53,034 nucleotides of DNA from Planctomycetota bacterium (GTDB lineage: Bacteria > Planctomycetota > MHYJ01 > JACQXL01 > JACQZI01): positions 1-53,034 of the forward strand of contig JACQZI010000037.1 in assembly GCA_016207825.1 (NCBI GenBank), read 5' to 3'. How positions within the stretch are numbered: position 1 is the first letter of the stretch; every line of letters starts with the position of its first letter. The notes under the pieces are model-generated. The model made no database searches and had not been told where the DNA came from. It saw only the letters and a list, made by a program, of their open reading frames with translations. The position numbers were made by a program, and so were the translations under genes. This document shows positions 1 through 53,034 of the stretch, in pieces.

Positions 1-368
1 CCCTATACCCCCTAGCCTATCCCTATCCGGGGTATGCCGAGCGCGAAAAGGGAGTATATAGAATTTCTATTTAAGGGGAACAAAAATAGTTATGCCCTCC
101 TTACAGGGTATCACCACCCCCTCTACCCACCTCCCCTATACTCCCCTCCCTACCCCCATTCGGGGTGAGTAGAAAAACCGGAATAGGGGGTGCGACGGTA
201 AAACGAATCCCCGTCTTTGCGCTGGGACGGCTAAAGCTCGTATATTAATTTCTATTTCAATATAATTAAATTTATCAGGCAGGGAAATAGGATCGGGACA
301 CCTGATTGAAAGAACAAGTGGAGGCGCGAGTAGTGAGGGGGGCGGCCTTTGGGTCGCCCCAACTTCAT
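1..368. other. Non-coding left edge with C-rich tracts
   Basis: No convincing gene is seen here. Positions about 108-162 are strongly C/T-rich on the plus strand, with repeated CCCCTATAC/CTCCCCT words related to those at 1-30. An AT-rich stretch at 240-280 could hold a promoter reading left or right, but no clear -35/-10 pair stands out. The right end, 339-360, contains a GC-rich hairpin just beyond the stop of the minus-strand gene. Confidence 0.5.
339..360 (-). terminator. Possible hairpin terminator
   Basis: GGGGCG and CGCCCC arms around a short GCCTTTGGGT loop lie 9 bases past the stop of the minus-strand NTPase gene. No T-run follows in the direction of transcription, so it may only be a 3'-protecting stem. 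Confidence 0.3.
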
Positions 369-1679
369 TTATTTTAATGGAGACAGGATATCTGTCAGAT
401 TGGGTTTGCCGATTTCTTCGGTCTCGTAACTGACAAATAAATAGGGCTTATTCAGCTTCAGATACCTTCCCAAATCCGTCGGGGTCGCCATTAGGACCAA
501 ATCGCACGGCACGGCGTTAATCGAATCTTCCATGTCCTTCATCTGTTTGGGGGTATAGCCGATTGCCGGCAGGACCGAAGATGTCTGTTTGTATTTTTCG
601 AACGTGTCTTTTATCTCGCCTTTGGCATAAGGTCGCGGGTCAATGATTTCCTTGGCTCCGTATTTCTTCGCCGCAAGATACCCGGCGCCATAGCCCATTT
701 CACCGTGGGTAACGGTCGGGCCGTCTTCGATAACGAGGACTCGTTTCCCCTTGACCTGTTCCTGGTCCGGGACGTAGATTATTGAATTCGCCTTGACGAT
801 TTTCGCCTTCGGGTTATATTTCCGGGCATTGGCTTCCACGGAGGCTATCTCTTCCGGCTTGGCGGAATCGACTTTATTGATGATGATGACATCCGCCAGT
901 TCGAAATTCACCCTGCCCGGATAATAGCTTAGTTCATGGCCTGCCCTCAAGGGGTCGGCAACGGTGATATAGATATTGGGCTTGAAGAATGGAATATCGT
1001 TATTTCCGCCATCCCAGATGACGACGTCCGCTTCCTTTTCCGCGGCGCGCAGGACCTTTTCGTAATCCACCCCGGCGAATACTATGATGCCGTTCCTGAT
1101 ATGGGGTTCGTAATCTTCCCTTTCCTCGATAGTGCATTTATGCTTATCAAGATCGGCGACGGTTTCATAGCGCTGGACCGTTTGCTCGACCAGATTCCCG
1201 TAGGGCATCGGGTGGCGGCAGACAGCTACTTTCTTACCCATGGATTTAAGGATTTTCACGACACATCTGGAGACCGGACTTTTACCCGCGCCGGTCCGGA
1301 CCGCGCAGACCGCCACGATTGGCTTGGTGGATTTTACCATGAGTCCCTCGGTTTTGGGTAACGTGAAGACAGCCCCAGCCTGTTCCACTTTTTTTCTCTG
1401 GACATCGATATAATTATAGGAAACGTCGCTGTAGGCAAAGACGACTTCTTCTACTTTATCCTGTTTAATAAGGTCGGTCAGCATTTTTTCCGGCTTTATG
1501 GGGATGCCCTGGGGATATAAATTGCCAGCCAATTCCGGCGGATAGCGCCGGTCGTCTATATGGGGAATCTGGGTTGCCGTAAAAGTGGTCACGTGGATTT
1601 GGGGATTATTGCGATAAAGCATGTTAAAAAGGTGGAAATCCTTGCCTGCGGCGCCCATAATTAATACGTTTTTAGTCAT
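369..1679 (-). CDS. Cyclic 2,3-diphosphoglycerate synthetase-like NTPase
   Basis: The 436-residue protein matches the cyclic 2,3-diphosphoglycerate synthetase family in length and layout. An N-terminal Rossmann-like part begins VLIMGAAGKDFH. A P-loop variant VRTGAGKS lies near residue 130, a switch-like DGGNND near 225 and an NKVD guanine-type motif near 267. In methanogenic archaea the founding enzyme closes 2,3-bisphosphoglycerate into the cyclic anhydride using ATP. Bacterial homologues are common but little characterised, so the substrate here is uncertain. The start is supported by AAGGAG eight bases upstream. No cyclic-phosphoglycerate partner gene is adjacent, and the gene stands alone, divergent from the sigma-54 activator. 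The protein is probably cytoplasmic, as it has no signal peptide. Confidence 0.75.
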   Translation of the reverse strand: MTKNVLIMGAAGKDFHLFNMLYRNNPQIHVTTFTATQIPHIDDRRYPPELAGNLYPQGIPIKPEKMLTDLIKQDKVEEVVFAYSDVSYNYIDVQRKKVEQAGAVFTLPKTEGLMVKSTKPIVAVCAVRTGAGKSPVSRCVVKILKSMGKKVAVCRHPMPYGNLVEQTVQRYETVADLDKHKCTIEEREDYEPHIRNGIIVFAGVDYEKVLRAAEKEADVVIWDGGNNDIPFFKPNIYITVADPLRAGHELSYYPGRVNFELADVIIINKVDSAKPEEIASVEANARKYNPKAKIVKANSIIYVPDQEQVKGKRVLVIEDGPTVTHGEMGYGAGYLAAKKYGAKEIIDPRPYAKGEIKDTFEKYKQTSSVLPAIGYTPKQMKDMEDSINAVPCDLVLMATPTDLGRYLKLNKPYLFVSYETEEIGKPNLTDILSPLK

Positions 1680-1690
1680 AGTCTGTCACT

Positions 1691-1752
1691 CCTTCCCGCA
1701 AGGCGGGATTTCGGGAACGCCCGATTACAGGAACCCCCCTGAATGGGCGCAC
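1691..1752. repeat. GC-rich palindromic intergenic repeat
   Basis: Short inverted arms such as CCCGC/GCGGG and CGCCC/GGGCG lie around a CCCGATTA core. The core resembles the hairpin repeat at 20430-20510 and 25751-25768. It sits between divergent genes. Confidence 0.4.
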
Positions 1753-1874
1753 TCGATTGAGATTATTAGTTTAAAGACAAGAGATTTTATACTGGGAAAA
1801 GCCTAAAAGCAAGGAAAATCCGAGTGTTTTTTGTTGCCCCGCAAAGCGGCTTTTCCTATAATCAAGGGCAAGAT

Positions 1875-3833
1875 ATGCCAAAATTACTGATTATCGAAGG
1901 CATGGGCAAGGGAACCACTTACGAGATAAGCGGAAACACCTCTTTGGGCAGGGCCTCCTCCAACCTTATCCAACTTTTCGGCAAGCAAATCTCGCGCAAT
2001 CACAGCATCATAGTTAAAAAGGGTAGTAATTTCATCATTCGTGATTTGAACAGCCGCAACGGCATTTTCGTAAACAGCAAGAAGGTTGAAGAACAGGTTT
2101 TAAAGGAAGGTGATGAAATAGCCATCGGGACGGTGAAAATGATATACGAGCCTTCTTTTGACATAAAGACCGCTTACGGGAAAGAGGATAGTTTAATCGT
2201 CCTTCCGGATGAAGAATCCGTAGCGACCTCCATGATTACCACGTCCATTCCGGAGGCGACCATAGCGCTTGACGAATCCCGCGCCCTGACGCCGATTAAG
2301 AAGACCGGGAAAACGATTGACAGCGAGGCAATGAAGCGTCTGGAAGTGGTTAACCAGCGCCTCAAAGCACTTTATGAAATCGCTTCTTTATCCGGCGCCA
2401 TGATGGAAGAAGAGGAATTGCTCAAACGCGCCTGCGAAATCATATTTTCCGTTATCAAAGCGGAACGGGTGGCGATTATGTTTTCCGATGAAGCGGGCAA
2501 CGAGGTCCATCCGGCAATCATCCGCTCACCCGAAGGCCCGGGCGGGGACATCACTTTAAGCCAGACCATTTTAAAGGAAGTGATTAAAAACAAGCGGGCG
2601 GTTTTCTCGCCCGATATTGAGGTTGATAAGCGTTTCCAGCTAAGCCAGAGCATAAGGCTCGACCAGATAAAATCGATCCTGTGCACGCCGCTGGTGACCA
2701 AGAACCGACTCATCGGGGCAATATACCTGGATACGCGCGACCCGCAATATACATTTATCGAAGACGAGCTTCACCTGCTTATTGCCATCAGCCAGCAGGT
2801 GGCGATTGCCCTGGAAAACACCCGGCTTTACCACCAGGTTAATGAGGAGGTGAAAATTCTCAGGAAGAAAACCCAGGAAGAAGCCAGCTTAATCGGCGAA
2901 GATAAATCCATGCAGGATGTTTTGGATAAGATAAACAAGATTGCGTCTTCGGATGTAACCGTTCTTTTGGGAGGCGAAACGGGAACCGGCAAGGAGCTCA
3001 TCGCCCATGCCATCCATTATGCCGGTAACCGGCGCGACAAGCCGTTTATTGCCGTGGATTGCTCCACCATCCCCGTGACATTGCTGGAAAGCGAACTCTT
3101 CGGACACGAGCGCGGGGCTTTTACCGGCGCCAGCCGCATGAAGGTTGGAAAATTCGAGCTTGCCGAAGGCGGGACAATTTTCCTTGATGAAATTTCCAAT
3201 ATGGATATGGCAACACAGGCGAAGTTCCTGCGGGTACTGGAAGAGCGCAAGTTCACCAGGGTGGGCGGGATAAAAGTGATGTCGATAAACGTCCGGATAA
3301 TCGCCGCGACCAACGAGGATCTGGAAATGCTGATAAAAGAAGAGAAATTCCGGGAGGATTTATACTATCGTCTGGCGGTCATGCCGATTATCCTGCCGCC
3401 CTTGCGCGACCGGAAGAACGATATCCCGCTTCTGGCAAAACATTTCCTGCGTAAGTTTGCCGAGACGAGCAAGAAGAATATCACCAGCATTACGCCGGAG
3501 GCCATGAAATATCTCGTTTCTTACAATTGGCCCGGAAACGTCCGGGAGTTGCGTAATATCATCGAGCGCGCGGTGGTTTTAGGGGCCAAGACAATAATTA
3601 CCCCGGAAGAATTGCCCATGCACATCACCAAAAAGGCGCCTACCCATGAAATGATGATAATGGAAAATCTCAATAAGATGTCTTTGGATAATATCCTCAA
3701 GCAAGTGGAAAAACAATGTATCATACAGGCGTTGACCGAGGCAAAAGGGCGCAAAACCGTGGCGGTGAAAATGCTCAGGATATCCCGCCCGACCCTGGAT
3801 AAGAAGATAAAGGAGTATGATATCCCGGTATGA
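1875..3833 (+). CDS. Sigma-54-dependent activator with FHA and GAF domains
   Basis: This is a bacterial enhancer-binding protein of about 652 residues. An N-terminal FHA domain (about 8-90; SLGRASSNLIQL, SRNH and NSRNGIFVN motifs) should bind phosphothreonine. A GAF domain spans about 152-315. The AAA+ domain has Walker A GETGTGKE near 368, the sigma-54-contacting GAFTGA loop at 414-419, Walker B GGTIFLDEI near 432 and an arginine-finger region. A Fis-type helix-turn-helix ends the protein. There is no receiver domain, so regulation is probably by Ser/Thr phosphorylation and/or a GAF ligand. I chose ATG 1875 over the upstream in-frame ATG 1824 because the FHA domain begins there and AAGGG precedes it. 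The stop overlaps the next start by four bases, so the two genes are coupled. Confidence 0.9.
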   Translation: MPKLLIIEGMGKGTTYEISGNTSLGRASSNLIQLFGKQISRNHSIIVKKGSNFIIRDLNSRNGIFVNSKKVEEQVLKEGDEIAIGTVKMIYEPSFDIKTAYGKEDSLIVLPDEESVATSMITTSIPEATIALDESRALTPIKKTGKTIDSEAMKRLEVVNQRLKALYEIASLSGAMMEEEELLKRACEIIFSVIKAERVAIMFSDEAGNEVHPAIIRSPEGPGGDITLSQTILKEVIKNKRAVFSPDIEVDKRFQLSQSIRLDQIKSILCTPLVTKNRLIGAIYLDTRDPQYTFIEDELHLLIAISQQVAIALENTRLYHQVNEEVKILRKKTQEEASLIGEDKSMQDVLDKINKIASSDVTVLLGGETGTGKELIAHAIHYAGNRRDKPFIAVDCSTIPVTLLESELFGHERGAFTGASRMKVGKFELAEGGTIFLDEISNMDMATQAKFLRVLEERKFTRVGGIKVMSINVRIIAATNEDLEMLIKEEKFREDLYYRLAVMPIILPPLRDRKNDIPLLAKHFLRKFAETSKKNITSITPEAMKYLVSYNWPGNVRELRNIIERAVVLGAKTIITPEELPMHITKKAPTHEMMIMENLNKMSLDNILKQVEKQCIIQALTEAKGRKTVAVKMLRISRPTLDKKIKEYDIPV

Positions 3834-4798
3834 AACAGACAAAGCCATATATCAGCGAGCTGAAAGACAACGAAACAATAAAGCGGGTTTTCCTGGTCGC
3901 TGCCAAGGATGTCAAAAAGGATAAAAACAACCGTCCTTATTTTGACCTGAAACTGGCGGATAAGACCGGGAGCATTCCTGCCAAGATGTGGAATAACGCG
4001 AATATTGACAGGCTGGATAAAAGTTTCGCCAAGGACGATTTTATTTATGTCGCCGGGAAGCTGGAAGCGAGCGCCAAATACGGGCGGCAGATAATAGTAG
4101 ACAGCCTTGACCGGATCGAGGAAACCGATATAGATTTATCTGATTTTGTCCGCCAGTCCGGGCAGGATGTTGAACTCTTGTTTTCCCAGCTGTCCGAGGC
4201 GATGGAGGCAATCGAAAATCCACACCTTTCCAAGCTGGGCACTTTGTTCTTTAAGGATAAGGAGTTTATTGATTCTTTCAAGAAGGCACCCGCCTCCATA
4301 ACGCATCATCAGGGATATTTGGGAGGATTGCTGGAGCATACTGTTGCCATCCTTAGCCTGGCAAAGAATCTTCTGGTGAGCTATCCGAAACTCAATCGCG
4401 ATTTGCTTCTCTTCGGGGTTTTCCTCCATGATATAGGCAAGGTCAAGGAATATCAGATTAAACTGCGGCCCGACCATACGGATGAAGGCAGGTTAATTGG
4501 CCATACGGTTTTAGGAATTTTAATGCTGGAAGAAAGGGCCAAAGCGATCAAGGATTTTCCGGTGGAGTTATTAATGCAGCTGCGGCATCTTATCATCAGC
4601 CATCACGGGGAGCGTGAATACGGGGCGCCGGTTGTCCCGATGACCGCCGAGGCAATGGCACTGCATTTCCTGGATAATATAGATGCACGGTTAGCGGAAT
4701 ATTACGAGATTACGGAAACGCTGCCCGCGGAGGCAGTGTGGACCAATTGGCTGCCGTCGCTGGACCGCCGGTTCTACCGCCCTCCAGAAACCGTATAA
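3830..4798 (+). CDS. yhaM: 3'-5' exoribonuclease, YhaM family (OB-fold plus HD)
   Basis: A protein of 322 residues, the usual YhaM length. The N-terminal third is an OB-fold nucleic-acid-binding domain (DLKLADKTGSIPAKMWNNA). An HD phosphohydrolase domain follows, with H at THHQGYLGGLLEHT, the HDIGK signature near residue 202 and a downstream SHHGE. In Firmicutes YhaM is a metal-dependent 3'-5' exonuclease acting on RNA and ssDNA. The ATG lies inside the stop of the preceding activator gene (ATGA), so it is translationally coupled to a sigma-54 regulator; the functional link is unclear. A weak hairpin with a T-rich tail overlaps its stop. Confidence 0.88.
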   Translation: MKQTKPYISELKDNETIKRVFLVAAKDVKKDKNNRPYFDLKLADKTGSIPAKMWNNANIDRLDKSFAKDDFIYVAGKLEASAKYGRQIIVDSLDRIEETDIDLSDFVRQSGQDVELLFSQLSEAMEAIENPHLSKLGTLFFKDKEFIDSFKKAPASITHHQGYLGGLLEHTVAILSLAKNLLVSYPKLNRDLLLFGVFLHDIGKVKEYQIKLRPDHTDEGRLIGHTVLGILMLEERAKAIKDFPVELLMQLRHLIISHHGEREYGAPVVPMTAEAMALHFLDNIDARLAEYYEITETLPAEAVWTNWLPSLDRRFYRPPETV

Positions 4799-4818
4799 TA
4801 AAAGGCGGTTATTTTTTA
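4776..4818 (+). terminator. Possible weak terminator after yhaM
   Basis: ACCGCC (4776-4781) can pair with GGCGGT (4804-4809), followed by TATTTTTTATTTT. The loop is long (22 nt) and the left arm lies inside the gene, so support is modest. It sits between convergent genes. Confidence 0.35.
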
Positions 4819-6128
4819 TTTTCTACTCGTTCCCCAATCATTATCTTGGGAGGAGGATTAATATACTCTCTTACCAAGAGGCGCTTGCATTCCAACGGGT
4901 AAAATTTATAAGGCGCATAATGGTTTATTAGCAAAGACATATCTTTTAGCTCCCCGGTAATTTTGCCGGTAATTTTCCGGTTATTAATTTTGATGGTTGT
5001 TGTTCCGTCTGTTTCATGAAAAAGGGATGCTTTATATATTGCCGGTTCGGCAGGCAAAACGCCGTATTTACAATTAACTTTTTGCTCTCCGGCAATAACC
5101 GCGTAAATATCTCCCGTATACATATTCCAGGAATCATTAATTCCCAATGTGATTTCCCGGCTTTTAAGAGATTCGTTTATTTGTTTCAATATATAATTAA
5201 TACGCATCCTTACTTCCGGGTCCGATGTTTCTTTAAGTGTTTTTGCCAATGATTCAAGGGAAGGCTCGCCGATTTTTATTAAAGCGTTCTGTGCTGATTC
5301 CCTTGTTTCCCAATCATCATCGCCGAGACTAACTACAAGTTTATTAAGCCGGTTTTTAAGCTCGTCATTGATTTTAACCGGAGATGTTAGCTTTACATTC
5401 AGATAAAATGCTTCAATGTATCCGGCGGTGTCCCCGTAAAGAATGTCACATTCTATCGCGAAACCTTGAAGGGGCGGAATGTTTTTGATTTTTATCGTAC
5501 GGTTATTCCAATCATTGTCCTTCCCGTCTTTAAGCGAATTGATTACCAGCGAGCTTTTGCCTGCGTTATCTTTGCGGATAGAATAATCGATTTCTTTTTC
5601 CGCTTCCCATTTAGCGGCGTCTAATTTGCCGGAACTGAAATCCTCATAAAACGGAAGAAGGTCGAATAGCGTAAAATTAGCCGCCGTGGCGCCGGGATTG
5701 CCGTAATAAAGCCAATAATTAGCATCTTTTGATTCCGGCGGAAGAGCTTTTTCCAAATTAAACCACAGTGTCGTTTCTTTAGCCTTTTCGTCTTGGTTTT
5801 CGATAACAAAAGGAATTTCCGTCCCTTTATAAACCAGTCTTAGATCGGCTAAAACAGGGGATGCGTTGTTCCCAAATCGGTTTTTATCTATCACGAAATC
5901 TATCGTATAATTTTTGTTCAAAGGTGTTTTTGTCTGATTGGTTATTTCTATATTATTTCGGTATGCCCAATCTGCATCCCACCACCCGGATGGTTTATCG
6001 CCGCTTGATTGGGAAAGAACGAGAGAGGGATTACGGATAGTGAAAAACAGCAGCGCTAAAAACACTGTAAAAAGGGCAAGTGTTTTTAAGAATTTCTGCG
6101 CCGAACTAAAATTAGCGTCTTTCGCCAT
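4809..6128 (-). CDS. DUF2341 domain protein with HEAT-like repeats, membrane-anchored
   Basis: 439 residues. A hydrophobic segment (about 13-33) forms a signal peptide or anchor. A DUF2341 domain follows (about 47-190), recognisable from WWDADWAYRNNIEITN, ADLRLVYKG and NYWLYYGNPGA. DUF2341 is typical of secreted multidomain proteins and probably forms a beta-sandwich that binds ligand. The middle resembles concanavalin-like modules. Around 255-315 lie HEAT-like helices (WETRESAQNALIKIGEPSLESL). This is the last gene of the minus-strand operon and its start overlaps the end of the preceding methyltransferase by 17 bases. The function is unknown; it likely works outside the cytoplasmic membrane. 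Confidence 0.7.
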   Translation of the reverse strand: MAKDANFSSAQKFLKTLALFTVFLALLFFTIRNPSLVLSQSSGDKPSGWWDADWAYRNNIEITNQTKTPLNKNYTIDFVIDKNRFGNNASPVLADLRLVYKGTEIPFVIENQDEKAKETTLWFNLEKALPPESKDANYWLYYGNPGATAANFTLFDLLPFYEDFSSGKLDAAKWEAEKEIDYSIRKDNAGKSSLVINSLKDGKDNDWNNRTIKIKNIPPLQGFAIECDILYGDTAGYIEAFYLNVKLTSPVKINDELKNRLNKLVVSLGDDDWETRESAQNALIKIGEPSLESLAKTLKETSDPEVRMRINYILKQINESLKSREITLGINDSWNMYTGDIYAVIAGEQKVNCKYGVLPAEPAIYKASLFHETDGTTTIKINNRKITGKITGELKDMSLLINHYAPYKFYPLECKRLLVREYINPPPKIMIGERVENKK

Positions 6129-7197
6129 AAAGAATAAAAAACGGAGATAAGAATATTCCCTTATTCCTTATCGTTGAGATGAAAAGATTTAAAAAGCTCC
6201 CCGCGTATCTATAAAGCGGATTATTCCTGCAGCCGTAATAGCCATTGATTATCCGTGCCTTAAATCCTTTTTGTGACAGGGCGTTTCTTAAGCGATAAGG
6301 ATTCATCAGGTGTTCCATCCAGTTACCAGTATATGGATCACAGGTGTTGGTCGGGTGAGACAGTTGCTTGGGTAGGCAACCGGTTTTTGAGTAGGCATCA
6401 ACCGCTTTTATGATATCCGGTTTCATCATTCCCCTTGTGGCAATTGCCAGCTTGTCGGTTTCCACTTCAGAAAGGCTTGATACGCGTTCGCGGATGATTT
6501 CCTGGCGGATGGTTAAGTAAGCACGGCTGGTATCACGTTCTTTATGCCCGTATTCGGGTTTCCGGTCGCAATGCTCGGCTTCATATTGCTTCCTCGATAC
6601 GCGCAAGGTATAAAGCTTATTAAACATATTGGCGCCGGACGCCATGATTATCTTTAGCGTCCCATCGGATAAGCCGGGAAGCTTATCAAAAAAAGAGGCG
6701 ATATCATAGACATGCTCGATTACGTCGTAAGAGGCAATCGTATCGCAGTTAAGTTCATGCTCATGTAAAAAGGAGATGGTTTCATCTATATCACCGCAGA
6801 CATAATAATCCGCGTCCAGTCCGAGTGCTCTGGCGGTTGTCTTGGCGTCGTTACAGGAAACGTCGTAGATATCATTATAAATCACCGTGCCCAGCCCAAG
6901 TTCCTTGGCCAATAAAGAAAGTATGCCCGAACCTCCCCCGTAGTCTATAAAGACGAATTCTTTCAATGGCTTATTGTTTCCAACAAGCACCCATGCCAGA
7001 AGATAAGAATACAACTGTAAATTCGCCGTCAGGTTTGCCGTTTTGGATGCAAGATATGTTTTGCCGTAATCGGATATTTGAAGTTCGGTTATTTTAAAAG
7101 ATTTCAGCTTGATGAAAACCTTTTCCGCGGCCTGATTTATCTTTTCAAGTAACTGCCAATTTATCGGCAGACGGGCGTTTTTATAGATAAATTTCAT
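6112..7197 (-). CDS. Class I SAM-dependent methyltransferase
   Basis: 361 residues. The methyltransferase core is clear: the SAM-binding motif I FIDYGGGSGILSLLA near residue 95, acidic motif II VIYNDIYD, and a motif around CDTIASYDVIEHVYD. The N-terminal about 80 residues and C-terminal about 130 are family-specific extensions that I do not recognise. Only five bases separate it from the upstream methyltransferase gene. Its place behind asparagine synthase and a glycosyltransferase suggests modification of a surface glycan or its sugar precursor, which is inference. Confidence 0.75.
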   Translation of the reverse strand: MKFIYKNARLPINWQLLEKINQAAEKVFIKLKSFKITELQISDYGKTYLASKTANLTANLQLYSYLLAWVLVGNNKPLKEFVFIDYGGGSGILSLLAKELGLGTVIYNDIYDVSCNDAKTTARALGLDADYYVCGDIDETISFLHEHELNCDTIASYDVIEHVYDIASFFDKLPGLSDGTLKIIMASGANMFNKLYTLRVSRKQYEAEHCDRKPEYGHKERDTSRAYLTIRQEIIRERVSSLSEVETDKLAIATRGMMKPDIIKAVDAYSKTGCLPKQLSHPTNTCDPYTGNWMEHLMNPYRLRNALSQKGFKARIINGYYGCRNNPLYRYAGSFLNLFISTIRNKGIFLSPFFILYGERR

Positions 7198-7202
7198 AAC
7201 GT

Positions 7203-7955
7203 TTATTTATTAGGCTTTCGGCAAACACAAATCTTTTCATCTTTCAGCAAGCCGTGTTTTTGGATAAGGGTATCTCCCAGCATGGCCGCGTAGTTATCAG
7301 GTGTTACGATAAAACCCGCTTCTTCAAGTCTCTTGAAATAATCTCGTCCGTAAATCCTGACATGGTCCGGATGCCCGAAAACCTTTTCCCGTTCCGCCGC
7401 CGGTACCGCAGGGTCTTCAAAGGTTCGTTCTCGCTTAATATCAACCGGTGTTTGCAAGATTCCCCATCCGCCCGGTTTTAATATCCGGCAAATCTCATTC
7501 ATTGCCTTTCGGTCGTCTGGAATATGTTCAAGCACATGATAACAAATTATGCAATCAAAATGGTTCGCGGGGAACGGTGTTTTTGTCAAATCCACCCTCA
7601 GCATAGCCCAAGATGACGAAAGGTCAGCGCTTAAATAATCAAGGTTCGGGCATGCCCGATATTTTCCCTGGAGGAATCGCAAAGGCGCGATGTCAAGAAC
7701 CTTCAGTGGCGCCCTGAAAAAGTCCGTCTTCTCTTTTAAATACAACCAGAGAAGGCGATGCCGCTCAAACGAGCCGCACCGGGGACAAATCGCATCCGGC
7801 TGTTCTTCTGAGAATCCGATAAACTTCCGGAATTCTCCTCCGCAACAAGGGCAAGCGTACTTTTTACCCAGATAAAAAAGCGAATAAATATATCTTACCC
7901 GCAGATGACATTTTTCAGGGACAATGCTTTTAAAAATGTTTTTTATAAATCCCAT
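7203..7955 (-). CDS. SAM-dependent methyltransferase with N-terminal zinc-ribbon-like Cys motif
   Basis: About 250 residues. Near the N-terminus CPCC and CPRCGS form two Cys pairs typical of a small zinc-binding knuckle. A methyltransferase type 11 fold follows: VLDIAPLRFLQG in place of the canonical motif I, DLSSSWAMLRVDLTKTPF, and FDCIICYHVLEHIPDD as the post-motif. Small proteins with this Cys-motif plus methyltransferase-11 layout are frequent in glycan gene clusters. I start it at ATG 7955 (MGFIKNIF), two bases after the upstream glycosyltransferase stop, rather than at the longer in-frame start at 8024 that would lie within that gene. No Shine-Dalgarno is visible, consistent with coupled translation. 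Confidence 0.75.
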   Translation of the reverse strand: MGFIKNIFKSIVPEKCHLRVRYIYSLFYLGKKYACPCCGGEFRKFIGFSEEQPDAICPRCGSFERHRLLWLYLKEKTDFFRAPLKVLDIAPLRFLQGKYRACPNLDYLSADLSSSWAMLRVDLTKTPFPANHFDCIICYHVLEHIPDDRKAMNEICRILKPGGWGILQTPVDIKRERTFEDPAVPAAEREKVFGHPDHVRIYGRDYFKRLEEAGFIVTPDNYAAMLGDTLIQKHGLLKDEKICVCRKPNK

Positions 7956-7957
7956 AA

Positions 7958-9106
7958 TTATTTGGAGGAAAAGGATAAGATCCGTTCGGCAACGATCCTC
8001 CAAGAAAATAATTTCTCTGCGCATTTGCGGCCGTTATGGCCCAGCTCTAATCGCAGTTTTTCGTCGGTTGACAGTTTTTCCAGCGCGCCAATCAGTTCAT
8101 CTCGGTTGTTATAAGTCACCAGAATTCCGGCGGTGCAGTTTTTGACTTCCTGCGAAAAAGAAGCTTCCGTTGCCAGAACCGGAATACCGCACGCCATATA
8201 AGCAAAAACCTTTAATGGAGAGCAAATCCTTTGGGGAGGCATCAGGGCGACCCCAATATCAAATGTATTAATCCATTCAGGAGCAATATCCTTGTGAACC
8301 TTTCCCGGGAATAGGACCTTGTTTTTAATATTAAGCTTCTCAGCAAGCGCGATATAATCGTTGAAATATTCCCCGTCGCCTACAATAACGGCAATTGTTT
8401 TATCATGCTTTTTCAGAATCGGAGGCAAACTTTCTATTAAAGTATCAACTCCCTGCCAGCCGGCGAAGTTACCGATAAATCCGATGCAAACCACATTTTC
8501 CTCTAAGCCCAGTTGACGGCGGCATTTTATCTTGTCCATCGGTCTATAGAGCTCAATATCTACCCCGTTAGCGACGACAACCGTCTTTTTATCCGGTATC
8601 GAAAAAGTGTGGCGGATTTTTTCAGCAAGGCGGCTGTCGATGCAAAACAACCTGCTGGCACGGTTAAAGACTAATTTTTCCAGCCATTTTCCCGCTCGGC
8701 GTCGCAGCCACATACAGCTTGATTTCCGGTATGATTCTTCGGCGCTGAAAAAACCGTTAATTTCCAACCAGATGGATTTTCTAACTGGCAAAAATCTTAA
8801 GGCTAGGGCAAGATTTGGATGGTGACGGACATAAATTTTATCGTAACGGGTATCCCGGCATTTAAGAATAAGGATAAACCAGGCAATAATGCTTGAAACA
8901 ATCCCTTCAATCAACCAAAAATTAGTCCATCTGGGTAAAACATAAACAGTCAAATTCTTTTCTTTAATGACGGATGGTTTGGGGCTGATAACAACCACAT
9001 CTGTCTTTACACCAATTTGCCGAAAGGCCTTGGCTAAATCCAAGAGATGCACTACCCGCGCATCCGTCTGGGACATATCTACCTGTGCTAGCGATAATAT
9101 TTTCAT
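7958..9106 (-). CDS. Glycosyltransferase family 4
   Basis: About 382 residues with a GT-B fold. The N-terminal acceptor domain begins MKILSLAQ. The C-terminal donor domain has GFIGNFAGWQGVDTLIE, IVGDGEYFND, VLFPGKVHKDIAPEW and the E-x7-E-like region PLKVFAYMACGIPVLATEASFSQE, all characteristic of GT4 retaining transferases. It probably adds a sugar from a nucleotide donor to a lipid-linked or capsular glycan. I use ATG 9106, which overlaps the AsnB stop by four bases (ATGA), instead of the longer in-frame start at 9148. It lies within the minus-strand operon. Confidence 0.85.
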   Translation of the reverse strand: MKILSLAQVDMSQTDARVVHLLDLAKAFRQIGVKTDVVVISPKPSVIKEKNLTVYVLPRWTNFWLIEGIVSSIIAWFILILKCRDTRYDKIYVRHHPNLALALRFLPVRKSIWLEINGFFSAEESYRKSSCMWLRRRAGKWLEKLVFNRASRLFCIDSRLAEKIRHTFSIPDKKTVVVANGVDIELYRPMDKIKCRRQLGLEENVVCIGFIGNFAGWQGVDTLIESLPPILKKHDKTIAVIVGDGEYFNDYIALAEKLNIKNKVLFPGKVHKDIAPEWINTFDIGVALMPPQRICSPLKVFAYMACGIPVLATEASFSQEVKNCTAGILVTYNNRDELIGALEKLSTDEKLRLELGHNGRKCAEKLFSWRIVAERILSFSSK

Positions 9107-11067
9107 GACAATTGTTTTTTCCAAACTAGGGCATTTATCCAGCGCCATGGAGTAAAACTAAAAGGCATTTTTCCTTCTAGGATGGATTTAAACTCTTTTT
9201 GCAGTTCAGGTCGGATAAAAACAGCATCGTTATCTGGAATAGTTTGTAAAAGATTCTCAAAATTAACCCGCTGGGTTTGGGTTAGCCAGATATCTTCCGG
9301 AGTGACAAAACCCATTTTGTCGCGGCGCAGACGTACTTCCTCTGGCAATATTCCTTTCATCGCTTGCCGGTAAAGATACTTGGTCCAGCCGTTCCGGATT
9401 TTCTGGTTGTCAGGAGCCGAAAAAACAAACTCGACAATCCTGTAATCCAAAAAAGGAACTCTTGATTCTATGGAAAAAGCCATGGAATTTTTATCTTCAT
9501 AACGCAGTAACGCCGGCAGGCTGGCGGAAACAAACATCTCGTATAATTTCTTTGTTAAATCCCCTGCGCCTTCATACGGATTTTCCTTTTTAAGCATTTG
9601 CAGGTATTTATTATGCGGGGATTGCTTCACTCCCTCTTGCCAGAAATCAGTATTCAGCCATTTTATTTCGTGCCGTACCCTTCGGTCGAAGATGCGGTAA
9701 AGCCGACGGCTGAGATAGGCGGAAAATAAATCGCCGGCTATTTTAGCGAGAGAAGACTTTCTGACACGACAATATCCGGAAAGCTCCGCCGATAAAGCTG
9801 AAAAGCGCAGTTGTTTCAATAACTGGATAAGATAGACCGCGTAATAAGTAGGATACCCGGCAAAGATTTCGTCTGCCCCCTGCCCGTCCAGCATGACCGT
9901 TACCCCGCTTTCCTTTGCCAAGCGGAAAACATTCCATTGCGCGTAAGGGCTGCTGGAAATGACTGGTTCATCCTGATGCCAGACAAACCGTTCGATTTCT
10001 TCAAATAGTTTTTTTCCCGACGGGAAGGTATAATAGGGCTTGACTTTTGTAAAACCGGTGATTTTATGTATAAACTGGCGTTCGTCATAGATCCTATTCT
10101 CAAAACAGGAAGAAAATGTTTTTTGGAGATCCGTTTTATTTTCCAATTGCAGTAATTTATTTACAACGCAAACTATTCCTGAAGAATCTAATCCGCCTGA
10201 AAGGCAGCTTCCGATAGGGACGTCGCTTCTTAGGCGCAGTTTGATGCTATCCTCAAAGAGATTCAGGAAAATCTCTTCATATTCCCGGTCTGAACAGCCG
10301 GTCAGTTTGCTATTAAGATTGATATCCCAATAGCGGACTGGTTTCGGCATATAGCCTTGTTTGCCAAGCGGTATTTCCAGATAATGCGCCCCGCGCAGTT
10401 GTTTTATACCCTGGTAAAAGGTTTCTTCGGAGTGATCAAGCAAGCCGTAAACCAGGTAATCAAAAAGGACACCTGTCTTTATCTCTTTCGCTACATTCTG
10501 ATGAGACAAGATTTGCTTTATCTCCGAGCCGAAAATAAAATAATTGCCGTCGAAATAATAATAAAATGGTTTTACCCCGGCACGGTCGCGGCTGCAGAAG
10601 AGGATGTTTTTGCGCAAATCCAGTATCGCGAACGACCACATCCCGTTGAATTTGGAAAGGCAGTTCACTCCCCACTCCTCATATGCCGCCATAATCACTT
10701 CCGTATCCGTCTGGGATTTGAAGCTATAGCCTTTGGCTTCAAGCTCTTTCCGTAATTCGATATAATTATAAACCTCGCCGTTGTGAATTATCCAGAGCTT
10801 GCCATTAGAGTAAGACATTGGCTGGCATCCGGCATCCGTCAAATCTATGATGGACAGTCGGCGGTGCCCCAAGCCGACCGACCAGCTTGTGTTTTTGTAT
10901 ACGGATAAATCGGAGGACTTATCTATTATCCTGTTGCCAGAACTCCCGAACAGCAAAAATCCTTCCCCGTCCGGGCCGCGGTGGCGCACGATATCCGTCA
11001 TCCGCCCGAGTGCTTCCGCGTCGACAGGTTTATTATTTAATGAAACGATTCCGGCTATTCCGCACAT
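9103..11067 (-). CDS. asnB: Asparagine synthase (glutamine-hydrolysing)
   Basis: 654 residues, a normal AsnB length. Met-Cys-Gly at the start exposes the Cys2 nucleophile of the class II glutamine amidotransferase domain, with RHRGPDGEG and the NGEVYNY region. The synthetase domain carries the pyrophosphate loop SCLSGGLDSSG and a later GADEIFAGYPTYY. It converts aspartate to asparagine with ATP and glutamine. Copies embedded in glycan operons, as here with a GT4 and methyltransferases, may instead amidate a sugar acid or another carboxylate; that is inference. It lies 11 bases after the CCA-adding gene. Confidence 0.93.
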   Translation of the reverse strand: MCGIAGIVSLNNKPVDAEALGRMTDIVRHRGPDGEGFLLFGSSGNRIIDKSSDLSVYKNTSWSVGLGHRRLSIIDLTDAGCQPMSYSNGKLWIIHNGEVYNYIELRKELEAKGYSFKSQTDTEVIMAAYEEWGVNCLSKFNGMWSFAILDLRKNILFCSRDRAGVKPFYYYFDGNYFIFGSEIKQILSHQNVAKEIKTGVLFDYLVYGLLDHSEETFYQGIKQLRGAHYLEIPLGKQGYMPKPVRYWDINLNSKLTGCSDREYEEIFLNLFEDSIKLRLRSDVPIGSCLSGGLDSSGIVCVVNKLLQLENKTDLQKTFSSCFENRIYDERQFIHKITGFTKVKPYYTFPSGKKLFEEIERFVWHQDEPVISSSPYAQWNVFRLAKESGVTVMLDGQGADEIFAGYPTYYAVYLIQLLKQLRFSALSAELSGYCRVRKSSLAKIAGDLFSAYLSRRLYRIFDRRVRHEIKWLNTDFWQEGVKQSPHNKYLQMLKKENPYEGAGDLTKKLYEMFVSASLPALLRYEDKNSMAFSIESRVPFLDYRIVEFVFSAPDNQKIRNGWTKYLYRQAMKGILPEEVRLRRDKMGFVTPEDIWLTQTQRVNFENLLQTIPDNDAVFIRPELQKEFKSILEGKMPFSFTPWRWINALVWKKQLS

Positions 11068-11078
11068 AATTTTTACGC

Positions 11079-12404
11079 TTACTTTGCTTCTTTAGCGACT
11101 AATTTTGCCAGCTCCAGTGCCTGCTTTTTAGTGGAAACAGATTTCTCCAACTGCGTTTCTTCCACCTTCTTCAGTATTACCGAAAATAGCGGGCCCGGTT
11201 TCAGCCCGAGCCGGATTAAATCATGCCCGTTTATCAGGAGCTTCGGCTTAAGTTCTTCTTTGGAAAGCTTCTTAAACTTCCGCTGGGCGTAATAATGAGG
11301 TTTAAGGTCCAAATCGCTTGCCAGCCGGTCCGCCTTATGGAGCTCGGCAAGTTCAGCGTAATGAGGCTCACGGAAAAGCCGTTTTAAAGTCGCAGTCCGC
11401 ATCTTTTCGATATCCTTAAAAGCCATGTGTTTATCGACCAGGAACATCACTTTTTCCTTTTCTGCATTGGAAAGCCTGAATCGGTCACATATCTTTCCGG
11501 CGATATCGCGGCCTTTGTGTTCGTGCTCGTGGAAACGGATCCGGTCCGTTATCATAAATGTCTTGGGTTTACCGACATCATGCAAAAGCGTGGCAAAAGC
11601 GAGCTCGAAAGTTAAAGACACGGGCAGTTTTTCCAAACACCTTAATGTATGAACGTAAACATCTCCTTCCGGATGAAATTCCTTGGGTTGTTTTACGCCT
11701 TTCATCTTATGGACTTCCGGAAGCAATATTTTAAGAAGCCCTGTTTTATCCATAAGCCGGATGCTTTCAGCGCGCCTTTTTGAAAGGAGCATTTTTTTGA
11801 TCTCATCGCGGATGCGTTCGGCGCTGACCACTTTTATCTTCCGGGCGAATTTCTTTATGGCGGAAAAAGTTTTCGGCTCTATTTTAAATCCCAATTGCAC
11901 GGCAAAGCGGATTGCCCGGAGCATTCGTAGCTTATCTTCTTTGAAACGCTCTACGGGAGCGCCGATGGCGCGTATGAATTTGCGTTTAAGGTCTTTCTTC
12001 CCTTCGACCAAATCGACCAGCCGGTTTTCCAGCGGGTCAAAGCCCATACCATTGACTGTGAAGTCGCGCCTCAGGACGTCGTTTTCCAGGGAGGAGAATT
12101 TTACTTTGTCCGGATGGCGCCCGTCCGAATAGGGACCTTCGGTGCGGAAGGTGGTTACCTCTATGTTAAACCCCTTCTCGATAACATTGATTACGCCGAA
12201 GGCCTTTCCTGTGGCAACGGTTTTCTTAAATATTCGGATGACGTCTTTGGGGTGCGCGCCGGTGGCGATATCATAGTCTTCGGGAATGCGGTGCATCAGC
12301 TTATCGCGCACGCACCCTCCTGCGAAATAGGCCGCAAATCCGTGCTTACGGAGCCGCTTTAAGACGCCCAATGCCGTTTCGTATTTGGGGTTTTTGGTTT
12401 GCAT
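11079..12404 (-). CDS. cca: CCA-adding tRNA nucleotidyltransferase / poly(A) polymerase family with HD domain
   Basis: 441 residues. The class II nucleotidyltransferase head has GGCVRD, the catalytic EDYDIAT acidic pair, RRDFTVNGM and RMLRAIRFAVQLGF. A C-terminal HD domain follows (LLHDVGKPKTF, HEHEHKGRD), giving a phosphohydrolase-type CCA enzyme that repairs or adds the tRNA 3' CCA end. A poly(A) polymerase role cannot be excluded from sequence alone. It is the first gene of the minus-strand operon. Its ATG lies only eight bases from a good -10 box, suggesting a leaderless transcript. Confidence 0.85.
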   Translation of the reverse strand: MQTKNPKYETALGVLKRLRKHGFAAYFAGGCVRDKLMHRIPEDYDIATGAHPKDVIRIFKKTVATGKAFGVINVIEKGFNIEVTTFRTEGPYSDGRHPDKVKFSSLENDVLRRDFTVNGMGFDPLENRLVDLVEGKKDLKRKFIRAIGAPVERFKEDKLRMLRAIRFAVQLGFKIEPKTFSAIKKFARKIKVVSAERIRDEIKKMLLSKRRAESIRLMDKTGLLKILLPEVHKMKGVKQPKEFHPEGDVYVHTLRCLEKLPVSLTFELAFATLLHDVGKPKTFMITDRIRFHEHEHKGRDIAGKICDRFRLSNAEKEKVMFLVDKHMAFKDIEKMRTATLKRLFREPHYAELAELHKADRLASDLDLKPHYYAQRKFKKLSKEELKPKLLINGHDLIRLGLKPGPLFSVILKKVEETQLEKSVSTKKQALELAKLVAKEAK

Positions 12405-12412
12405 GACCTAAA

Positions 12413-12441
12413 ACTATATCAAATCCAATGCGGATACTCAA
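12413..12441 (-). promoter_or_regulatory. Sigma-70-type promoter of the cca-asnB operon
   Basis: Reading leftward, TTGAGT (12441-12436), 17 bases, then an extended -10 TGA-TATAGT (hexamer 12418-12413). The -10 ends eight bases before the ATG at 12404, so transcription should start at or next to the start codon. Confidence 0.55.
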
Positions 12442-12482
12442 ATAAAAACGAAGCGAAATAGCCCCGCAATGTCAATATTTTA

Positions 12483-12510
12483 TTGCATTCCGAACCGGAT
12501 TTGATATACT
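12483..12510 (+). promoter_or_regulatory. Sigma-70-type promoter of the UDP-sugar dehydrogenase gene
   Basis: TTGCAT (12483-12488), a 16-base spacer and extended -10 TGA-TATACT (hexamer 12505-12510). It precedes a leader of about 28 bases with a purine-rich GAAAGG site before ATG 12545. It is back-to-back with the leftward cca promoter. Confidence 0.5.
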
Positions 12511-12544
12511 TTCTAATCCGCTTGCTTACGAAAGGCAGAAAAGC

Positions 12545-13855
12545 ATGAAAAAGGTTATTGAGCTAATAAAGTCCAAAAAAGCCAAGGTCGGAATCATCGG
12601 GATGGGTTATGTCGGGCTGCCCTTAGCACGCCTTTTTGCCCAGAACGGATTCGCCGTCATTGGGTTCGATATCGATAAGGAAAAGATTAAAAACCTTAAT
12701 GCGGGCAAAAGCTACATTAAGCATATCTCCTCCGATTCCATAAAACAGATGCTCCGACAGGGTTTTCGCCCGAGCAATAATTTCAAGGAGCTTAAAGCCA
12801 CGGACGCCATCATTATCTGCGTGCCTACCCCCTTGACCAAGATGCGCGAGCCGGATCTTTCCTATATAGTTAATACCGCCGAGGTGATTTCACAGAATTT
12901 GCGCAAAGACCACCTGGTCATACTGGAAAGCACTACTTATCCGGGGACAACGGATGAAGATGTCCTGCCGATACTGGAAAAATCAGGCCTCAAATTCGGC
13001 AAGGATTTCTATCTGGCATTTTCACCAGAGCGCGAAGACCCGGGTAACCCCGTTTACTCCACGGAGAAAATACCAAAGGTGGTCGGCGGAGTGAATAAAG
13101 AATCTGGCGAGCTTGCTGCGCTTTTATACGGGAGCGTGGTCAAAAACATCGTGCCGGTTTCCACAGCGCGCGTTGCCGAGGCAACCAAGCTCTTGGAGAA
13201 TATCTACCGCTGTATTAATATCGCGATGGTAAACGAGCTTAAGATGCTCTTTGACCGCATGGACATAGATGTTTGGGAAGTAATAAAAGCCGCTTCAACC
13301 AAGCCCTTTGGATTCCATCCATTTTATCCGGGGCCGGGGCTGGGCGGGCATTGCATCCCGATAGACCCGTTTTACCTTACCTGGAAAGCGCGTCAGTTTG
13401 AAATGCCGACAAGGTTTATTGAACTCGCCGGGGAAATCAATACCAATATGCCTTATTATGTGGTGACTAGGGTGATTGACGCCTTGAACGTGCGAGACAA
13501 ATCCATTAAAGGTGCCAAGATTCTCATTCTCGGCGTGGCATATAAAAAGGACGTGGATGATATGCGCGAATCGCCGTCCATACGTTTGATAGAAATACTG
13601 GAGGAAAAGGGCGCTATCGTGTGCTATAACGACCCCTTTATCCCGAAATTCCCGCACCTGCGCCAGCATAAAATTGGCTTGAAGTCGCAGGCGCTTACCG
13701 CGGACCTTTTGAAGAAGCAGGACGCGGTGGTGATTGCTACAGACCATTCGATTTATGATTACCAGTGGATTGTGAAGAATTCCCATCTGGTAGTGGACAG
13801 CCGTAACGCCACGGCAAAGGTGACAGTGGGGAAAGAGAAGATAGTTAAGGCTTAA
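12545..13855 (+). CDS. Nucleotide-sugar dehydrogenase, UDP-GlcNAc/ManNAc 6-dehydrogenase type
   Basis: 436 residues. The N-terminal Rossmann fold (VGIIGMGYVGLPLA) binds NAD. The central domain holds the AFSPEREDPGN signature typical of WbpA/WecC-type enzymes. The catalytic cysteine is in GLGGHCIPIDPFY (Cys about 270), and a C-terminal UDP-binding domain follows (ILGVAYKKDVDDMRESPS). The reaction is a four-electron oxidation of a UDP-hexosamine to the uronic acid for surface polysaccharide. The choice among GlcNAc, ManNAc and glucose is uncertain, but AFSPERE favours N-acetylhexosamine. Phosphomannomutase follows after 59 bases, a precursor pairing that fits capsule or O-antigen supply. Confidence 0.85.
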   Translation: MKKVIELIKSKKAKVGIIGMGYVGLPLARLFAQNGFAVIGFDIDKEKIKNLNAGKSYIKHISSDSIKQMLRQGFRPSNNFKELKATDAIIICVPTPLTKMREPDLSYIVNTAEVISQNLRKDHLVILESTTYPGTTDEDVLPILEKSGLKFGKDFYLAFSPEREDPGNPVYSTEKIPKVVGGVNKESGELAALLYGSVVKNIVPVSTARVAEATKLLENIYRCINIAMVNELKMLFDRMDIDVWEVIKAASTKPFGFHPFYPGPGLGGHCIPIDPFYLTWKARQFEMPTRFIELAGEINTNMPYYVVTRVIDALNVRDKSIKGAKILILGVAYKKDVDDMRESPSIRLIEILEEKGAIVCYNDPFIPKFPHLRQHKIGLKSQALTADLLKKQDAVVIATDHSIYDYQWIVKNSHLVVDSRNATAKVTVGKEKIVKA

Positions 13856-13857
13856 GT

Positions 13858-13913
13858 ACACGGATTGAGTGGATTAATCTGCTTAATCGGTTTAATCAGT
13901 GTACAGATTTAAG
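13858..13913. repeat. Intergenic imperfect palindrome (GGATTAATC type)
   Basis: The 59-base gap between two sugar genes is filled by repeated GGATT(A/G)A and TTAATC words with outer GTACA arms. A partial relative (ATACAGATTAAGCGGGTT) lies near 18771-18788. It looks like a member of a dispersed genome repeat and not a regulatory site specific to these genes. Confidence 0.4.
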
Positions 13914-13914
13914 T

Positions 13915-15282
13915 ATGGGGATTTTTAAAGCGTACGATATCCGCGGGAAATATCCTTCCGAGCTGGATGAACCTAAGGCCTATATCATCGGCCGGGCGAT
14001 TGCCAGATACTTTAAGGTTAAATCTATCGCCATCGGGCGCGATGTCCGCTTATCCTCAGATTCCATGCGGGACGCTTTAGTCAAGGGCTTAACGGATGAG
14101 CAAGTCGCGGTGACGGATATCGGGGTTGCCACCACGCCAATGTCTTATTTTGCCAGTGCCGTCTACGGATTCCCGGCAATGGTTATGGTGACTGCTTCTC
14201 ACAATCCACCCGAATACAACGGATTCAAAATCTGTCGCGAGAACGCCATTGCTTTGTCAGAGAAAACGGGATTATTAGATATAAAGAGAATTGCGGATGA
14301 GATTTCTTTACAGTATAAATATGCTCCGGCAAAGACTAAGACCGCTTTGCTTGATATCAAAGCTGATTACAAGAAACTTATCCTGAATCTGGTCAAGATT
14401 CCCAAGCCGGTAAAAATAGTGGTGGATACAGCCAACGGCGCAGTCGGCCCGGTATTTGAAGAGATATTTTCTAAGGCGGAATTCGCCTACACGGCATTAT
14501 ATTTTAAGCCGGACGGAAGGTTTCCTAACCACGAGCCCAATCCAATGAATGACGAGAACATGGTAGATATCAAAAAGGCGATATTGAAGAATAAGGCGGA
14601 TTTCGGGGTTGCTTTTGATGGGGACGGCGACCGTTGCATGTTCCTGGATGAAAAGGCCGAGCGGATTCCGAGCGACATGGTTTCCGCCCTGATTGCGCGG
14701 GAGATGATAGCCGCCGAGCCTGGCGCCGGGATTGTCTACGATCTACGCTCAAGTTGGGCGGTCAAAGAAGAAATCGTTAAAGCCGGAGGCAAGCCGATAA
14801 GGGAGCGAGTAGGCCACGCATTTATCAAGGAGATGATGCGGAAATACAATTCGCCTTTTGCCGGCGAATTATCCGGACATTATTATTTCCGCCAAAGTTA
14901 TCCCAGTCCCAAGGGCGTAGGAACGGTTTACTGGTTCGCGGATTCCGGGATTGTCGCCTTTGTCAATTTTATAAACGCCGTGACGCGTATAGGAAAGCCG
15001 GTTTCAGAGATTATCAAGCCATTCAAGCGCTATTTTGCCTCCGGCGAGCAGAACTTTGAGGTGAAGGATAAGGATGCCGTAATGGAAAAGATTACCGTCG
15101 AGTTTAAGGACGCTTCGCTAAAGGATAAACTGGATGGTGTGACCATAGAATACCCTGATTGGTGGCTGAATCTACGGCCTTCCAATACCGAGCCGCTTTT
15201 GAGACTTAACCTGGAAGCCAAAACCAAGGACAAACTGGATAAAATAACGGACAGGCTGGTGAAGATAATTAAGGAAGGCTAA
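13915..15282 (+). CDS. Phosphomannomutase / phosphoglucomutase
   Basis: 455 residues of the alpha-D-phosphohexomutase family. The phosphoserine loop is TASHNPPEYNGFK (Ser about 95). The magnesium loop is FDGDGDRC, the sugar-specificity loop is GELSGHYYFR, and the C-terminal phosphate-binding loop is RPSNTEPLLR. GELSGH is the form seen in dual-specificity PMM/PGM enzymes such as AlgC. It interconverts mannose-6-P/mannose-1-P or the glucose equivalents for nucleotide-sugar synthesis. It lies between the UDP-sugar dehydrogenase and a DJ-1-like gene whose GTG start is two bases after its stop. Confidence 0.9.
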   Translation: MGIFKAYDIRGKYPSELDEPKAYIIGRAIARYFKVKSIAIGRDVRLSSDSMRDALVKGLTDEQVAVTDIGVATTPMSYFASAVYGFPAMVMVTASHNPPEYNGFKICRENAIALSEKTGLLDIKRIADEISLQYKYAPAKTKTALLDIKADYKKLILNLVKIPKPVKIVVDTANGAVGPVFEEIFSKAEFAYTALYFKPDGRFPNHEPNPMNDENMVDIKKAILKNKADFGVAFDGDGDRCMFLDEKAERIPSDMVSALIAREMIAAEPGAGIVYDLRSSWAVKEEIVKAGGKPIRERVGHAFIKEMMRKYNSPFAGELSGHYYFRQSYPSPKGVGTVYWFADSGIVAFVNFINAVTRIGKPVSEIIKPFKRYFASGEQNFEVKDKDAVMEKITVEFKDASLKDKLDGVTIEYPDWWLNLRPSNTEPLLRLNLEAKTKDKLDKITDRLVKIIKEG

Positions 15283-15284
15283 TA

Positions 15285-15890
15285 GTGAAAAAAGTTATTA
15301 TTATTGTTTTACTGTTTGTAGGGTTAATGGGATGTAACGGAAAGACTCCGGGGCTTCCGAATTTAAATGGCAAGACGGCGCTGATAATTATCGCGCCGCA
15401 GAATTTCCGCGACGAGGAATACCGAATTCCGCTGACGCTCTTGGAAAAAGCGGGCGTCAAGATTACAGTCGCTTCATCCGAACTTGGAGAAGCGCACGGA
15501 ATGCTCAAGAAGGAAAAGGTAAAACCGGATATTCTACTTAAGGATGCCAAGGCAGATGAATATGACGCGGTTATATTCGTGGGCGGCCTTGGTGCGATGA
15601 AGTATTTTCAGGATAGCGATGCCCAAAGGATAGCCAAAGAAGCGGTGGAAAAGAACAAACTCTTGGCGGCAATATGCCTGGCGCCGGCGATACTGGCCAA
15701 TGCGGATTTACTCAAAGGCAAAAAGGCGACGGTGTATGAATCCGAAGCCGAAACGCTGAAAGCCAAAAGCGCGCTTTATGAAAACAAAACGGTTGTGAAA
15801 GACGGGCTGATTATCACTGCCAACGGACCCGAAGCTGCCGGTGAATTTGCCGAGGCGATTGTCAATGCCTTGGCCCAAAGGGCTAAGTAA
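15285..15890 (+). CDS. DJ-1/PfpI family lipoprotein
   Basis: 201 residues starting at GTG 15285, supported by GGAAGG seven bases upstream and a two-base gap after the previous stop. The signal peptide ends in the lipobox LMGC, so Cys about 17 is probably lipidated. The rest is a DJ-1/PfpI domain: LIIIAPQNFRDEEY at the start and the nucleophile elbow AAICLAPAILA with the conserved cysteine, followed by YESE. Family members act as proteases, glyoxalase-type deglycases or chaperones, so the activity cannot be assigned. Export of a DJ-1 domain as a lipoprotein is unusual. Confidence 0.82.
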   Translation: MKKVIIIVLLFVGLMGCNGKTPGLPNLNGKTALIIIAPQNFRDEEYRIPLTLLEKAGVKITVASSELGEAHGMLKKEKVKPDILLKDAKADEYDAVIFVGGLGAMKYFQDSDAQRIAKEAVEKNKLLAAICLAPAILANADLLKGKKATVYESEAETLKAKSALYENKTVVKDGLIITANGPEAAGEFAEAIVNALAQRAK

Positions 15891-16007
15891 ATACAATTCC
15901 AATATTCAGCGAAACATTTCCCCTCCAGCCGTGTTTAATTATATAAGAATAGTCTGTCAATAAATTATAAGACGGATAAATAATATATAAAGAGAAAGGA
16001 GCGTGGT

Positions 16008-16775
16008 ATGATAAAAGGGTTAAAAATAGCGATGGTAGCGCTTGCTATTGCCGGGCTGATTTTAATCTGGGCACATGACAGTGTCGCTCAGGGAAACCAG
16101 AAAAGGCAGGAACCGCCTGTCGGATATGATGAGATTATGGAGCCTGATAATATGTTCGAGATGGAATTCGAAGAAGGTGAATTAGGAGAAGGAGAAGACA
16201 ATCCACCCATGCCGTCTGCCGAGGACAAGAACCGGGGGGAAAGAAATAAAGGCGAACGCTTCAGGGGGCAGCACCAGCCGATGCAGGGAGGGCCGGATAT
16301 ATTTATGCAAAACCTGAAGGTGCAGGAAGAAATGAAGCGTCATGGCGAGGCGATGAAGCCTCTCTTTGAAGAGATGAAAGTCCTTAGGGAGAAGATGAGG
16401 AAAGAATTGAAGCCGAAAGACGGCGAAACCAAACCTCCGAAAGAACAGCCGGGGAAAGATGCGCCCAAGCCGGATGATAAGATGAGAGAAGATATGGAAA
16501 AGCTCATGGACCCATACAAAGCCGAAGCCGAAAAGATTGCCGGGAAGATAACGGCGGAAATGGTTTTACATCACCAGAACCTGGCGAAAATCGTGGAAGC
16601 CGAAAAGGAAAATATTACCAAAAAGATTGCCAAAGATATTTTAATGCCACCCCCTCCGGGACAAAGAGGCAATATGGGCGGCCACCAGGAAAATAACCGG
16701 GGCGGAATGAGAAGGGGTGGAAACCAGAACGATAATCAGAAACCACCGATGCCGCCGGAGGAAAAGGAAGAATAA
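16008..16775 (+). CDS. Secreted, highly charged protein of unknown function
   Basis: 255 residues. A signal peptide of about 28 residues (hydrophobic core AMVALAIAGLILI, cleavage after DSVA) is followed by a low-complexity mature part rich in Glu, Lys, Pro, Met and Gly. The centre (about 100-205) is predicted helical, with heptad-like charge (MKPLFEEMKVLREKMRKELK; AEAEKIAGKITAEMVLHHQN). The C-terminus is Pro/Gly/Asn-rich. Met-rich periplasmic helices recall Spy/CpxP-type or metal-responsive proteins, but no LTxxQ motif is visible, so I assign no function. AAAGGAG precedes the ATG and a strong terminator follows, so it is probably a single-gene unit. Confidence 0.7.
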   Translation: MIKGLKIAMVALAIAGLILIWAHDSVAQGNQKRQEPPVGYDEIMEPDNMFEMEFEEGELGEGEDNPPMPSAEDKNRGERNKGERFRGQHQPMQGGPDIFMQNLKVQEEMKRHGEAMKPLFEEMKVLREKMRKELKPKDGETKPPKEQPGKDAPKPDDKMREDMEKLMDPYKAEAEKIAGKITAEMVLHHQNLAKIVEAEKENITKKIAKDILMPPPPGQRGNMGGHQENNRGGMRRGGNQNDNQKPPMPPEEKEE

Positions 16776-16796
16776 ACAAATTATTTTAAGCTGACA

Positions 16797-16837
16797 AACC
16801 CCCTCTTTGGACGAACTGTAAGAGGGGGTTTTTATTT
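16797..16837 (+). terminator. Strong intrinsic terminator
   Basis: A perfect 10-bp stem, AACCCCCTCT (16797-16806) with AGAGGGGGTT (16821-16830), and a 14-base loop lead into TTTATTT. It lies 21 bases after the stop of the charged secreted protein. Confidence 0.9.
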
Positions 16838-16864
16838 GGGACAAATCTGGAAGGCGGTAATTTA

Positions 16865-16893
16865 TAGACAAACCAACCCGATTTCATTATAGT
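16865..16893 (+). promoter_or_regulatory. Sigma-70-type promoter of the MFS gene
   Basis: TAGACA (16865-16870), 17 bases, TATAGT (16888-16893), 38 bases before ATG 16931 and just after the preceding terminator. Confidence 0.5.
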
Positions 16894-16930
16894 AACCCGA
16901 ATTAGACTGAGGTAATGGGCGAGATTATCT

Positions 16931-18361
16931 ATGGCAAGAGAAATAACCGCGGCCGAACGCCGCAAGGGATTAAATATATCCATCTGGGACGGGGTGTTTA
17001 CCACCATACATGGGACTTTGGTTGGCGGTGTGTTTTCTATCGGATATATAAGCGATCTTGGTGCGAAAAACATCCATTTCGCGCTTTGGACTGCCTTGCC
17101 TCCGTTGGTAATCGTGGCGCAGATTTTTACCGCTTATTGGCTGCAATCCTTATCGTCACGCAAACCGATTACCGTAATTACCGCGGCCTTATCCAGACTT
17201 TGCTGGTTCGCAGTAATATTCCTGCCTTTTCTGTTTATTAAAAACAAGGCATTGAATATTTTCTTCGCCCTTTATGTTTTAGCGGCGATTACCGGGGCGA
17301 TGGCAGGAAACCCGTGGACTTCCTGGATGTCCGACCTCGTGCCGAGGCAATTGATCGGAAGATATTTTAGCCGACGAAACATGATTTGCGCGATAGTAGG
17401 AGCAGTTGTTGGACAGGCAGCTGGGCTTTTTCAAGATTACGGAAAACAGATTGCCGGGTATATCTACAATTTGCTGCCCACAATAGATTATCTGACAAAA
17501 GAAGAAGCGCTTAATTTTATTAATCTTGGACTGCTTTCGTTGCTGGGAGCAATAGCGGGCATAATCGCCACGGTATTTCTTATAAAACAGCCCGAACCGT
17601 GTTTCGCGATAAGAGAAACTCAGCGCAAGCCCATAATGCTATGGAAATATATAAAAATTACTTTGGCGGATAAAAAATTCAGAATATTTATAATCTTATT
17701 TTGCGCCTGGAGCATCATCAACAGTTTTGCCGCGCCGTTTTGGCTGCCGTACCTTAAGAATAATATAAAATGGGGTTATTCCACGATAAAATTCTATGAA
17801 TCGCTGGCATTATCATTCCGTATCCTGGGGCTGTTAATCTGGGGTAGGCTTATCGACCGCTACGGATGCAAACCTGTAATCATGGTGGTGATATTTTTTG
17901 TTTCGCTCCATCCTTTATACTGGGTGGTTTCCGATTCCAATTTCAGCATCATGATTTATCTGGACGGCATTTCTAGCGGTTTTATGTGGGCGGGAATGGA
18001 AATCGCGCTTTTAAAGATGCTTCTGGGAAGCGCCCCCAAAGAGCATAAAGAAATGTATTATGCGGTATACGGCGTATTGACAAGCGTTTCCGCGGCGCTT
18101 CCGCAATTCCTTATCGGATATGTGGCGGATATAATCCCGCCGGGTTTCGTTTTCCTTTCTCTGGATTTTGTAAAATGGGTATTCTTTTTTACGGCCATCG
18201 GAAGATTCGCATTTCTGGTGCCTTTTTCAAAGCTGATAATCGAGCCGAAAAGCAAGCCGGTTTTATATCTTATTGATAATATAGCAGGACGCGTCAAAGG
18301 GTTGCTGGGGTTTATGAGCACGGTTTTCGCCCGGGAAGAAAAACCGGGGAAGAGCTCTTAA
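16931..18361 (+). CDS. Major facilitator superfamily transporter
   Basis: 476 residues with about twelve hydrophobic segments, for example PPLVIVAQIFTAYWL, FFALYVLAAITGAMAG and IIATVFLI. A long cytoplasmic loop and a GRLIDRYGCKP motif between helices 8 and 9 correspond to the MFS A-like motif. DLVPRQLIGRYFSRRN after helix 4-5 resembles a group often annotated as MFS transporters near sugar genes. The substrate is unknown. It has its own promoter and stands convergent to ybgC. Confidence 0.8.
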   Translation: MAREITAAERRKGLNISIWDGVFTTIHGTLVGGVFSIGYISDLGAKNIHFALWTALPPLVIVAQIFTAYWLQSLSSRKPITVITAALSRLCWFAVIFLPFLFIKNKALNIFFALYVLAAITGAMAGNPWTSWMSDLVPRQLIGRYFSRRNMICAIVGAVVGQAAGLFQDYGKQIAGYIYNLLPTIDYLTKEEALNFINLGLLSLLGAIAGIIATVFLIKQPEPCFAIRETQRKPIMLWKYIKITLADKKFRIFIILFCAWSIINSFAAPFWLPYLKNNIKWGYSTIKFYESLALSFRILGLLIWGRLIDRYGCKPVIMVVIFFVSLHPLYWVVSDSNFSIMIYLDGISSGFMWAGMEIALLKMLLGSAPKEHKEMYYAVYGVLTSVSAALPQFLIGYVADIIPPGFVFLSLDFVKWVFFFTAIGRFAFLVPFSKLIIEPKSKPVLYLIDNIAGRVKGLLGFMSTVFAREEKPGKSS

Positions 18362-18376
18362 GTTCAAACGGGGCGC

Positions 18377-18757
18377 CTATTTTAATTTAGCGATCATTTC
18401 CGGGTCCAGCCTCTTCAGTTTTTGTTTGGTATCCACCATGACGATAGTGGTTTCGCCTTCCACCACCAGGCGTTTGGTTTCTTTCTCGGTTATTTTATAC
18501 TGGAAGACAAAACTGGCACCGCCGAACTTAGAGATCCATGTATCAACCACTATTATTTCTCCATAATGTGAAGGGGAGCGGTAATCAACCCGTGCCGAAG
18601 CGACCATAAAGAAAACGCCTTTGTCGTGGTAGGCTTTTAAATCCACCCCGCGCCGGTTCATGTAATCGGTGCGGGCGCGCTCAAAGAACTTAAGGTAGTT
18701 CGCGTAATAAACGACGTTGCCGCAGTCGGTGTCTTCATAATAGATTTTTATTTCCAT
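18377..18757 (-). CDS. ybgC: Acyl-CoA thioesterase, YbgC family
   Basis: 126 residues, one hot-dog fold. The YbgC/4-hydroxybenzoyl-CoA thioesterase signature YYEDTDCGNVVYYANYL contains the catalytic Asp. It should hydrolyse short-chain or hydroxyacyl-CoA thioesters. In many bacteria ybgC sits with tol-pal, but here it is alone, convergent to the MFS gene. AAGGAG lies six bases before the ATG. Confidence 0.87.
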   Translation of the reverse strand: MEIKIYYEDTDCGNVVYYANYLKFFERARTDYMNRRGVDLKAYHDKGVFFMVASARVDYRSPSHYGEIIVVDTWISKFGGASFVFQYKITEKETKRLVVEGETTIVMVDTKQKLKRLDPEMIAKLK

Positions 18758-18809
18758 GTTTTCTCCTTTGTATACAGATTAAGCGGGTTCAGTCGATAAT
18801 TACCTTTTC

Positions 18810-18838
18810 TTGACTTCGTTACAGGCATAATATAAAAT
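18810..18838 (+). promoter_or_regulatory. Sigma-70-type promoter of the aldolase gene
   Basis: TTGACT (18810-18815), 17 bases, TAAAAT (18833-18838), about 60 bases before ATG 18898. It lies in the divergent gap with ybgC. Confidence 0.5.
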
Positions 18839-18897
18839 TCCTTAAGCAAAGCAAGAAAATCGTTACGTTATATTGATTCAAAAGTAAGGAGCTCCGC

Positions 18898-19542
18898 ATG
18901 AAAATATTTTTAGATACCGCAAACCTGAGAGATATTAAGCAAGCGCAGGATATGGGGATTTTGGACGGGGTGACCACCAATCCGACCCTGATTGCCAAGG
19001 AGCAAAAATCTTTTAAGGAGCTGGTTAAAGAGATTTGCGCCATCGTCAAAGGTCCGGTCAACGCGGAAGTGGTCGGGAAAACTGCGGACGAAATGGTTAA
19101 AGAGGCGGAGGAGCTAGTAAAAATTGCCAAGAATATCGTGGTGAAAATTCCGATGAATCCCGAAGGGCTCAAGGCCGTGCGGGCCCTTTCCGCGCGCGGG
19201 ATAAAGACCAATGTAACATTATGCTTCAGTTCACTCCAGGCGATACTGGCCGCCAAGGCCGGGGCGAGTTACATGAGCATTTTTGTCGGGCGGCTGGATG
19301 ACGCCGGGCACGTCGGGATGGATGTCGTCCGCCAGATCAAGCAGATTTATCTTAATTACAAGTTTCCCACGGAAATAATCGTGGCGAGTATCAGGCATCC
19401 TTTGCACGTGGTGGAGACGGCGCTTTCGGGTGCGGATATCGCGACCATTCCTTACGCAGTGTTTGAAAAAATGTTCAAGCACCCCTTAACCGAGGACGGA
19501 ATCGAGATTTTCCTTAAGGACTGGGCAAAAGTAAAAGTATAA
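18898..19542 (+). CDS. fsa: Fructose-6-phosphate aldolase / short transaldolase
   Basis: 214 residues, the size of the FSA/TalC subfamily of transaldolases. It begins [13 protein letters not shown] with [13 protein letters not shown]. The Schiff-base lysine is in [10 protein letters not shown], and [19 protein letters not shown] and SIRHPLHV complete the barrel. Whether it cleaves fructose-6-phosphate or transfers dihydroxyacetone is not decidable from sequence alone. A strong Shine-Dalgarno (AAGGAG) precedes it. The next gene starts 21 bases after the stop and is probably cotranscribed. Confidence 0.88.
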
Positions 19543-19562
19543 CCGCCTTTGGGCATATAAAA

Positions 19563-20357
19563 ATGTATCGTTATCCGGCAATGATTTGTTTATTGGTAAT
19601 TATTTTCACCGCCTCGGCCTGCCCGAGTGTGCCCAAAAGGGGAGAGTATCCTTCCGACAATAATTTCCTTGAGGGTGATAAGAGTTTTTACGAGGGTGAA
19701 TACGAAGCCGCGATAACCCGTTACCAGGCTTATTTAGACAATAATTCCGGTTCGGCTTTTGCCGGTGAGGCCTGGATGCGGATGGGATTAAGCCGCCTGG
19801 CCTTAGGGGATTACGATAAGGCGCTGTATGATTTGCTTAAGGCGGAGAACAAAACCAAGAGGACTTTTTTGAAGGCGCAGGTCTTCGGGGCAATCGGGCG
19901 GTGCTATCTTTTTAAAAGGGAATATGAGCATGCCGCGCGGTATTTTAAGAAGGTGCTGTCTACGGGCGAAGGCGCCCTGCCTGAAGACGAGGTCTTTTTT
20001 AACCTGGCGACGGCATTGATGAGAAGCGGACGATGGGATGACGGGATAAATTATTTCAAGCGATTAATAAAGGAACATCCGGAAAGCCGTTATGCCGAAG
20101 CAGCCAAGGAGCGTCTTTACTTTCCGCCCAATAATTTTGTGGTCCAGATTTCCAAATATCAGGATAAAGAAAATGCCGAAGAGGAGATGAAAGAATTGAG
20201 CGAGGGTAAAGAAATTAAAACTTCTTTGAAAATTATGTTGATAGAAGGCGAGCAATATTATTTTATATGGGCGGGTAGTTTTTCTTCCTGGGAAGAGGCT
20301 TTTAAGAAGGCGGAGGAAGTCCAAGCAAAAGGAGTGGAAGCGATAGTGGTGCCGTAA
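19563..20357 (+). CDS. TPR lipoprotein with C-terminal SPOR-like domain
   Basis: 264 residues. The signal peptide ends in the lipobox TASAC, so Cys about 20 should be lipidated. Tetratricopeptide repeats fill about 35-180 (YEGEYEAAITRYQAYLDNN; AWMRMGLSRLALGDYDKALYDLLKA; GRWDDGINYFKRLIKEHPESRYA), as in BamD/YbgF-type proteins. The last about 75 residues (FVVQISKYQDKENAEEEMKE, YYFIWAGSFSSWEEAFKKAE) have the layout of a SPOR domain, which binds denuded septal peptidoglycan glycans. A role in envelope assembly or division is likely but unproven. Confidence 0.75.
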   Translation: MYRYPAMICLLVIIFTASACPSVPKRGEYPSDNNFLEGDKSFYEGEYEAAITRYQAYLDNNSGSAFAGEAWMRMGLSRLALGDYDKALYDLLKAENKTKRTFLKAQVFGAIGRCYLFKREYEHAARYFKKVLSTGEGALPEDEVFFNLATALMRSGRWDDGINYFKRLIKEHPESRYAEAAKERLYFPPNNFVVQISKYQDKENAEEEMKELSEGKEIKTSLKIMLIEGEQYYFIWAGSFSSWEEAFKKAEEVQAKGVEAIVVP

Positions 20358-20358
20358 T

Positions 20359-20395
20359 CACGAAAACACGAATTACGATACACGAAACGGCGAAA
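20359..20395. repeat. CACGAA-type intergenic repeat
   Basis: ACACGAA and related words recur about four times in the short gap before the enoyl-CoA hydratase gene. The same word family fills the gaps at 21291-21356 and 22128-22160. Confidence 0.45.
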
Positions 20396-20415
20396 TTTAA
20401 CAGAAAGGAGTATGT

Positions 20416-21288
20416 ATGCGAAACGACCCTCATACGGGGACTCCCGATTATTCGGGGTCACCCCGAAATGCAATGGAGCGGGGCAGTGAAGTCCCGACCC
20501 AATCGGGGCAATACCAGAATATAATGTATGAAGTGAAAGATGGTTTGGCTTTTGTAACGGTTAATCGTCCGGAGAAACTTAACGCGCTTAATGACGAGCT
20601 TATAAACGAATTGTTTGAGGCATTTTATAACATAAAAAAAGACAACGACATTAAGGCTGTTTTGATTACCGGATCGGGAGACAAGGCGTTCGTTGCTGGA
20701 GCGGATATAAAAGAGCTTTCCCTGTTAAACCCGGTTACCGGTAAAGACAAAATGCTTAAAGGGCAGGCGCTTTTTAGCCTGATTGAGAACGCAGGAAAAC
20801 CGGTTGTGGCGGCGATTAACGGATTTGCTTTAGGCGGCGGGTGCGAATTGTCTTTAGCATGCACCATCCGGTTTGCATCAGCCGACGCCAAATTTGGGCA
20901 GCCGGAAGTGAATCTAGGGATTATCCCGGGTTACGGAGGAACGCAGCGGCTCAGCCGCCTGGTCGGGAAAGGCCGTGCTTTGGAACTGATTCTTTCCGGT
21001 GATATGATTGACGCAAACGAAGCTTACCGGATAGGATTGGTTAACAAGGTTTATCCGAAGGAAAAACTATTGGAGGAAACCGAGAGATTCTGCCGCAGGC
21101 TTATGTCCAAAGGGACAAAGGCGCTTCAATATGCGCTGGAAGCGGTAAACAAGGGCCTGAACCAGACTCTAGAAGACGGATTTAACCTGGAGGCGAATTT
21201 ATTCGGAGTGCTTTGCGCAACCGAGGATATGAAGGAAGGGTTGACGGCGTTCTTGGAAAAACGCAAAGCGGAGTTTAAAGGAAAATAA
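20416..21288 (+). CDS. Enoyl-CoA hydratase with repeat-derived N-terminal extension
   Basis: The conserved crotonase domain starts at MYEVKDGLAFVTVNRPEKLNAL (ATG 20524). The oxyanion-hole segments AGADIKEL and GGGCELSLAC are intact, and both catalytic Glu positions (GGCEL and FGQPEVNLG) are present, so it should hydrate 2-enoyl-CoA in beta-oxidation or a related pathway. The only good Shine-Dalgarno (AAAGGAG) lies five bases before ATG 20416. That start adds 36 residues encoded by a palindromic CCCGAT repeat. Either the extension is translated or the internal ATG without a clear ribosome site is used. I annotate the longer form because of its ribosome site, with low certainty about the exact start. 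Confidence 0.88.
   Translation: MRNDPHTGTPDYSGSPRNAMERGSEVPTQSGQYQNIMYEVKDGLAFVTVNRPEKLNALNDELINELFEAFYNIKKDNDIKAVLITGSGDKAFVAGADIKELSLLNPVTGKDKMLKGQALFSLIENAGKPVVAAINGFALGGGCELSLACTIRFASADAKFGQPEVNLGIIPGYGGTQRLSRLVGKGRALELILSGDMIDANEAYRIGLVNKVYPKEKLLEETERFCRRLMSKGTKALQYALEAVNKGLNQTLEDGFNLEANLFGVLCATEDMKEGLTAFLEKRKAEFKGK
20428..20512. repeat. Palindromic CCCGAT/ATCGGG repeat inside a gene start
   Basis: Two hairpin-forming parts, TCCCGATTATTCGGGG and TCCCGACCCAATCGGGG, flank a GGTCACCCCGAAATGCAATG segment. The core matches the hairpin in the start of the giant gene (25751-25768). It is read in frame at the beginning of the enoyl-CoA hydratase gene. Confidence 0.6.
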
Positions 21289-21290
21289 TA

Positions 21291-21356
21291 ACACGAAGAC
21301 GCGAAAGTGTAAATAGGAAAACACGGAAATTATCACGAAATATTTTATTTTCGTGA
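21291..21356. repeat. CACGAAG-type intergenic repeat
   Basis: The gap between the hydratase and phosphoesterase genes consists of diverged AACACGAAGACGCGAAAG and ATCACGAAAT words. The last pair can form a small hairpin (CACGAAAT...ATTTTCGTG) just before the start codon. Confidence 0.45.
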
Positions 21357-21360
21357 AACT

Positions 21361-22125
21361 ATGAAAAAAGCGATTATATCAGATATACACGGAAATCTTG
21401 AAGCCCTGAAAGCGGTTTTGGCGGATATCAAAGCCAAAGGCGTTTCGGATATCATATGCCTGGGCGATATCGTCGGATACGGACCCAACCCGCGCGAGTG
21501 CCTCAAGCTGATTAAAGATAATTGTTCTGTTTGCATCAAGGGAAACCACGAGGAAGCCGTCCTTTATATCGGCATAAACTTTAATATCGAAGCTGGTTTG
21601 GCGGTTGATTGGACTAGGAATGAGATAAACTCAATGAAGTATGACCCGGCGGAAACCGAAATGATGTGGAATTTTATCGGGGAATTGCCCCGCCTGCATG
21701 AAGGGGATGACTTTTTGTATGTTCATGCCTCGCCGAAAGAACCGGTCCGTGAATACCTGAGGCCTTCCGATGCCGCTAACGCTGAAAAGATGGCGGATAA
21801 TTTTAACCTTATCCGGCAGAAATGCTTTTGCGGGCATACGCATGAGCCGGGGGTTTTTGTCCAGTATACGGATGAATCGGTCTCTTTTTACCGCCCTGAT
21901 GATATAAAAGGCGTATATAATCTTGATGAGAATAAATGCATAATTAATGTCGGCTCGGTCGGACAGCCGCGGGATAACGATAACCGGGCTTGTTATGTAA
22001 TAATGGAAGATGGCCGGGTTTCTTTCCAACGCCTGGTGTATAATTATAAGGAGACAATGAAGAAAATCCTGAATACAAAAGTCTTGCCCAAAATGCTGGC
22101 GGCGAGATTGCATGCCGGAAAATAA
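21361..22125 (+). CDS. Calcineurin-like metallophosphoesterase
   Basis: 254 residues. All metal-binding motifs are present: SDIHGN (Asp8, His10), GDIVGYGPNP, KGNHEEA, the VHASP histidine, and GHTHEPGVF, followed by NVGSVGQPRD. This arrangement matches the YfcE/MJ0936-related single-domain phosphoesterases that often act on phosphodiesters or dinucleoside polyphosphates. The true substrate is unknown. No clear ribosome site is visible, and a repeat with a small hairpin ends just before the ATG. Confidence 0.85.
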   Translation: MKKAIISDIHGNLEALKAVLADIKAKGVSDIICLGDIVGYGPNPRECLKLIKDNCSVCIKGNHEEAVLYIGINFNIEAGLAVDWTRNEINSMKYDPAETEMMWNFIGELPRLHEGDDFLYVHASPKEPVREYLRPSDAANAEKMADNFNLIRQKCFCGHTHEPGVFVQYTDESVSFYRPDDIKGVYNLDENKCIINVGSVGQPRDNDNRACYVIMEDGRVSFQRLVYNYKETMKKILNTKVLPKMLAARLHAGK

Positions 22126-22127
22126 AA

Positions 22128-22160
22128 AAAGGAAATTGCCACGAAGACACCAAGGCACGA
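22128..22160. repeat. CACGAAG-type intergenic repeat
   Basis: GCCACGAAGACACCAAGGC and ACGAAGAGAC words occupy the 41-base gap before nnrD. They belong to the same family as the repeats at 20359, 21291 and 25273. Confidence 0.45.
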
Positions 22161-22166
22161 AGAGAC

Positions 22167-23027
22167 ATGAAAATTATTAAAGAGCTTCCGCGCTTACCTA
22201 AACGTCCCCGAAACAGCCACAAGGGTGATTATGGTAGAGTATTAATCATTGCCGGTTCGCGCGGGATGGCCGGTGCGGCCCGGCTGGCGGCGGAAGCCGC
22301 TTTGCGTTCCGGCTCAGGGCTGGTTACGGTTGCCACGCCCAAAAGCCAGCAGCCGATTCTCGCCAAAAAAATAACCTGCCAGATGACATACGCCCTTCCG
22401 GAGACAAAAGACGGGACAATCGCATTTTCCGCAAGAAACCCGTTGCTTAACCTGGCGAAAAAGCAGGGTGTTATAGCGATTGGTCCCGGGCTTTCCCAAA
22501 ATCCGCAAACGATAAAATTAGTTTTATTATTGGTGCCTGATTTAAAAGTTCCGACAGTTATTGACGCCGACGGGTTGAACGCTCTAAGCAAGAACGTAAA
22601 TACTTTAAAGAAAGCTAAAGCGCCGCTTATCCTAACGCCTCATCCGGGGGAAATGGCGAAACTAATTGGTTCAAAGGTTCAATGGTCCAAGAGTTCAAGG
22701 GATAAAATTGCCGTGGATTTTGCCAAGCGATATAAGGTGATTGTGGTGCTCAAAGGACATCAAACCGTTGTTACGGACGGGGAAAAAGTATATATTAATA
22801 AAACCGGTAATCCCGGAATGGCCACCGCCGGAAGCGGCGATGTCTTGACAGGCGTGATTGCCGGGTTATTAGGGCAGGACCTGCGGCCTTTTGAAGCCGC
22901 CCAACTCGGCGTTTATATCCACGGACTGGCGGGCGATTTAGCCGCCAAGAAAATCGGGGAGCTTTCGCTTATTGCAACAGATATTTTAGAGTTTTTACCG
23001 AGTGCGTTTAGGAGGATAATAAAATGA
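22167..23027 (+). CDS. nnrD: ADP-dependent NAD(P)H-hydrate dehydratase
   Basis: 286 residues, corresponding to the ribokinase-like C-terminal half of the YjeF family without the epimerase half. Visible motifs are HKGDYGRVLIIAGS, the PHPGEMAKL signature and NPGMATAGSGDVLTGVIAG with the catalytic Asp. It dehydrates damaged NADHX/NADPHX at the expense of ADP, repairing the cofactor. No epimerase (NnrE) gene lies in this window. The stop overlaps the next start (ATGA), indicating coupling. Confidence 0.9.
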   Translation: MKIIKELPRLPKRPRNSHKGDYGRVLIIAGSRGMAGAARLAAEAALRSGSGLVTVATPKSQQPILAKKITCQMTYALPETKDGTIAFSARNPLLNLAKKQGVIAIGPGLSQNPQTIKLVLLLVPDLKVPTVIDADGLNALSKNVNTLKKAKAPLILTPHPGEMAKLIGSKVQWSKSSRDKIAVDFAKRYKVIVVLKGHQTVVTDGEKVYINKTGNPGMATAGSGDVLTGVIAGLLGQDLRPFEAAQLGVYIHGLAGDLAAKKIGELSLIATDILEFLPSAFRRIIK

Positions 23028-24553
23028 AATACGTAATAATGGTTGTGCTTGTAGTAAGCAGTTGCGTTTTGCTTTTAGCGCAAGATAAAGATACTGCGCA
23101 AGTTAATCCGGCCTTTGAAGACGTTACGGAAAAAGCCGGGATAAAACTCGGCAACGGGCAGGCGCGCCATGTCGCCTGGGGCGATTACGATAACGACGGC
23201 TTCGATGATTTGCTCCTTAACGGAAGCCGCCTTTTTAAGAATAATAAGGACGGCGTGTTTACCGATACGACCCAAAAAGCAAAGATAACCGAGCCCGCCG
23301 GCGGAGGCATCTGGGGCGATTACGATAACGACGGACACCTGGATATTTTTGCCTATGATTACAATAAATATATATTGTGGCATAATAATAAAGACGGGAC
23401 TTTTACAAGTGTTGCAAAAGAAGCCGGTTTAGGGATTAATCCCTATCCGACGCAGGCCGCCGCCTGGGTGGATATTAATAATGACGCTTACCTTGATTTA
23501 TACGTGGTGAATTATGAATGGAACGATAAGGAGTTGATATCGGTCGGGGCGCCGGATGTCCTGTGGCTCAATAATAAAAACGGAACTTTTGATAATGTGT
23601 CTTTGCAATCCGGAATAACAAAATCCGAGCCGCCCAAATGCGGCTACGGCGTTGCGCCGGCCGATTTCAACAACGACGGTTTCGCGGATATCTACGTGAC
23701 CAATTACCGCCTTCAGCCGAATTATTTGTGGAAAAACGACGGCAAAGGATTTTTTATTGATGTCGCGCGCGAAGCAAGAGTCCAGGATAAGGAAAGCAAG
23801 GTAGATGATAACGGCGGCGTTTTCCTTTCTTACGGCCATTCCATCGGCGCCTGCTGGGGCGATATTAATAACGACGGCTTGCTGGATTTATTTTGCGCCA
23901 ACCTGGCGCACGGCGGAAGGTTTTTGGAGTTCTCCGATATCTCCGCGCTTTATATCAACCAGGGCGCGCCGAAATGGGATTTTATAAATATCCAGAAAGA
24001 ATCCGGCATCCCGTATGCCGAAACGCATTCCGAGCCGTCCTTCGGCGATTATGATAAAGACGGGTTTTTGGATTTGTATTTATCCATCTGTTACAAAGAC
24101 CGTTATGTCTTGTTTTACCGCAACCAGGGCAATTGCACTTTTAAAGACATGACAAAGGAAGCCGGCATCAGCCAGCAGGATGGCTGGAGCGCGGCCTGGT
24201 GCGATTACGACAACGACGGCAACCTGGATTTGGCGGTAGGCGGCGGATGGGAATCGGCACTCAAGCTTTATCGCAACAAGGGGAATAAAAACGCGTATCT
24301 TAAAGTGAAGGTTGCCGGGAAAGACTGCAATAAATCCGGGATTGGAACGAAAATAAAGGTTACGGCCGGCAAGCTTGTCCAGGCAAGGGAAATCTTCAAT
24401 TGCCACGGGTTGGCTTCGCAGGATTCTATGAGCGCGTTTTTCGGCTTTGGGGATTATAAAGGCAAGGTAGAGGTTGAGGTGAAATTCCCCTGCGGAAAAG
24501 TGAAAACACTTAAAGCGCAGGATTTGAATAAGATTATCACGGTTAATGAATAA
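23024..24553 (+). CDS. Secreted FG-GAP/VCBS repeat protein with ASPIC/UnbV C-terminus
   Basis: 509 residues. A signal peptide (about 1-20, ending LLLAQ) is followed by repeated FG-GAP/VCBS blades marked by calcium-binding DYDNDGFDD, DYDNDGHLD, DINNDAYLD, DFNNDGFAD, DINNDGLLD, DYDKDGFLD and DYDNDGNLD. These form an integrin-alpha-like beta-propeller. The C-terminal about 80 residues (GIGTKIKVTAG, then SQDSMSAFFGFGDY) match the ASPIC/UnbV domain of CRTAC1-type proteins. It is probably exported and calcium-binding; the ligand is unknown. AGGAGG precedes the start, which lies inside the nnrD stop. Confidence 0.88.
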   Translation: MKYVIMVVLVVSSCVLLLAQDKDTAQVNPAFEDVTEKAGIKLGNGQARHVAWGDYDNDGFDDLLLNGSRLFKNNKDGVFTDTTQKAKITEPAGGGIWGDYDNDGHLDIFAYDYNKYILWHNNKDGTFTSVAKEAGLGINPYPTQAAAWVDINNDAYLDLYVVNYEWNDKELISVGAPDVLWLNNKNGTFDNVSLQSGITKSEPPKCGYGVAPADFNNDGFADIYVTNYRLQPNYLWKNDGKGFFIDVAREARVQDKESKVDDNGGVFLSYGHSIGACWGDINNDGLLDLFCANLAHGGRFLEFSDISALYINQGAPKWDFINIQKESGIPYAETHSEPSFGDYDKDGFLDLYLSICYKDRYVLFYRNQGNCTFKDMTKEAGISQQDGWSAAWCDYDNDGNLDLAVGGGWESALKLYRNKGNKNAYLKVKVAGKDCNKSGIGTKIKVTAGKLVQAREIFNCHGLASQDSMSAFFGFGDYKGKVEVEVKFPCGKVKTLKAQDLNKIITVNE

Positions 24554-25220
24554 AAGTTTCCCCGAAAGAGGAAATAATTTTAAGAGGCAATAAAAATATA
24601 CCGGCGCCTGATTAACTACGCGCATGCACCGGATTAATTCATTCCGGATTCATGTCCCGCTAAAGATACCGTCTGGTTTTATCAAATGGTTGCTTACGAT
24701 TCACAAGTTACGGGTAAGGATTTAAATACCCCGTCGGCATAGCTTAATTCATAACCCGAATATGCGTTATTTAATCATAGGGCAGGTATCATTAGATGCC
24801 GGTTTAGGTATGGCCGGAACGAGGGGTTGGTTCAACGAAAAGGATGGTTAGGTAAAACCAAAGGCTCCCCATTGGTTTTGAAGTCAGCCGGAAAGGGAAA
24901 TCTCCTCCCACCCCCACCACCCCCCGGTGGTACCCCTGCCAAAACGAAATAAAGGAATTTTCATCTTAATATATTCGTTTTACGTCTTTTTTGGGTATTG
25001 AAATGTCAGTATTGGCCATAAACGAGGGGTGTTATTAGCCAAAAGCAGTGTTACCAAACGGTAATTTTGTAACCTTTTAAGCAGCCTAAAACACCCCAAA
25101 ACCGTTATATTAGCTATGGCTAAAAGTGTTTCCGTATGGTAACGCTTGTTACCGGTTGGTAATGCGGATTTTAGTGTCTAAGTGATTTATTTATAAGGAG
25201 TTGGGTGGTTACGAAATAGT
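24554..25220. other. Long non-coding region upstream of the sigma-54 locus
   Basis: No open frame of gene quality is seen. It holds a GAAA-capped small hairpin at 24557-24574, an inverted pair CCGGA/TCCGG at 24629-24647, a C-rich stretch at 24902-24931 with an ACCACC/GGTGGT palindrome (24916-24931), and clustered inverted-repeat boxes from 25039 to 25163. I tested the 24600-24900 part by eye for tmRNA and riboswitch signatures and found none that hold. Confidence 0.6.
25039..25163. promoter_or_regulatory. Clustered inverted-repeat boxes, candidate activator sites
   Basis: GTTACC-N4-GGTAAT occurs twice, at 25050-25065 and 25148-25163, 98 bases apart. A perfect GGTAAC-N4-GTTACC overlaps the second at 25138-25153, and TTAGC-TATG-GCTAA lies at 25110-25123. 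The first and second clusters also align as a diverged direct repeat (about 25039-25073 and 25118-25153). The rightmost box ends 86 bases before the -24 element, a usual distance for binding sites of sigma-54 activators. Confidence 0.55.
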
Positions 25221-25249
25221 CATCCAGTACATAATTTATGTGCTGGATG
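25221..25249. repeat. Long palindrome abutting the -24 element
   Basis: Arms CATCCAGTACATAA (25221-25234) and TTATGTGCTGGATG (25236-25249) pair over 14 bases with one G-T mismatch. The right arm ends on the first G of the -24 GG pair, so a protein bound here could block or position sigma-54 RNA polymerase. Confidence 0.65.
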
Positions 25250-25264
25250 GCACGCTTTTTGCTA
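25247..25264 (+). promoter_or_regulatory. Sigma-54 (-24/-12) promoter of the GxxExxY and giant surface genes
   Basis: TGGCACG (25248-25254), four bases, TTGCTA (25259-25264): an exact match to the TGGCACG-N4-TTGCW consensus with GG and GC ten bases apart. Transcription should start near 25275, before the GxxExxY ATG at 25322. Clustered inverted repeats lie 86-200 bases upstream. Confidence 0.85.
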
Positions 25265-25272
25265 TGTAAATC

Positions 25273-25290
25273 AACCACAAAGGCACGAAG
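25273..25290 (+). repeat. Left copy of an 18-bp inverted repeat (AACCACAAAGGCAC)
   Basis: AACCACAAAGGCACGAAG occurs in the 5' leader of the GxxExxY gene. A reverse-complement copy with 17 of 18 bases identical lies at 25805-25822 inside the giant gene. It belongs to the same word family as the CACGAAG intergenic repeats. Confidence 0.7.
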
Positions 25291-25321
25291 GGCACAAAGA
25301 TAAGATAAAATAAGGTGATTT

Positions 25322-25711
25322 ATGGATGAATTAGGGAAAAAAAGAAGCAATGAATTATCTAACAGGATAATCGGAGCGGGGATTGAGGTTCACCGCGTTC
25401 TTGGCCCAGGTTTATTAGAATCCGCTTATGAGGAGTGCCTTTGTTATGAGCTAAAGCAATCTAAGCTTTCATTTGAAAGACAGAAAGCTTTGCCGGTCAT
25501 ATACAAAGAAATTCATCTTGATTGCGGTTATCGCATTGATATTCTGGTGGAAAAACTGGTGATTATAGAATTAAAATCGGTCGAACAAATCGAACCGGTG
25601 CATGACGCCCAGTTATTGACTTATCTTAAACTATCCGGGTTATGGCTTGGATTGATAATAAACTTTAATGTCCCAATCCTAAAAGATGGGATTAAACGAG
25701 TAGTTAATTAG
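25322..25711 (+). CDS. GxxExxY protein
   Basis: 129 residues of the GxxExxY family, named for GLLESAY (near residue 36). Other conserved parts are [37 protein letters not shown] and [23 protein letters not shown]. The spaced Asp, then Glu-x-Lys (DILVE...IELKS) resembles the PD-(D/E)xK nuclease core, and the family is thought to belong to that fold, but no activity is established. It is the first gene after the sigma-54 promoter, nine bases before the first possible ATG of the giant gene. It is bracketed by an 18-bp inverted repeat. It may therefore be an inserted passenger and not an original operon member. Confidence 0.88.
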
Positions 25712-25732
25712 ATAATAAAAATGGAGAAATGT

Positions 25733-28700
25733 ATGTTGAGCGAAGCGAAATCCCGATTAGCATCGGGGCGGAAATCGAAACTGATTACTGGAATTCTTAG
25801 TGCTCTTTGTGCCTTTGTGGTTAGTCTCTCTCCCGTTTTTGCCTTTGAAAGCGAGCCGCCCCCGATTGTCAAAAAAGCGCAGTTTGAATCGGTCAAAGAC
25901 GGCGCCTGGAGTGACCAGAACACCTGGGACCCGATAGGCGTCCCGGATACCGGCGATACCGCAACGATAAAACATGCCGTAACGATTAATGGACCCGGCA
26001 CAACCAAGTGCGGTAATATTACGGTAAATGCCGGGAAAAGCCTGACTATCGTTGGTCCTGCAACTCTGGAAATTGATGACGGTTCCCAAGTTGTAAATAA
26101 TGGAACATTTACGGTAAACAGCGCCGGCGGCCTGGCTAAGCTGACCTCAGGCGGGACAGCCAGTTTTAGCGGGTCTGCCGCGACATGGGCTGGGAATAAC
26201 CTTGCCTTTACCAAATTTTCTTATCCCTTTGCCCTAGATACTACGGGTGTTACTTTTAGCGAAATAGGCACTCTTACTACCGGTGCGTTTACGGTTGGAA
26301 GCGCCGTTACCCTTAGCGGTAACCTTGCCTCAAGCGGATTGATTACGGTTAGCGCTAATTTAAATATCGGATTGAACACCTTAACCGCAGGCGCCGGCAT
26401 TACCATTACCGCCAGCACGCTTTCTGTCGCAAGCGGCGGGACGATTAATTGCAATGGTGGCAGTTTCGGATTCACTGCAAACTCTACCGCGCGTTTAACT
26501 TTAGCGCCCGGCAGCAAGGTTTACCTGAATCCGTCAGCCGACGGACAGTACGGATTTAACCTGGTAGACGGCGGCCAGATTTCCGCCACCGGGACAGCAG
26601 GCAACCTCGTAACAATCGCTTCTTCCACCGCGTATAAAACGTATATACTTTTAAAGAATACCGCGACGGCCGGCACGCCCGCGGCTTTATTCCAATACTG
26701 CGATATCACCGGTTGCGGAGTGTCTGTTACGGATAAATGGGGTATTACTGCCTATGATGTAAACGGTAATAACGATAGCGGCGTTGCCGCCCAGGGGTTG
26801 ACAGTTGACAACTGCCAAATCCATAACGGTAGCGCGTGGGCTGTGGTGCTTAATACCATTACCGGCGGATGCCTTAATAACCGCATTACCAATAACACCA
26901 TGTATAGCCTGTCCACCGGCGGTATTTATATCGGGCCGAATACTACAGGCAACAACGGCCACCTCATCGGAGGCAATACGATTTATAGCAGTAATTACGG
27001 GATGCAGTTTGTCGGCGCTAATGTTGCGGGGTCTTATTGCTTTAGTACGAACCCCATTACTAATACCACGATTTATAGTTGTGCCTATGGATTGTTCATT
27101 GACCGGGGTATTTGCGGAGGTTCGTATACGAACGAGCAAATCTTCCGTAATTGTAATTTCGGAACGTTGGGACAGAATACTACCGCGGATATCGGGTTTT
27201 TCTATTGGGCAGGCCGGACTATCCCCAACGCATTGCGCCTGGAAAATTGCATTCTGGCTTCACCGGTCGAAGTTGAAACAGCTAATATTCATGTTGCCAA
27301 CGACCGGATTGTTTCCTATAAGCACGACAGCGTTCCCGGTTTAGTCAGGGCTTGGGGCGATTGGCGCCCGCTTGGTGTTGCAGGCCAGGTGAAGGCCAGA
27401 TACGATACGGCCTTGGTTGCCGGAGTGACTAATGATGCCAATACCCAAAAGATAGTGGAGTTCGGGCCTTGTTCTACAACGATGGCTGCAATCGGGACCT
27501 TGCCTTACCAGATACCCGCCGGTAAAAGCCGTTTGAGGATTGACCCCAGCCAAAATGGCGGCGCATTGATAGAATTTGTCGGTATTACCACACCCAGCTG
27601 GGCGCCGGTCCTCGTTCGTTCTACCGGTGCGGACACCTACGGCATCCTCATAGAAGGCGGCGCCAATCCTAACCAGGGAAAATTCTCTGTATATGCAGTC
27701 GAATTCCAGAACTTGGTTACCGGCACGCTCATCTCATCTACAGGCAGTATCCCGAACGAAACGACCAACAACCTTCCGTCATTAGACTATTGCACATGGA
27801 AGAACAACACGGCCGGCACAACACATCTGGTATTAGCGGTTGGCGGTAATATTACCAGGACCGGTTGCTCCTTTGATACTTCTACGACATGGGATGTCCG
27901 GGTGGATAATACTACCAATATCACATTCACCAATTTTACCAATTCCCGCGCTAATACGGCTGATAACGAGGTTTCCGGAACAGTTACATGGTCCGGTGGC
28001 GGGACGACCTATTATGCGGTTGCTAATGGTGCTTGGAATAATGCTTTTACTTGGGATATAACTCCTGGCGGCGGCGGCGGATTTGGTCCGCCTACTATTA
28101 ACGATAATGTGGTTATTACTAACGTAACAGTAACAATTAGTTCTGCTCCTGGCACTGTTTCTTGTACAAACCTGACGGTTAGTAATACGGGGATACTGAT
28201 ATTCAATCCTTTAGCCGCGGCTCGTTCTTTAATTATTAAAAACGGGGGTATTATATCGAATACCGCTACGATTGATTTCCAGAGTAATACGAATCCTGTT
28301 ACCATCACGGCAGAAAGCCTGACTAATCCAAATAGGGTTATATATAAAGGCAATGATTTAACCTGGCTGGCCGGCTTGAACCTGACCTTTGCCGGTATGG
28401 ATTACCAGCGAGCGATGAACCCCTCGACGAATGTTAATATTACTTTTAGTAACAGCATGCAGACTCAGACTGTAACAATTATCAATGGCAGCACCTTAAA
28501 ACTGGATGGCAGCGGGACGGCTATTACCTGGACCGCGGCAGGGGATGTCGCGATTGGCTCGGCAGCCACTACAGGCCTTTTAGAGCTCCAGCCGGAGACC
28601 GCTCTTAAAATCCAATGCGCCTCTAACGGCCAATACGGCCTGATTGTGGATTCGCTCGGCACCCTGACCGCGACTGGAACTTCCACGGCAGACCGCGACT

Positions 28701-31700
28701 GTATAATCACTTCGGCTTCCTCTTTCCGCTCGTATATCTATTTGAAACCCGGTTCGCTCTCCAAATTCCAGTATTGTAATATATATGAATTGGGTTATGC
28801 CCAAGGGTCTCCTTATACAAAGGAAGGCATATTTGTAGACGCGGTTAAGAATCAGGCGAATGATGGTTTTACCGTCGATGGCTGCGATATACATAACAAC
28901 TATCAGGGAATTCGTGCCAGTAATATTACGAGCACCTCTATCGCAAATTCTAAAATCTATAATAATAGTTCAAGAGGCATATATTTTTACTCTCCTAATT
29001 GGGATGCACGGAGTGCAAATAATAATATCAGTAATACAGAAATATATAATAACCCAACCGGGATAGAGATTGTAATTGATTCAAGTATTAGTATTTATAA
29101 TAACACAAAGGTCTATAATAATACTTATGGTTTAATAGTCCGGTCGGTAGACCCCCTTACTTTTGACGGCGGTTCGATTTATGGCAATACGTATGGAATA
29201 GAAATCCAGGAGTGGAGCAGCAGTGATAATTTTATCAATGTTCAATTTGGTACGCCTGTCGTTAACAGCGTCTGCGATGTCAATTTGAACCCGGGGACAA
29301 CCCCGACGAGTAACAGAATCAATTACTTCAGGAATTGCCTTTTTAACAGTGCTACTGAATTTAGGTGGGCGAACCCCGCTAATGTCCATGTGGGTTTTGC
29401 GGCTGTTTCCTACAAACACGACCAGGTGGCCGGTGATATAAGAATCTGGGGGGATTATGTTAAATCGGCCGGGACAGAGAATTGGAACTATACTAATCAT
29501 GGATATACGCCGGTTGCCCCTGATGCCGGCCAGGCAAACACCCCCAAGGTAGTAACTTTCATGCCTGGCGCTTCAGGGCTTAATGGCGGGACATCACGTT
29601 TCCGTTTGGATGCCGCCGCAACACTGGATATGGCAAGCGGGAATACCACGCCCGTTAATATCACCTCGGTTAAGTCGTCAGTCGCCGGCGTTTATTATAA
29701 CATGATTCTTTCGGGCACCATCAATGCCAATTGTTATAAGTTTGAGAATTTGGGATACGACGCCGCAAACTCAAATTACGGCCTGGAAATACGCTCGACC
29801 GCGGCGCAAATCACCTCTTTAAATAACGGTATTTATGCCAACTGTAAGGCAGACGGGCAGCATCTCTATTTCAATAATACCGCCTTCGGTGGCAATAAGA
29901 CTATAAGCGGGTGTTCCTTTGATAATTCCGCCTGGTATGATGTCTGGACGAATATCGGCGCGGCGCAGTATATTACTTTTACCAATTACAGCAATGACTA
30001 TGCCGGCACCAAGGATTTTGAAGAGCAGGGTTACGCAGATTGGTTCACTGCAGGCGCATGGATAACCGTAAAAGACGGTAACTGGCATGATGGAAGCACC
30101 TGGAATAACGCCTCGGTTCCTCCGGATTGGAACGATGTAACGATTAACCATACCGTGAACGTAACCGGCACGGTCAAGACCGGAAACATCGCGATTAATG
30201 CCGGAGGCCTGGGATTAAATGGAGGACCGCAAGCCATGACCCTGCAGGTTTTGGCCGGAATGACGATTACGAACAACGCCTCTATTAGTGTAACGGATGA
30301 CACCAATACGGTAGAACTAACATCTTCCGGAGCAGGCGCGCCGGACTATTTTATCCTTGCCGGGAACAATTCACTTAACCTGAACGGTAAGGACCTGACC
30401 ATAGGCTTGGTGCAGGTCGGGACTCCTATAACCGTCCCGAACCTTTCTGTTTTAACGATAGATAACGATTTACGGACGATTACCACCACCATATCAGACG
30501 GCGGCGAATTGAAACACCAGACTGCAGGAAAAGAATGGTCGGCAACTGGAAATATTTCTGTATCCGGTATACTGCGTTTGGGCGCAAATACTTTGACCAG
30601 GATTAATTCGTTATCTTCAGACGGGCAATATGGGTTAGAGGTGGAATCAACCGGCTACTTAGAGGCCCTTGGCACATCTTCCGCATCGCGCGATTGTATT
30701 ATTTCCAATGGTGGTCCGGGGTCTTATAAATTATATCTGTTGCTTAAAAATGGTTCGGAAAGCAAGTTCCAATATGCAACGCTTTGTTATATAGGGACAG
30801 CTACAGATAGCAACAAAAGGGGGATACGTGCTTCTTCGGTAGACGGTAACGTGGCGGGCGAAGGATTAACCGTAGATACGTGTAATATTTACGGCTGTTA
30901 TTTCGCTTTCTATTTAAGTTCATGTACTTACAACACCGTCAAAAATAATAACATCTATGATAACTCGCGCGGTATTAGCGTAGATGGAACTACTAATAAT
31001 AATACGATTGATAATAATTATGTCTATTCAAATACTGATAACGGTGTTAGTTTTGGCTGGGCTGGAGTTAATCAAACTTTTACTAATATGTGGATAAGTA
31101 AAAACCCGGTTGGAATATCGGTAGGTAATGGGACTCCAGCCACTACAGCATATGCGGTGTTTATTAATTCGGTTATTACGAACAGTTCCACAGCAGATGT
31201 TGTATCTTATGGTGGTTATGTTGGCGCGCAGAGATTAACCTTGCAGAATTGTATTTTAGGCTCTACTACCGAAGTTCAAAACACTATTGATAAAACAGGC
31301 GATTGGGTCATTTCCCAAAAACATGACCAGGCGGCTGGAACAACGGTAATCTGGGGGGATTATTCGCCAGCAGCAGGTGCGACCTTGAAATTCAACTATG
31401 CGGATGAAAGTTATACCGGCGCCGGAGACCAGAATGTCCAGAAAACTGTTTTAATAGGACCTTCTTCCATAGTTGCTTTCGGTAATCGCTCAAGGTTGCA
31501 AATACCGGCGACTTCGGTCCTGCAGATGAAAGGAGGCGTCGGTTTAGCCCAGGCAACATTAGTTTCTGCCACGGCCGCGGCCGGTTATTTCTATGTTATC
31601 GGGGTTTCGGGAACTATAGATGCCAATAACGTTAAGATATCAGGCCCGGCGGTCGGAGGCATTTACGTGCCCTCGACCGGCACATTAGCTGATTTTAATA

Positions 31701-34700
31701 ATATTACTTTTACAAATCCGAGCCCGATTAACGTAAATTATCTTAAGGTTTTTAGCGGGCAGCAAAAAACCTTAAGCGGTATATCATTTGACGACAACAC
31801 GAGTAGTAAAGATGTTGAGGTCGGGTGGAACGGAATAACGCCGACACAACTGACTTTTATTGATTATACTAATACTAATGCCGGGACCAAAGATTTAGAA
31901 ACAGACGGTAGCCAGGCAATCTGGAAAAGCACGATAGCGCTTTTTAACGGGGCAACCCAAATCCCGGGAACCATCTATCAAGGCGATGCCAATGTCCCGA
32001 TGCTGAAATTTAATATTGCTCCTTCATTGCCCGCGGGAGTTGTTTGCAGTGAAACCCTGCTTACTTATGTCGCCGTGACGCTAACCGGCGCAGGCGCTTT
32101 TAGCGACTCAGATATTAGTGCCGTCAAGATATACCGGGACACTGATGGAAGTAATAATTTTGACGCAACCAAAGATCTACTGATTTCCAATCCTGTTTCC
32201 TTCACCAATTGGTATGTAAATATTCAGTTAATTCCGGCGCAGAATGTTCTTACCGCTAACAATAATACGTTCTTTGTGGTTTATGATATATCGAAAACGG
32301 CGAATTTAGTGCCTATTGGTGCGCGTTTGGTGGATAATAATTATTTTACAGTAAGCGCCCCCCATGATAAAGCGGCGATGGCAACGCTCTCCTCGGGCAA
32401 TACGGTACTTACCGTAGTTGATTGGAAATCCGACCTGCAATTAAGAAAGGATCCGGCTGGCGGATGGACAGGTAATGATATCTATACCATGGATGGGCAA
32501 AATCAGAGCATCATTAGCAACACAGATAATGCCAAAGTTGCCTCGTATTATATCAGGATACAGAACGACGGAGGTTCGCTCGGTGACTTTTCTGTTACCG
32601 GCGATGCCGGCTTGGCAGGACAATGGTGGGTTACTTATTACAGCACTATTAGCGGTGACATTACTTCCAGCATCACAGGTCCGGGTATTTTATTAAACTT
32701 AGCTGCCGGGGCAACCTGGGATTTTGCGGTTGGGGTGGAGCCACAAGGACAAGCCACCGCTTCCTCTAAAGAACTAAAGATTTGGTCCAGGCCTAAAAAT
32801 GATGCAACAACGACATTACAGGATTTGGTTAAATTTACTACCTATGTCTACCCGAATCGTGCGGATTTGGCAGTAAAGGCGCAGGGAGGTAGTTATTCTA
32901 CCGACGACACCTTTGACCCGCCTGCCGAACAGAAACTTTCCGCGACTATAAATAAGAACACCCTGGTGACTTACTATGTCCAGTTGCAAAACGATGGCAC
33001 CGGCAACGACCAGATAACTGTCACCGGGACATCCTCTGCTACGCTCGGAACCGGCTGGACGGTAAAATATTACGATTCCGGCAATACGGATATTACCACG
33101 AATATAACCAACGGCTTAGGTTGGCTTAGCCCGGTATTAACATCTACCGGCACGACCGAAATCCGCGTTGAGGCAACGGCTACCGATACCGCGGTTGCTG
33201 GCATATATACTATTACCGTGGGTGGAAAATGTTATAACGATGCCACAAAGACCGACCAGGTAAAAATAGCCCTAACGATTAATTCGACATACCGTTCGGA
33301 TGTCATGGTTAAGAAATCATCTGAAGCCGATGGTTTCTATCTCACGGACAACACTTACGAAACTATCCCCGCCGCCCAGATAAAAAACACCTCTATTGAT
33401 ATCGGCGGCATTACTTCATATTATATTAAGCTGCAAAACGACGGTAACGTTACTGACAACTTCACCATAACCGGCACCAACGCCGCCTTTGGCCAATCAG
33501 GGCCTGCCGCTACGTGGTGGGTGACGTATTACTATGGAACCGTTGATATTACCTCTGACGTAACTTCCAATAAATGGCTCTCTCCGCCGGTGACAGTGGG
33601 CGGCAATATTGTTTTAACCGCATATATATATAACCAGCTTGGGGCAAGCGGAAGTGCCAAGGAAGACTACCTTACCGCCATATCTTACAACGATTCCGCG
33701 AAGAAAGACGCGGTGAAAATGATAACTTCCTGCGGGCAGCTTTACCAGCCGGATCTCATGGTGTCCAAAGACGGGCTTCCTCCCTGGAATACGGATGAAG
33801 CATACGATACCTCTCTTACTCCCACGACTACCGCGCAGGTCATAACACAAACTGTTCCTTCCTATGTGTCGGTTCCTGACGCGGAAGTAACCTATTATAT
33901 CCAAATACAAAATGACAGTATTAACAACGATACTTATTCAATCACCGCGGCATCTCCAACCGGCGCCGCTACGGGTGCGGGATGGTTCATTACATATTAT
34001 GATTCTATTACCCGTGCTACGGATATCACCCCGATGATCATCGGGGCAGGCGGTTACGGCACCCCTATCCTTACTGCTAATGGCGGAGCTATTACCATGA
34101 CCGCCGTGATTGGATACGATTCTGCCCTAATCGGGCCGAATGTTACCAAAGACATATATATATATGTAAACTCGGGCGTTGATTTAGCGAAGCGCGATGT
34201 AGTAAAATGTGTCGTCAAAACCGCAAACTACCAGCCGGACCTTTATTCTTCGGCTACTATCGGCGGATTCCCCGGACCGTATAATAACGTCTATAATGCC
34301 AATCCGGCAACCCAGGCGCAGACCAAAATCGTTGATAACGGGATGACCGTTACTTATTATTATAAAATCCAGAACGACGGCAGTTATTCTACCGGAGGAT
34401 TATTGCCTTACTCAATAACCGGGAATGACGGCACCGTGGGCCCCTGGACGATTACTTACTATTATGATGGCGCCGTTACTCTTAACGATTTACCTGATGA
34501 CGGGGAAGAGATTGATATTACCGATGGATGGTCGGTCGGTAATTTCAACGTCGGCGAAACCAAACAGTTGATTGTCCTGATAAGTGCATCAGGCGCAGCA
34601 CGGGGTGCTACCCAGAATTTCGACCTATATGCCACGAGGCTTGAAACAGGCGAAACAGATACCGGAAGGATAACGGTCGAGGTTCCTTCGCCAGATTTAT

Positions 34701-37700
34701 GGATAAATAGAGACAACGGCGTAACATGGGTCGGCCAGGACCAATATGCGCCTACAGCACAGGTTACCAGCACCCTTATCGCAGGTTCTACCGTTGTCAC
34801 ATATTATATTACATTGGAAAACGAAGCAGCGCTTGCCGATTCGTTCTCAATAACAGCCAATGGCTCAAGCGGTGCGGGCTGGTTCATTACATACTATGAT
34901 CAGGCCGCCGCTCCGGGAAATAATATTACCGGTCAAATAACCACTCCTGTTACCGGCTGGTCGCCGGGCAGTTTGAATGGCGGGGCAACAGGTATTATGA
35001 GGGTTGAGGTGGAATACAATGCCGGGGTGGTTCCTGTAAATGAAACCAAACCAATCACTATCTATGCCTTCTCCATAGTAGGTGCGCCTGCGTCTTTGTA
35101 TGATGAGGTTGCCGGGCAGACTACGAGCGCTTCTTATAAGCCAGATATCCTTGTTAAAAAGGCGGGTGAAGCATACAATTTTGATAATGTTTACAGCAGC
35201 GATTCGAGTGTCCAAAACCTGCAGGCGACGGTCAGTAATAACCAGGTGGCAACATATTATTACCAATTACAAAATGACGGAACATATACTGCAACAAGTT
35301 ACTCTATTACCGGAGACGATGGTAACGTAGGTAATTGGTGGGTAACATATTATATAGACCCCGACGGCGATGATGGGGAATTAGATGGCGCGCAGACCTC
35401 TATTACCACCCCCGGAATAGCAACGAGTGCGATTACCCCTACGGGTATAGCATATTTAAGGGCTAATATATATGTAAACGCCTTTGAACCTCCCGGACAA
35501 AATAAGATTTTTAAGATATATGCAACCAAGACGGATACGGGTGAGGTGGATTCTGTCCAACTTACAGCGCAGGTTCCGGGAACGGATGCGATGGTCGCGC
35601 TCGATTTCGATCCTCTTGTAACATCATCCACATGGAAGACAAATAACGTTTATGAAACCGCTATTCCAAACAGCGAGCAGATTGTCAGCCGGACAATCGC
35701 GGCGAATATGGTGGCTACTTATTACATAATGATACAAAACGACGGCGGTGCGCTGGATACAATCTCCGTGACAGGAGTCTCTTCCGCCGACCTTGGCGCC
35801 GGGTGGTGGGTGACATATTACAGTTCTTATGACGGGGCCGGTGATGTGACCGGGCAGGTAACAAGCGCAGGTGGATATCCGATAATTAACCTGGCCGAAG
35901 GCGCGACCTCTACCATGCGGTGCGAAGTTTGTTACGACAATCCCGTTTTGACGGAACAGACTAAAAACATCTATATCGTAACAAATTCAACCACAATAGT
36001 TGGGTCAAGCGATGTTGTAAACGCACAGATACTTACCGCAAACTATAAGCCTGATTTATTATCCAAACCTGCTGGTGGTGGGTATACGGGAGGCGATAGC
36101 TACTCGTCCGACCCGGCTAACTTAAGCCAGGCAACCAATATCAATAACTACCAAGTACTTACATATTATTACCAGTTACAGAATGACGGCAACTATGACT
36201 CACCAGGATATACCATAACGGCGGATGCCGGTAATATTGCGGATAAATGGTTTGTGACGTATTATTGGGGTAATACCCAAGTGGAAAGTGAAAACGATGC
36301 CAATATTATTCCTGCGGCGACAATTACGCCTACCGGTTGGTTTAGCGGCGTTCTTAACAAAGGCTATAGCAAAATATTACGGGTTAATCTCTACGTTACA
36401 AATGATTCCGCGGCGGTTGCAAAGACATTCAAGATATGGGCAACCAAGGTGGATACAGGCGAAACTGACGCCGGACAAATAGTGGCGACAGTGACTAATT
36501 CTTACACGGTAGATTTAATGTACCAGAAGGCTTCCGGAGGAAGTTATGCCAATACGGATAACGTTTACGAACCGCCGGCTACAGAAGATGCTACTCAAAA
36601 CCAGAATATAGCAAGAGCGTATCCAATGATAGGCACGGCAACTTATTATATCAGGATTGAAAATGAAGGCAATACAGATACGGTTTATACGGTAACGGGA
36701 ATAGCCGATGAAGGTAGTTTGACTGGTTCTTGGACAATAAGCTGTTACAATTCTACCACGGTATTTAACGGGACGACTGATATTACTGCCGACATAGCCG
36801 GAGGCGGCTGGGTGACGCCAAGCCTTGAAAGAGCTGCTTTATACGGAGGCGCTTCAAACTGGCAGGACATCACGGTTGTGACCACTCCTTCCATGGATAT
36901 TACCGGAAATACAACTTGTACGGTGATTGCCAGGGTTCGTTACAGCGACGGTGGTCCGGCCGATTCCATTAAGCTTACTTCAACCATGGATGCCGAATAC
37001 AAACCAGATGCCCATATTTCTAACGGCGGCGCTTATACGGGTGATGATGTTTGGAATACGGACGGTTCCGGAGCGAATAACCAGGCTAATACAACCAACC
37101 GTAATGTTGCCGCAACCTATAAAGTGCAGGTTCAAAATGACGGCAATATTAATGAAACGTTTACACTGACCGGAACTTCCTCGGCGACGCTCGGGGCCGG
37201 ATGGACCGTGTCGTATTACAGCGATGCCGGGTATTTAACCGATGTGACGAATCAAATGGTGAGTACCGGCCATGTTACTGCAGTGATTAACCTCGGCGCA
37301 CCGGGAGTTCCGGTTGAGGTGTTATGGATTAAAGTGACGCCGGATGATACGGTTGCCGGAAATACAACAGTAACCGCAACTGTTACGGCGATATCCTCAA
37401 ATGATAGTTCCGAAAAAGATACGGTATCTATGGCAACTACCGTTAACAATGCTTATCAGGTGGATGCGCTTATTAACCAGAGCGGTTGGGTTGGGGAAGA
37501 CCAATATTATCCGCCGACCAATCAAACGGCAAGCGGCGCTTTTACGAATAGGCAGACGCTTACATATTATATAAAGATACAAAATGAAGGTAATACTAAC
37601 GAAACAATAACTTTAACCGGCGTTGGAAGCGATAGCAAATGGACGATCAGTTATTATGACAATTCAGGAAGCGGCAGAACGGATATCTCCCAGGGCGTAA

Positions 37701-40700
37701 TAACTGATTTGAACTATACAATAGTTCTTAATAGATATGGGCAGGCAGGCTCTCAGACAACCGATACGCAGATATGGATGGAAATGACGGCGCTTACTTA
37801 TACACCGGGTGCTGATATAAAAACCGCCAATATCTGGGCAACGCTCCAAAAAGGCACTGCCAATGAGAAATCAGATTTGGTTGTAGCCCAAGGGACGGTT
37901 AATAATATTTATCAGGCAGACGCCATGGTAAAATTAGAAGGTGAATTAGATGCCGAGTATTTCAGAAACGGTGTCCCACCGGAAAGCTGGGGCAATGTCA
38001 GTTACTACAACACTGTTCCTGCTACCGACCAGGTAAAAGGGAAATCTATAGATAATGGAACTTACGCCACCTATTATATCCGTGTTCAAAATGACGGCAA
38101 TACAGATGATACCATAAGTATAAGCGGGACCGGGACATGGGTAGGGCCTTACGCTTCATTAGATACTTGGGGAACGGTGACGTATTATGACGTAACAGGA
38201 GGCGAACCTGGTGCGGATATTACGCAGGCCGTTATCCAGGGACTTGGTGCGGCGCAATGGGCTCTTGTGAAATTTGAAGGAGATTATAAGCTTATTAAAG
38301 TAATCGTGCGTCCCTATGCCGGCCAGTCAGGGATCCGTAATGTATATGTTCAGGCAAACTCACTCGGCGGAGGAGCGGTTAAAACCGATGCCGTTAAAAC
38401 AATCAACCAATACCAAAATATATTCCAACCTGATTTATACGTTAAGGTTTCGAGTGGTTCGTATGTGCGCACCGGACCTCCATATTTTTCCGACCCGTCG
38501 CCGGATGACCAGTTTGCATCTGCTACCTTAAACAATCGTGGAGTGACTTACCCCAGCATAGTAACTTATTATATTACCCTGAAAAATGACGGCTCAACTA
38601 ATCCTGATACCATTACTATCAGACAGCTTAATACTGCGCCTGCCGGATGGTTTATATCATATTACGATCTTGCTTCCGGACTTGAATCGGAAATTCCCGG
38701 TACGCCTAATTATAGTATAACCACTGCAACAGGAGCAAATTACTCTATAAACACCAATGACACGAAACTATTCCGTTTAGTGGTAAGCATAGATAATTCC
38801 GTAGCCGGAACCGATACGTTTACCGCGGTAATCAAAGGAACTTCCAGTAATACCGCTTATTTCGACCAGGTAAACGCGCAAACATCTAATAGCGTTACCC
38901 GCCGGCCAGATATATGGTTATCAGATACTATAACATGGACAGGTGATACTGTTTATGAAACCTCGCTACCCGGAGATCCTGAATTACTCTCACAGAAACA
39001 ATACGCGACGCTTATGGGTATTGGGAGTGCCGCGACCTACTATGTCAAAATAGAAAACGATGGTAACTACACCGAAGGTATTTCATTATATGGTTATGGC
39101 GGTAACGCTAACTGGATAGTATCGTATTATTATGATACGGGTAAAGACGGTGTTTGGGACGGAACGGGGAGCGAAATAACCTCTCAGGTAACTAATGCCG
39201 GTTGGATGCCCTCGGTTGCTCCTTATACCACTGGTGATTACCAGCAAGTGTTTGTGGTCGTATCGCCCAACTTGACCAGCCTCCCGGCGAATAACTCTTC
39301 TTATATTGCAGTGGTAAATCTTAAAGCAGCGGGTGACGCGGCAAAACTGGATTATGGCATGGTTAAGACCACATTTAGCGCGATAATATATCAGCCGGAT
39401 ATTATGGTGCAAGAATCAGGAGGGAGTTCTTATTACGGAGACAATTATTACGACAGTTCTCTGCCGATTACCACGCAGGCAAGGTCCTTAACAGCTTACC
39501 GTGACTGCGCGGTTACTTATTATTTAAAGATCCAGAATGATGGAACCGTGGTTGATTCGTTCTCAATAACCGGTACAAGCGGAGACGCTAACTGGAGTAT
39601 CTATTATTACGTAGATAACGGAACTACCGGTGTTTATGAATCGGGTGTTGATACTAATATTACTTCCAGCGTTACAGGTACTGGTTACGCTTGGACCAAT
39701 GTAGCAAAAGATGATTATAGGTACCTGATTGTTAGGGTGTTCCCAAGATGGACGACTTCTTACAATGATACAAAAGATGTTTATATCTATGCGAATTCTA
39801 CCAACGTGACGACTTCTACCGATGTGGGATTAGTAACCACAACCGTAACAGCGGGTTATCAACCGGATACATGGGTAAGGACTTCTTCCGGAACGTATGA
39901 TGACCTTTGCGACTCCGGGCAACCCAGCAAAGACCGGTATGCCCTGCCTTCGTATGTAATTATACAACAGAGCTGGTTCGGAGTGGAACAAAAGAAAACC
40001 CAAACTATTACGGAATCAATCAGGACGGTTACGTATTATATCACTCTCGAAAACGATGGTAATACAGCAGATAGTTTCACTCTTTCCGCAACGGTTAACA
40101 CGGGACCTGATTGGTTTATCACGTATTATGATGAAGGTGCAGGCGGGGTTGTGATTCCCAATGCAAACCTGTCGAATGGCAGTTGGAGCGTGCCGGCTTT
40201 GCCTCGTGAAATAAGAGCGGAAATTACGGCTCGCAATGCATTGACTGGGACAAGTACGACTATTGCAACCATTCAATCGGGTTCTGTAAATGATACTTCT
40301 AAATATGATACAGTTAAGTGTCAGGTGGATGTCCAGGTTTTCTCCAAACCGAACGGCCTGGTAAAAGAAGATGGGGATGGGGTATATCTCGGAGATAGCG
40401 ATTATAATACCACGGCGCTAAACCAAACCAGAGGCCCTATCAGCGTAGCGAATTCGGCAACCGTGACATATTACGTGCAGGTTAGAAACGACGGTAACCT
40501 TATGGAAAGTTATTCAATCACTGCCGTAAGAACAACCGGTTGGTTCGTTACTTTCTATGATGATCCGGATGGTGATGATAATAACTTTGACGGTACAATA
40601 ATTAATTACACCGCTCCAACATTTACTTGGACTACCGGTAATATAGGTATCGGTTCTTCGAAGTATTTAAGGATAAACGTCACTCCAGATAACCAATACG

Positions 40701-43700
40701 GTTCTATCCCGCAGTATCTTTATGTCACCGCATCTTCTTCTGCAGCCGTAAACGATGTCGTAATGGCATGGACGGCAGTAAGCAACAGCAATAGACCGGA
40801 TACCTTGCTTACAAAGGAAGGATACGGTGATACATCGGTTAAAGAAACGTATCAGTATAATGATACATACTATCCGCCTGCCTGGCAGATTTCCACGACA
40901 TCCATTGCTAATAACCAGGTCCTTACATATTATATTTGGATAGAAAATGACGGTAATACTGATGAGACGTATCTGGTTACGGGAAGCTCGGCGTCCGCCG
41001 GTTGGTGGATTACTTATTATGAAGATGCAAGCGGAACAACGGATATTACCACAGAAGTTCAGAATGGTATATATAATGCGGGGAACCCGGCTAATTCAGA
41101 TAAGATGGAGCCATATTCCATAACAACTTGGAAACGTATTATTCGGATGGTGGTAGAAGCCGGAAATACGCTTAACGGAACTGACAGCGCAACTTATATC
41201 GTTAAGGCAACCGATTCAACCTTAGCAACGGATACGGTCGGAGTGACATTCACTGTAAATACTACATATAAAGTTAATACATCTATCGGCAGTATTTCCG
41301 GCGGTCCGTATACAGGGGAGGCGGTTTACACACCTCCGACGGCTTTAGACCCGAACCAGGCGGTTTCCCGAACAGCCAACACAAATAAAATAGTTACTTA
41401 TTATGTAAAAATCGTTAATGAGGCTAATGTAACCGATACGATTACTTTAGCCACCGCAGGTTCTGGCAGTGGATGGTGGATTACTTATTATGACCCGACC
41501 AGTGCAAATATTACCGCCAATATTACCAATCCGGTAACCGGATGGGCGACCTCCTTTACCCGTAACCAGGCCAAGGAAATCAGGATTGAAGTTACTCCCG
41601 ATGGTTCGGTAATAGGAACGGAGCTTTTGCCGATAACCATTACTGCAACGGCTTCCGGCGGTGCTGCATCCACGGATTCTGTTCTGGCTAAAGCTACGGC
41701 GCAAAGACCCGATGCCTTGCTTACAAAAGAAAGTTATGGGGATCCGAATCTTAAAGCCACTTATCAATATGATAATAGTTACGACCCGACATCCCAGATA
41801 ACCACGACTACAATTGCAAATAATGCCGCCCTTACGTATTATATCTGGCTGGAAAATGACGGAAATGCCAACGAAACAGCCTATGCCGTTACAGGCACGT
41901 CGTCCTATGGCGGATGGATTGTGTCTTATTATGATGGGGTAAGCGGAGAGGATGATAGTATTACCACCGCTGTTTCCCAGGGGACATTTAACCCCGGAAC
42001 GGTGGGCGTGATGGAGCCGTATTCTGTAACAGGATGGAAACGCATAATTCGTATGCGTGTAACAGCTACCAGTAATTTATCCGGCAGCGATACAGGCTCG
42101 TTTATTGTCCGCGTGACCAATTCCAGCAACAATACGGATACTGTTCAGGTGAATGCCACAGTGGCTACCACTTACCAGGTTAATACCGCCGTGAAGACGG
42201 AATCCGCCCCTTACGTAGGAGAAACCAAGTATACGCCTCCAGATGCATTGGACCCTGACCAGACCGTGACGAATACAGTTTCTACTAATTCTATTTTGAC
42301 ATATTACTTTAAGGTGGTTAATGAAGCCAACGTTACGGATACCATTTCGGTAACAGGTATTGGAAACAGCGCTGGATGGTGGGTAAGTTACTATATGGTG
42401 CCGGGAGGCGCGGATATTACCGCCAATATTACCAACCCGGCAACCGGATGGGCGACCTCCTTTACCCGTAACGAGATAAAAGAAGTCAAGATACTTGTCC
42501 AACCTGATAACACTCCCGATGGAGGTAATACCAAGGCGATAAGCGTTACCGCCTGGTCAACGCTTTCCGGTTTTAGCAAGTATGATTCCGTGTTAGCGAA
42601 GGCAATTATAGTGACGACGCGCAGGCCGGATCTTTTAATCAGTTTGGATAACAGCGTGTTTAGCGGCGACGGGGATTACGAGGATGAGATTCCGCCGATT
42701 TCCGCTAACCAAACTAAGCAAGGCTCGGCTAAAAACAATGAAGTAATTACTTATTATGTTAAATTACAGAATGATGGTAATTTAGGGGAAACATTTACCA
42801 TTTCTGCGACTTTACCCGGTAGCGGTTGGTTTATAACTTTCTACGATAATACAGATACCCAAAGGCTATTGCCCTGGGAAACCACCGGAGCTATAACTAA
42901 GACGGATTCTATCACAGTTAAGTTTTTAGTTATGCCAATCGGCAAAAATAATGGAGATAGCGGTGATTTGATTATCTACGCTAAATCGACTGCCGATACT
43001 GCCAGCGTGGATGCGGTGGATGCCAAAACAACGGTAAGCGCATCAGATATTTTATACCCACAGGATTATAAGCAGGTCGGTCCCACCCCGGTGTTTATGG
43101 GGTTGGCCGCTCCTTCTGTAACGGTTGAATTATGGGATATCACCGGCGGCCTGCCCGGGACTCAAGTTTTGACGACCACTTCCGATGCAAACGGTTATTG
43201 GATGATGAAAGTTACAGGTGCCTTAAGCGTAGGCGGCCATATCTTTAAACCGATTGCAGGCGGCGTGGAAGGCCAGCCCAGGCCGATTACTGTCGAAGCG
43301 GTCGCTCCGGCAACCGTCCCGTCGATAATTTCCCCGGTGGAAAATGAGTATATTGTTACGACAAACCGCCCTGATATATCAGGGAATGCCGGTGTCACTA
43401 ATGCCGGTCAGGCAATAACCGCTACGGTTAATATCAATACGACTGCCACACTTTTGTATGATATGAATATTGGTACGGCTTTTGTGCAGGCTGATGGTTC
43501 GTATACGATAAATCTTACTCAACCGTTGCCCAGAGGCACACGCCAGATCGCCCTGATTTGTAACGGCGTCGTGAGCGATTTAAGGACTATCATACTGGTT
43601 GACCCGATAGGTATCTTGTTTGATGAGCAAACCAACCAGCCTCTTGACGGCATGGAAGTAAGCTTGTGGCGTTCCACGACCGACGGAACATTCACCTGGG

Positions 43701-46700
43701 TGTTATGCCCGGTTGGCGGATTACCCGGTGAAATCGGCGGTCCGGTCGGCGTGACTAACCCGCAAACATCAGGCTGGACAGGTGTAACAGGCCAGTACCA
43801 GTTCCTCTTGAACCAGCCGGCAGTCGGCGTGGCGTATAATTACAAGATAATAGTTACGAATTCGTCCGGTTATACTTTCCCGGCAAGCCTGCCTGCTTAC
43901 CAGACGGCGACATCCACCATCATCGGTTCGGCAGGCACGGCAAGTATTCCGGCGTTTATTAACCTCTTCCCGGGGGACCCCGTGACCAGGACGATTTACG
44001 TTGACGATACGACTTTCTTAGGGGTGGCTCCATCCGTCGCGCGCAACTTGTCGGTCGGCGGTTATTTCGAAATGGATAATTCAGAACTTGATTTGATATA
44101 TGCGGATATTCCGCTGGCTCCTACCGCCACTCTCTTAAGGATTACCAAAGCATCGAACAAGCCCGATGTGTCTATCGGCGATATCCTGACGTATGAAATC
44201 AAGATTGTTAACAGCAATGCCTCGCCGGTTAAGAATGTTTATATCAGGGATATCATGCCGGCCGGCTTTAAATATATTGACGGTTCGACCATGATAGATA
44301 ATACAACCAAACTGGCTGACCCAACGGGCGGTCGGACAAGGATTTTCAATGTCGGAACAATCAATGCGAACTCAACGAAGATAATCAGGTATCAACTGGT
44401 AGTCGGTACGGCCGTTACCTTCGGTGAGTACAAAAATACCGCCCAGGCAGAATATGTCGGCGGGATGGTAATATCAAACAAAGCCCAGGTAAAGGTCAGG
44501 GTAATTCCCGATCCGGTATTCGATTACGCCACGATAATAGGTAAGGTGTTTAACGATTATAACGGTGATGGCGTCCAGGATGAAAACGAACCCGGTGTCG
44601 GTAGGGTAAAGATCATGACCGAAGACGGAATCGTGGTTGAAACCGACCAGCATGGTAAATATCACTTAGCCGGATTAAAACCCAAGACCAAGCTTTTAAA
44701 GGTGGATGAAAACTCATTGCCAATAGGGGCGGAATTTAGTACGCCTAACCCGGTATTGGTGCGCTTTACTTTAGGAGGCCACCTGGAAAAGGTTAATTTC
44801 GGATTAAAGCTTGCCCAGTCGGCTGAGTCGTTGGAAAGGCGTATTGTAAGGGTAAATATCAAGGTGGTAACCACACCCGAAGGAAATCCCCAGATATCGG
44901 TAGCCGGCCAGCAGGTAAGGATGATGTTCCCGCCGAAGAGCGAAGGGCGTACCGAACGCCGGGTGAGGGTGCAGGTCGGTTATACTATGCTGCCGCTTGA
45001 TGAAAATGGCAATTACAATGGTGATTACACACTGCCTCCGGGCGAGACTACCTTAAAGATCTGGGCGGAAAACAGGTGGGGATACGAGAAAGAAGAACGC
45101 CATTCGGTTTCCTTGCCTTCTCTTGAAGTCAAGGTCTACCGCGAGGATGACCGCCCCGCTTTAACACCTGAATTGGGATTGGTGGTAGCGCCGGAAATAT
45201 TAAACATAAAAGGCGGCCGCCTGGCAGAATCAGCCCGGTTCAAGATACTAACTAACTACAGCCAGTTTATCACTAAATGGAAACTGGTAATATATGAACC
45301 GGTGAGGGGCGGTGCTTGGATTCCCGAAGAAGATGACAAAGAAAATCTGGTGGCTTCCAGGGAAAATGGAGTGAAATCAGATACTTTAATCGCCGGGGAA
45401 TTCGGAGATGCAACTCCTCCTGCCGGATATCAGGTATTCTATGAAAAAACCGGGACAAGCGCAGATATCGAAAAAGATATCGTTTGGGAAGGTCGTTCTT
45501 CCATAGACCGGAACAGGATGGTCGAGCAGGATAAAGCTTATAAGTATAAGCTGATTGTGGAAGGCAAAGACGGTAATGTGGATATGACCAAAGACGGCCA
45601 GTTGATTGTGGTCTCCTTCTGGGCGGAAAAATTGAGGAAGACCTTTAAGATAGAAGCGCCGCTGGTCGGAGGGGTAAAACCCGTTCCGGCTATCGGGCCG
45701 ACGCCGGTCGCAAATATAAATACGTCCGGCAAGGTGTATTCAATCAGCGGTAAGACAGACCCCAAAAATAAGATTGCCATTTCGACCCCGGGTTCTAAGG
45801 CAGCCGGGTTTGAAGTCGAGCCGTTTGAAGACGGCACTTTCGAAACCGAAGTCTACGTTTCGGCGACCGAAGGCAGGATGTTGATAGAAGCCATTACGCC
45901 CGATAAACAGCGGCGCGTCCAGATGTCGGAAAATATCAAGGCGCCAGAAAAGAGGCAGGAAGGCTACTTAGTCCTGAACGGCTTAATTGATACCCAGTTC
46001 GGCAGTAATTCTACCTCCGGCGTCCTTGATGCCACCCGTAACGACAAGACCATGCGCGATGGCGCTTACGGGACAGGCAGGGCTTCGCTCTTCTTAAAAG
46101 CTCGCCTGGGCGAATACCAGCTGACTTCATCCTTTGACAGCCAGCGCGAAGAAAAGGATTTGTTCAAGTTCATAGACCCGGATAAGTTCTATCCGCTCTA
46201 TGGAGATGATTCTGTCCGGACCGACGTGGCGGATAATACCCAGGGCATGTTCTACGTCAGGGTGGAACGCGAACAGTCAAGCGCCATGTGGGGAAATTAC
46301 TCGACCGGCTTCAGCGGGACCGAATTGGCCCAGTATAACCGCGGATTCTACGGGGCAAAGATACAGTTAGCCAAGCCGTTCTTCTCCACTACCAAGGCGA
46401 CCTTGTTCGTGGCAGAAGCCAAACAATTGGCAAGCCATAACGAAATCCGGGCAACCGGCGGCTCATTATATTACTTGAAAGACAGGTACCTGATGGACGG
46501 CAGTGAAAAGATAACCGTTGAGGTGCGCGATAAAGTAAACGGCATGACAATCTCTTCCACCGTAATGAATGCCGGAGCGGATTATGAAATAGATTACAAG
46601 AACGGCCGTATTCTCTTCTACCACCCGATTGCTTCCGTCTCCACCAGCAACACGATAATTTCAACGGAACTCTTGGATGGTAATCCGGTGTATATCATAG

Positions 46701-48637
46701 TGGATTACGAATACGACGCCTCAAGGCACTCTACGAGGAACGCCACCGGCTTAAGGGTAACACAACCGGTCGGAAAAAATATCGATTTAGGCGCAACCTA
46801 TGTTACCGAGGAAAAACCGCTGGAGGATTACAGCTTGATGGGCACGGATGTTAAATTCAGGTTTGCCCCGTACGGGGATATAGGCTTTGAATACGCCTCG
46901 AGCGAATCGGAAAGCACCCCAGGGTTTATATCATATGACGGCGGTTTTGATTTCGCAACACTGCCTACCGCCCAGACAGCGGACGGCGCGGCTTATAAGC
47001 TGAACCTTAACTTTGACCTCGGCCTTGCATTTACCAAGGTGCCCAACGAAGTAATGTTTGCCGGATATTTCCAGAATATAGAAAAGGGATTCTCATCCGG
47101 ACAGAGCGTATTCCAGCAGGGCACGACCAAATTCGGGTTTACGACCTCGGCAAAACTCACCCAGCGGGATAACCTCCTGGTCAGGTTTGACGGCCAGCAG
47201 CTTGATGAAAACGGCAACACCGCTTCCGCTACCCAGGTCGGGGCGGATTCCAGCCAGTCCTTGAATATCCAGGTAACGCATGACCAGGCGCCGTTGAAGC
47301 TGACCGGTTCGTACCAGTATCAGACAACCGACAAACCGATATATAGTTCTCTCCTGCGCGATGAAGGCTCGCAGATATTGGCCGCACGGGCGGATTATCA
47401 GGTGAATAAGGAATGGACGCTGTCCGTTGAACAGCAGGGAGTGCTCGCCGGAAAACCCAATAACCAGACGACCCTGGGCGGCGTATTGAAGCTGACCGAA
47501 AAAGAGCGGATGGATATTTCCACCACCATGGGAACGCTCGGCAATTCGGTCCAGGCAGGGATAACCAGCCAGGTAAGCGACAAGCACGCGCTTTATACCA
47601 AGTATCAGGTGAGCGAAGATAAAGCCGGCAACAAATCTTATTCCACGATATTCGGGGAACGGAAACAGGTCTCTAAAGATGTCGGCATATACCGTGAAGA
47701 AAGATTCACCGGCAGGAATTCCGCCGAGGATACACAGTATACGGGTTTAATGGGATTGGATTATGTCCTGAACCAGTATTGGTCAATGGGCGCCAATTAC
47801 GAAAGAAGCCAGGTGGATAATGTCCACGGCACGCTAACCTCGCGCGATGTGGCATCCGTTGGGCTGGCTTATAACTCGCATCCGAGGGAAAAAGACCCCA
47901 GCGAGCTAAAAGGATATATGCGTTTCAACACCCGCCTGGAATACCGGATGGACAAAGGCGCTCCGGACAGAACTTCAATCCTGACCGCCAATAAGCTCTA
48001 TTACCAGTTTAACGGAGACGCCTCCAGCATCGTCAAGATGAATTACAGCAAGACCAATAACGATACGACCGGGGATGTGGAAGCGGAGTTCACGGAAGTG
48101 AGCCTGGGGCTGGCGTATCGCCCGATAAATAACGATAAATACAACCTGTTAACCAAGGTCACTTACCAGTCCGACCGCACGCCGAGGAACCTGGAGCCGA
48201 TGGTAAGCAATTTGGAAAGCGCGATGATACTCTCCCTGGAAGGCGCAGTGGATTTGAATGCCAAGATGCAGGTTTTAGGGAAGCTCGCGTATAAGCAGGC
48301 GACCGAAGAAACCGGCAACCACGGCTCATTGACGAGCTCCACCTACTTGATTGCGCCGCGCTTTAACTATAAGATAGAATCGGATAGCGAGATAATCAAT
48401 AACTGGATAGTCGGTGTCGAATACCGGATGCTCGTGGCACAGCTGGCAAAAGACCAGAAGGCCGGGTTTGTCCTGGAGTTTGAAAAGGAACTGACCAAGT
48501 ACCACAGCCCGGTCGGGCCGATGGGCGTCAACCTGGGATTCGGCTATAACTTCACCGATTTCACGGATGATTTATCGGTTTACGATGATGATTATAACGT
48601 GAGCGGGTTCTTTATCAGGTTAAGCACAAAGTTCTAA
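25733..48637 (+). CDS. Giant secreted surface protein with 23 Ig-like repeats and a C-terminal barrel-like domain
   Basis: One uninterrupted frame of about 7,634 residues. ATG 25733 is preferred to ATG 25721 because GGAG lies six bases upstream. A repeat-derived tail (about 1-16) precedes a signal peptide ending SPVFAFES. Three G8-like plus beta-helix units start near residues 54, 759 and 1442 (WSDQNTWD, WNNAFTWD, WHDGSTWN); a linker follows at about 2066-2230. Then come 23 tandem Ig-like repeats (about 2232-5771), each near 154 residues with PDxxV, YYxxxQNDGN, FTITG, WxVTYYD and a terminal NDxxKxDxVK. Next are Ig-like modules, a DUF11-type domain (about 6132-6265; GDILTYEIKIVNSNASPVKNV) and an SdrD-B-like domain (GKVFNDYNGDGVQDENEPG). 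The last about 890 residues alternate like outer-membrane beta strands, contain FYPLYGDDS, and end FFIRLSTKF with the terminal Phe of barrel proteins. It is probably a surface-displayed adhesin or stalk/coat protein; the ligand is unknown. It is the second gene behind a sigma-54 promoter and ends at a strong terminator. Confidence 0.9.
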   Translation: MLSEAKSRLASGRKSKLITGILSALCAFVVSLSPVFAFESEPPPIVKKAQFESVKDGAWSDQNTWDPIGVPDTGDTATIKHAVTINGPGTTKCGNITVNAGKSLTIVGPATLEIDDGSQVVNNGTFTVNSAGGLAKLTSGGTASFSGSAATWAGNNLAFTKFSYPFALDTTGVTFSEIGTLTTGAFTVGSAVTLSGNLASSGLITVSANLNIGLNTLTAGAGITITASTLSVASGGTINCNGGSFGFTANSTARLTLAPGSKVYLNPSADGQYGFNLVDGGQISATGTAGNLVTIASSTAYKTYILLKNTATAGTPAALFQYCDITGCGVSVTDKWGITAYDVNGNNDSGVAAQGLTVDNCQIHNGSAWAVVLNTITGGCLNNRITNNTMYSLSTGGIYIGPNTTGNNGHLIGGNTIYSSNYGMQFVGANVAGSYCFSTNPITNTTIYSCAYGLFIDRGICGGSYTNEQIFRNCNFGTLGQNTTADIGFFYWAGRTIPNALRLENCILASPVEVETANIHVANDRIVSYKHDSVPGLVRAWGDWRPLGVAGQVKARYDTALVAGVTNDANTQKIVEFGPCSTTMAAIGTLPYQIPAGKSRLRIDPSQNGGALIEFVGITTPSWAPVLVRSTGADTYGILIEGGANPNQGKFSVYAVEFQNLVTGTLISSTGSIPNETTNNLPSLDYCTWKNNTAGTTHLVLAVGGNITRTGCSFDTSTTWDVRVDNTTNITFTNFTNSRANTADNEVSGTVTWSGGGTTYYAVANGAWNNAFTWDITPGGGGGFGPPTINDNVVITNVTVTISSAPGTVSCTNLTVSNTGILIFNPLAAARSLIIKNGGIISNTATIDFQSNTNPVTITAESLTNPNRVIYKGNDLTWLAGLNLTFAGMDYQRAMNPSTNVNITFSNSMQTQTVTIINGSTLKLDGSGTAITWTAAGDVAIGSAATTGLLELQPETALKIQCASNGQYGLIVDSLGTLTATGTSTADRDCIITSASSFRSYIYLKPGSLSKFQYCNIYELGYAQGSPYTKEGIFVDAVKNQANDGFTVDGCDIHNNYQGIRASNITSTSIANSKIYNNSSRGIYFYSPNWDARSANNNISNTEIYNNPTGIEIVIDSSISIYNNTKVYNNTYGLIVRSVDPLTFDGGSIYGNTYGIEIQEWSSSDNFINVQFGTPVVNSVCDVNLNPGTTPTSNRINYFRNCLFNSATEFRWANPANVHVGFAAVSYKHDQVAGDIRIWGDYVKSAGTENWNYTNHGYTPVAPDAGQANTPKVVTFMPGASGLNGGTSRFRLDAAATLDMASGNTTPVNITSVKSSVAGVYYNMILSGTINANCYKFENLGYDAANSNYGLEIRSTAAQITSLNNGIYANCKADGQHLYFNNTAFGGNKTISGCSFDNSAWYDVWTNIGAAQYITFTNYSNDYAGTKDFEEQGYADWFTAGAWITVKDGNWHDGSTWNNASVPPDWNDVTINHTVNVTGTVKTGNIAINAGGLGLNGGPQAMTLQVLAGMTITNNASISVTDDTNTVELTSSGAGAPDYFILAGNNSLNLNGKDLTIGLVQVGTPITVPNLSVLTIDNDLRTITTTISDGGELKHQTAGKEWSATGNISVSGILRLGANTLTRINSLSSDGQYGLEVESTGYLEALGTSSASRDCIISNGGPGSYKLYLLLKNGSESKFQYATLCYIGTATDSNKRGIRASSVDGNVAGEGLTVDTCNIYGCYFAFYLSSCTYNTVKNNNIYDNSRGISVDGTTNNNTIDNNYVYSNTDNGVSFGWAGVNQTFTNMWISKNPVGISVGNGTPATTAYAVFINSVITNSSTADVVSYGGYVGAQRLTLQNCILGSTTEVQNTIDKTGDWVISQKHDQAAGTTVIWGDYSPAAGATLKFNYADESYTGAGDQNVQKTVLIGPSSIVAFGNRSRLQIPATSVLQMKGGVGLAQATLVSATAAAGYFYVIGVSGTIDANNVKISGPAVGGIYVPSTGTLADFNNITFTNPSPINVNYLKVFSGQQKTLSGISFDDNTSSKDVEVGWNGITPTQLTFIDYTNTNAGTKDLETDGSQAIWKSTIALFNGATQIPGTIYQGDANVPMLKFNIAPSLPAGVVCSETLLTYVAVTLTGAGAFSDSDISAVKIYRDTDGSNNFDATKDLLISNPVSFTNWYVNIQLIPAQNVLTANNNTFFVVYDISKTANLVPIGARLVDNNYFTVSAPHDKAAMATLSSGNTVLTVVDWKSDLQLRKDPAGGWTGNDIYTMDGQNQSIISNTDNAKVASYYIRIQNDGGSLGDFSVTGDAGLAGQWWVTYYSTISGDITSSITGPGILLNLAAGATWDFAVGVEPQGQATASSKELKIWSRPKNDATTTLQDLVKFTTYVYPNRADLAVKAQGGSYSTDDTFDPPAEQKLSATINKNTLVTYYVQLQNDGTGNDQITVTGTSSATLGTGWTVKYYDSGNTDITTNITNGLGWLSPVLTSTGTTEIRVEATATDTAVAGIYTITVGGKCYNDATKTDQVKIALTINSTYRSDVMVKKSSEADGFYLTDNTYETIPAAQIKNTSIDIGGITSYYIKLQNDGNVTDNFTITGTNAAFGQSGPAATWWVTYYYGTVDITSDVTSNKWLSPPVTVGGNIVLTAYIYNQLGASGSAKEDYLTAISYNDSAKKDAVKMITSCGQLYQPDLMVSKDGLPPWNTDEAYDTSLTPTTTAQVITQTVPSYVSVPDAEVTYYIQIQNDSINNDTYSITAASPTGAATGAGWFITYYDSITRATDITPMIIGAGGYGTPILTANGGAITMTAVIGYDSALIGPNVTKDIYIYVNSGVDLAKRDVVKCVVKTANYQPDLYSSATIGGFPGPYNNVYNANPATQAQTKIVDNGMTVTYYYKIQNDGSYSTGGLLPYSITGNDGTVGPWTITYYYDGAVTLNDLPDDGEEIDITDGWSVGNFNVGETKQLIVLISASGAARGATQNFDLYATRLETGETDTGRITVEVPSPDLWINRDNGVTWVGQDQYAPTAQVTSTLIAGSTVVTYYITLENEAALADSFSITANGSSGAGWFITYYDQAAAPGNNITGQITTPVTGWSPGSLNGGATGIMRVEVEYNAGVVPVNETKPITIYAFSIVGAPASLYDEVAGQTTSASYKPDILVKKAGEAYNFDNVYSSDSSVQNLQATVSNNQVATYYYQLQNDGTYTATSYSITGDDGNVGNWWVTYYIDPDGDDGELDGAQTSITTPGIATSAITPTGIAYLRANIYVNAFEPPGQNKIFKIYATKTDTGEVDSVQLTAQVPGTDAMVALDFDPLVTSSTWKTNNVYETAIPNSEQIVSRTIAANMVATYYIMIQNDGGALDTISVTGVSSADLGAGWWVTYYSSYDGAGDVTGQVTSAGGYPIINLAEGATSTMRCEVCYDNPVLTEQTKNIYIVTNSTTIVGSSDVVNAQILTANYKPDLLSKPAGGGYTGGDSYSSDPANLSQATNINNYQVLTYYYQLQNDGNYDSPGYTITADAGNIADKWFVTYYWGNTQVESENDANIIPAATITPTGWFSGVLNKGYSKILRVNLYVTNDSAAVAKTFKIWATKVDTGETDAGQIVATVTNSYTVDLMYQKASGGSYANTDNVYEPPATEDATQNQNIARAYPMIGTATYYIRIENEGNTDTVYTVTGIADEGSLTGSWTISCYNSTTVFNGTTDITADIAGGGWVTPSLERAALYGGASNWQDITVVTTPSMDITGNTTCTVIARVRYSDGGPADSIKLTSTMDAEYKPDAHISNGGAYTGDDVWNTDGSGANNQANTTNRNVAATYKVQVQNDGNINETFTLTGTSSATLGAGWTVSYYSDAGYLTDVTNQMVSTGHVTAVINLGAPGVPVEVLWIKVTPDDTVAGNTTVTATVTAISSNDSSEKDTVSMATTVNNAYQVDALINQSGWVGEDQYYPPTNQTASGAFTNRQTLTYYIKIQNEGNTNETITLTGVGSDSKWTISYYDNSGSGRTDISQGVITDLNYTIVLNRYGQAGSQTTDTQIWMEMTALTYTPGADIKTANIWATLQKGTANEKSDLVVAQGTVNNIYQADAMVKLEGELDAEYFRNGVPPESWGNVSYYNTVPATDQVKGKSIDNGTYATYYIRVQNDGNTDDTISISGTGTWVGPYASLDTWGTVTYYDVTGGEPGADITQAVIQGLGAAQWALVKFEGDYKLIKVIVRPYAGQSGIRNVYVQANSLGGGAVKTDAVKTINQYQNIFQPDLYVKVSSGSYVRTGPPYFSDPSPDDQFASATLNNRGVTYPSIVTYYITLKNDGSTNPDTITIRQLNTAPAGWFISYYDLASGLESEIPGTPNYSITTATGANYSINTNDTKLFRLVVSIDNSVAGTDTFTAVIKGTSSNTAYFDQVNAQTSNSVTRRPDIWLSDTITWTGDTVYETSLPGDPELLSQKQYATLMGIGSAATYYVKIENDGNYTEGISLYGYGGNANWIVSYYYDTGKDGVWDGTGSEITSQVTNAGWMPSVAPYTTGDYQQVFVVVSPNLTSLPANNSSYIAVVNLKAAGDAAKLDYGMVKTTFSAIIYQPDIMVQESGGSSYYGDNYYDSSLPITTQARSLTAYRDCAVTYYLKIQNDGTVVDSFSITGTSGDANWSIYYYVDNGTTGVYESGVDTNITSSVTGTGYAWTNVAKDDYRYLIVRVFPRWTTSYNDTKDVYIYANSTNVTTSTDVGLVTTTVTAGYQPDTWVRTSSGTYDDLCDSGQPSKDRYALPSYVIIQQSWFGVEQKKTQTITESIRTVTYYITLENDGNTADSFTLSATVNTGPDWFITYYDEGAGGVVIPNANLSNGSWSVPALPREIRAEITARNALTGTSTTIATIQSGSVNDTSKYDTVKCQVDVQVFSKPNGLVKEDGDGVYLGDSDYNTTALNQTRGPISVANSATVTYYVQVRNDGNLMESYSITAVRTTGWFVTFYDDPDGDDNNFDGTIINYTAPTFTWTTGNIGIGSSKYLRINVTPDNQYGSIPQYLYVTASSSAAVNDVVMAWTAVSNSNRPDTLLTKEGYGDTSVKETYQYNDTYYPPAWQISTTSIANNQVLTYYIWIENDGNTDETYLVTGSSASAGWWITYYEDASGTTDITTEVQNGIYNAGNPANSDKMEPYSITTWKRIIRMVVEAGNTLNGTDSATYIVKATDSTLATDTVGVTFTVNTTYKVNTSIGSISGGPYTGEAVYTPPTALDPNQAVSRTANTNKIVTYYVKIVNEANVTDTITLATAGSGSGWWITYYDPTSANITANITNPVTGWATSFTRNQAKEIRIEVTPDGSVIGTELLPITITATASGGAASTDSVLAKATAQRPDALLTKESYGDPNLKATYQYDNSYDPTSQITTTTIANNAALTYYIWLENDGNANETAYAVTGTSSYGGWIVSYYDGVSGEDDSITTAVSQGTFNPGTVGVMEPYSVTGWKRIIRMRVTATSNLSGSDTGSFIVRVTNSSNNTDTVQVNATVATTYQVNTAVKTESAPYVGETKYTPPDALDPDQTVTNTVSTNSILTYYFKVVNEANVTDTISVTGIGNSAGWWVSYYMVPGGADITANITNPATGWATSFTRNEIKEVKILVQPDNTPDGGNTKAISVTAWSTLSGFSKYDSVLAKAIIVTTRRPDLLISLDNSVFSGDGDYEDEIPPISANQTKQGSAKNNEVITYYVKLQNDGNLGETFTISATLPGSGWFITFYDNTDTQRLLPWETTGAITKTDSITVKFLVMPIGKNNGDSGDLIIYAKSTADTASVDAVDAKTTVSASDILYPQDYKQVGPTPVFMGLAAPSVTVELWDITGGLPGTQVLTTTSDANGYWMMKVTGALSVGGHIFKPIAGGVEGQPRPITVEAVAPATVPSIISPVENEYIVTTNRPDISGNAGVTNAGQAITATVNINTTATLLYDMNIGTAFVQADGSYTINLTQPLPRGTRQIALICNGVVSDLRTIILVDPIGILFDEQTNQPLDGMEVSLWRSTTDGTFTWVLCPVGGLPGEIGGPVGVTNPQTSGWTGVTGQYQFLLNQPAVGVAYNYKIIVTNSSGYTFPASLPAYQTATSTIIGSAGTASIPAFINLFPGDPVTRTIYVDDTTFLGVAPSVARNLSVGGYFEMDNSELDLIYADIPLAPTATLLRITKASNKPDVSIGDILTYEIKIVNSNASPVKNVYIRDIMPAGFKYIDGSTMIDNTTKLADPTGGRTRIFNVGTINANSTKIIRYQLVVGTAVTFGEYKNTAQAEYVGGMVISNKAQVKVRVIPDPVFDYATIIGKVFNDYNGDGVQDENEPGVGRVKIMTEDGIVVETDQHGKYHLAGLKPKTKLLKVDENSLPIGAEFSTPNPVLVRFTLGGHLEKVNFGLKLAQSAESLERRIVRVNIKVVTTPEGNPQISVAGQQVRMMFPPKSEGRTERRVRVQVGYTMLPLDENGNYNGDYTLPPGETTLKIWAENRWGYEKEERHSVSLPSLEVKVYREDDRPALTPELGLVVAPEILNIKGGRLAESARFKILTNYSQFITKWKLVIYEPVRGGAWIPEEDDKENLVASRENGVKSDTLIAGEFGDATPPAGYQVFYEKTGTSADIEKDIVWEGRSSIDRNRMVEQDKAYKYKLIVEGKDGNVDMTKDGQLIVVSFWAEKLRKTFKIEAPLVGGVKPVPAIGPTPVANINTSGKVYSISGKTDPKNKIAISTPGSKAAGFEVEPFEDGTFETEVYVSATEGRMLIEAITPDKQRRVQMSENIKAPEKRQEGYLVLNGLIDTQFGSNSTSGVLDATRNDKTMRDGAYGTGRASLFLKARLGEYQLTSSFDSQREEKDLFKFIDPDKFYPLYGDDSVRTDVADNTQGMFYVRVEREQSSAMWGNYSTGFSGTELAQYNRGFYGAKIQLAKPFFSTTKATLFVAEAKQLASHNEIRATGGSLYYLKDRYLMDGSEKITVEVRDKVNGMTISSTVMNAGADYEIDYKNGRILFYHPIASVSTSNTIISTELLDGNPVYIIVDYEYDASRHSTRNATGLRVTQPVGKNIDLGATYVTEEKPLEDYSLMGTDVKFRFAPYGDIGFEYASSESESTPGFISYDGGFDFATLPTAQTADGAAYKLNLNFDLGLAFTKVPNEVMFAGYFQNIEKGFSSGQSVFQQGTTKFGFTTSAKLTQRDNLLVRFDGQQLDENGNTASATQVGADSSQSLNIQVTHDQAPLKLTGSYQYQTTDKPIYSSLLRDEGSQILAARADYQVNKEWTLSVEQQGVLAGKPNNQTTLGGVLKLTEKERMDISTTMGTLGNSVQAGITSQVSDKHALYTKYQVSEDKAGNKSYSTIFGERKQVSKDVGIYREERFTGRNSAEDTQYTGLMGLDYVLNQYWSMGANYERSQVDNVHGTLTSRDVASVGLAYNSHPREKDPSELKGYMRFNTRLEYRMDKGAPDRTSILTANKLYYQFNGDASSIVKMNYSKTNNDTTGDVEAEFTEVSLGLAYRPINNDKYNLLTKVTYQSDRTPRNLEPMVSNLESAMILSLEGAVDLNAKMQVLGKLAYKQATEETGNHGSLTSSTYLIAPRFNYKIESDSEIINNWIVGVEYRMLVAQLAKDQKAGFVLEFEKELTKYHSPVGPMGVNLGFGYNFTDFTDDLSVYDDDYNVSGFFIRLSTKF
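25751..25768. repeat. CCCGAT hairpin repeat inside the giant gene start
   Basis: CCCGAT-TAGC-ATCGGG is read in frame as part of KSRLASGR directly after the start codon. The preceding GAGCGAAGCGAAA and the hairpin resemble the element at 20428-20512. Confidence 0.6.
25805..25822 (-). repeat. Right copy of the 18-bp inverted repeat, encoding signal-peptide core
   Basis: The reverse complement of 25273-25290 with one mismatch. Read on the plus strand it encodes exactly LCAFVV, the centre of the giant protein's signal peptide. Confidence 0.7.
32428..43045 (+). repeat. 23 tandem Ig-like coding repeats
   Basis: Twenty-three diverged units averaging about 460 bp were counted by the YYxxxQNDG-type motif. 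Higher-order structure is visible. Units 5, 7 and 9 share a KI(Y/W)ATKxDTGExD-like ending. Units 19-20 and 21-22 are a duplicated two-unit block: the DNA at 41511 and 42417 is nearly identical for about 60 bases, a 906-bp period. Confidence 0.85.
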
Positions 48638-48656
48638 GCAAGTTAGTTGTTTTTGT

Positions 48657-48695
48657 AAAAGGGGAAGCGGAATAACGGCTCCGTTTCCCCTTTTT
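48657..48695 (+). terminator. Very strong intrinsic terminator after the giant gene
   Basis: Arms AAAAGGGGAAGCGGA (48657-48671) and TCCGTTTCCCCTTTT (48680-48694) pair over 15 bp with one G-U, with an 8-base loop and a T-run. It separates the sigma-54 transcript from the downstream regulator. Confidence 0.95.
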
Positions 48696-48729
48696 GTTTC
48701 ATATCCCTTGTTTCAAATATATTCTGAAC

Positions 48730-48758
48730 TTGACAAGCAATCTTTTTTCCTGTATAAC
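48730..48758 (+). promoter_or_regulatory. Near-consensus sigma-70 promoter of the TPR activator, apparently leaderless
   Basis: TTGACA (48730-48735), exactly 17 bases, TATAAC (48753-48758). Only seven bases separate the -10 box from ATG 48766, so the transcript should begin at the start codon. No Shine-Dalgarno is present. Confidence 0.75.
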
Positions 48759-48765
48759 CAATATC

Positions 48766-50760
48766 ATGAAAACCGGAAAAAGATTATCCGATTATCTGGA
48801 ACGGATAAAAGCCTCGAATACACGGCGTGATTATCGGATATCCCAACGGATAGGCGAATGGTGTCTGAAAAATATTGCTCACCTCACCGGTTCTCCCAAC
48901 GAAAAATACCTCTTGTATTACCGTTTGGGGTATGCTTATTACCAATTAATGGATTACTCCCGTTCGATTGATTCCTTTTATAAAGCCACACTTGTCGCCG
49001 TTAAAGACCATTTACCGCCGGTGGAATTATTTGATGCTTCCTTAATACTGGGTCATAGTTTTATTGGTATCCGTGCCACCGGGCAGGCGCTTCGGCAATT
49101 CCAGAAAGCCGAGCGGTATTACCGGACATATCAATATCAATTCGGCACCACCAAACAATCAGAATATTTCAGCCTTTTTCTCGGGCAGGCTTATTGCTTT
49201 TTACTCCAAAATGACCTGTCGGTCGTCTGGGAGATTCTGGAGAGAAAGTTATCTCCCATTTTGTCATCGGTTAGTAATAAGGGATTTCTGATTGATTATT
49301 ACCATCTTAAAGGGGAATATGAAGTCGCCAATAAACAGTATGCCCCGGCGCGGCAGTCTTTTCAGCAGGTTGTTGCCTTAAGCGACGAGCTTCATCTCGA
49401 GCGCAGTGGCCTGGAAGCCCAAATCCATCTGGCAATGATTGACTTAGTCGCCGGCCAATTAGAAACAGCTTGGGTCTTATTATCCCGGATTAACCGAACC
49501 GCCCGGGCGCTTAAATTTGATGATATGACCTGTGAATCCATCCTGCTTTTAGGCAAGTACTATTTATTAGAAGACCAGCCGACACACGCCGCGAGGTTAG
49601 AAAAGCAAATAAAACCACTCTTAAAGAAAGTGGATATTGTCTGGTTATACGAAAAGATCAGAGAATTTGATGAGTTTTATTGGAAATTGAAACTTCCTGA
49701 GAAAAATAATACGCCGTCCATCCCGAAAATTATTACTCAAACTATCAATCAGCATTACGTTACCTCCGCCGGTAAAGATATGGTTATCGGTAATTCTGCG
49801 GCGATGAGAGAAACATGGCAATTAGTTGAGAAAATTGCCCTGACAGATTTACCGGTATTAATTCAGGGGGAAACCGGAACAGGCAAAGAACTTATTGCCA
49901 ATGCTATACATGCAAATAGCCAACGTGTAAATAAAACCTACCTTCCTTTTAATTGCGGAGCGTTTCCAGAAACACTTATAGAAAGCACACTTTTCGGCCA
50001 TGCCAAAGGCGCTTTTACCGGGGCAACCGAAGAGAAAAAAGGCTATATTGAACTCGCTTCAGGCGGCACACTTTTTATAGATGAAATTGGTAATATGTCT
50101 CCGTCTATGCAGCAAAAATTACTTCGGGTTATGGAAGAAAAACTTCTCTGGAAAGTGGGCGGACAAAAACCTATTCCGGTTGATACCCGCTTTATCTTCG
50201 CCAGCAATCAGGATATTGAGCAGATGGTCAAAAACAAATTATTCCGTGAAGACTTATTCTATCGTATCAATACTATTGTGATTAACTTACCGCCCTTGCG
50301 CGACCGTAAAGATGACATCCTTCTACTAACCCAGCGCTTCCTCGCTAAATATAGGTCTCTTAAAACTAACAACCAACAACTAACTACTAACAACTTAAAT
50401 ATTTCTCCCAGCGCTTTAGCGCTTCTGGTTGCTTATTCATGGCCTGGGAATGTAAGAGAGCTTGAAAACGAGATAAAACGTATTTGTGTTTTATACCCTG
50501 ATGCTAAAACAATTACAGAAACAATGCTTTCTGAAACAATCAGAACTTATCGGGGGACAACCTCGTTTAGTTGCTCTGGCCGAATACTCAAAGACGCAAC
50601 CCGTGATTTCCAGAAGAGGTTTATCCAAAATGCCATCCAAAAACACCCGGCTAACCTTACGGTGGTCGCCCGGGAATTGGGGCTTACCCGTTGGGGATTC
50701 TATAAGAAAATGAGGGAGCTCAAAATCTCTACGGACCGGAGAGAAAGTGGACAAAAATAG
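48766..50760 (+). CDS. Sigma-54-dependent activator with N-terminal TPR-like helical domain
   Basis: About 664 residues. The N-terminal half (about 1-310) is helical with TPR-like repeats (YLLYYRLGYAYYQLMDYSRSIDSFYKAT; SGLEAQIHLAMIDLVAGQLETAW), so input is probably by protein or ligand binding. The AAA+ domain has Walker A GETGTGKE near 368, the sigma-54-contacting GAFTGA at 415-420, Walker B GGTLFIDEI near 433 and RDRKDDI. A Fis-type helix-turn-helix (about 620-655) ends it. An odd in-frame TNNQQLTTNN insert (about 534-543) sits before the AAA lid. I chose ATG 48766, not the in-frame ATG 48694, because a sigma-70 promoter ends just before it and ATG 48694 lies in the terminator tail. It lies between two sigma-54-driven surface genes and likely controls one or both. 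Confidence 0.9.
   Translation: MKTGKRLSDYLERIKASNTRRDYRISQRIGEWCLKNIAHLTGSPNEKYLLYYRLGYAYYQLMDYSRSIDSFYKATLVAVKDHLPPVELFDASLILGHSFIGIRATGQALRQFQKAERYYRTYQYQFGTTKQSEYFSLFLGQAYCFLLQNDLSVVWEILERKLSPILSSVSNKGFLIDYYHLKGEYEVANKQYAPARQSFQQVVALSDELHLERSGLEAQIHLAMIDLVAGQLETAWVLLSRINRTARALKFDDMTCESILLLGKYYLLEDQPTHAARLEKQIKPLLKKVDIVWLYEKIREFDEFYWKLKLPEKNNTPSIPKIITQTINQHYVTSAGKDMVIGNSAAMRETWQLVEKIALTDLPVLIQGETGTGKELIANAIHANSQRVNKTYLPFNCGAFPETLIESTLFGHAKGAFTGATEEKKGYIELASGGTLFIDEIGNMSPSMQQKLLRVMEEKLLWKVGGQKPIPVDTRFIFASNQDIEQMVKNKLFREDLFYRINTIVINLPPLRDRKDDILLLTQRFLAKYRSLKTNNQQLTTNNLNISPSALALLVAYSWPGNVRELENEIKRICVLYPDAKTITETMLSETIRTYRGTTSFSCSGRILKDATRDFQKRFIQNAIQKHPANLTVVARELGLTRWGFYKKMRELKISTDRRESGQK
50359..50397 (+). 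repeat. AACTAACAACC repeat inserted in the activator gene
   Basis: Repeated (A)ACTAACAAC/CAACAACTA units, read in frame as LKTNNQQLTTNNLN inside the AAA+ region of the activator. The low complexity contrasts with the flanking conserved protein sequence. Confidence 0.6.
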
Positions 50761-50765
50761 ACATC

Positions 50766-50783
50766 TGTCAACTTTAGTTGTCA
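50766..50783. promoter_or_regulatory. Imperfect palindrome, candidate activator site
   Basis: TGTCAAC-TTTA-GTTGTCA has seven-base arms with one mismatch pair. It lies about 107 bases before the -24 element of the downstream promoter. The sequence differs from the GTTACC boxes at 25.1 kb. Confidence 0.35.
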
Positions 50784-50887
50784 CTTGCTATCAAAACTCT
50801 GCCCCGCCTAATTTAATTACCTTGTCCTAACCACTTACTCCGCATAAAGTTATACGATTTTATCCATTCCGCGATAATAACCATGCC

Positions 50888-50904
50888 TTGGCACGTTATT
50901 TGCT
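50888..50904 (+). promoter_or_regulatory. Sigma-54 (-24/-12) promoter of the glycine-rich surface gene
   Basis: TTGGCACG (50888-50895), four bases, TTGCT (50900-50904): a full match to the YTGGCACG-N4-TTGCW consensus. Transcription should start near 50915, about 44 bases before the start codon. Confidence 0.88.
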
Positions 50905-50958
50905 ATACATTGAAATACAGATATTAACCGCTAAGGCGCAAAAGAGGATGAAAATTAT

Positions 50959-53034
50959 ATGAAAATCAGGAAATTGGTCATTGGGATTTGCTCATTGGTC
51001 ATTGTTTGGTCATTGCTCATTGGTCATTGGAATTTCGCTTACAGCGATTCCTGGTCCGAAACCACCTTCACATCCGGCACTTTTAACAGCACTATGACTT
51101 CTACAGGCGGCAGCGATGTAACTCTTTTGGTGTCTATTGATACCGGTAATGGCGCGGATGGAGCGTTGAATGTTTCAGCCGCGGATTTTAACATCAATAC
51201 CCAGACCCAGCAGGCCGGCCGGGCAGGTATCGCCGATGCGGTTAATTTCTCCGCTGATGCCTCAAACGGCGTGATAAATAACGCGGATAGCTCTGTTATA
51301 TTATCAGCCGTTCCAAACGGTTTGGCTATCAATGATGAAATCCTGATTATTAACCTCAAAGGAACTTCCGGTGATTATACGAATGTGGGTAATTACGAGA
51401 CTAAAAAAATCTCCGCGATAAATGCCAACACGATTACATTTACCCAGCCTGTCTCCAATACCTACGGCGATGCCGCAACCCAGAAAATAATGGTTCAACG
51501 GGTGCCGAATTATACGGATGTCACCGTGGCTACAGGGCGTGTCTTAAATGCTAACGGTTGGGATGGAACTAAAGGAGGGGCATTGTTTTTCCGGGCGACC
51601 GGAACAGTCACCGTTACCGGTTCAATCAGCGTGAATGCCAAAGGGTTTATTGGCGGTGTGGCTGAAGCAGGCAGTTATAAAGGCGGCTATGGCGGCGAAA
51701 CCTATAATGGCCAAGGCGGGAAAGGCGGAAATAGCGGGGTTGACGGCTCTTCACTCCAGGGAGGAGGCGGCGGTGGCGGGCTAACTCGCTTGGGCGCTGG
51801 GGGAACCGTTGGCAGTGGCGGTGGCGGCGGCGGTTATGGATCTTCAGGCGGATTTACTTACGGCGGTGGCGCTGGAGGCGGTGGTTACGGAACTGCCGGT
51901 AATTATGGCCAAGGATACAATAATGGCGCTTCTGGAAATACCGGCCAATACGCCTCGGGAGGAGGAGGAGGAAACGCCGGCCCTGCTGGCTCTAATGGCG
52001 GCGGCGGCGGCGGTGCCGGAACTGTTGGGACATCAGACCTGTCAAAATTATATTTGGGCAGTGCCGGTGGCGCGGGAGGGGATAAGGATACTATAAAGGG
52101 AGGAACAGGCGGTAACGGCGGAGGAATAATATTTATTAAAGCCGCCAATATAATTATTAGCGGATCTGTTCAATCCAAAGGAGGGGCTGGCAATAATGGA
52201 GTAAGCTATTCCGGTGGTGGCGGCGGAGGAAGCGGCGGCTCAATTTATCTAACAGCTGCTACTGTTACGATAGGCGCATCGCTGGTCGCGGCAACAGGAG
52301 GCGCCGGAGGAACATCCGCATATAATGGCGGCGCCGGCGGTGCGGGCCGGATTCGGATAGATTATATTTCTCTTTCAGGCAGTTCTAACCCGGCCGCTTC
52401 CGCTAATTTCATTCTATACCCGTCCCCGGGCACTTATATCTCCGGCGCGATTCAGCCTGCCGGCGTTTCTTACTGGGGATTCGTTACTTATACCAAAACC
52501 ACCCCGGCCAATACCATCTTAACCGTTGACGTCTTGAGTTCTTCCAATAATTCCCTGTTAGTGGCGAATGTTCCTGCTGGCACAGATCTTATGGCGGCTT
52601 ATCCGGCGACATTTGACAATATTACCGGTATTAAACTAAGAGGTAATTTCTCAACTTCCGATGGTCTCAATACCCCGCTCCTTTCCGATTGGGGGATGGA
52701 ATATGTTAGAGGGACGGCTGTTACCACCACCAACTGGACGAGTTTGACTCAGGCTGATCGGGCGGTTCAGATGGGACAATCCGTTGCTTATGTAAAGTTT
52801 GAAATGAAAACTATTTCTGGTGCGGCTTTATGGAAAAGATTCCGTATAGATAAAGGTTTAAAGACATATACCAACATCGCCTGCCCGGATTCAAAGATAG
52901 AAGTCCAGGTCTGGTGCGATACGAATACTAACGGCTTCTGGGACGCAGGTGATACTTTTATCAGCAAAGGTAATTTTACCAACGGCACGTGTTACCTCAA
53001 CATGAACCGCTGGCAGGTAACAACCACTCCCAAG
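50959..53034 (+). CDS. Secreted glycine-rich surface protein, 3' end beyond the window
   Basis: At least 692 residues, open at the window edge. The start is the ATG at 50959-50960; I give the coordinate in frame with the body. A purine-rich AAAGAGGA lies about ten bases upstream. A signal peptide (about 1-27, hydrophobic core VIGICSLVIVWSLLI) is encoded by TTGGTCATT repeats. Next is a beta-rich domain (about 30-200; DVTLLVSIDTGNGADGALNV, NDEILIINLKG). A segment of about 190 residues then has runs of Gly, Ala, Ser and Asn (51700-52340), probably an extended or beta-helical stretch framed by VTVTGSISVNAKG and IIISGSVQSKG. The C-terminal part, as far as seen, resembles beta-sandwich modules (ITGIKLRGNFSTSDGLNTP; VQVWCDTNTNGFWDAGD). 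The function is unknown; it is likely cell-surface or matrix. Confidence 0.85.
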   Translation, partial: MKIRKLVIGICSLVIVWSLLIGHWNFAYSDSWSETTFTSGTFNSTMTSTGGSDVTLLVSIDTGNGADGALNVSAADFNINTQTQQAGRAGIADAVNFSADASNGVINNADSSVILSAVPNGLAINDEILIINLKGTSGDYTNVGNYETKKISAINANTITFTQPVSNTYGDAATQKIMVQRVPNYTDVTVATGRVLNANGWDGTKGGALFFRATGTVTVTGSISVNAKGFIGGVAEAGSYKGGYGGETYNGQGGKGGNSGVDGSSLQGGGGGGGLTRLGAGGTVGSGGGGGGYGSSGGFTYGGGAGGGGYGTAGNYGQGYNNGASGNTGQYASGGGGGNAGPAGSNGGGGGGAGTVGTSDLSKLYLGSAGGAGGDKDTIKGGTGGNGGGIIFIKAANIIISGSVQSKGGAGNNGVSYSGGGGGGSGGSIYLTAATVTIGASLVAATGGAGGTSAYNGGAGGAGRIRIDYISLSGSSNPAASANFILYPSPGTYISGAIQPAGVSYWGFVTYTKTTPANTILTVDVLSSSNNSLLVANVPAGTDLMAAYPATFDNITGIKLRGNFSTSDGLNTPLLSDWGMEYVRGTAVTTTNWTSLTQADRAVQMGQSVAYVKFEMKTISGAALWKRFRIDKGLKTYTNIACPDSKIEVQVWCDTNTNGFWDAGDTFISKGNFTNGTCYLNMNRWQVTTTPK
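50974..51034 (+). repeat. TTGGTCATT tandem-like repeat encoding a signal peptide
   Basis: TTGGTCATTG and TCATTGGTCATTGG words recur about five times. Read in frame they give LVIGICSLVIVWSLLIGHW, the hydrophobic core of the export signal. Confidence 0.65.

Follow-up and report, generated by a model that had tools for sequence, protein, structure and literature searches.

The giant gene of the window (the window being the whole stretch of 53,034 nucleotides analysed here, from a planctomycete genome of 2.89 Mb) is best regarded as a fused representative of an unnamed and widespread system of the outer membrane, where a long passenger precedes a C-terminal domain predicted to be an exceptionally large β-barrel. 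Relatives carry the same two parts either in one gene or in neighbouring genes, and literature searches found no description of this architecture.

A single 22.9-kb gene had been proposed in a first-pass annotation, and one uninterrupted open frame does run on the forward strand to 48637, from either 25721 or 25733 (Table 1). The ATG at 25733 fits better than the earlier start, because GGAGAA stands immediately 5' of it and a signal peptide, ending in SPVFA before FESEPPP, follows it. A genome of the same genus (G001) has a counterpart frame of 7,625 codons, whose layout is the same and whose signal peptide is clear. Amino acid identity between the two proteins is 71.6% overall and 91% in the barrel; dN/dS is 0.148 overall, 0.152 in the β-helix part, 0.137 in the Ig array and 0.079 in the barrel, ratios that are rough, as dS exceeds 1 across most of the gene. 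The counterpart and a dN/dS of about 0.15 indicate that the gene is real, and selection clearly maintains the whole giant protein. The stem 3' of the gene is suggestive only of a terminator. Directly 5' lies a gene for a GxxExxY protein (25322-25711), which was ruled out as a component; synteny with G001 stops at 22123, so that positions 22124-25720 were either inserted in the window genome or lost in G001. On the other side, a sigma-54 activator gene (48694-50760), whose product looks TPR-like in its N-terminal region, separates two giant genes; the second of these begins at 50959, encodes a large, glycine-rich secreted protein with no Pfam match, and runs off the contig end at 53034.

Table 1. 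Features of the giant gene and its 3' flank (window positions; residues are those of the protein that starts at 25733).
Feature	Position	Strand	Residues and details	Basis
Giant gene	25733..48637	+	7,634 aa; alternative start 25721 (7,638 aa)	ORF calls, same-genus counterpart
Signal peptide	25733..25843	+	1-37; sequence MLSEAKSRLASGRKSKLITGILSALCAFVVSLSPVFA; same place in relative: MKNSALLLAFLAVIILIPSTVFA	
Three β-helix units	25901..32410	+	about 57-2226	PF13229 and PF05048 matches, anchors
23 Ig-like repeats	32411..43024	+	2227-5764; about 150 aa each	HMM built from the repeats
DUF11 domain	44135..44452	+	6135-6240	PF01345, E 1.7e-10
SdrD B-like domain	44543..44743	+	6271-6337	PF17210, E 6.9e-7
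Connector	44744..45952	+	6338-6740; Ig-like modules	
Predicted C-terminal giant barrel domain	45953..48634	+	6741-7634, 894 aa; about 42 predicted strands	AlphaFold2, Foldseek, homologue replicate, co-evolution
Conserved 77-aa plug-like insert	46451..46681	+	barrel residues 167-243, between strands 8 and 9	short strands in both models
Last predicted barrel strand	48593..48634	+	outer-membrane-type C-terminus ending GFFIRLSTKF	conserved in relatives
Terminator-like stem	48657..48694	+	3' of giant gene; about 0.7 expected by chance in that stretch	

The modular reading of the passenger in the first-pass annotation holds throughout. Pfam β-helix models match residues 992-1145 and 1706-1862, and three G-x-W-x-TW anchors, at residues 57, 766 and 1449, divide this part into three units of about 690 aa each. 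An HMM derived from the repeats finds exactly 23 strong copies of the Ig-like module, the number that had been counted, and Pfam confirms that DUF11 and SdrD-B-like modules stand ahead of the C-terminal domain. These module types are common in surface proteins. The passenger is rich in T, N, G and D, with K+R at about 5%; composition shifts sharply at the connector, where K+R reaches 14%. No OmpA domain is matched in the window protein, although one lies near the connector position in a third of the relatives.

Relatives confirmed in the genome collection number at least 543. Homologues occur in Planctomycetota, Omnitrophota, Nitrospirota, Desulfobacterota, Acidobacteriota and Pseudomonadota and, weakly, in Cyanobacteria (partial barrel matches in two cyanobacteria); plasmids of alpha-, beta- and gammaproteobacteria carry full-length homologues with 23-28% identity. 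Among sampled genomes, the barrel domain was found in 68 of 193 from the phylum of an Omnitrophota genome, 49 of 321 (15%) from the class of Colwellia, 19 of 199 from the phylum of an Acidobacteria genome and 19 of 198 from the phylum of a Nitrospirota genome. Of 392 Planctomycetota genomes, 11 have it, mainly those of the order to which the window belongs, and this patchiness within the phylum suggests horizontal gain or loss. RefSeq names the homologues TonB-dependent receptor, OmpA family or hypothetical protein. The first-pass annotation had called for a profile search for the C-terminal domain and its usual N-terminal partners; the partners found in the family include DUF11, SdrD_B, OmpA, PQQ/NHL, PKD and Fn3 domains. 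Other members have passengers unlike that of the window protein (PQQ/NHL propellers, PKD, Fn3, DUF11 arrays), and lengths reach 11,777 aa in a gammaproteobacterial open frame (L325/L326, G702:C2, about 428662-463992), where at least 38 stretches of DUF11 and an OmpA domain accompany the barrel, which is at the end. In several members, mostly from Omnitrophota (L030, L032-L037, L044 and L077), about 120-140 aa extend beyond the barrel, and the visible ends of several look helical; directly 5' of one Omnitrophota barrel gene is a gene (L030:4953-6884) with a weak match to a C-terminal H-type lectin domain.

The window's own genome contains further copies or pieces that share the DUF11-SdrD_B-barrel tail and carry other passengers (PQQ-type β-propellers, PKD, Fn3), and such interchangeable passengers on a constant tail are a point in favour of coupling between passenger and barrel. 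One paralogue, on contig C8 (L104:1226-9906), was considered as separate genes for a 1,852-aa passenger and a 1,047-aa barrel; this was rejected, as the two frames overlap by 22 bases and are broken within a single DUF11 domain, which looks like a frameshift. Three barrel genes are cut at contig ends (L004, L005 and L006, on contigs C12, C33 and C17): C12 and C33 stop at the identical barrel position with identical terminal residues, and part of a barrel C-terminus is found at the end of C17, which suggests that recently duplicated tails broke the assembly. Directly 5' of three other barrel genes of this genome are related genes for a secreted protein or lipoprotein of about 250 aa that has no Pfam match (L105:12090-12857, L106:7780-8514 and L107:9654-10481); it was rejected as a needed partner, being absent at the window copy.

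Passenger and barrel are fused in Brocadiia, Omnitrophota, Nitrospirota and Acidobacteriota. In Sinorhizobium meliloti, Pelagibacterium and Eleftheria, a separate giant gene of DUF11 or SdrD type is directly upstream of the barrel gene, with an overlap of 4 bases in the first two. The giant gene likewise stands directly upstream of the barrel gene in Kangiella, Colwellia, Cocleimonas and Leucothrix, where the barrel proteins have their own signal peptides; the giant partners of Kangiella and Colwellia have OmpA as their last domain. The order is the opposite in all five short-form Omnitrophota (L060, L076, L080, L099 and L103), with the partner gene downstream of the barrel gene; these partners form one shared family, NHL and SdrD_B domains being found in L076 and L103 and the rest being homologous at 40-50% identity. 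Since the split pairs together hold the domains of the fused form, Rosetta-stone reasoning argues that passenger and barrel act together, and the adjacent separate genes in Proteobacteria and some Omnitrophota indicate that the window gene joins the two parts of such a system. Self-display by one gene would thus be only one of the forms of this family. At two loci from other lineages (L050:12601-15766 and L092:12484-15649), the next genes after the barrel gene encode a Glucodextran_B protein, which is FecR-like in L092, and a HAMP histidine kinase; through these neighbours the family may be linked to signalling.

The predicted fold of the C-terminal 894 residues is a β-barrel of the outer membrane with about 42 strands, or, as a careful range, 36-42. 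The first-pass annotation had described a domain of about 890 residues, unusually large if it were one barrel, and had proposed strand counting on a predicted structure; neither a soluble fold nor a small barrel came out. AlphaFold2, with an alignment of 75 relatives, gives a nearly all-β chain (pLDDT 84.6, pTM 0.81) with 42 barrel-length strands and the 77-residue insert, and the Colwellia polaris homologue, about 30% identical, is predicted with 42 strands in that order and with this insert too (pLDDT 83.5, pTM 0.76). The two predictions have independent targets but, with most alignment rows in common, not independent data. Foldseek against the PDB returns outer-membrane barrels for the Colwellia polaris model and nearly nothing else among the top matches of the window domain, led by SlpA, SprA, FimD, MtrB and LptD. 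Co-evolution among 235 sequences (Neff 188) indicates antiparallel pairing of successive strands with a mean z of 4.2, and about 35 of the 41 neighbour-strand pairs exceed the 95% level of non-neighbour pairs. The domain has the antiparallel amphipathic strands and the C-terminal aromatic β-signal (FIRLSTKF) of outer-membrane barrels in general; hydrophobicity alternates in many strands and exceeds the 95% null in only 15 of the 41 strands of at least 8 aa. The first third, the insert and the C-terminal strand are the best-conserved regions. Searches of Pfam, NCBIfam and PDB sequences assigned no known barrel family beyond marginal OMP_b-brl, DUF2490 and chitoporin matches.

AlphaFold2 could have forced a large β-sheet protein into a barrel, the true fold being open or multi-domain, possibly with two barrels. 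Such a fold could account for the first-last strand pair (1-42) having a non-significant z of 1.1 in the co-evolution analysis, which was run with 75, 168 and 235 sequences, for the weak pairing signal at strands 8-10, and for TM-scores to known barrels of only about 0.2. Scores of this size are as expected if no solved barrel matches the size of the domain, and the confident models for two distant members, the outer-membrane-type C-terminus and the nature of the Foldseek matches make this reading very improbable. The barrel is presumed to be closed between first and last strands.

For the preferred reading, a one-piece version of a two-part cell-envelope system, the following arrangement is proposed. 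The barrel would be inserted in the outer membrane through its C-terminal β-signal; the N- and C-terminal ends of the barrel domain would both face the periplasm, and the small conserved insert would act as a plug. OmpA domains bind peptidoglycan, and such a domain is N-terminal to the barrel in 26 of 78 proteins and after it in none of them. Of 77 pre-barrel regions, 27 have it between passenger and barrel. A periplasmic location of the connector is therefore probable. The N-terminal 5,700-6,300 residues, with the β-helices and Ig-like repeats, would leave through the barrel as a long passenger and stand outside as a fibre, probably an adhesin or coat, held by the barrel in the fused form or by OmpA on the cell wall in the split form. 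We infer exposure outside the cell from the length of the passenger, the types of its modules and the sharp compositional shift where it meets the connector; passage through the barrel and adhesion are presumed, and self-display by the window protein is plausible. The chance that a giant barrel exports its passenger in this way, as an anchored surface fibre, is judged to be about even.

The proposal is weakened by the OmpA domains before the barrel and the partners that end in OmpA, as they fit a periplasmic passenger equally. The barrel might then be an outer-membrane anchor for a passenger that remains periplasmic and serves to connect the outer membrane with the cell wall or to set the distance between them, as a coiled coil and SLH domain do in SlpA and OmpM; SlpA, which connects outer membrane and peptidoglycan, is the top Foldseek match, and Planctomycetes can have a wide periplasm. 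However, 23 Ig domains and three β-helices are far longer than the width of an ordinary periplasm, partners of about 3,000 aa exist in ordinary Gammaproteobacteria, and the window protein combines the absence of OmpA with modules typical of extracellular proteins; a periplasmic tether or scaffold is therefore regarded as possible and somewhat doubtful. A role of the barrel mainly as an export or uptake channel, with the attached domains as accessory receptors, sensors or ligand-binding parts, would agree with the RefSeq label of TonB-dependent receptor on several relatives and with the FecR-like/Glucodextran_B and histidine kinase genes at the two loci noted above; it is improbable, given passengers that vary freely in kind and length and the lack of any match to TonB-receptor plug or barrel models.

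Comparison with known systems sets the anchored-fibre reading in context. The window protein is not a classical autotransporter. The likeness that the first-pass annotation had seen survives in the order of signal peptide, passenger and C-terminal barrel, which is that of type Va, but not in the barrel itself: type Va barrels have 12 strands in about 300 aa, Pfam finds no Autotransporter domain (PF03797) in the window protein, and, unlike type Va proteins, a third of its relatives carry a peptidoglycan-binding domain before the barrel. In inverse autotransporters (intimin) the passenger is C-terminal to the barrel, whereas here the barrel is itself C-terminal. The split relatives resemble two-partner secretion (TpsA/TpsB) in having a large β-rich exoprotein and a barrel as adjacent genes, which are fused in the window; unlike TpsA/TpsB, the barrel is more than twice as large and some giant partners have a peptidoglycan-binding domain, and Pfam matches neither POTRA nor a ShlB/FhaC-type barrel in the barrel proteins scanned. 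FimD/PapC ushers (24 strands) also have a small plug-type domain inserted between barrel strands and are among the top Foldseek matches, and the window domain has no match to the usher family. No member scanned matches the plug (PF07715) or 22-strand barrel (PF00593) of TonB-dependent receptors.

Likeness in size leads to other proteins. SlpA of Deinococcus radiodurans (PDB 7zgx/8ae1/8agd) is likewise a very large single-chain barrel at the C-terminus of a long envelope protein; unlike the window protein it has 30 strands, with SLH and a coiled coil in place of a β-helix, Ig or DUF11 passenger, and the two have no sequence match. The SLH domain that precedes the barrel in SlpA and OmpM is not matched in the window protein, and a peptidoglycan-binding part in that position exists as OmpA in a third of the relatives and is absent here. 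SprA, the type IX translocon, is a giant single-chain barrel linked to the export of large surface proteins; in the present family, unlike SprA, passengers are fused to the barrel or encoded beside it, and the window domain has neither a Pfam nor a PDB sequence match to SprA. The SprA barrel has 36 strands (PMC9581022), and the nearest precedent in size is a set of three Deinococcus radiodurans proteins predicted with 38-strand barrels (PMC9388160), so that the window barrel is predicted to exceed any solved single-chain barrel. No autotransporter, two-partner, usher, SprA or TonB-receptor model is matched. The architecture, which the first-pass annotation suspected might define a different kind of self-display, is not unique to this gene and belongs to a widespread family that includes two-gene pairs. 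It is tentatively suggested that such barrels, which would be the largest known for a single chain, export or thread giant multi-domain proteins that are kept in the envelope by OmpA or by fusion; this secretion and display class would be distinct from types V and IX.

A barrel of about 42 strands made by a single chain would exceed both SprA and the predicted Deinococcus barrels, and would raise the questions of how the BAM machinery folds such a barrel and how its lumen is sealed. The family is common, being present in about a third of sampled Omnitrophota and 15% of the Colwellia class sample, it has no family model, and databases list its members as "TonB-dependent receptor", "OmpA family" or "DUF11" protein. 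That the same two parts are fused or neighbouring in several phyla suggests an undescribed way of holding giant proteins at the cell surface. Through the two gene arrangements, fused and split, a specific partner in the outer membrane can be assigned to many giant DUF11/SdrD proteins that are orphans in Gram-negative bacteria, and the export and anchoring of these proteins become testable in cultured Colwellia, Leucothrix and Sinorhizobium.

Follow-up and report, generated by a model that had tools for sequence, protein, structure and literature searches.

A predicted sigma-54 promoter beside a TPR-type activator gene, very probably the output promoter of a repeated surface-protein cassette in a Planctomycetota bacterium

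Near the end of a Planctomycetota contig, an exact match to the -24/-12 consensus of sigma-54 promoters lies between the gene of a predicted sigma-54 activator and a gene for a secreted glycine-rich protein. Is this match a genuine promoter, and is it driven by the activator beside it? We examined the window, which is the whole of contig C37 (JACQZI010000037.1; 53,034 nucleotides), together with the 2.89-Mb genome to which it belongs (G000; GCA_016207825.1). For comparison with relatives, nine genomes of the order and 294 genomes from the phylum, own genome included, were sampled.

The promoter site and the neighbouring activator gene

The motif occupies positions 50888..50904 of the forward strand and reads TTGGCACG-TTAT-TTGCT (full string TTGGCACGTTATTTGCT), as a preliminary description of this DNA had given it. 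It fits TGGCAC-N5-TTGC exactly, with GG (50890-50891) and GC (50902-50903) ten bases apart, and starts 128 bases past the activator stop (stop codon 50758-50760; 127 bases between). Transcription is predicted to start at around 50915 (50914-50916), upstream of a likely ribosome-binding site, GAGG, at 50944..50947. The next gene begins with an ATG at 50959 and encodes a protein with a signal-peptide-like N-terminus and 20% glycine, in agreement with the secreted glycine-rich product described earlier.

The genome encodes sigma-54, as a Sigma54_DBD domain is present in a 523-aa frame on contig C24. A second, shorter RpoN-like protein (369 aa; L076:10809-11918, on C6) is clustered with NtrC-type activators. 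Across the whole genome, TTGGCACGN4TTGC has 29 occurrences and its reversed control one; for TGGCACN5TTGCT the counts are 37 and none, although at least two of these 37 resemble chance matches inside coding repeats (L070, L075:7740). The proposal that two consensus matches in one window exceed chance was borne out: TGGCACGN4TTGC occurs exactly at 25248 and 50889, where about 0.03 would be expected, an estimate from the 11 fixed bases of the pattern. That both sites precede surface genes is true of the one at 50888 and only partly of that at 25248, which is followed first by a 129-aa PDDEXK_3/GxxExxY ORF and only then by a 7638-aa ORF.

The activator gene (48766..50760, forward strand) encodes a one-component sigma-54 activator, or bEBP, of 664 aa (P0001), with a TPR sensor, an AAA+ domain and HTH_8, as seen by Pfam and in an alignment of the family (A3). 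The AAA+ domain (Sigma54_activat, 3e-67) contains the Walker A sequence GETGTGKE and the GAFTGA loop, and a Fis-type helix-turn-helix (HTH_8, 1e-5) spans residues 613-651 at the C-terminus. The N-terminus is made of TPRs, and no receiver domain was found in this protein. TPR_12 was matched in all 15 members of the activator family and MalT-like TPR in 12 of the 15, and a Rap phosphatase chain was matched with an E value of 2e-4. MalT and Rap/RRNPP-type regulators likewise have a TPR domain, which is ligand-responsive in those bacterial proteins, but they are not known to be AAA+ sigma-54 activators.

A sigma-70-type promoter, TTGACA-N17-TATAAC with a TG extension, lies at 48730..48758 on the forward strand, such that the activator transcript apparently starts at about its own ATG and would be leaderless. 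Most paralogs are alike, having TTGACA-N15-TGTATAA a few bases 5' of the ATG, a placement that suggests constitutive, leaderless transcription of the activators. Promoters of this type are found elsewhere in the genome too (33 versus 1 for a control).

Recurrence of the arrangement in this genome and in relatives

Among the 27 Sigma54_activat domains of the genome, 15 belong to intact TPR-type activators and one more TPR-type copy is broken in the assembly (C23, L092). A -24/-12 site follows 14 of the 15 intact genes, on the same strand and 125-372 bp past the stop. The fifteenth (L083) is the end of an operon whose start has such a site, and the broken copy has one as well. With 37 sites in the genome, a downstream site is expected by chance at 0.0026 per activator; the binomial probability of 14 in 15 would be ~1e-35 for independent genes, a figure that is exaggerated and only indicative, as paralogs are not independent.

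Relatives have the same arrangement. The TPR activator family was detected in four of the 294 phylum genomes, our own and G003, G007 and G006, all of this order. In G003 and G007, each of the eight TPR activators with downstream sequence has a downstream -24/-12 site, 118-375 bp from the stop for seven and 863 bp for one. These sites mostly precede secreted proteins or proteins like F3 (see below), and across genera the activator stays beside the promoter while the target gene differs. The GG and GC are retained at the sites of those paralogs and relatives that keep the cassette. A same-genus genome (56% complete) yielded no TPR-type activator and no ortholog of the window's cassette; it does keep the -24/-12 site at another activator locus, one of NtrC type (L156 versus L090).

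These data, from paralogs and from relatives in other families of the order, strongly support the earlier suggestion of a sigma-54 promoter driven by its neighbouring activator. We conclude that 50888-50904 is, very probably, a true sigma-54 promoter that serves as the output of a cassette, as opposed to an isolated match. The cassette very probably comprises a sensor-activator gene, its own docking site, a promoter and a surface-protein gene, present in around sixteen copies in the genome. On the evidence of the DNA, we regard the identification as a sigma-54 promoter and its assignment to the activator next to it as well supported and likely to be right; the link between activator and promoter is strong.

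Could the motif instead be a relic of cassette duplication that has decayed or lost its function? In favour of this, the target gene is incomplete in the assembly, and the activator of one cassette (C23) is broken; the truncation, however, is due to the contig end. The motif itself is perfect, whereas the positions around it differ between paralogs, whose activators share only 52-62% identity with the first in the alignment. We consider such a leftover very unlikely.

Dyads upstream of the promoters as candidate enhancers

Between the activator stop and the promoter of the window lies a dyad, TGTCAAC-TTTA-GTTGTCA (50766..50783), centred 114 bp upstream of the -24 element, which is a candidate enhancer (UAS). 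Most modules have a dyad whose centre falls between -108 and -115, or ~113 bp before the -24 element, with half-sites that mostly differ, for example TGTAAAC-CGCA-GTTTACA (L089), TGTGGA-TTTTG-TCCACA (L094), TGTATA-TTTTG-TATACA (L084) and TGTGTCT-TTTT-AGACACA (L077). For dyads at -128 to -104 the combined p value was 2e-11 over 25 regions. An earlier scan without constraint on position or on TGT gave p ≤0.05 in 9 of 23 regions (Fisher statistic 112.4, 46 degrees of freedom). In four modules (L088, L139, L141 and L143) no clear dyad stands where one would be expected. A further element, CTAAC...GTTA, is common to the cassettes and intervenes between dyad and promoter; in the window it is CTAACCACTTACTCCGCATAAAGTTA, at 50827..50852. 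It falls at about -62 to -37 and shows position-specific conservation across 14 modules, reaching 1.2 bits at -59 to -53.

In many modules the dyad lies 10-30 bases past the stop codon, where a terminator or another 3' feature of the activator gene might be expected. The arms are, however, mostly AT-rich, 6-8 bp long and free of a T run, and in the window CTTGC comes next. The dyad remains at -110 to -112 in L098 and L077, despite stop-to-promoter distances of 208 and 372 bp, and stays within -110 to -115 in L083 and L071, which have no such activator upstream. The dyad thus keeps its distance from the promoter, not from the stop codon, and for this reason we rejected the terminator reading, which we rate as very unlikely. 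A dyad ~113 bp upstream is likely to be the private enhancer of its module.

A real promoter might also be driven in trans by a distant sigma-54 activator, with the neighbouring gene adjacent merely through block duplication of cassettes. Sharing of this kind does appear in the genome. Five sigma-54 promoters without an adjoining activator (L094:6471, L094:9799, L095:3100, L096:3343 and L073:12914) have a common dyad, TCATTA...TTAAATGA, centred ~102 bp upstream. This group, which includes large surface proteins, is probably a trans regulon, unlike the cassettes. In addition, L071 has the dyad of L077 and no neighbouring activator. Yet the dyads differ between most modules, where a trans regulator would keep one, as in the five-promoter group; the activator is kept beside the promoter across genera although the target differs; and helix and dyad agree in the L084/L140 pair described below. 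Control of the window's promoter in trans is accordingly unlikely in our view, though less so than the terminator or leftover readings. A single regulon shared by the TPR cassettes was rejected on the same ground, that their dyads differ, whereas a shared dyad exists at the five other promoters.

Control by the neighbouring activator need not be exclusive. The pattern of the window's dyad occurs at four places in the 2.89 Mb, two of which lie -112/-114 from a perfect -24/-12 site; one of the four belongs to the C23 module, in which the activator gene is broken. Because L071 carries the dyad of L077, and the window's dyad resembles that of C23, the wiring does not look strictly one-to-one, and the enhancers are likely to be mostly private. 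With that proviso, we infer one activator per enhancer.

If each activator selects its own enhancer, recognition helix and dyad may covary. One such case is L140, from G003 in another family of the order, which has the same recognition helix as L084 (LGLTRAGLYRK) and nearly the same dyad, TGTATA...TATACA. Over all pairs, helix and dyad were correlated with rho 0.49 (p 2e-4) when hand-curated dyads were included; automatic dyads only gave rho 0.35 with p 0.056 or weaker. The Mantel test reached significance only when three hand-curated dyads and a hand-set selection were used. The covariation is thus suggestive and not robust, and a strict helix code is not proven.

We therefore favour, with good but not complete confidence, a self-contained cassette of activator, dyad, promoter and surface-protein gene as the best explanation of the locus. 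The activator gene would be transcribed from its own sigma-70-type promoter, and the TPR domain of the product would respond to a cue. The protein would then assemble at 50766-50783, on the dyad ~114 bp before the -24 element, reach the RNA polymerase-sigma-54 complex by DNA looping and open the promoter with ATP. The output would be a surface protein, in the window the glycine-rich one. Since most enhancer dyads differ among the approximately sixteen cassettes, each activator probably acts chiefly on the gene beside it, and many surface proteins apparently gain an on-switch of their own in this way.

Surface-protein products, precedents and other -24/-12 sites

The target gene of the window (50959..53034, forward strand) is cut by the contig end, 53034 being the last base of C37, and its product is ~40 aa short of the C-terminus. 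It belongs to a family, F1, whose members have in common an N-terminus that resembles a signal peptide and contains DSWSETTF, and a C-terminal domain of ~150 residues; this domain was matched in the window at C37:52690-53034 (E 1e-59). Matches to the domain were found at 32 places in this genome and two in the same-genus genome, with two weak matches in G006 and none in G003 or G007. The middles of the proteins vary: glycine-rich, RCC1, kelch, BNR, laminin-G/DUF2341 (lectin-like) and DUF4082. The C-terminal domain is modelled as a beta sandwich (pLDDT 68) and gave no firm match in Pfam, PDB sequence or fold searches. Ten other modules encode a protein of ~80 aa, F3, between the promoter and F1 or elsewhere in the transcription unit; in the window, no F3 gene separates promoter and target. 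F3 had no Pfam or convincing PDB sequence match, and its model (pLDDT 78) gave weak best Foldseek hits to BLIP-type domains (E 0.07, TM 0.6) and OsmE (E 0.24).

A more far-reaching proposal is tentative, and we think it less likely than not. Cassette duplication may have built about sixteen sigma-54 switches that are insulated from one another, a kind of switchboard in which each TPR activator has its own cue and enhancer, with helix and dyad co-diverging. Each would turn on one surface-protein operon from a family with interchangeable middles, and F3, with its weak BLIP/BamE-like fold, might act as an anti-activator on the TPR domain.

The closest precedents are found in Desulfovibrio vulgaris, where genes of one-component EBPs are co-localised with sigma-54 promoters, mostly as divergent pairs or within an operon, and once with the promoter downstream of the activator (PMC4641369). 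As there, an activator gene lies beside the promoter that it is predicted to control, a palindrome, here a candidate enhancer, is found upstream, and the co-localisation is conserved in relatives; the link to the cell exterior, the largest functional group in D. vulgaris, is shared as well (PMC4641369). In contrast to D. vulgaris, around sixteen paralogous copies here keep a single order of parts, the sensor is a TPR domain, and the outputs are paralogous as well.

A second precedent is the PEP-CTERM-associated PrsK-PrsR-PrsT system, in which many genes are served by a single two-component activator (PrsR) and a single shared motif, and the TPR is found on a protein of its own (PMC1569441). 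Sigma-54 sites and an upstream activator motif before many exported surface proteins, together with an associated TPR protein, are features of both (PMC1569441). The PrsR regulon has an NtrC-type activator with a receiver domain, whereas here the TPR is fused to the activator, which lacks a receiver domain, and the enhancers differ between modules. Nor do the targets have a PEP-CTERM signal: by inspection, complete F1 paralogs terminate in DSSYLEFENATCVGVP(P), the window's own C-terminus lying past the contig end. The general association of sigma-54 promoters and activators with cell-exterior genes, described in a survey across genomes (PMC3162934), is echoed here; a text search of that survey found no mention of TPR. 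A search of the literature on TPR and EBPs, made mostly among papers outside subscription, found no description of the TPR-AAA+-Fis architecture. Locally encoded sigma-54 activators are known, then, and what appears new is a cassette repeated as many paralogs, with TPR sensors and enhancers that differ. In this bacterium, cassette duplication would have placed separate enhancer-dependent switches on many surface proteins, an alternative to phase variation or one shared regulon. The paralogs offer a natural data set on how Fis-type helices choose enhancer half-sites, and the cassettes a source of candidate independent sigma-54 activator-enhancer pairs.

The first -24/-12 site of the window, TGGCACGCTTTTTGCT (25248..25263, forward strand), lies upstream of the PDDEXK_3 ORF and of the 7638-aa ORF, a single frame at 25721-48637. 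A dyad ~100 bp upstream, GGTAAC-GCTT-GTTACC (25138..25153), is a candidate enhancer of another activator, acting in trans. In G003, a TPR activator gene and a -24/-12 site precede a homolog of the 7638-aa protein (L141; 31% identity over ~2800 aa), and GGTAACA-AAAA-TGTTACC, which resembles the dyad of the first site, lies farther upstream. The -24 half of the first site is overlapped by a near-perfect inverted repeat at 25221-25249, with 14-nt arms that are 93% complementary and 1 nt apart.

Elsewhere in the genome, sites at L072:4398 (forward strand) and L100:5328-5342 (reverse strand) are followed first by a short transposase-like HTH protein and beyond it by RHS/YD-repeat proteins, and a perfect -24/-12 site on the minus strand of L080 (C7:115190) lies upstream of a type IV pilin-like gene. 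In G008, several copies of convergent pairs of perfect -24/-12 motifs ~200 bp apart (L151:3675-3889, L152:5546-5760) are probably the inverted ends of a repeat, and such copies do not count as evidence of promoters.
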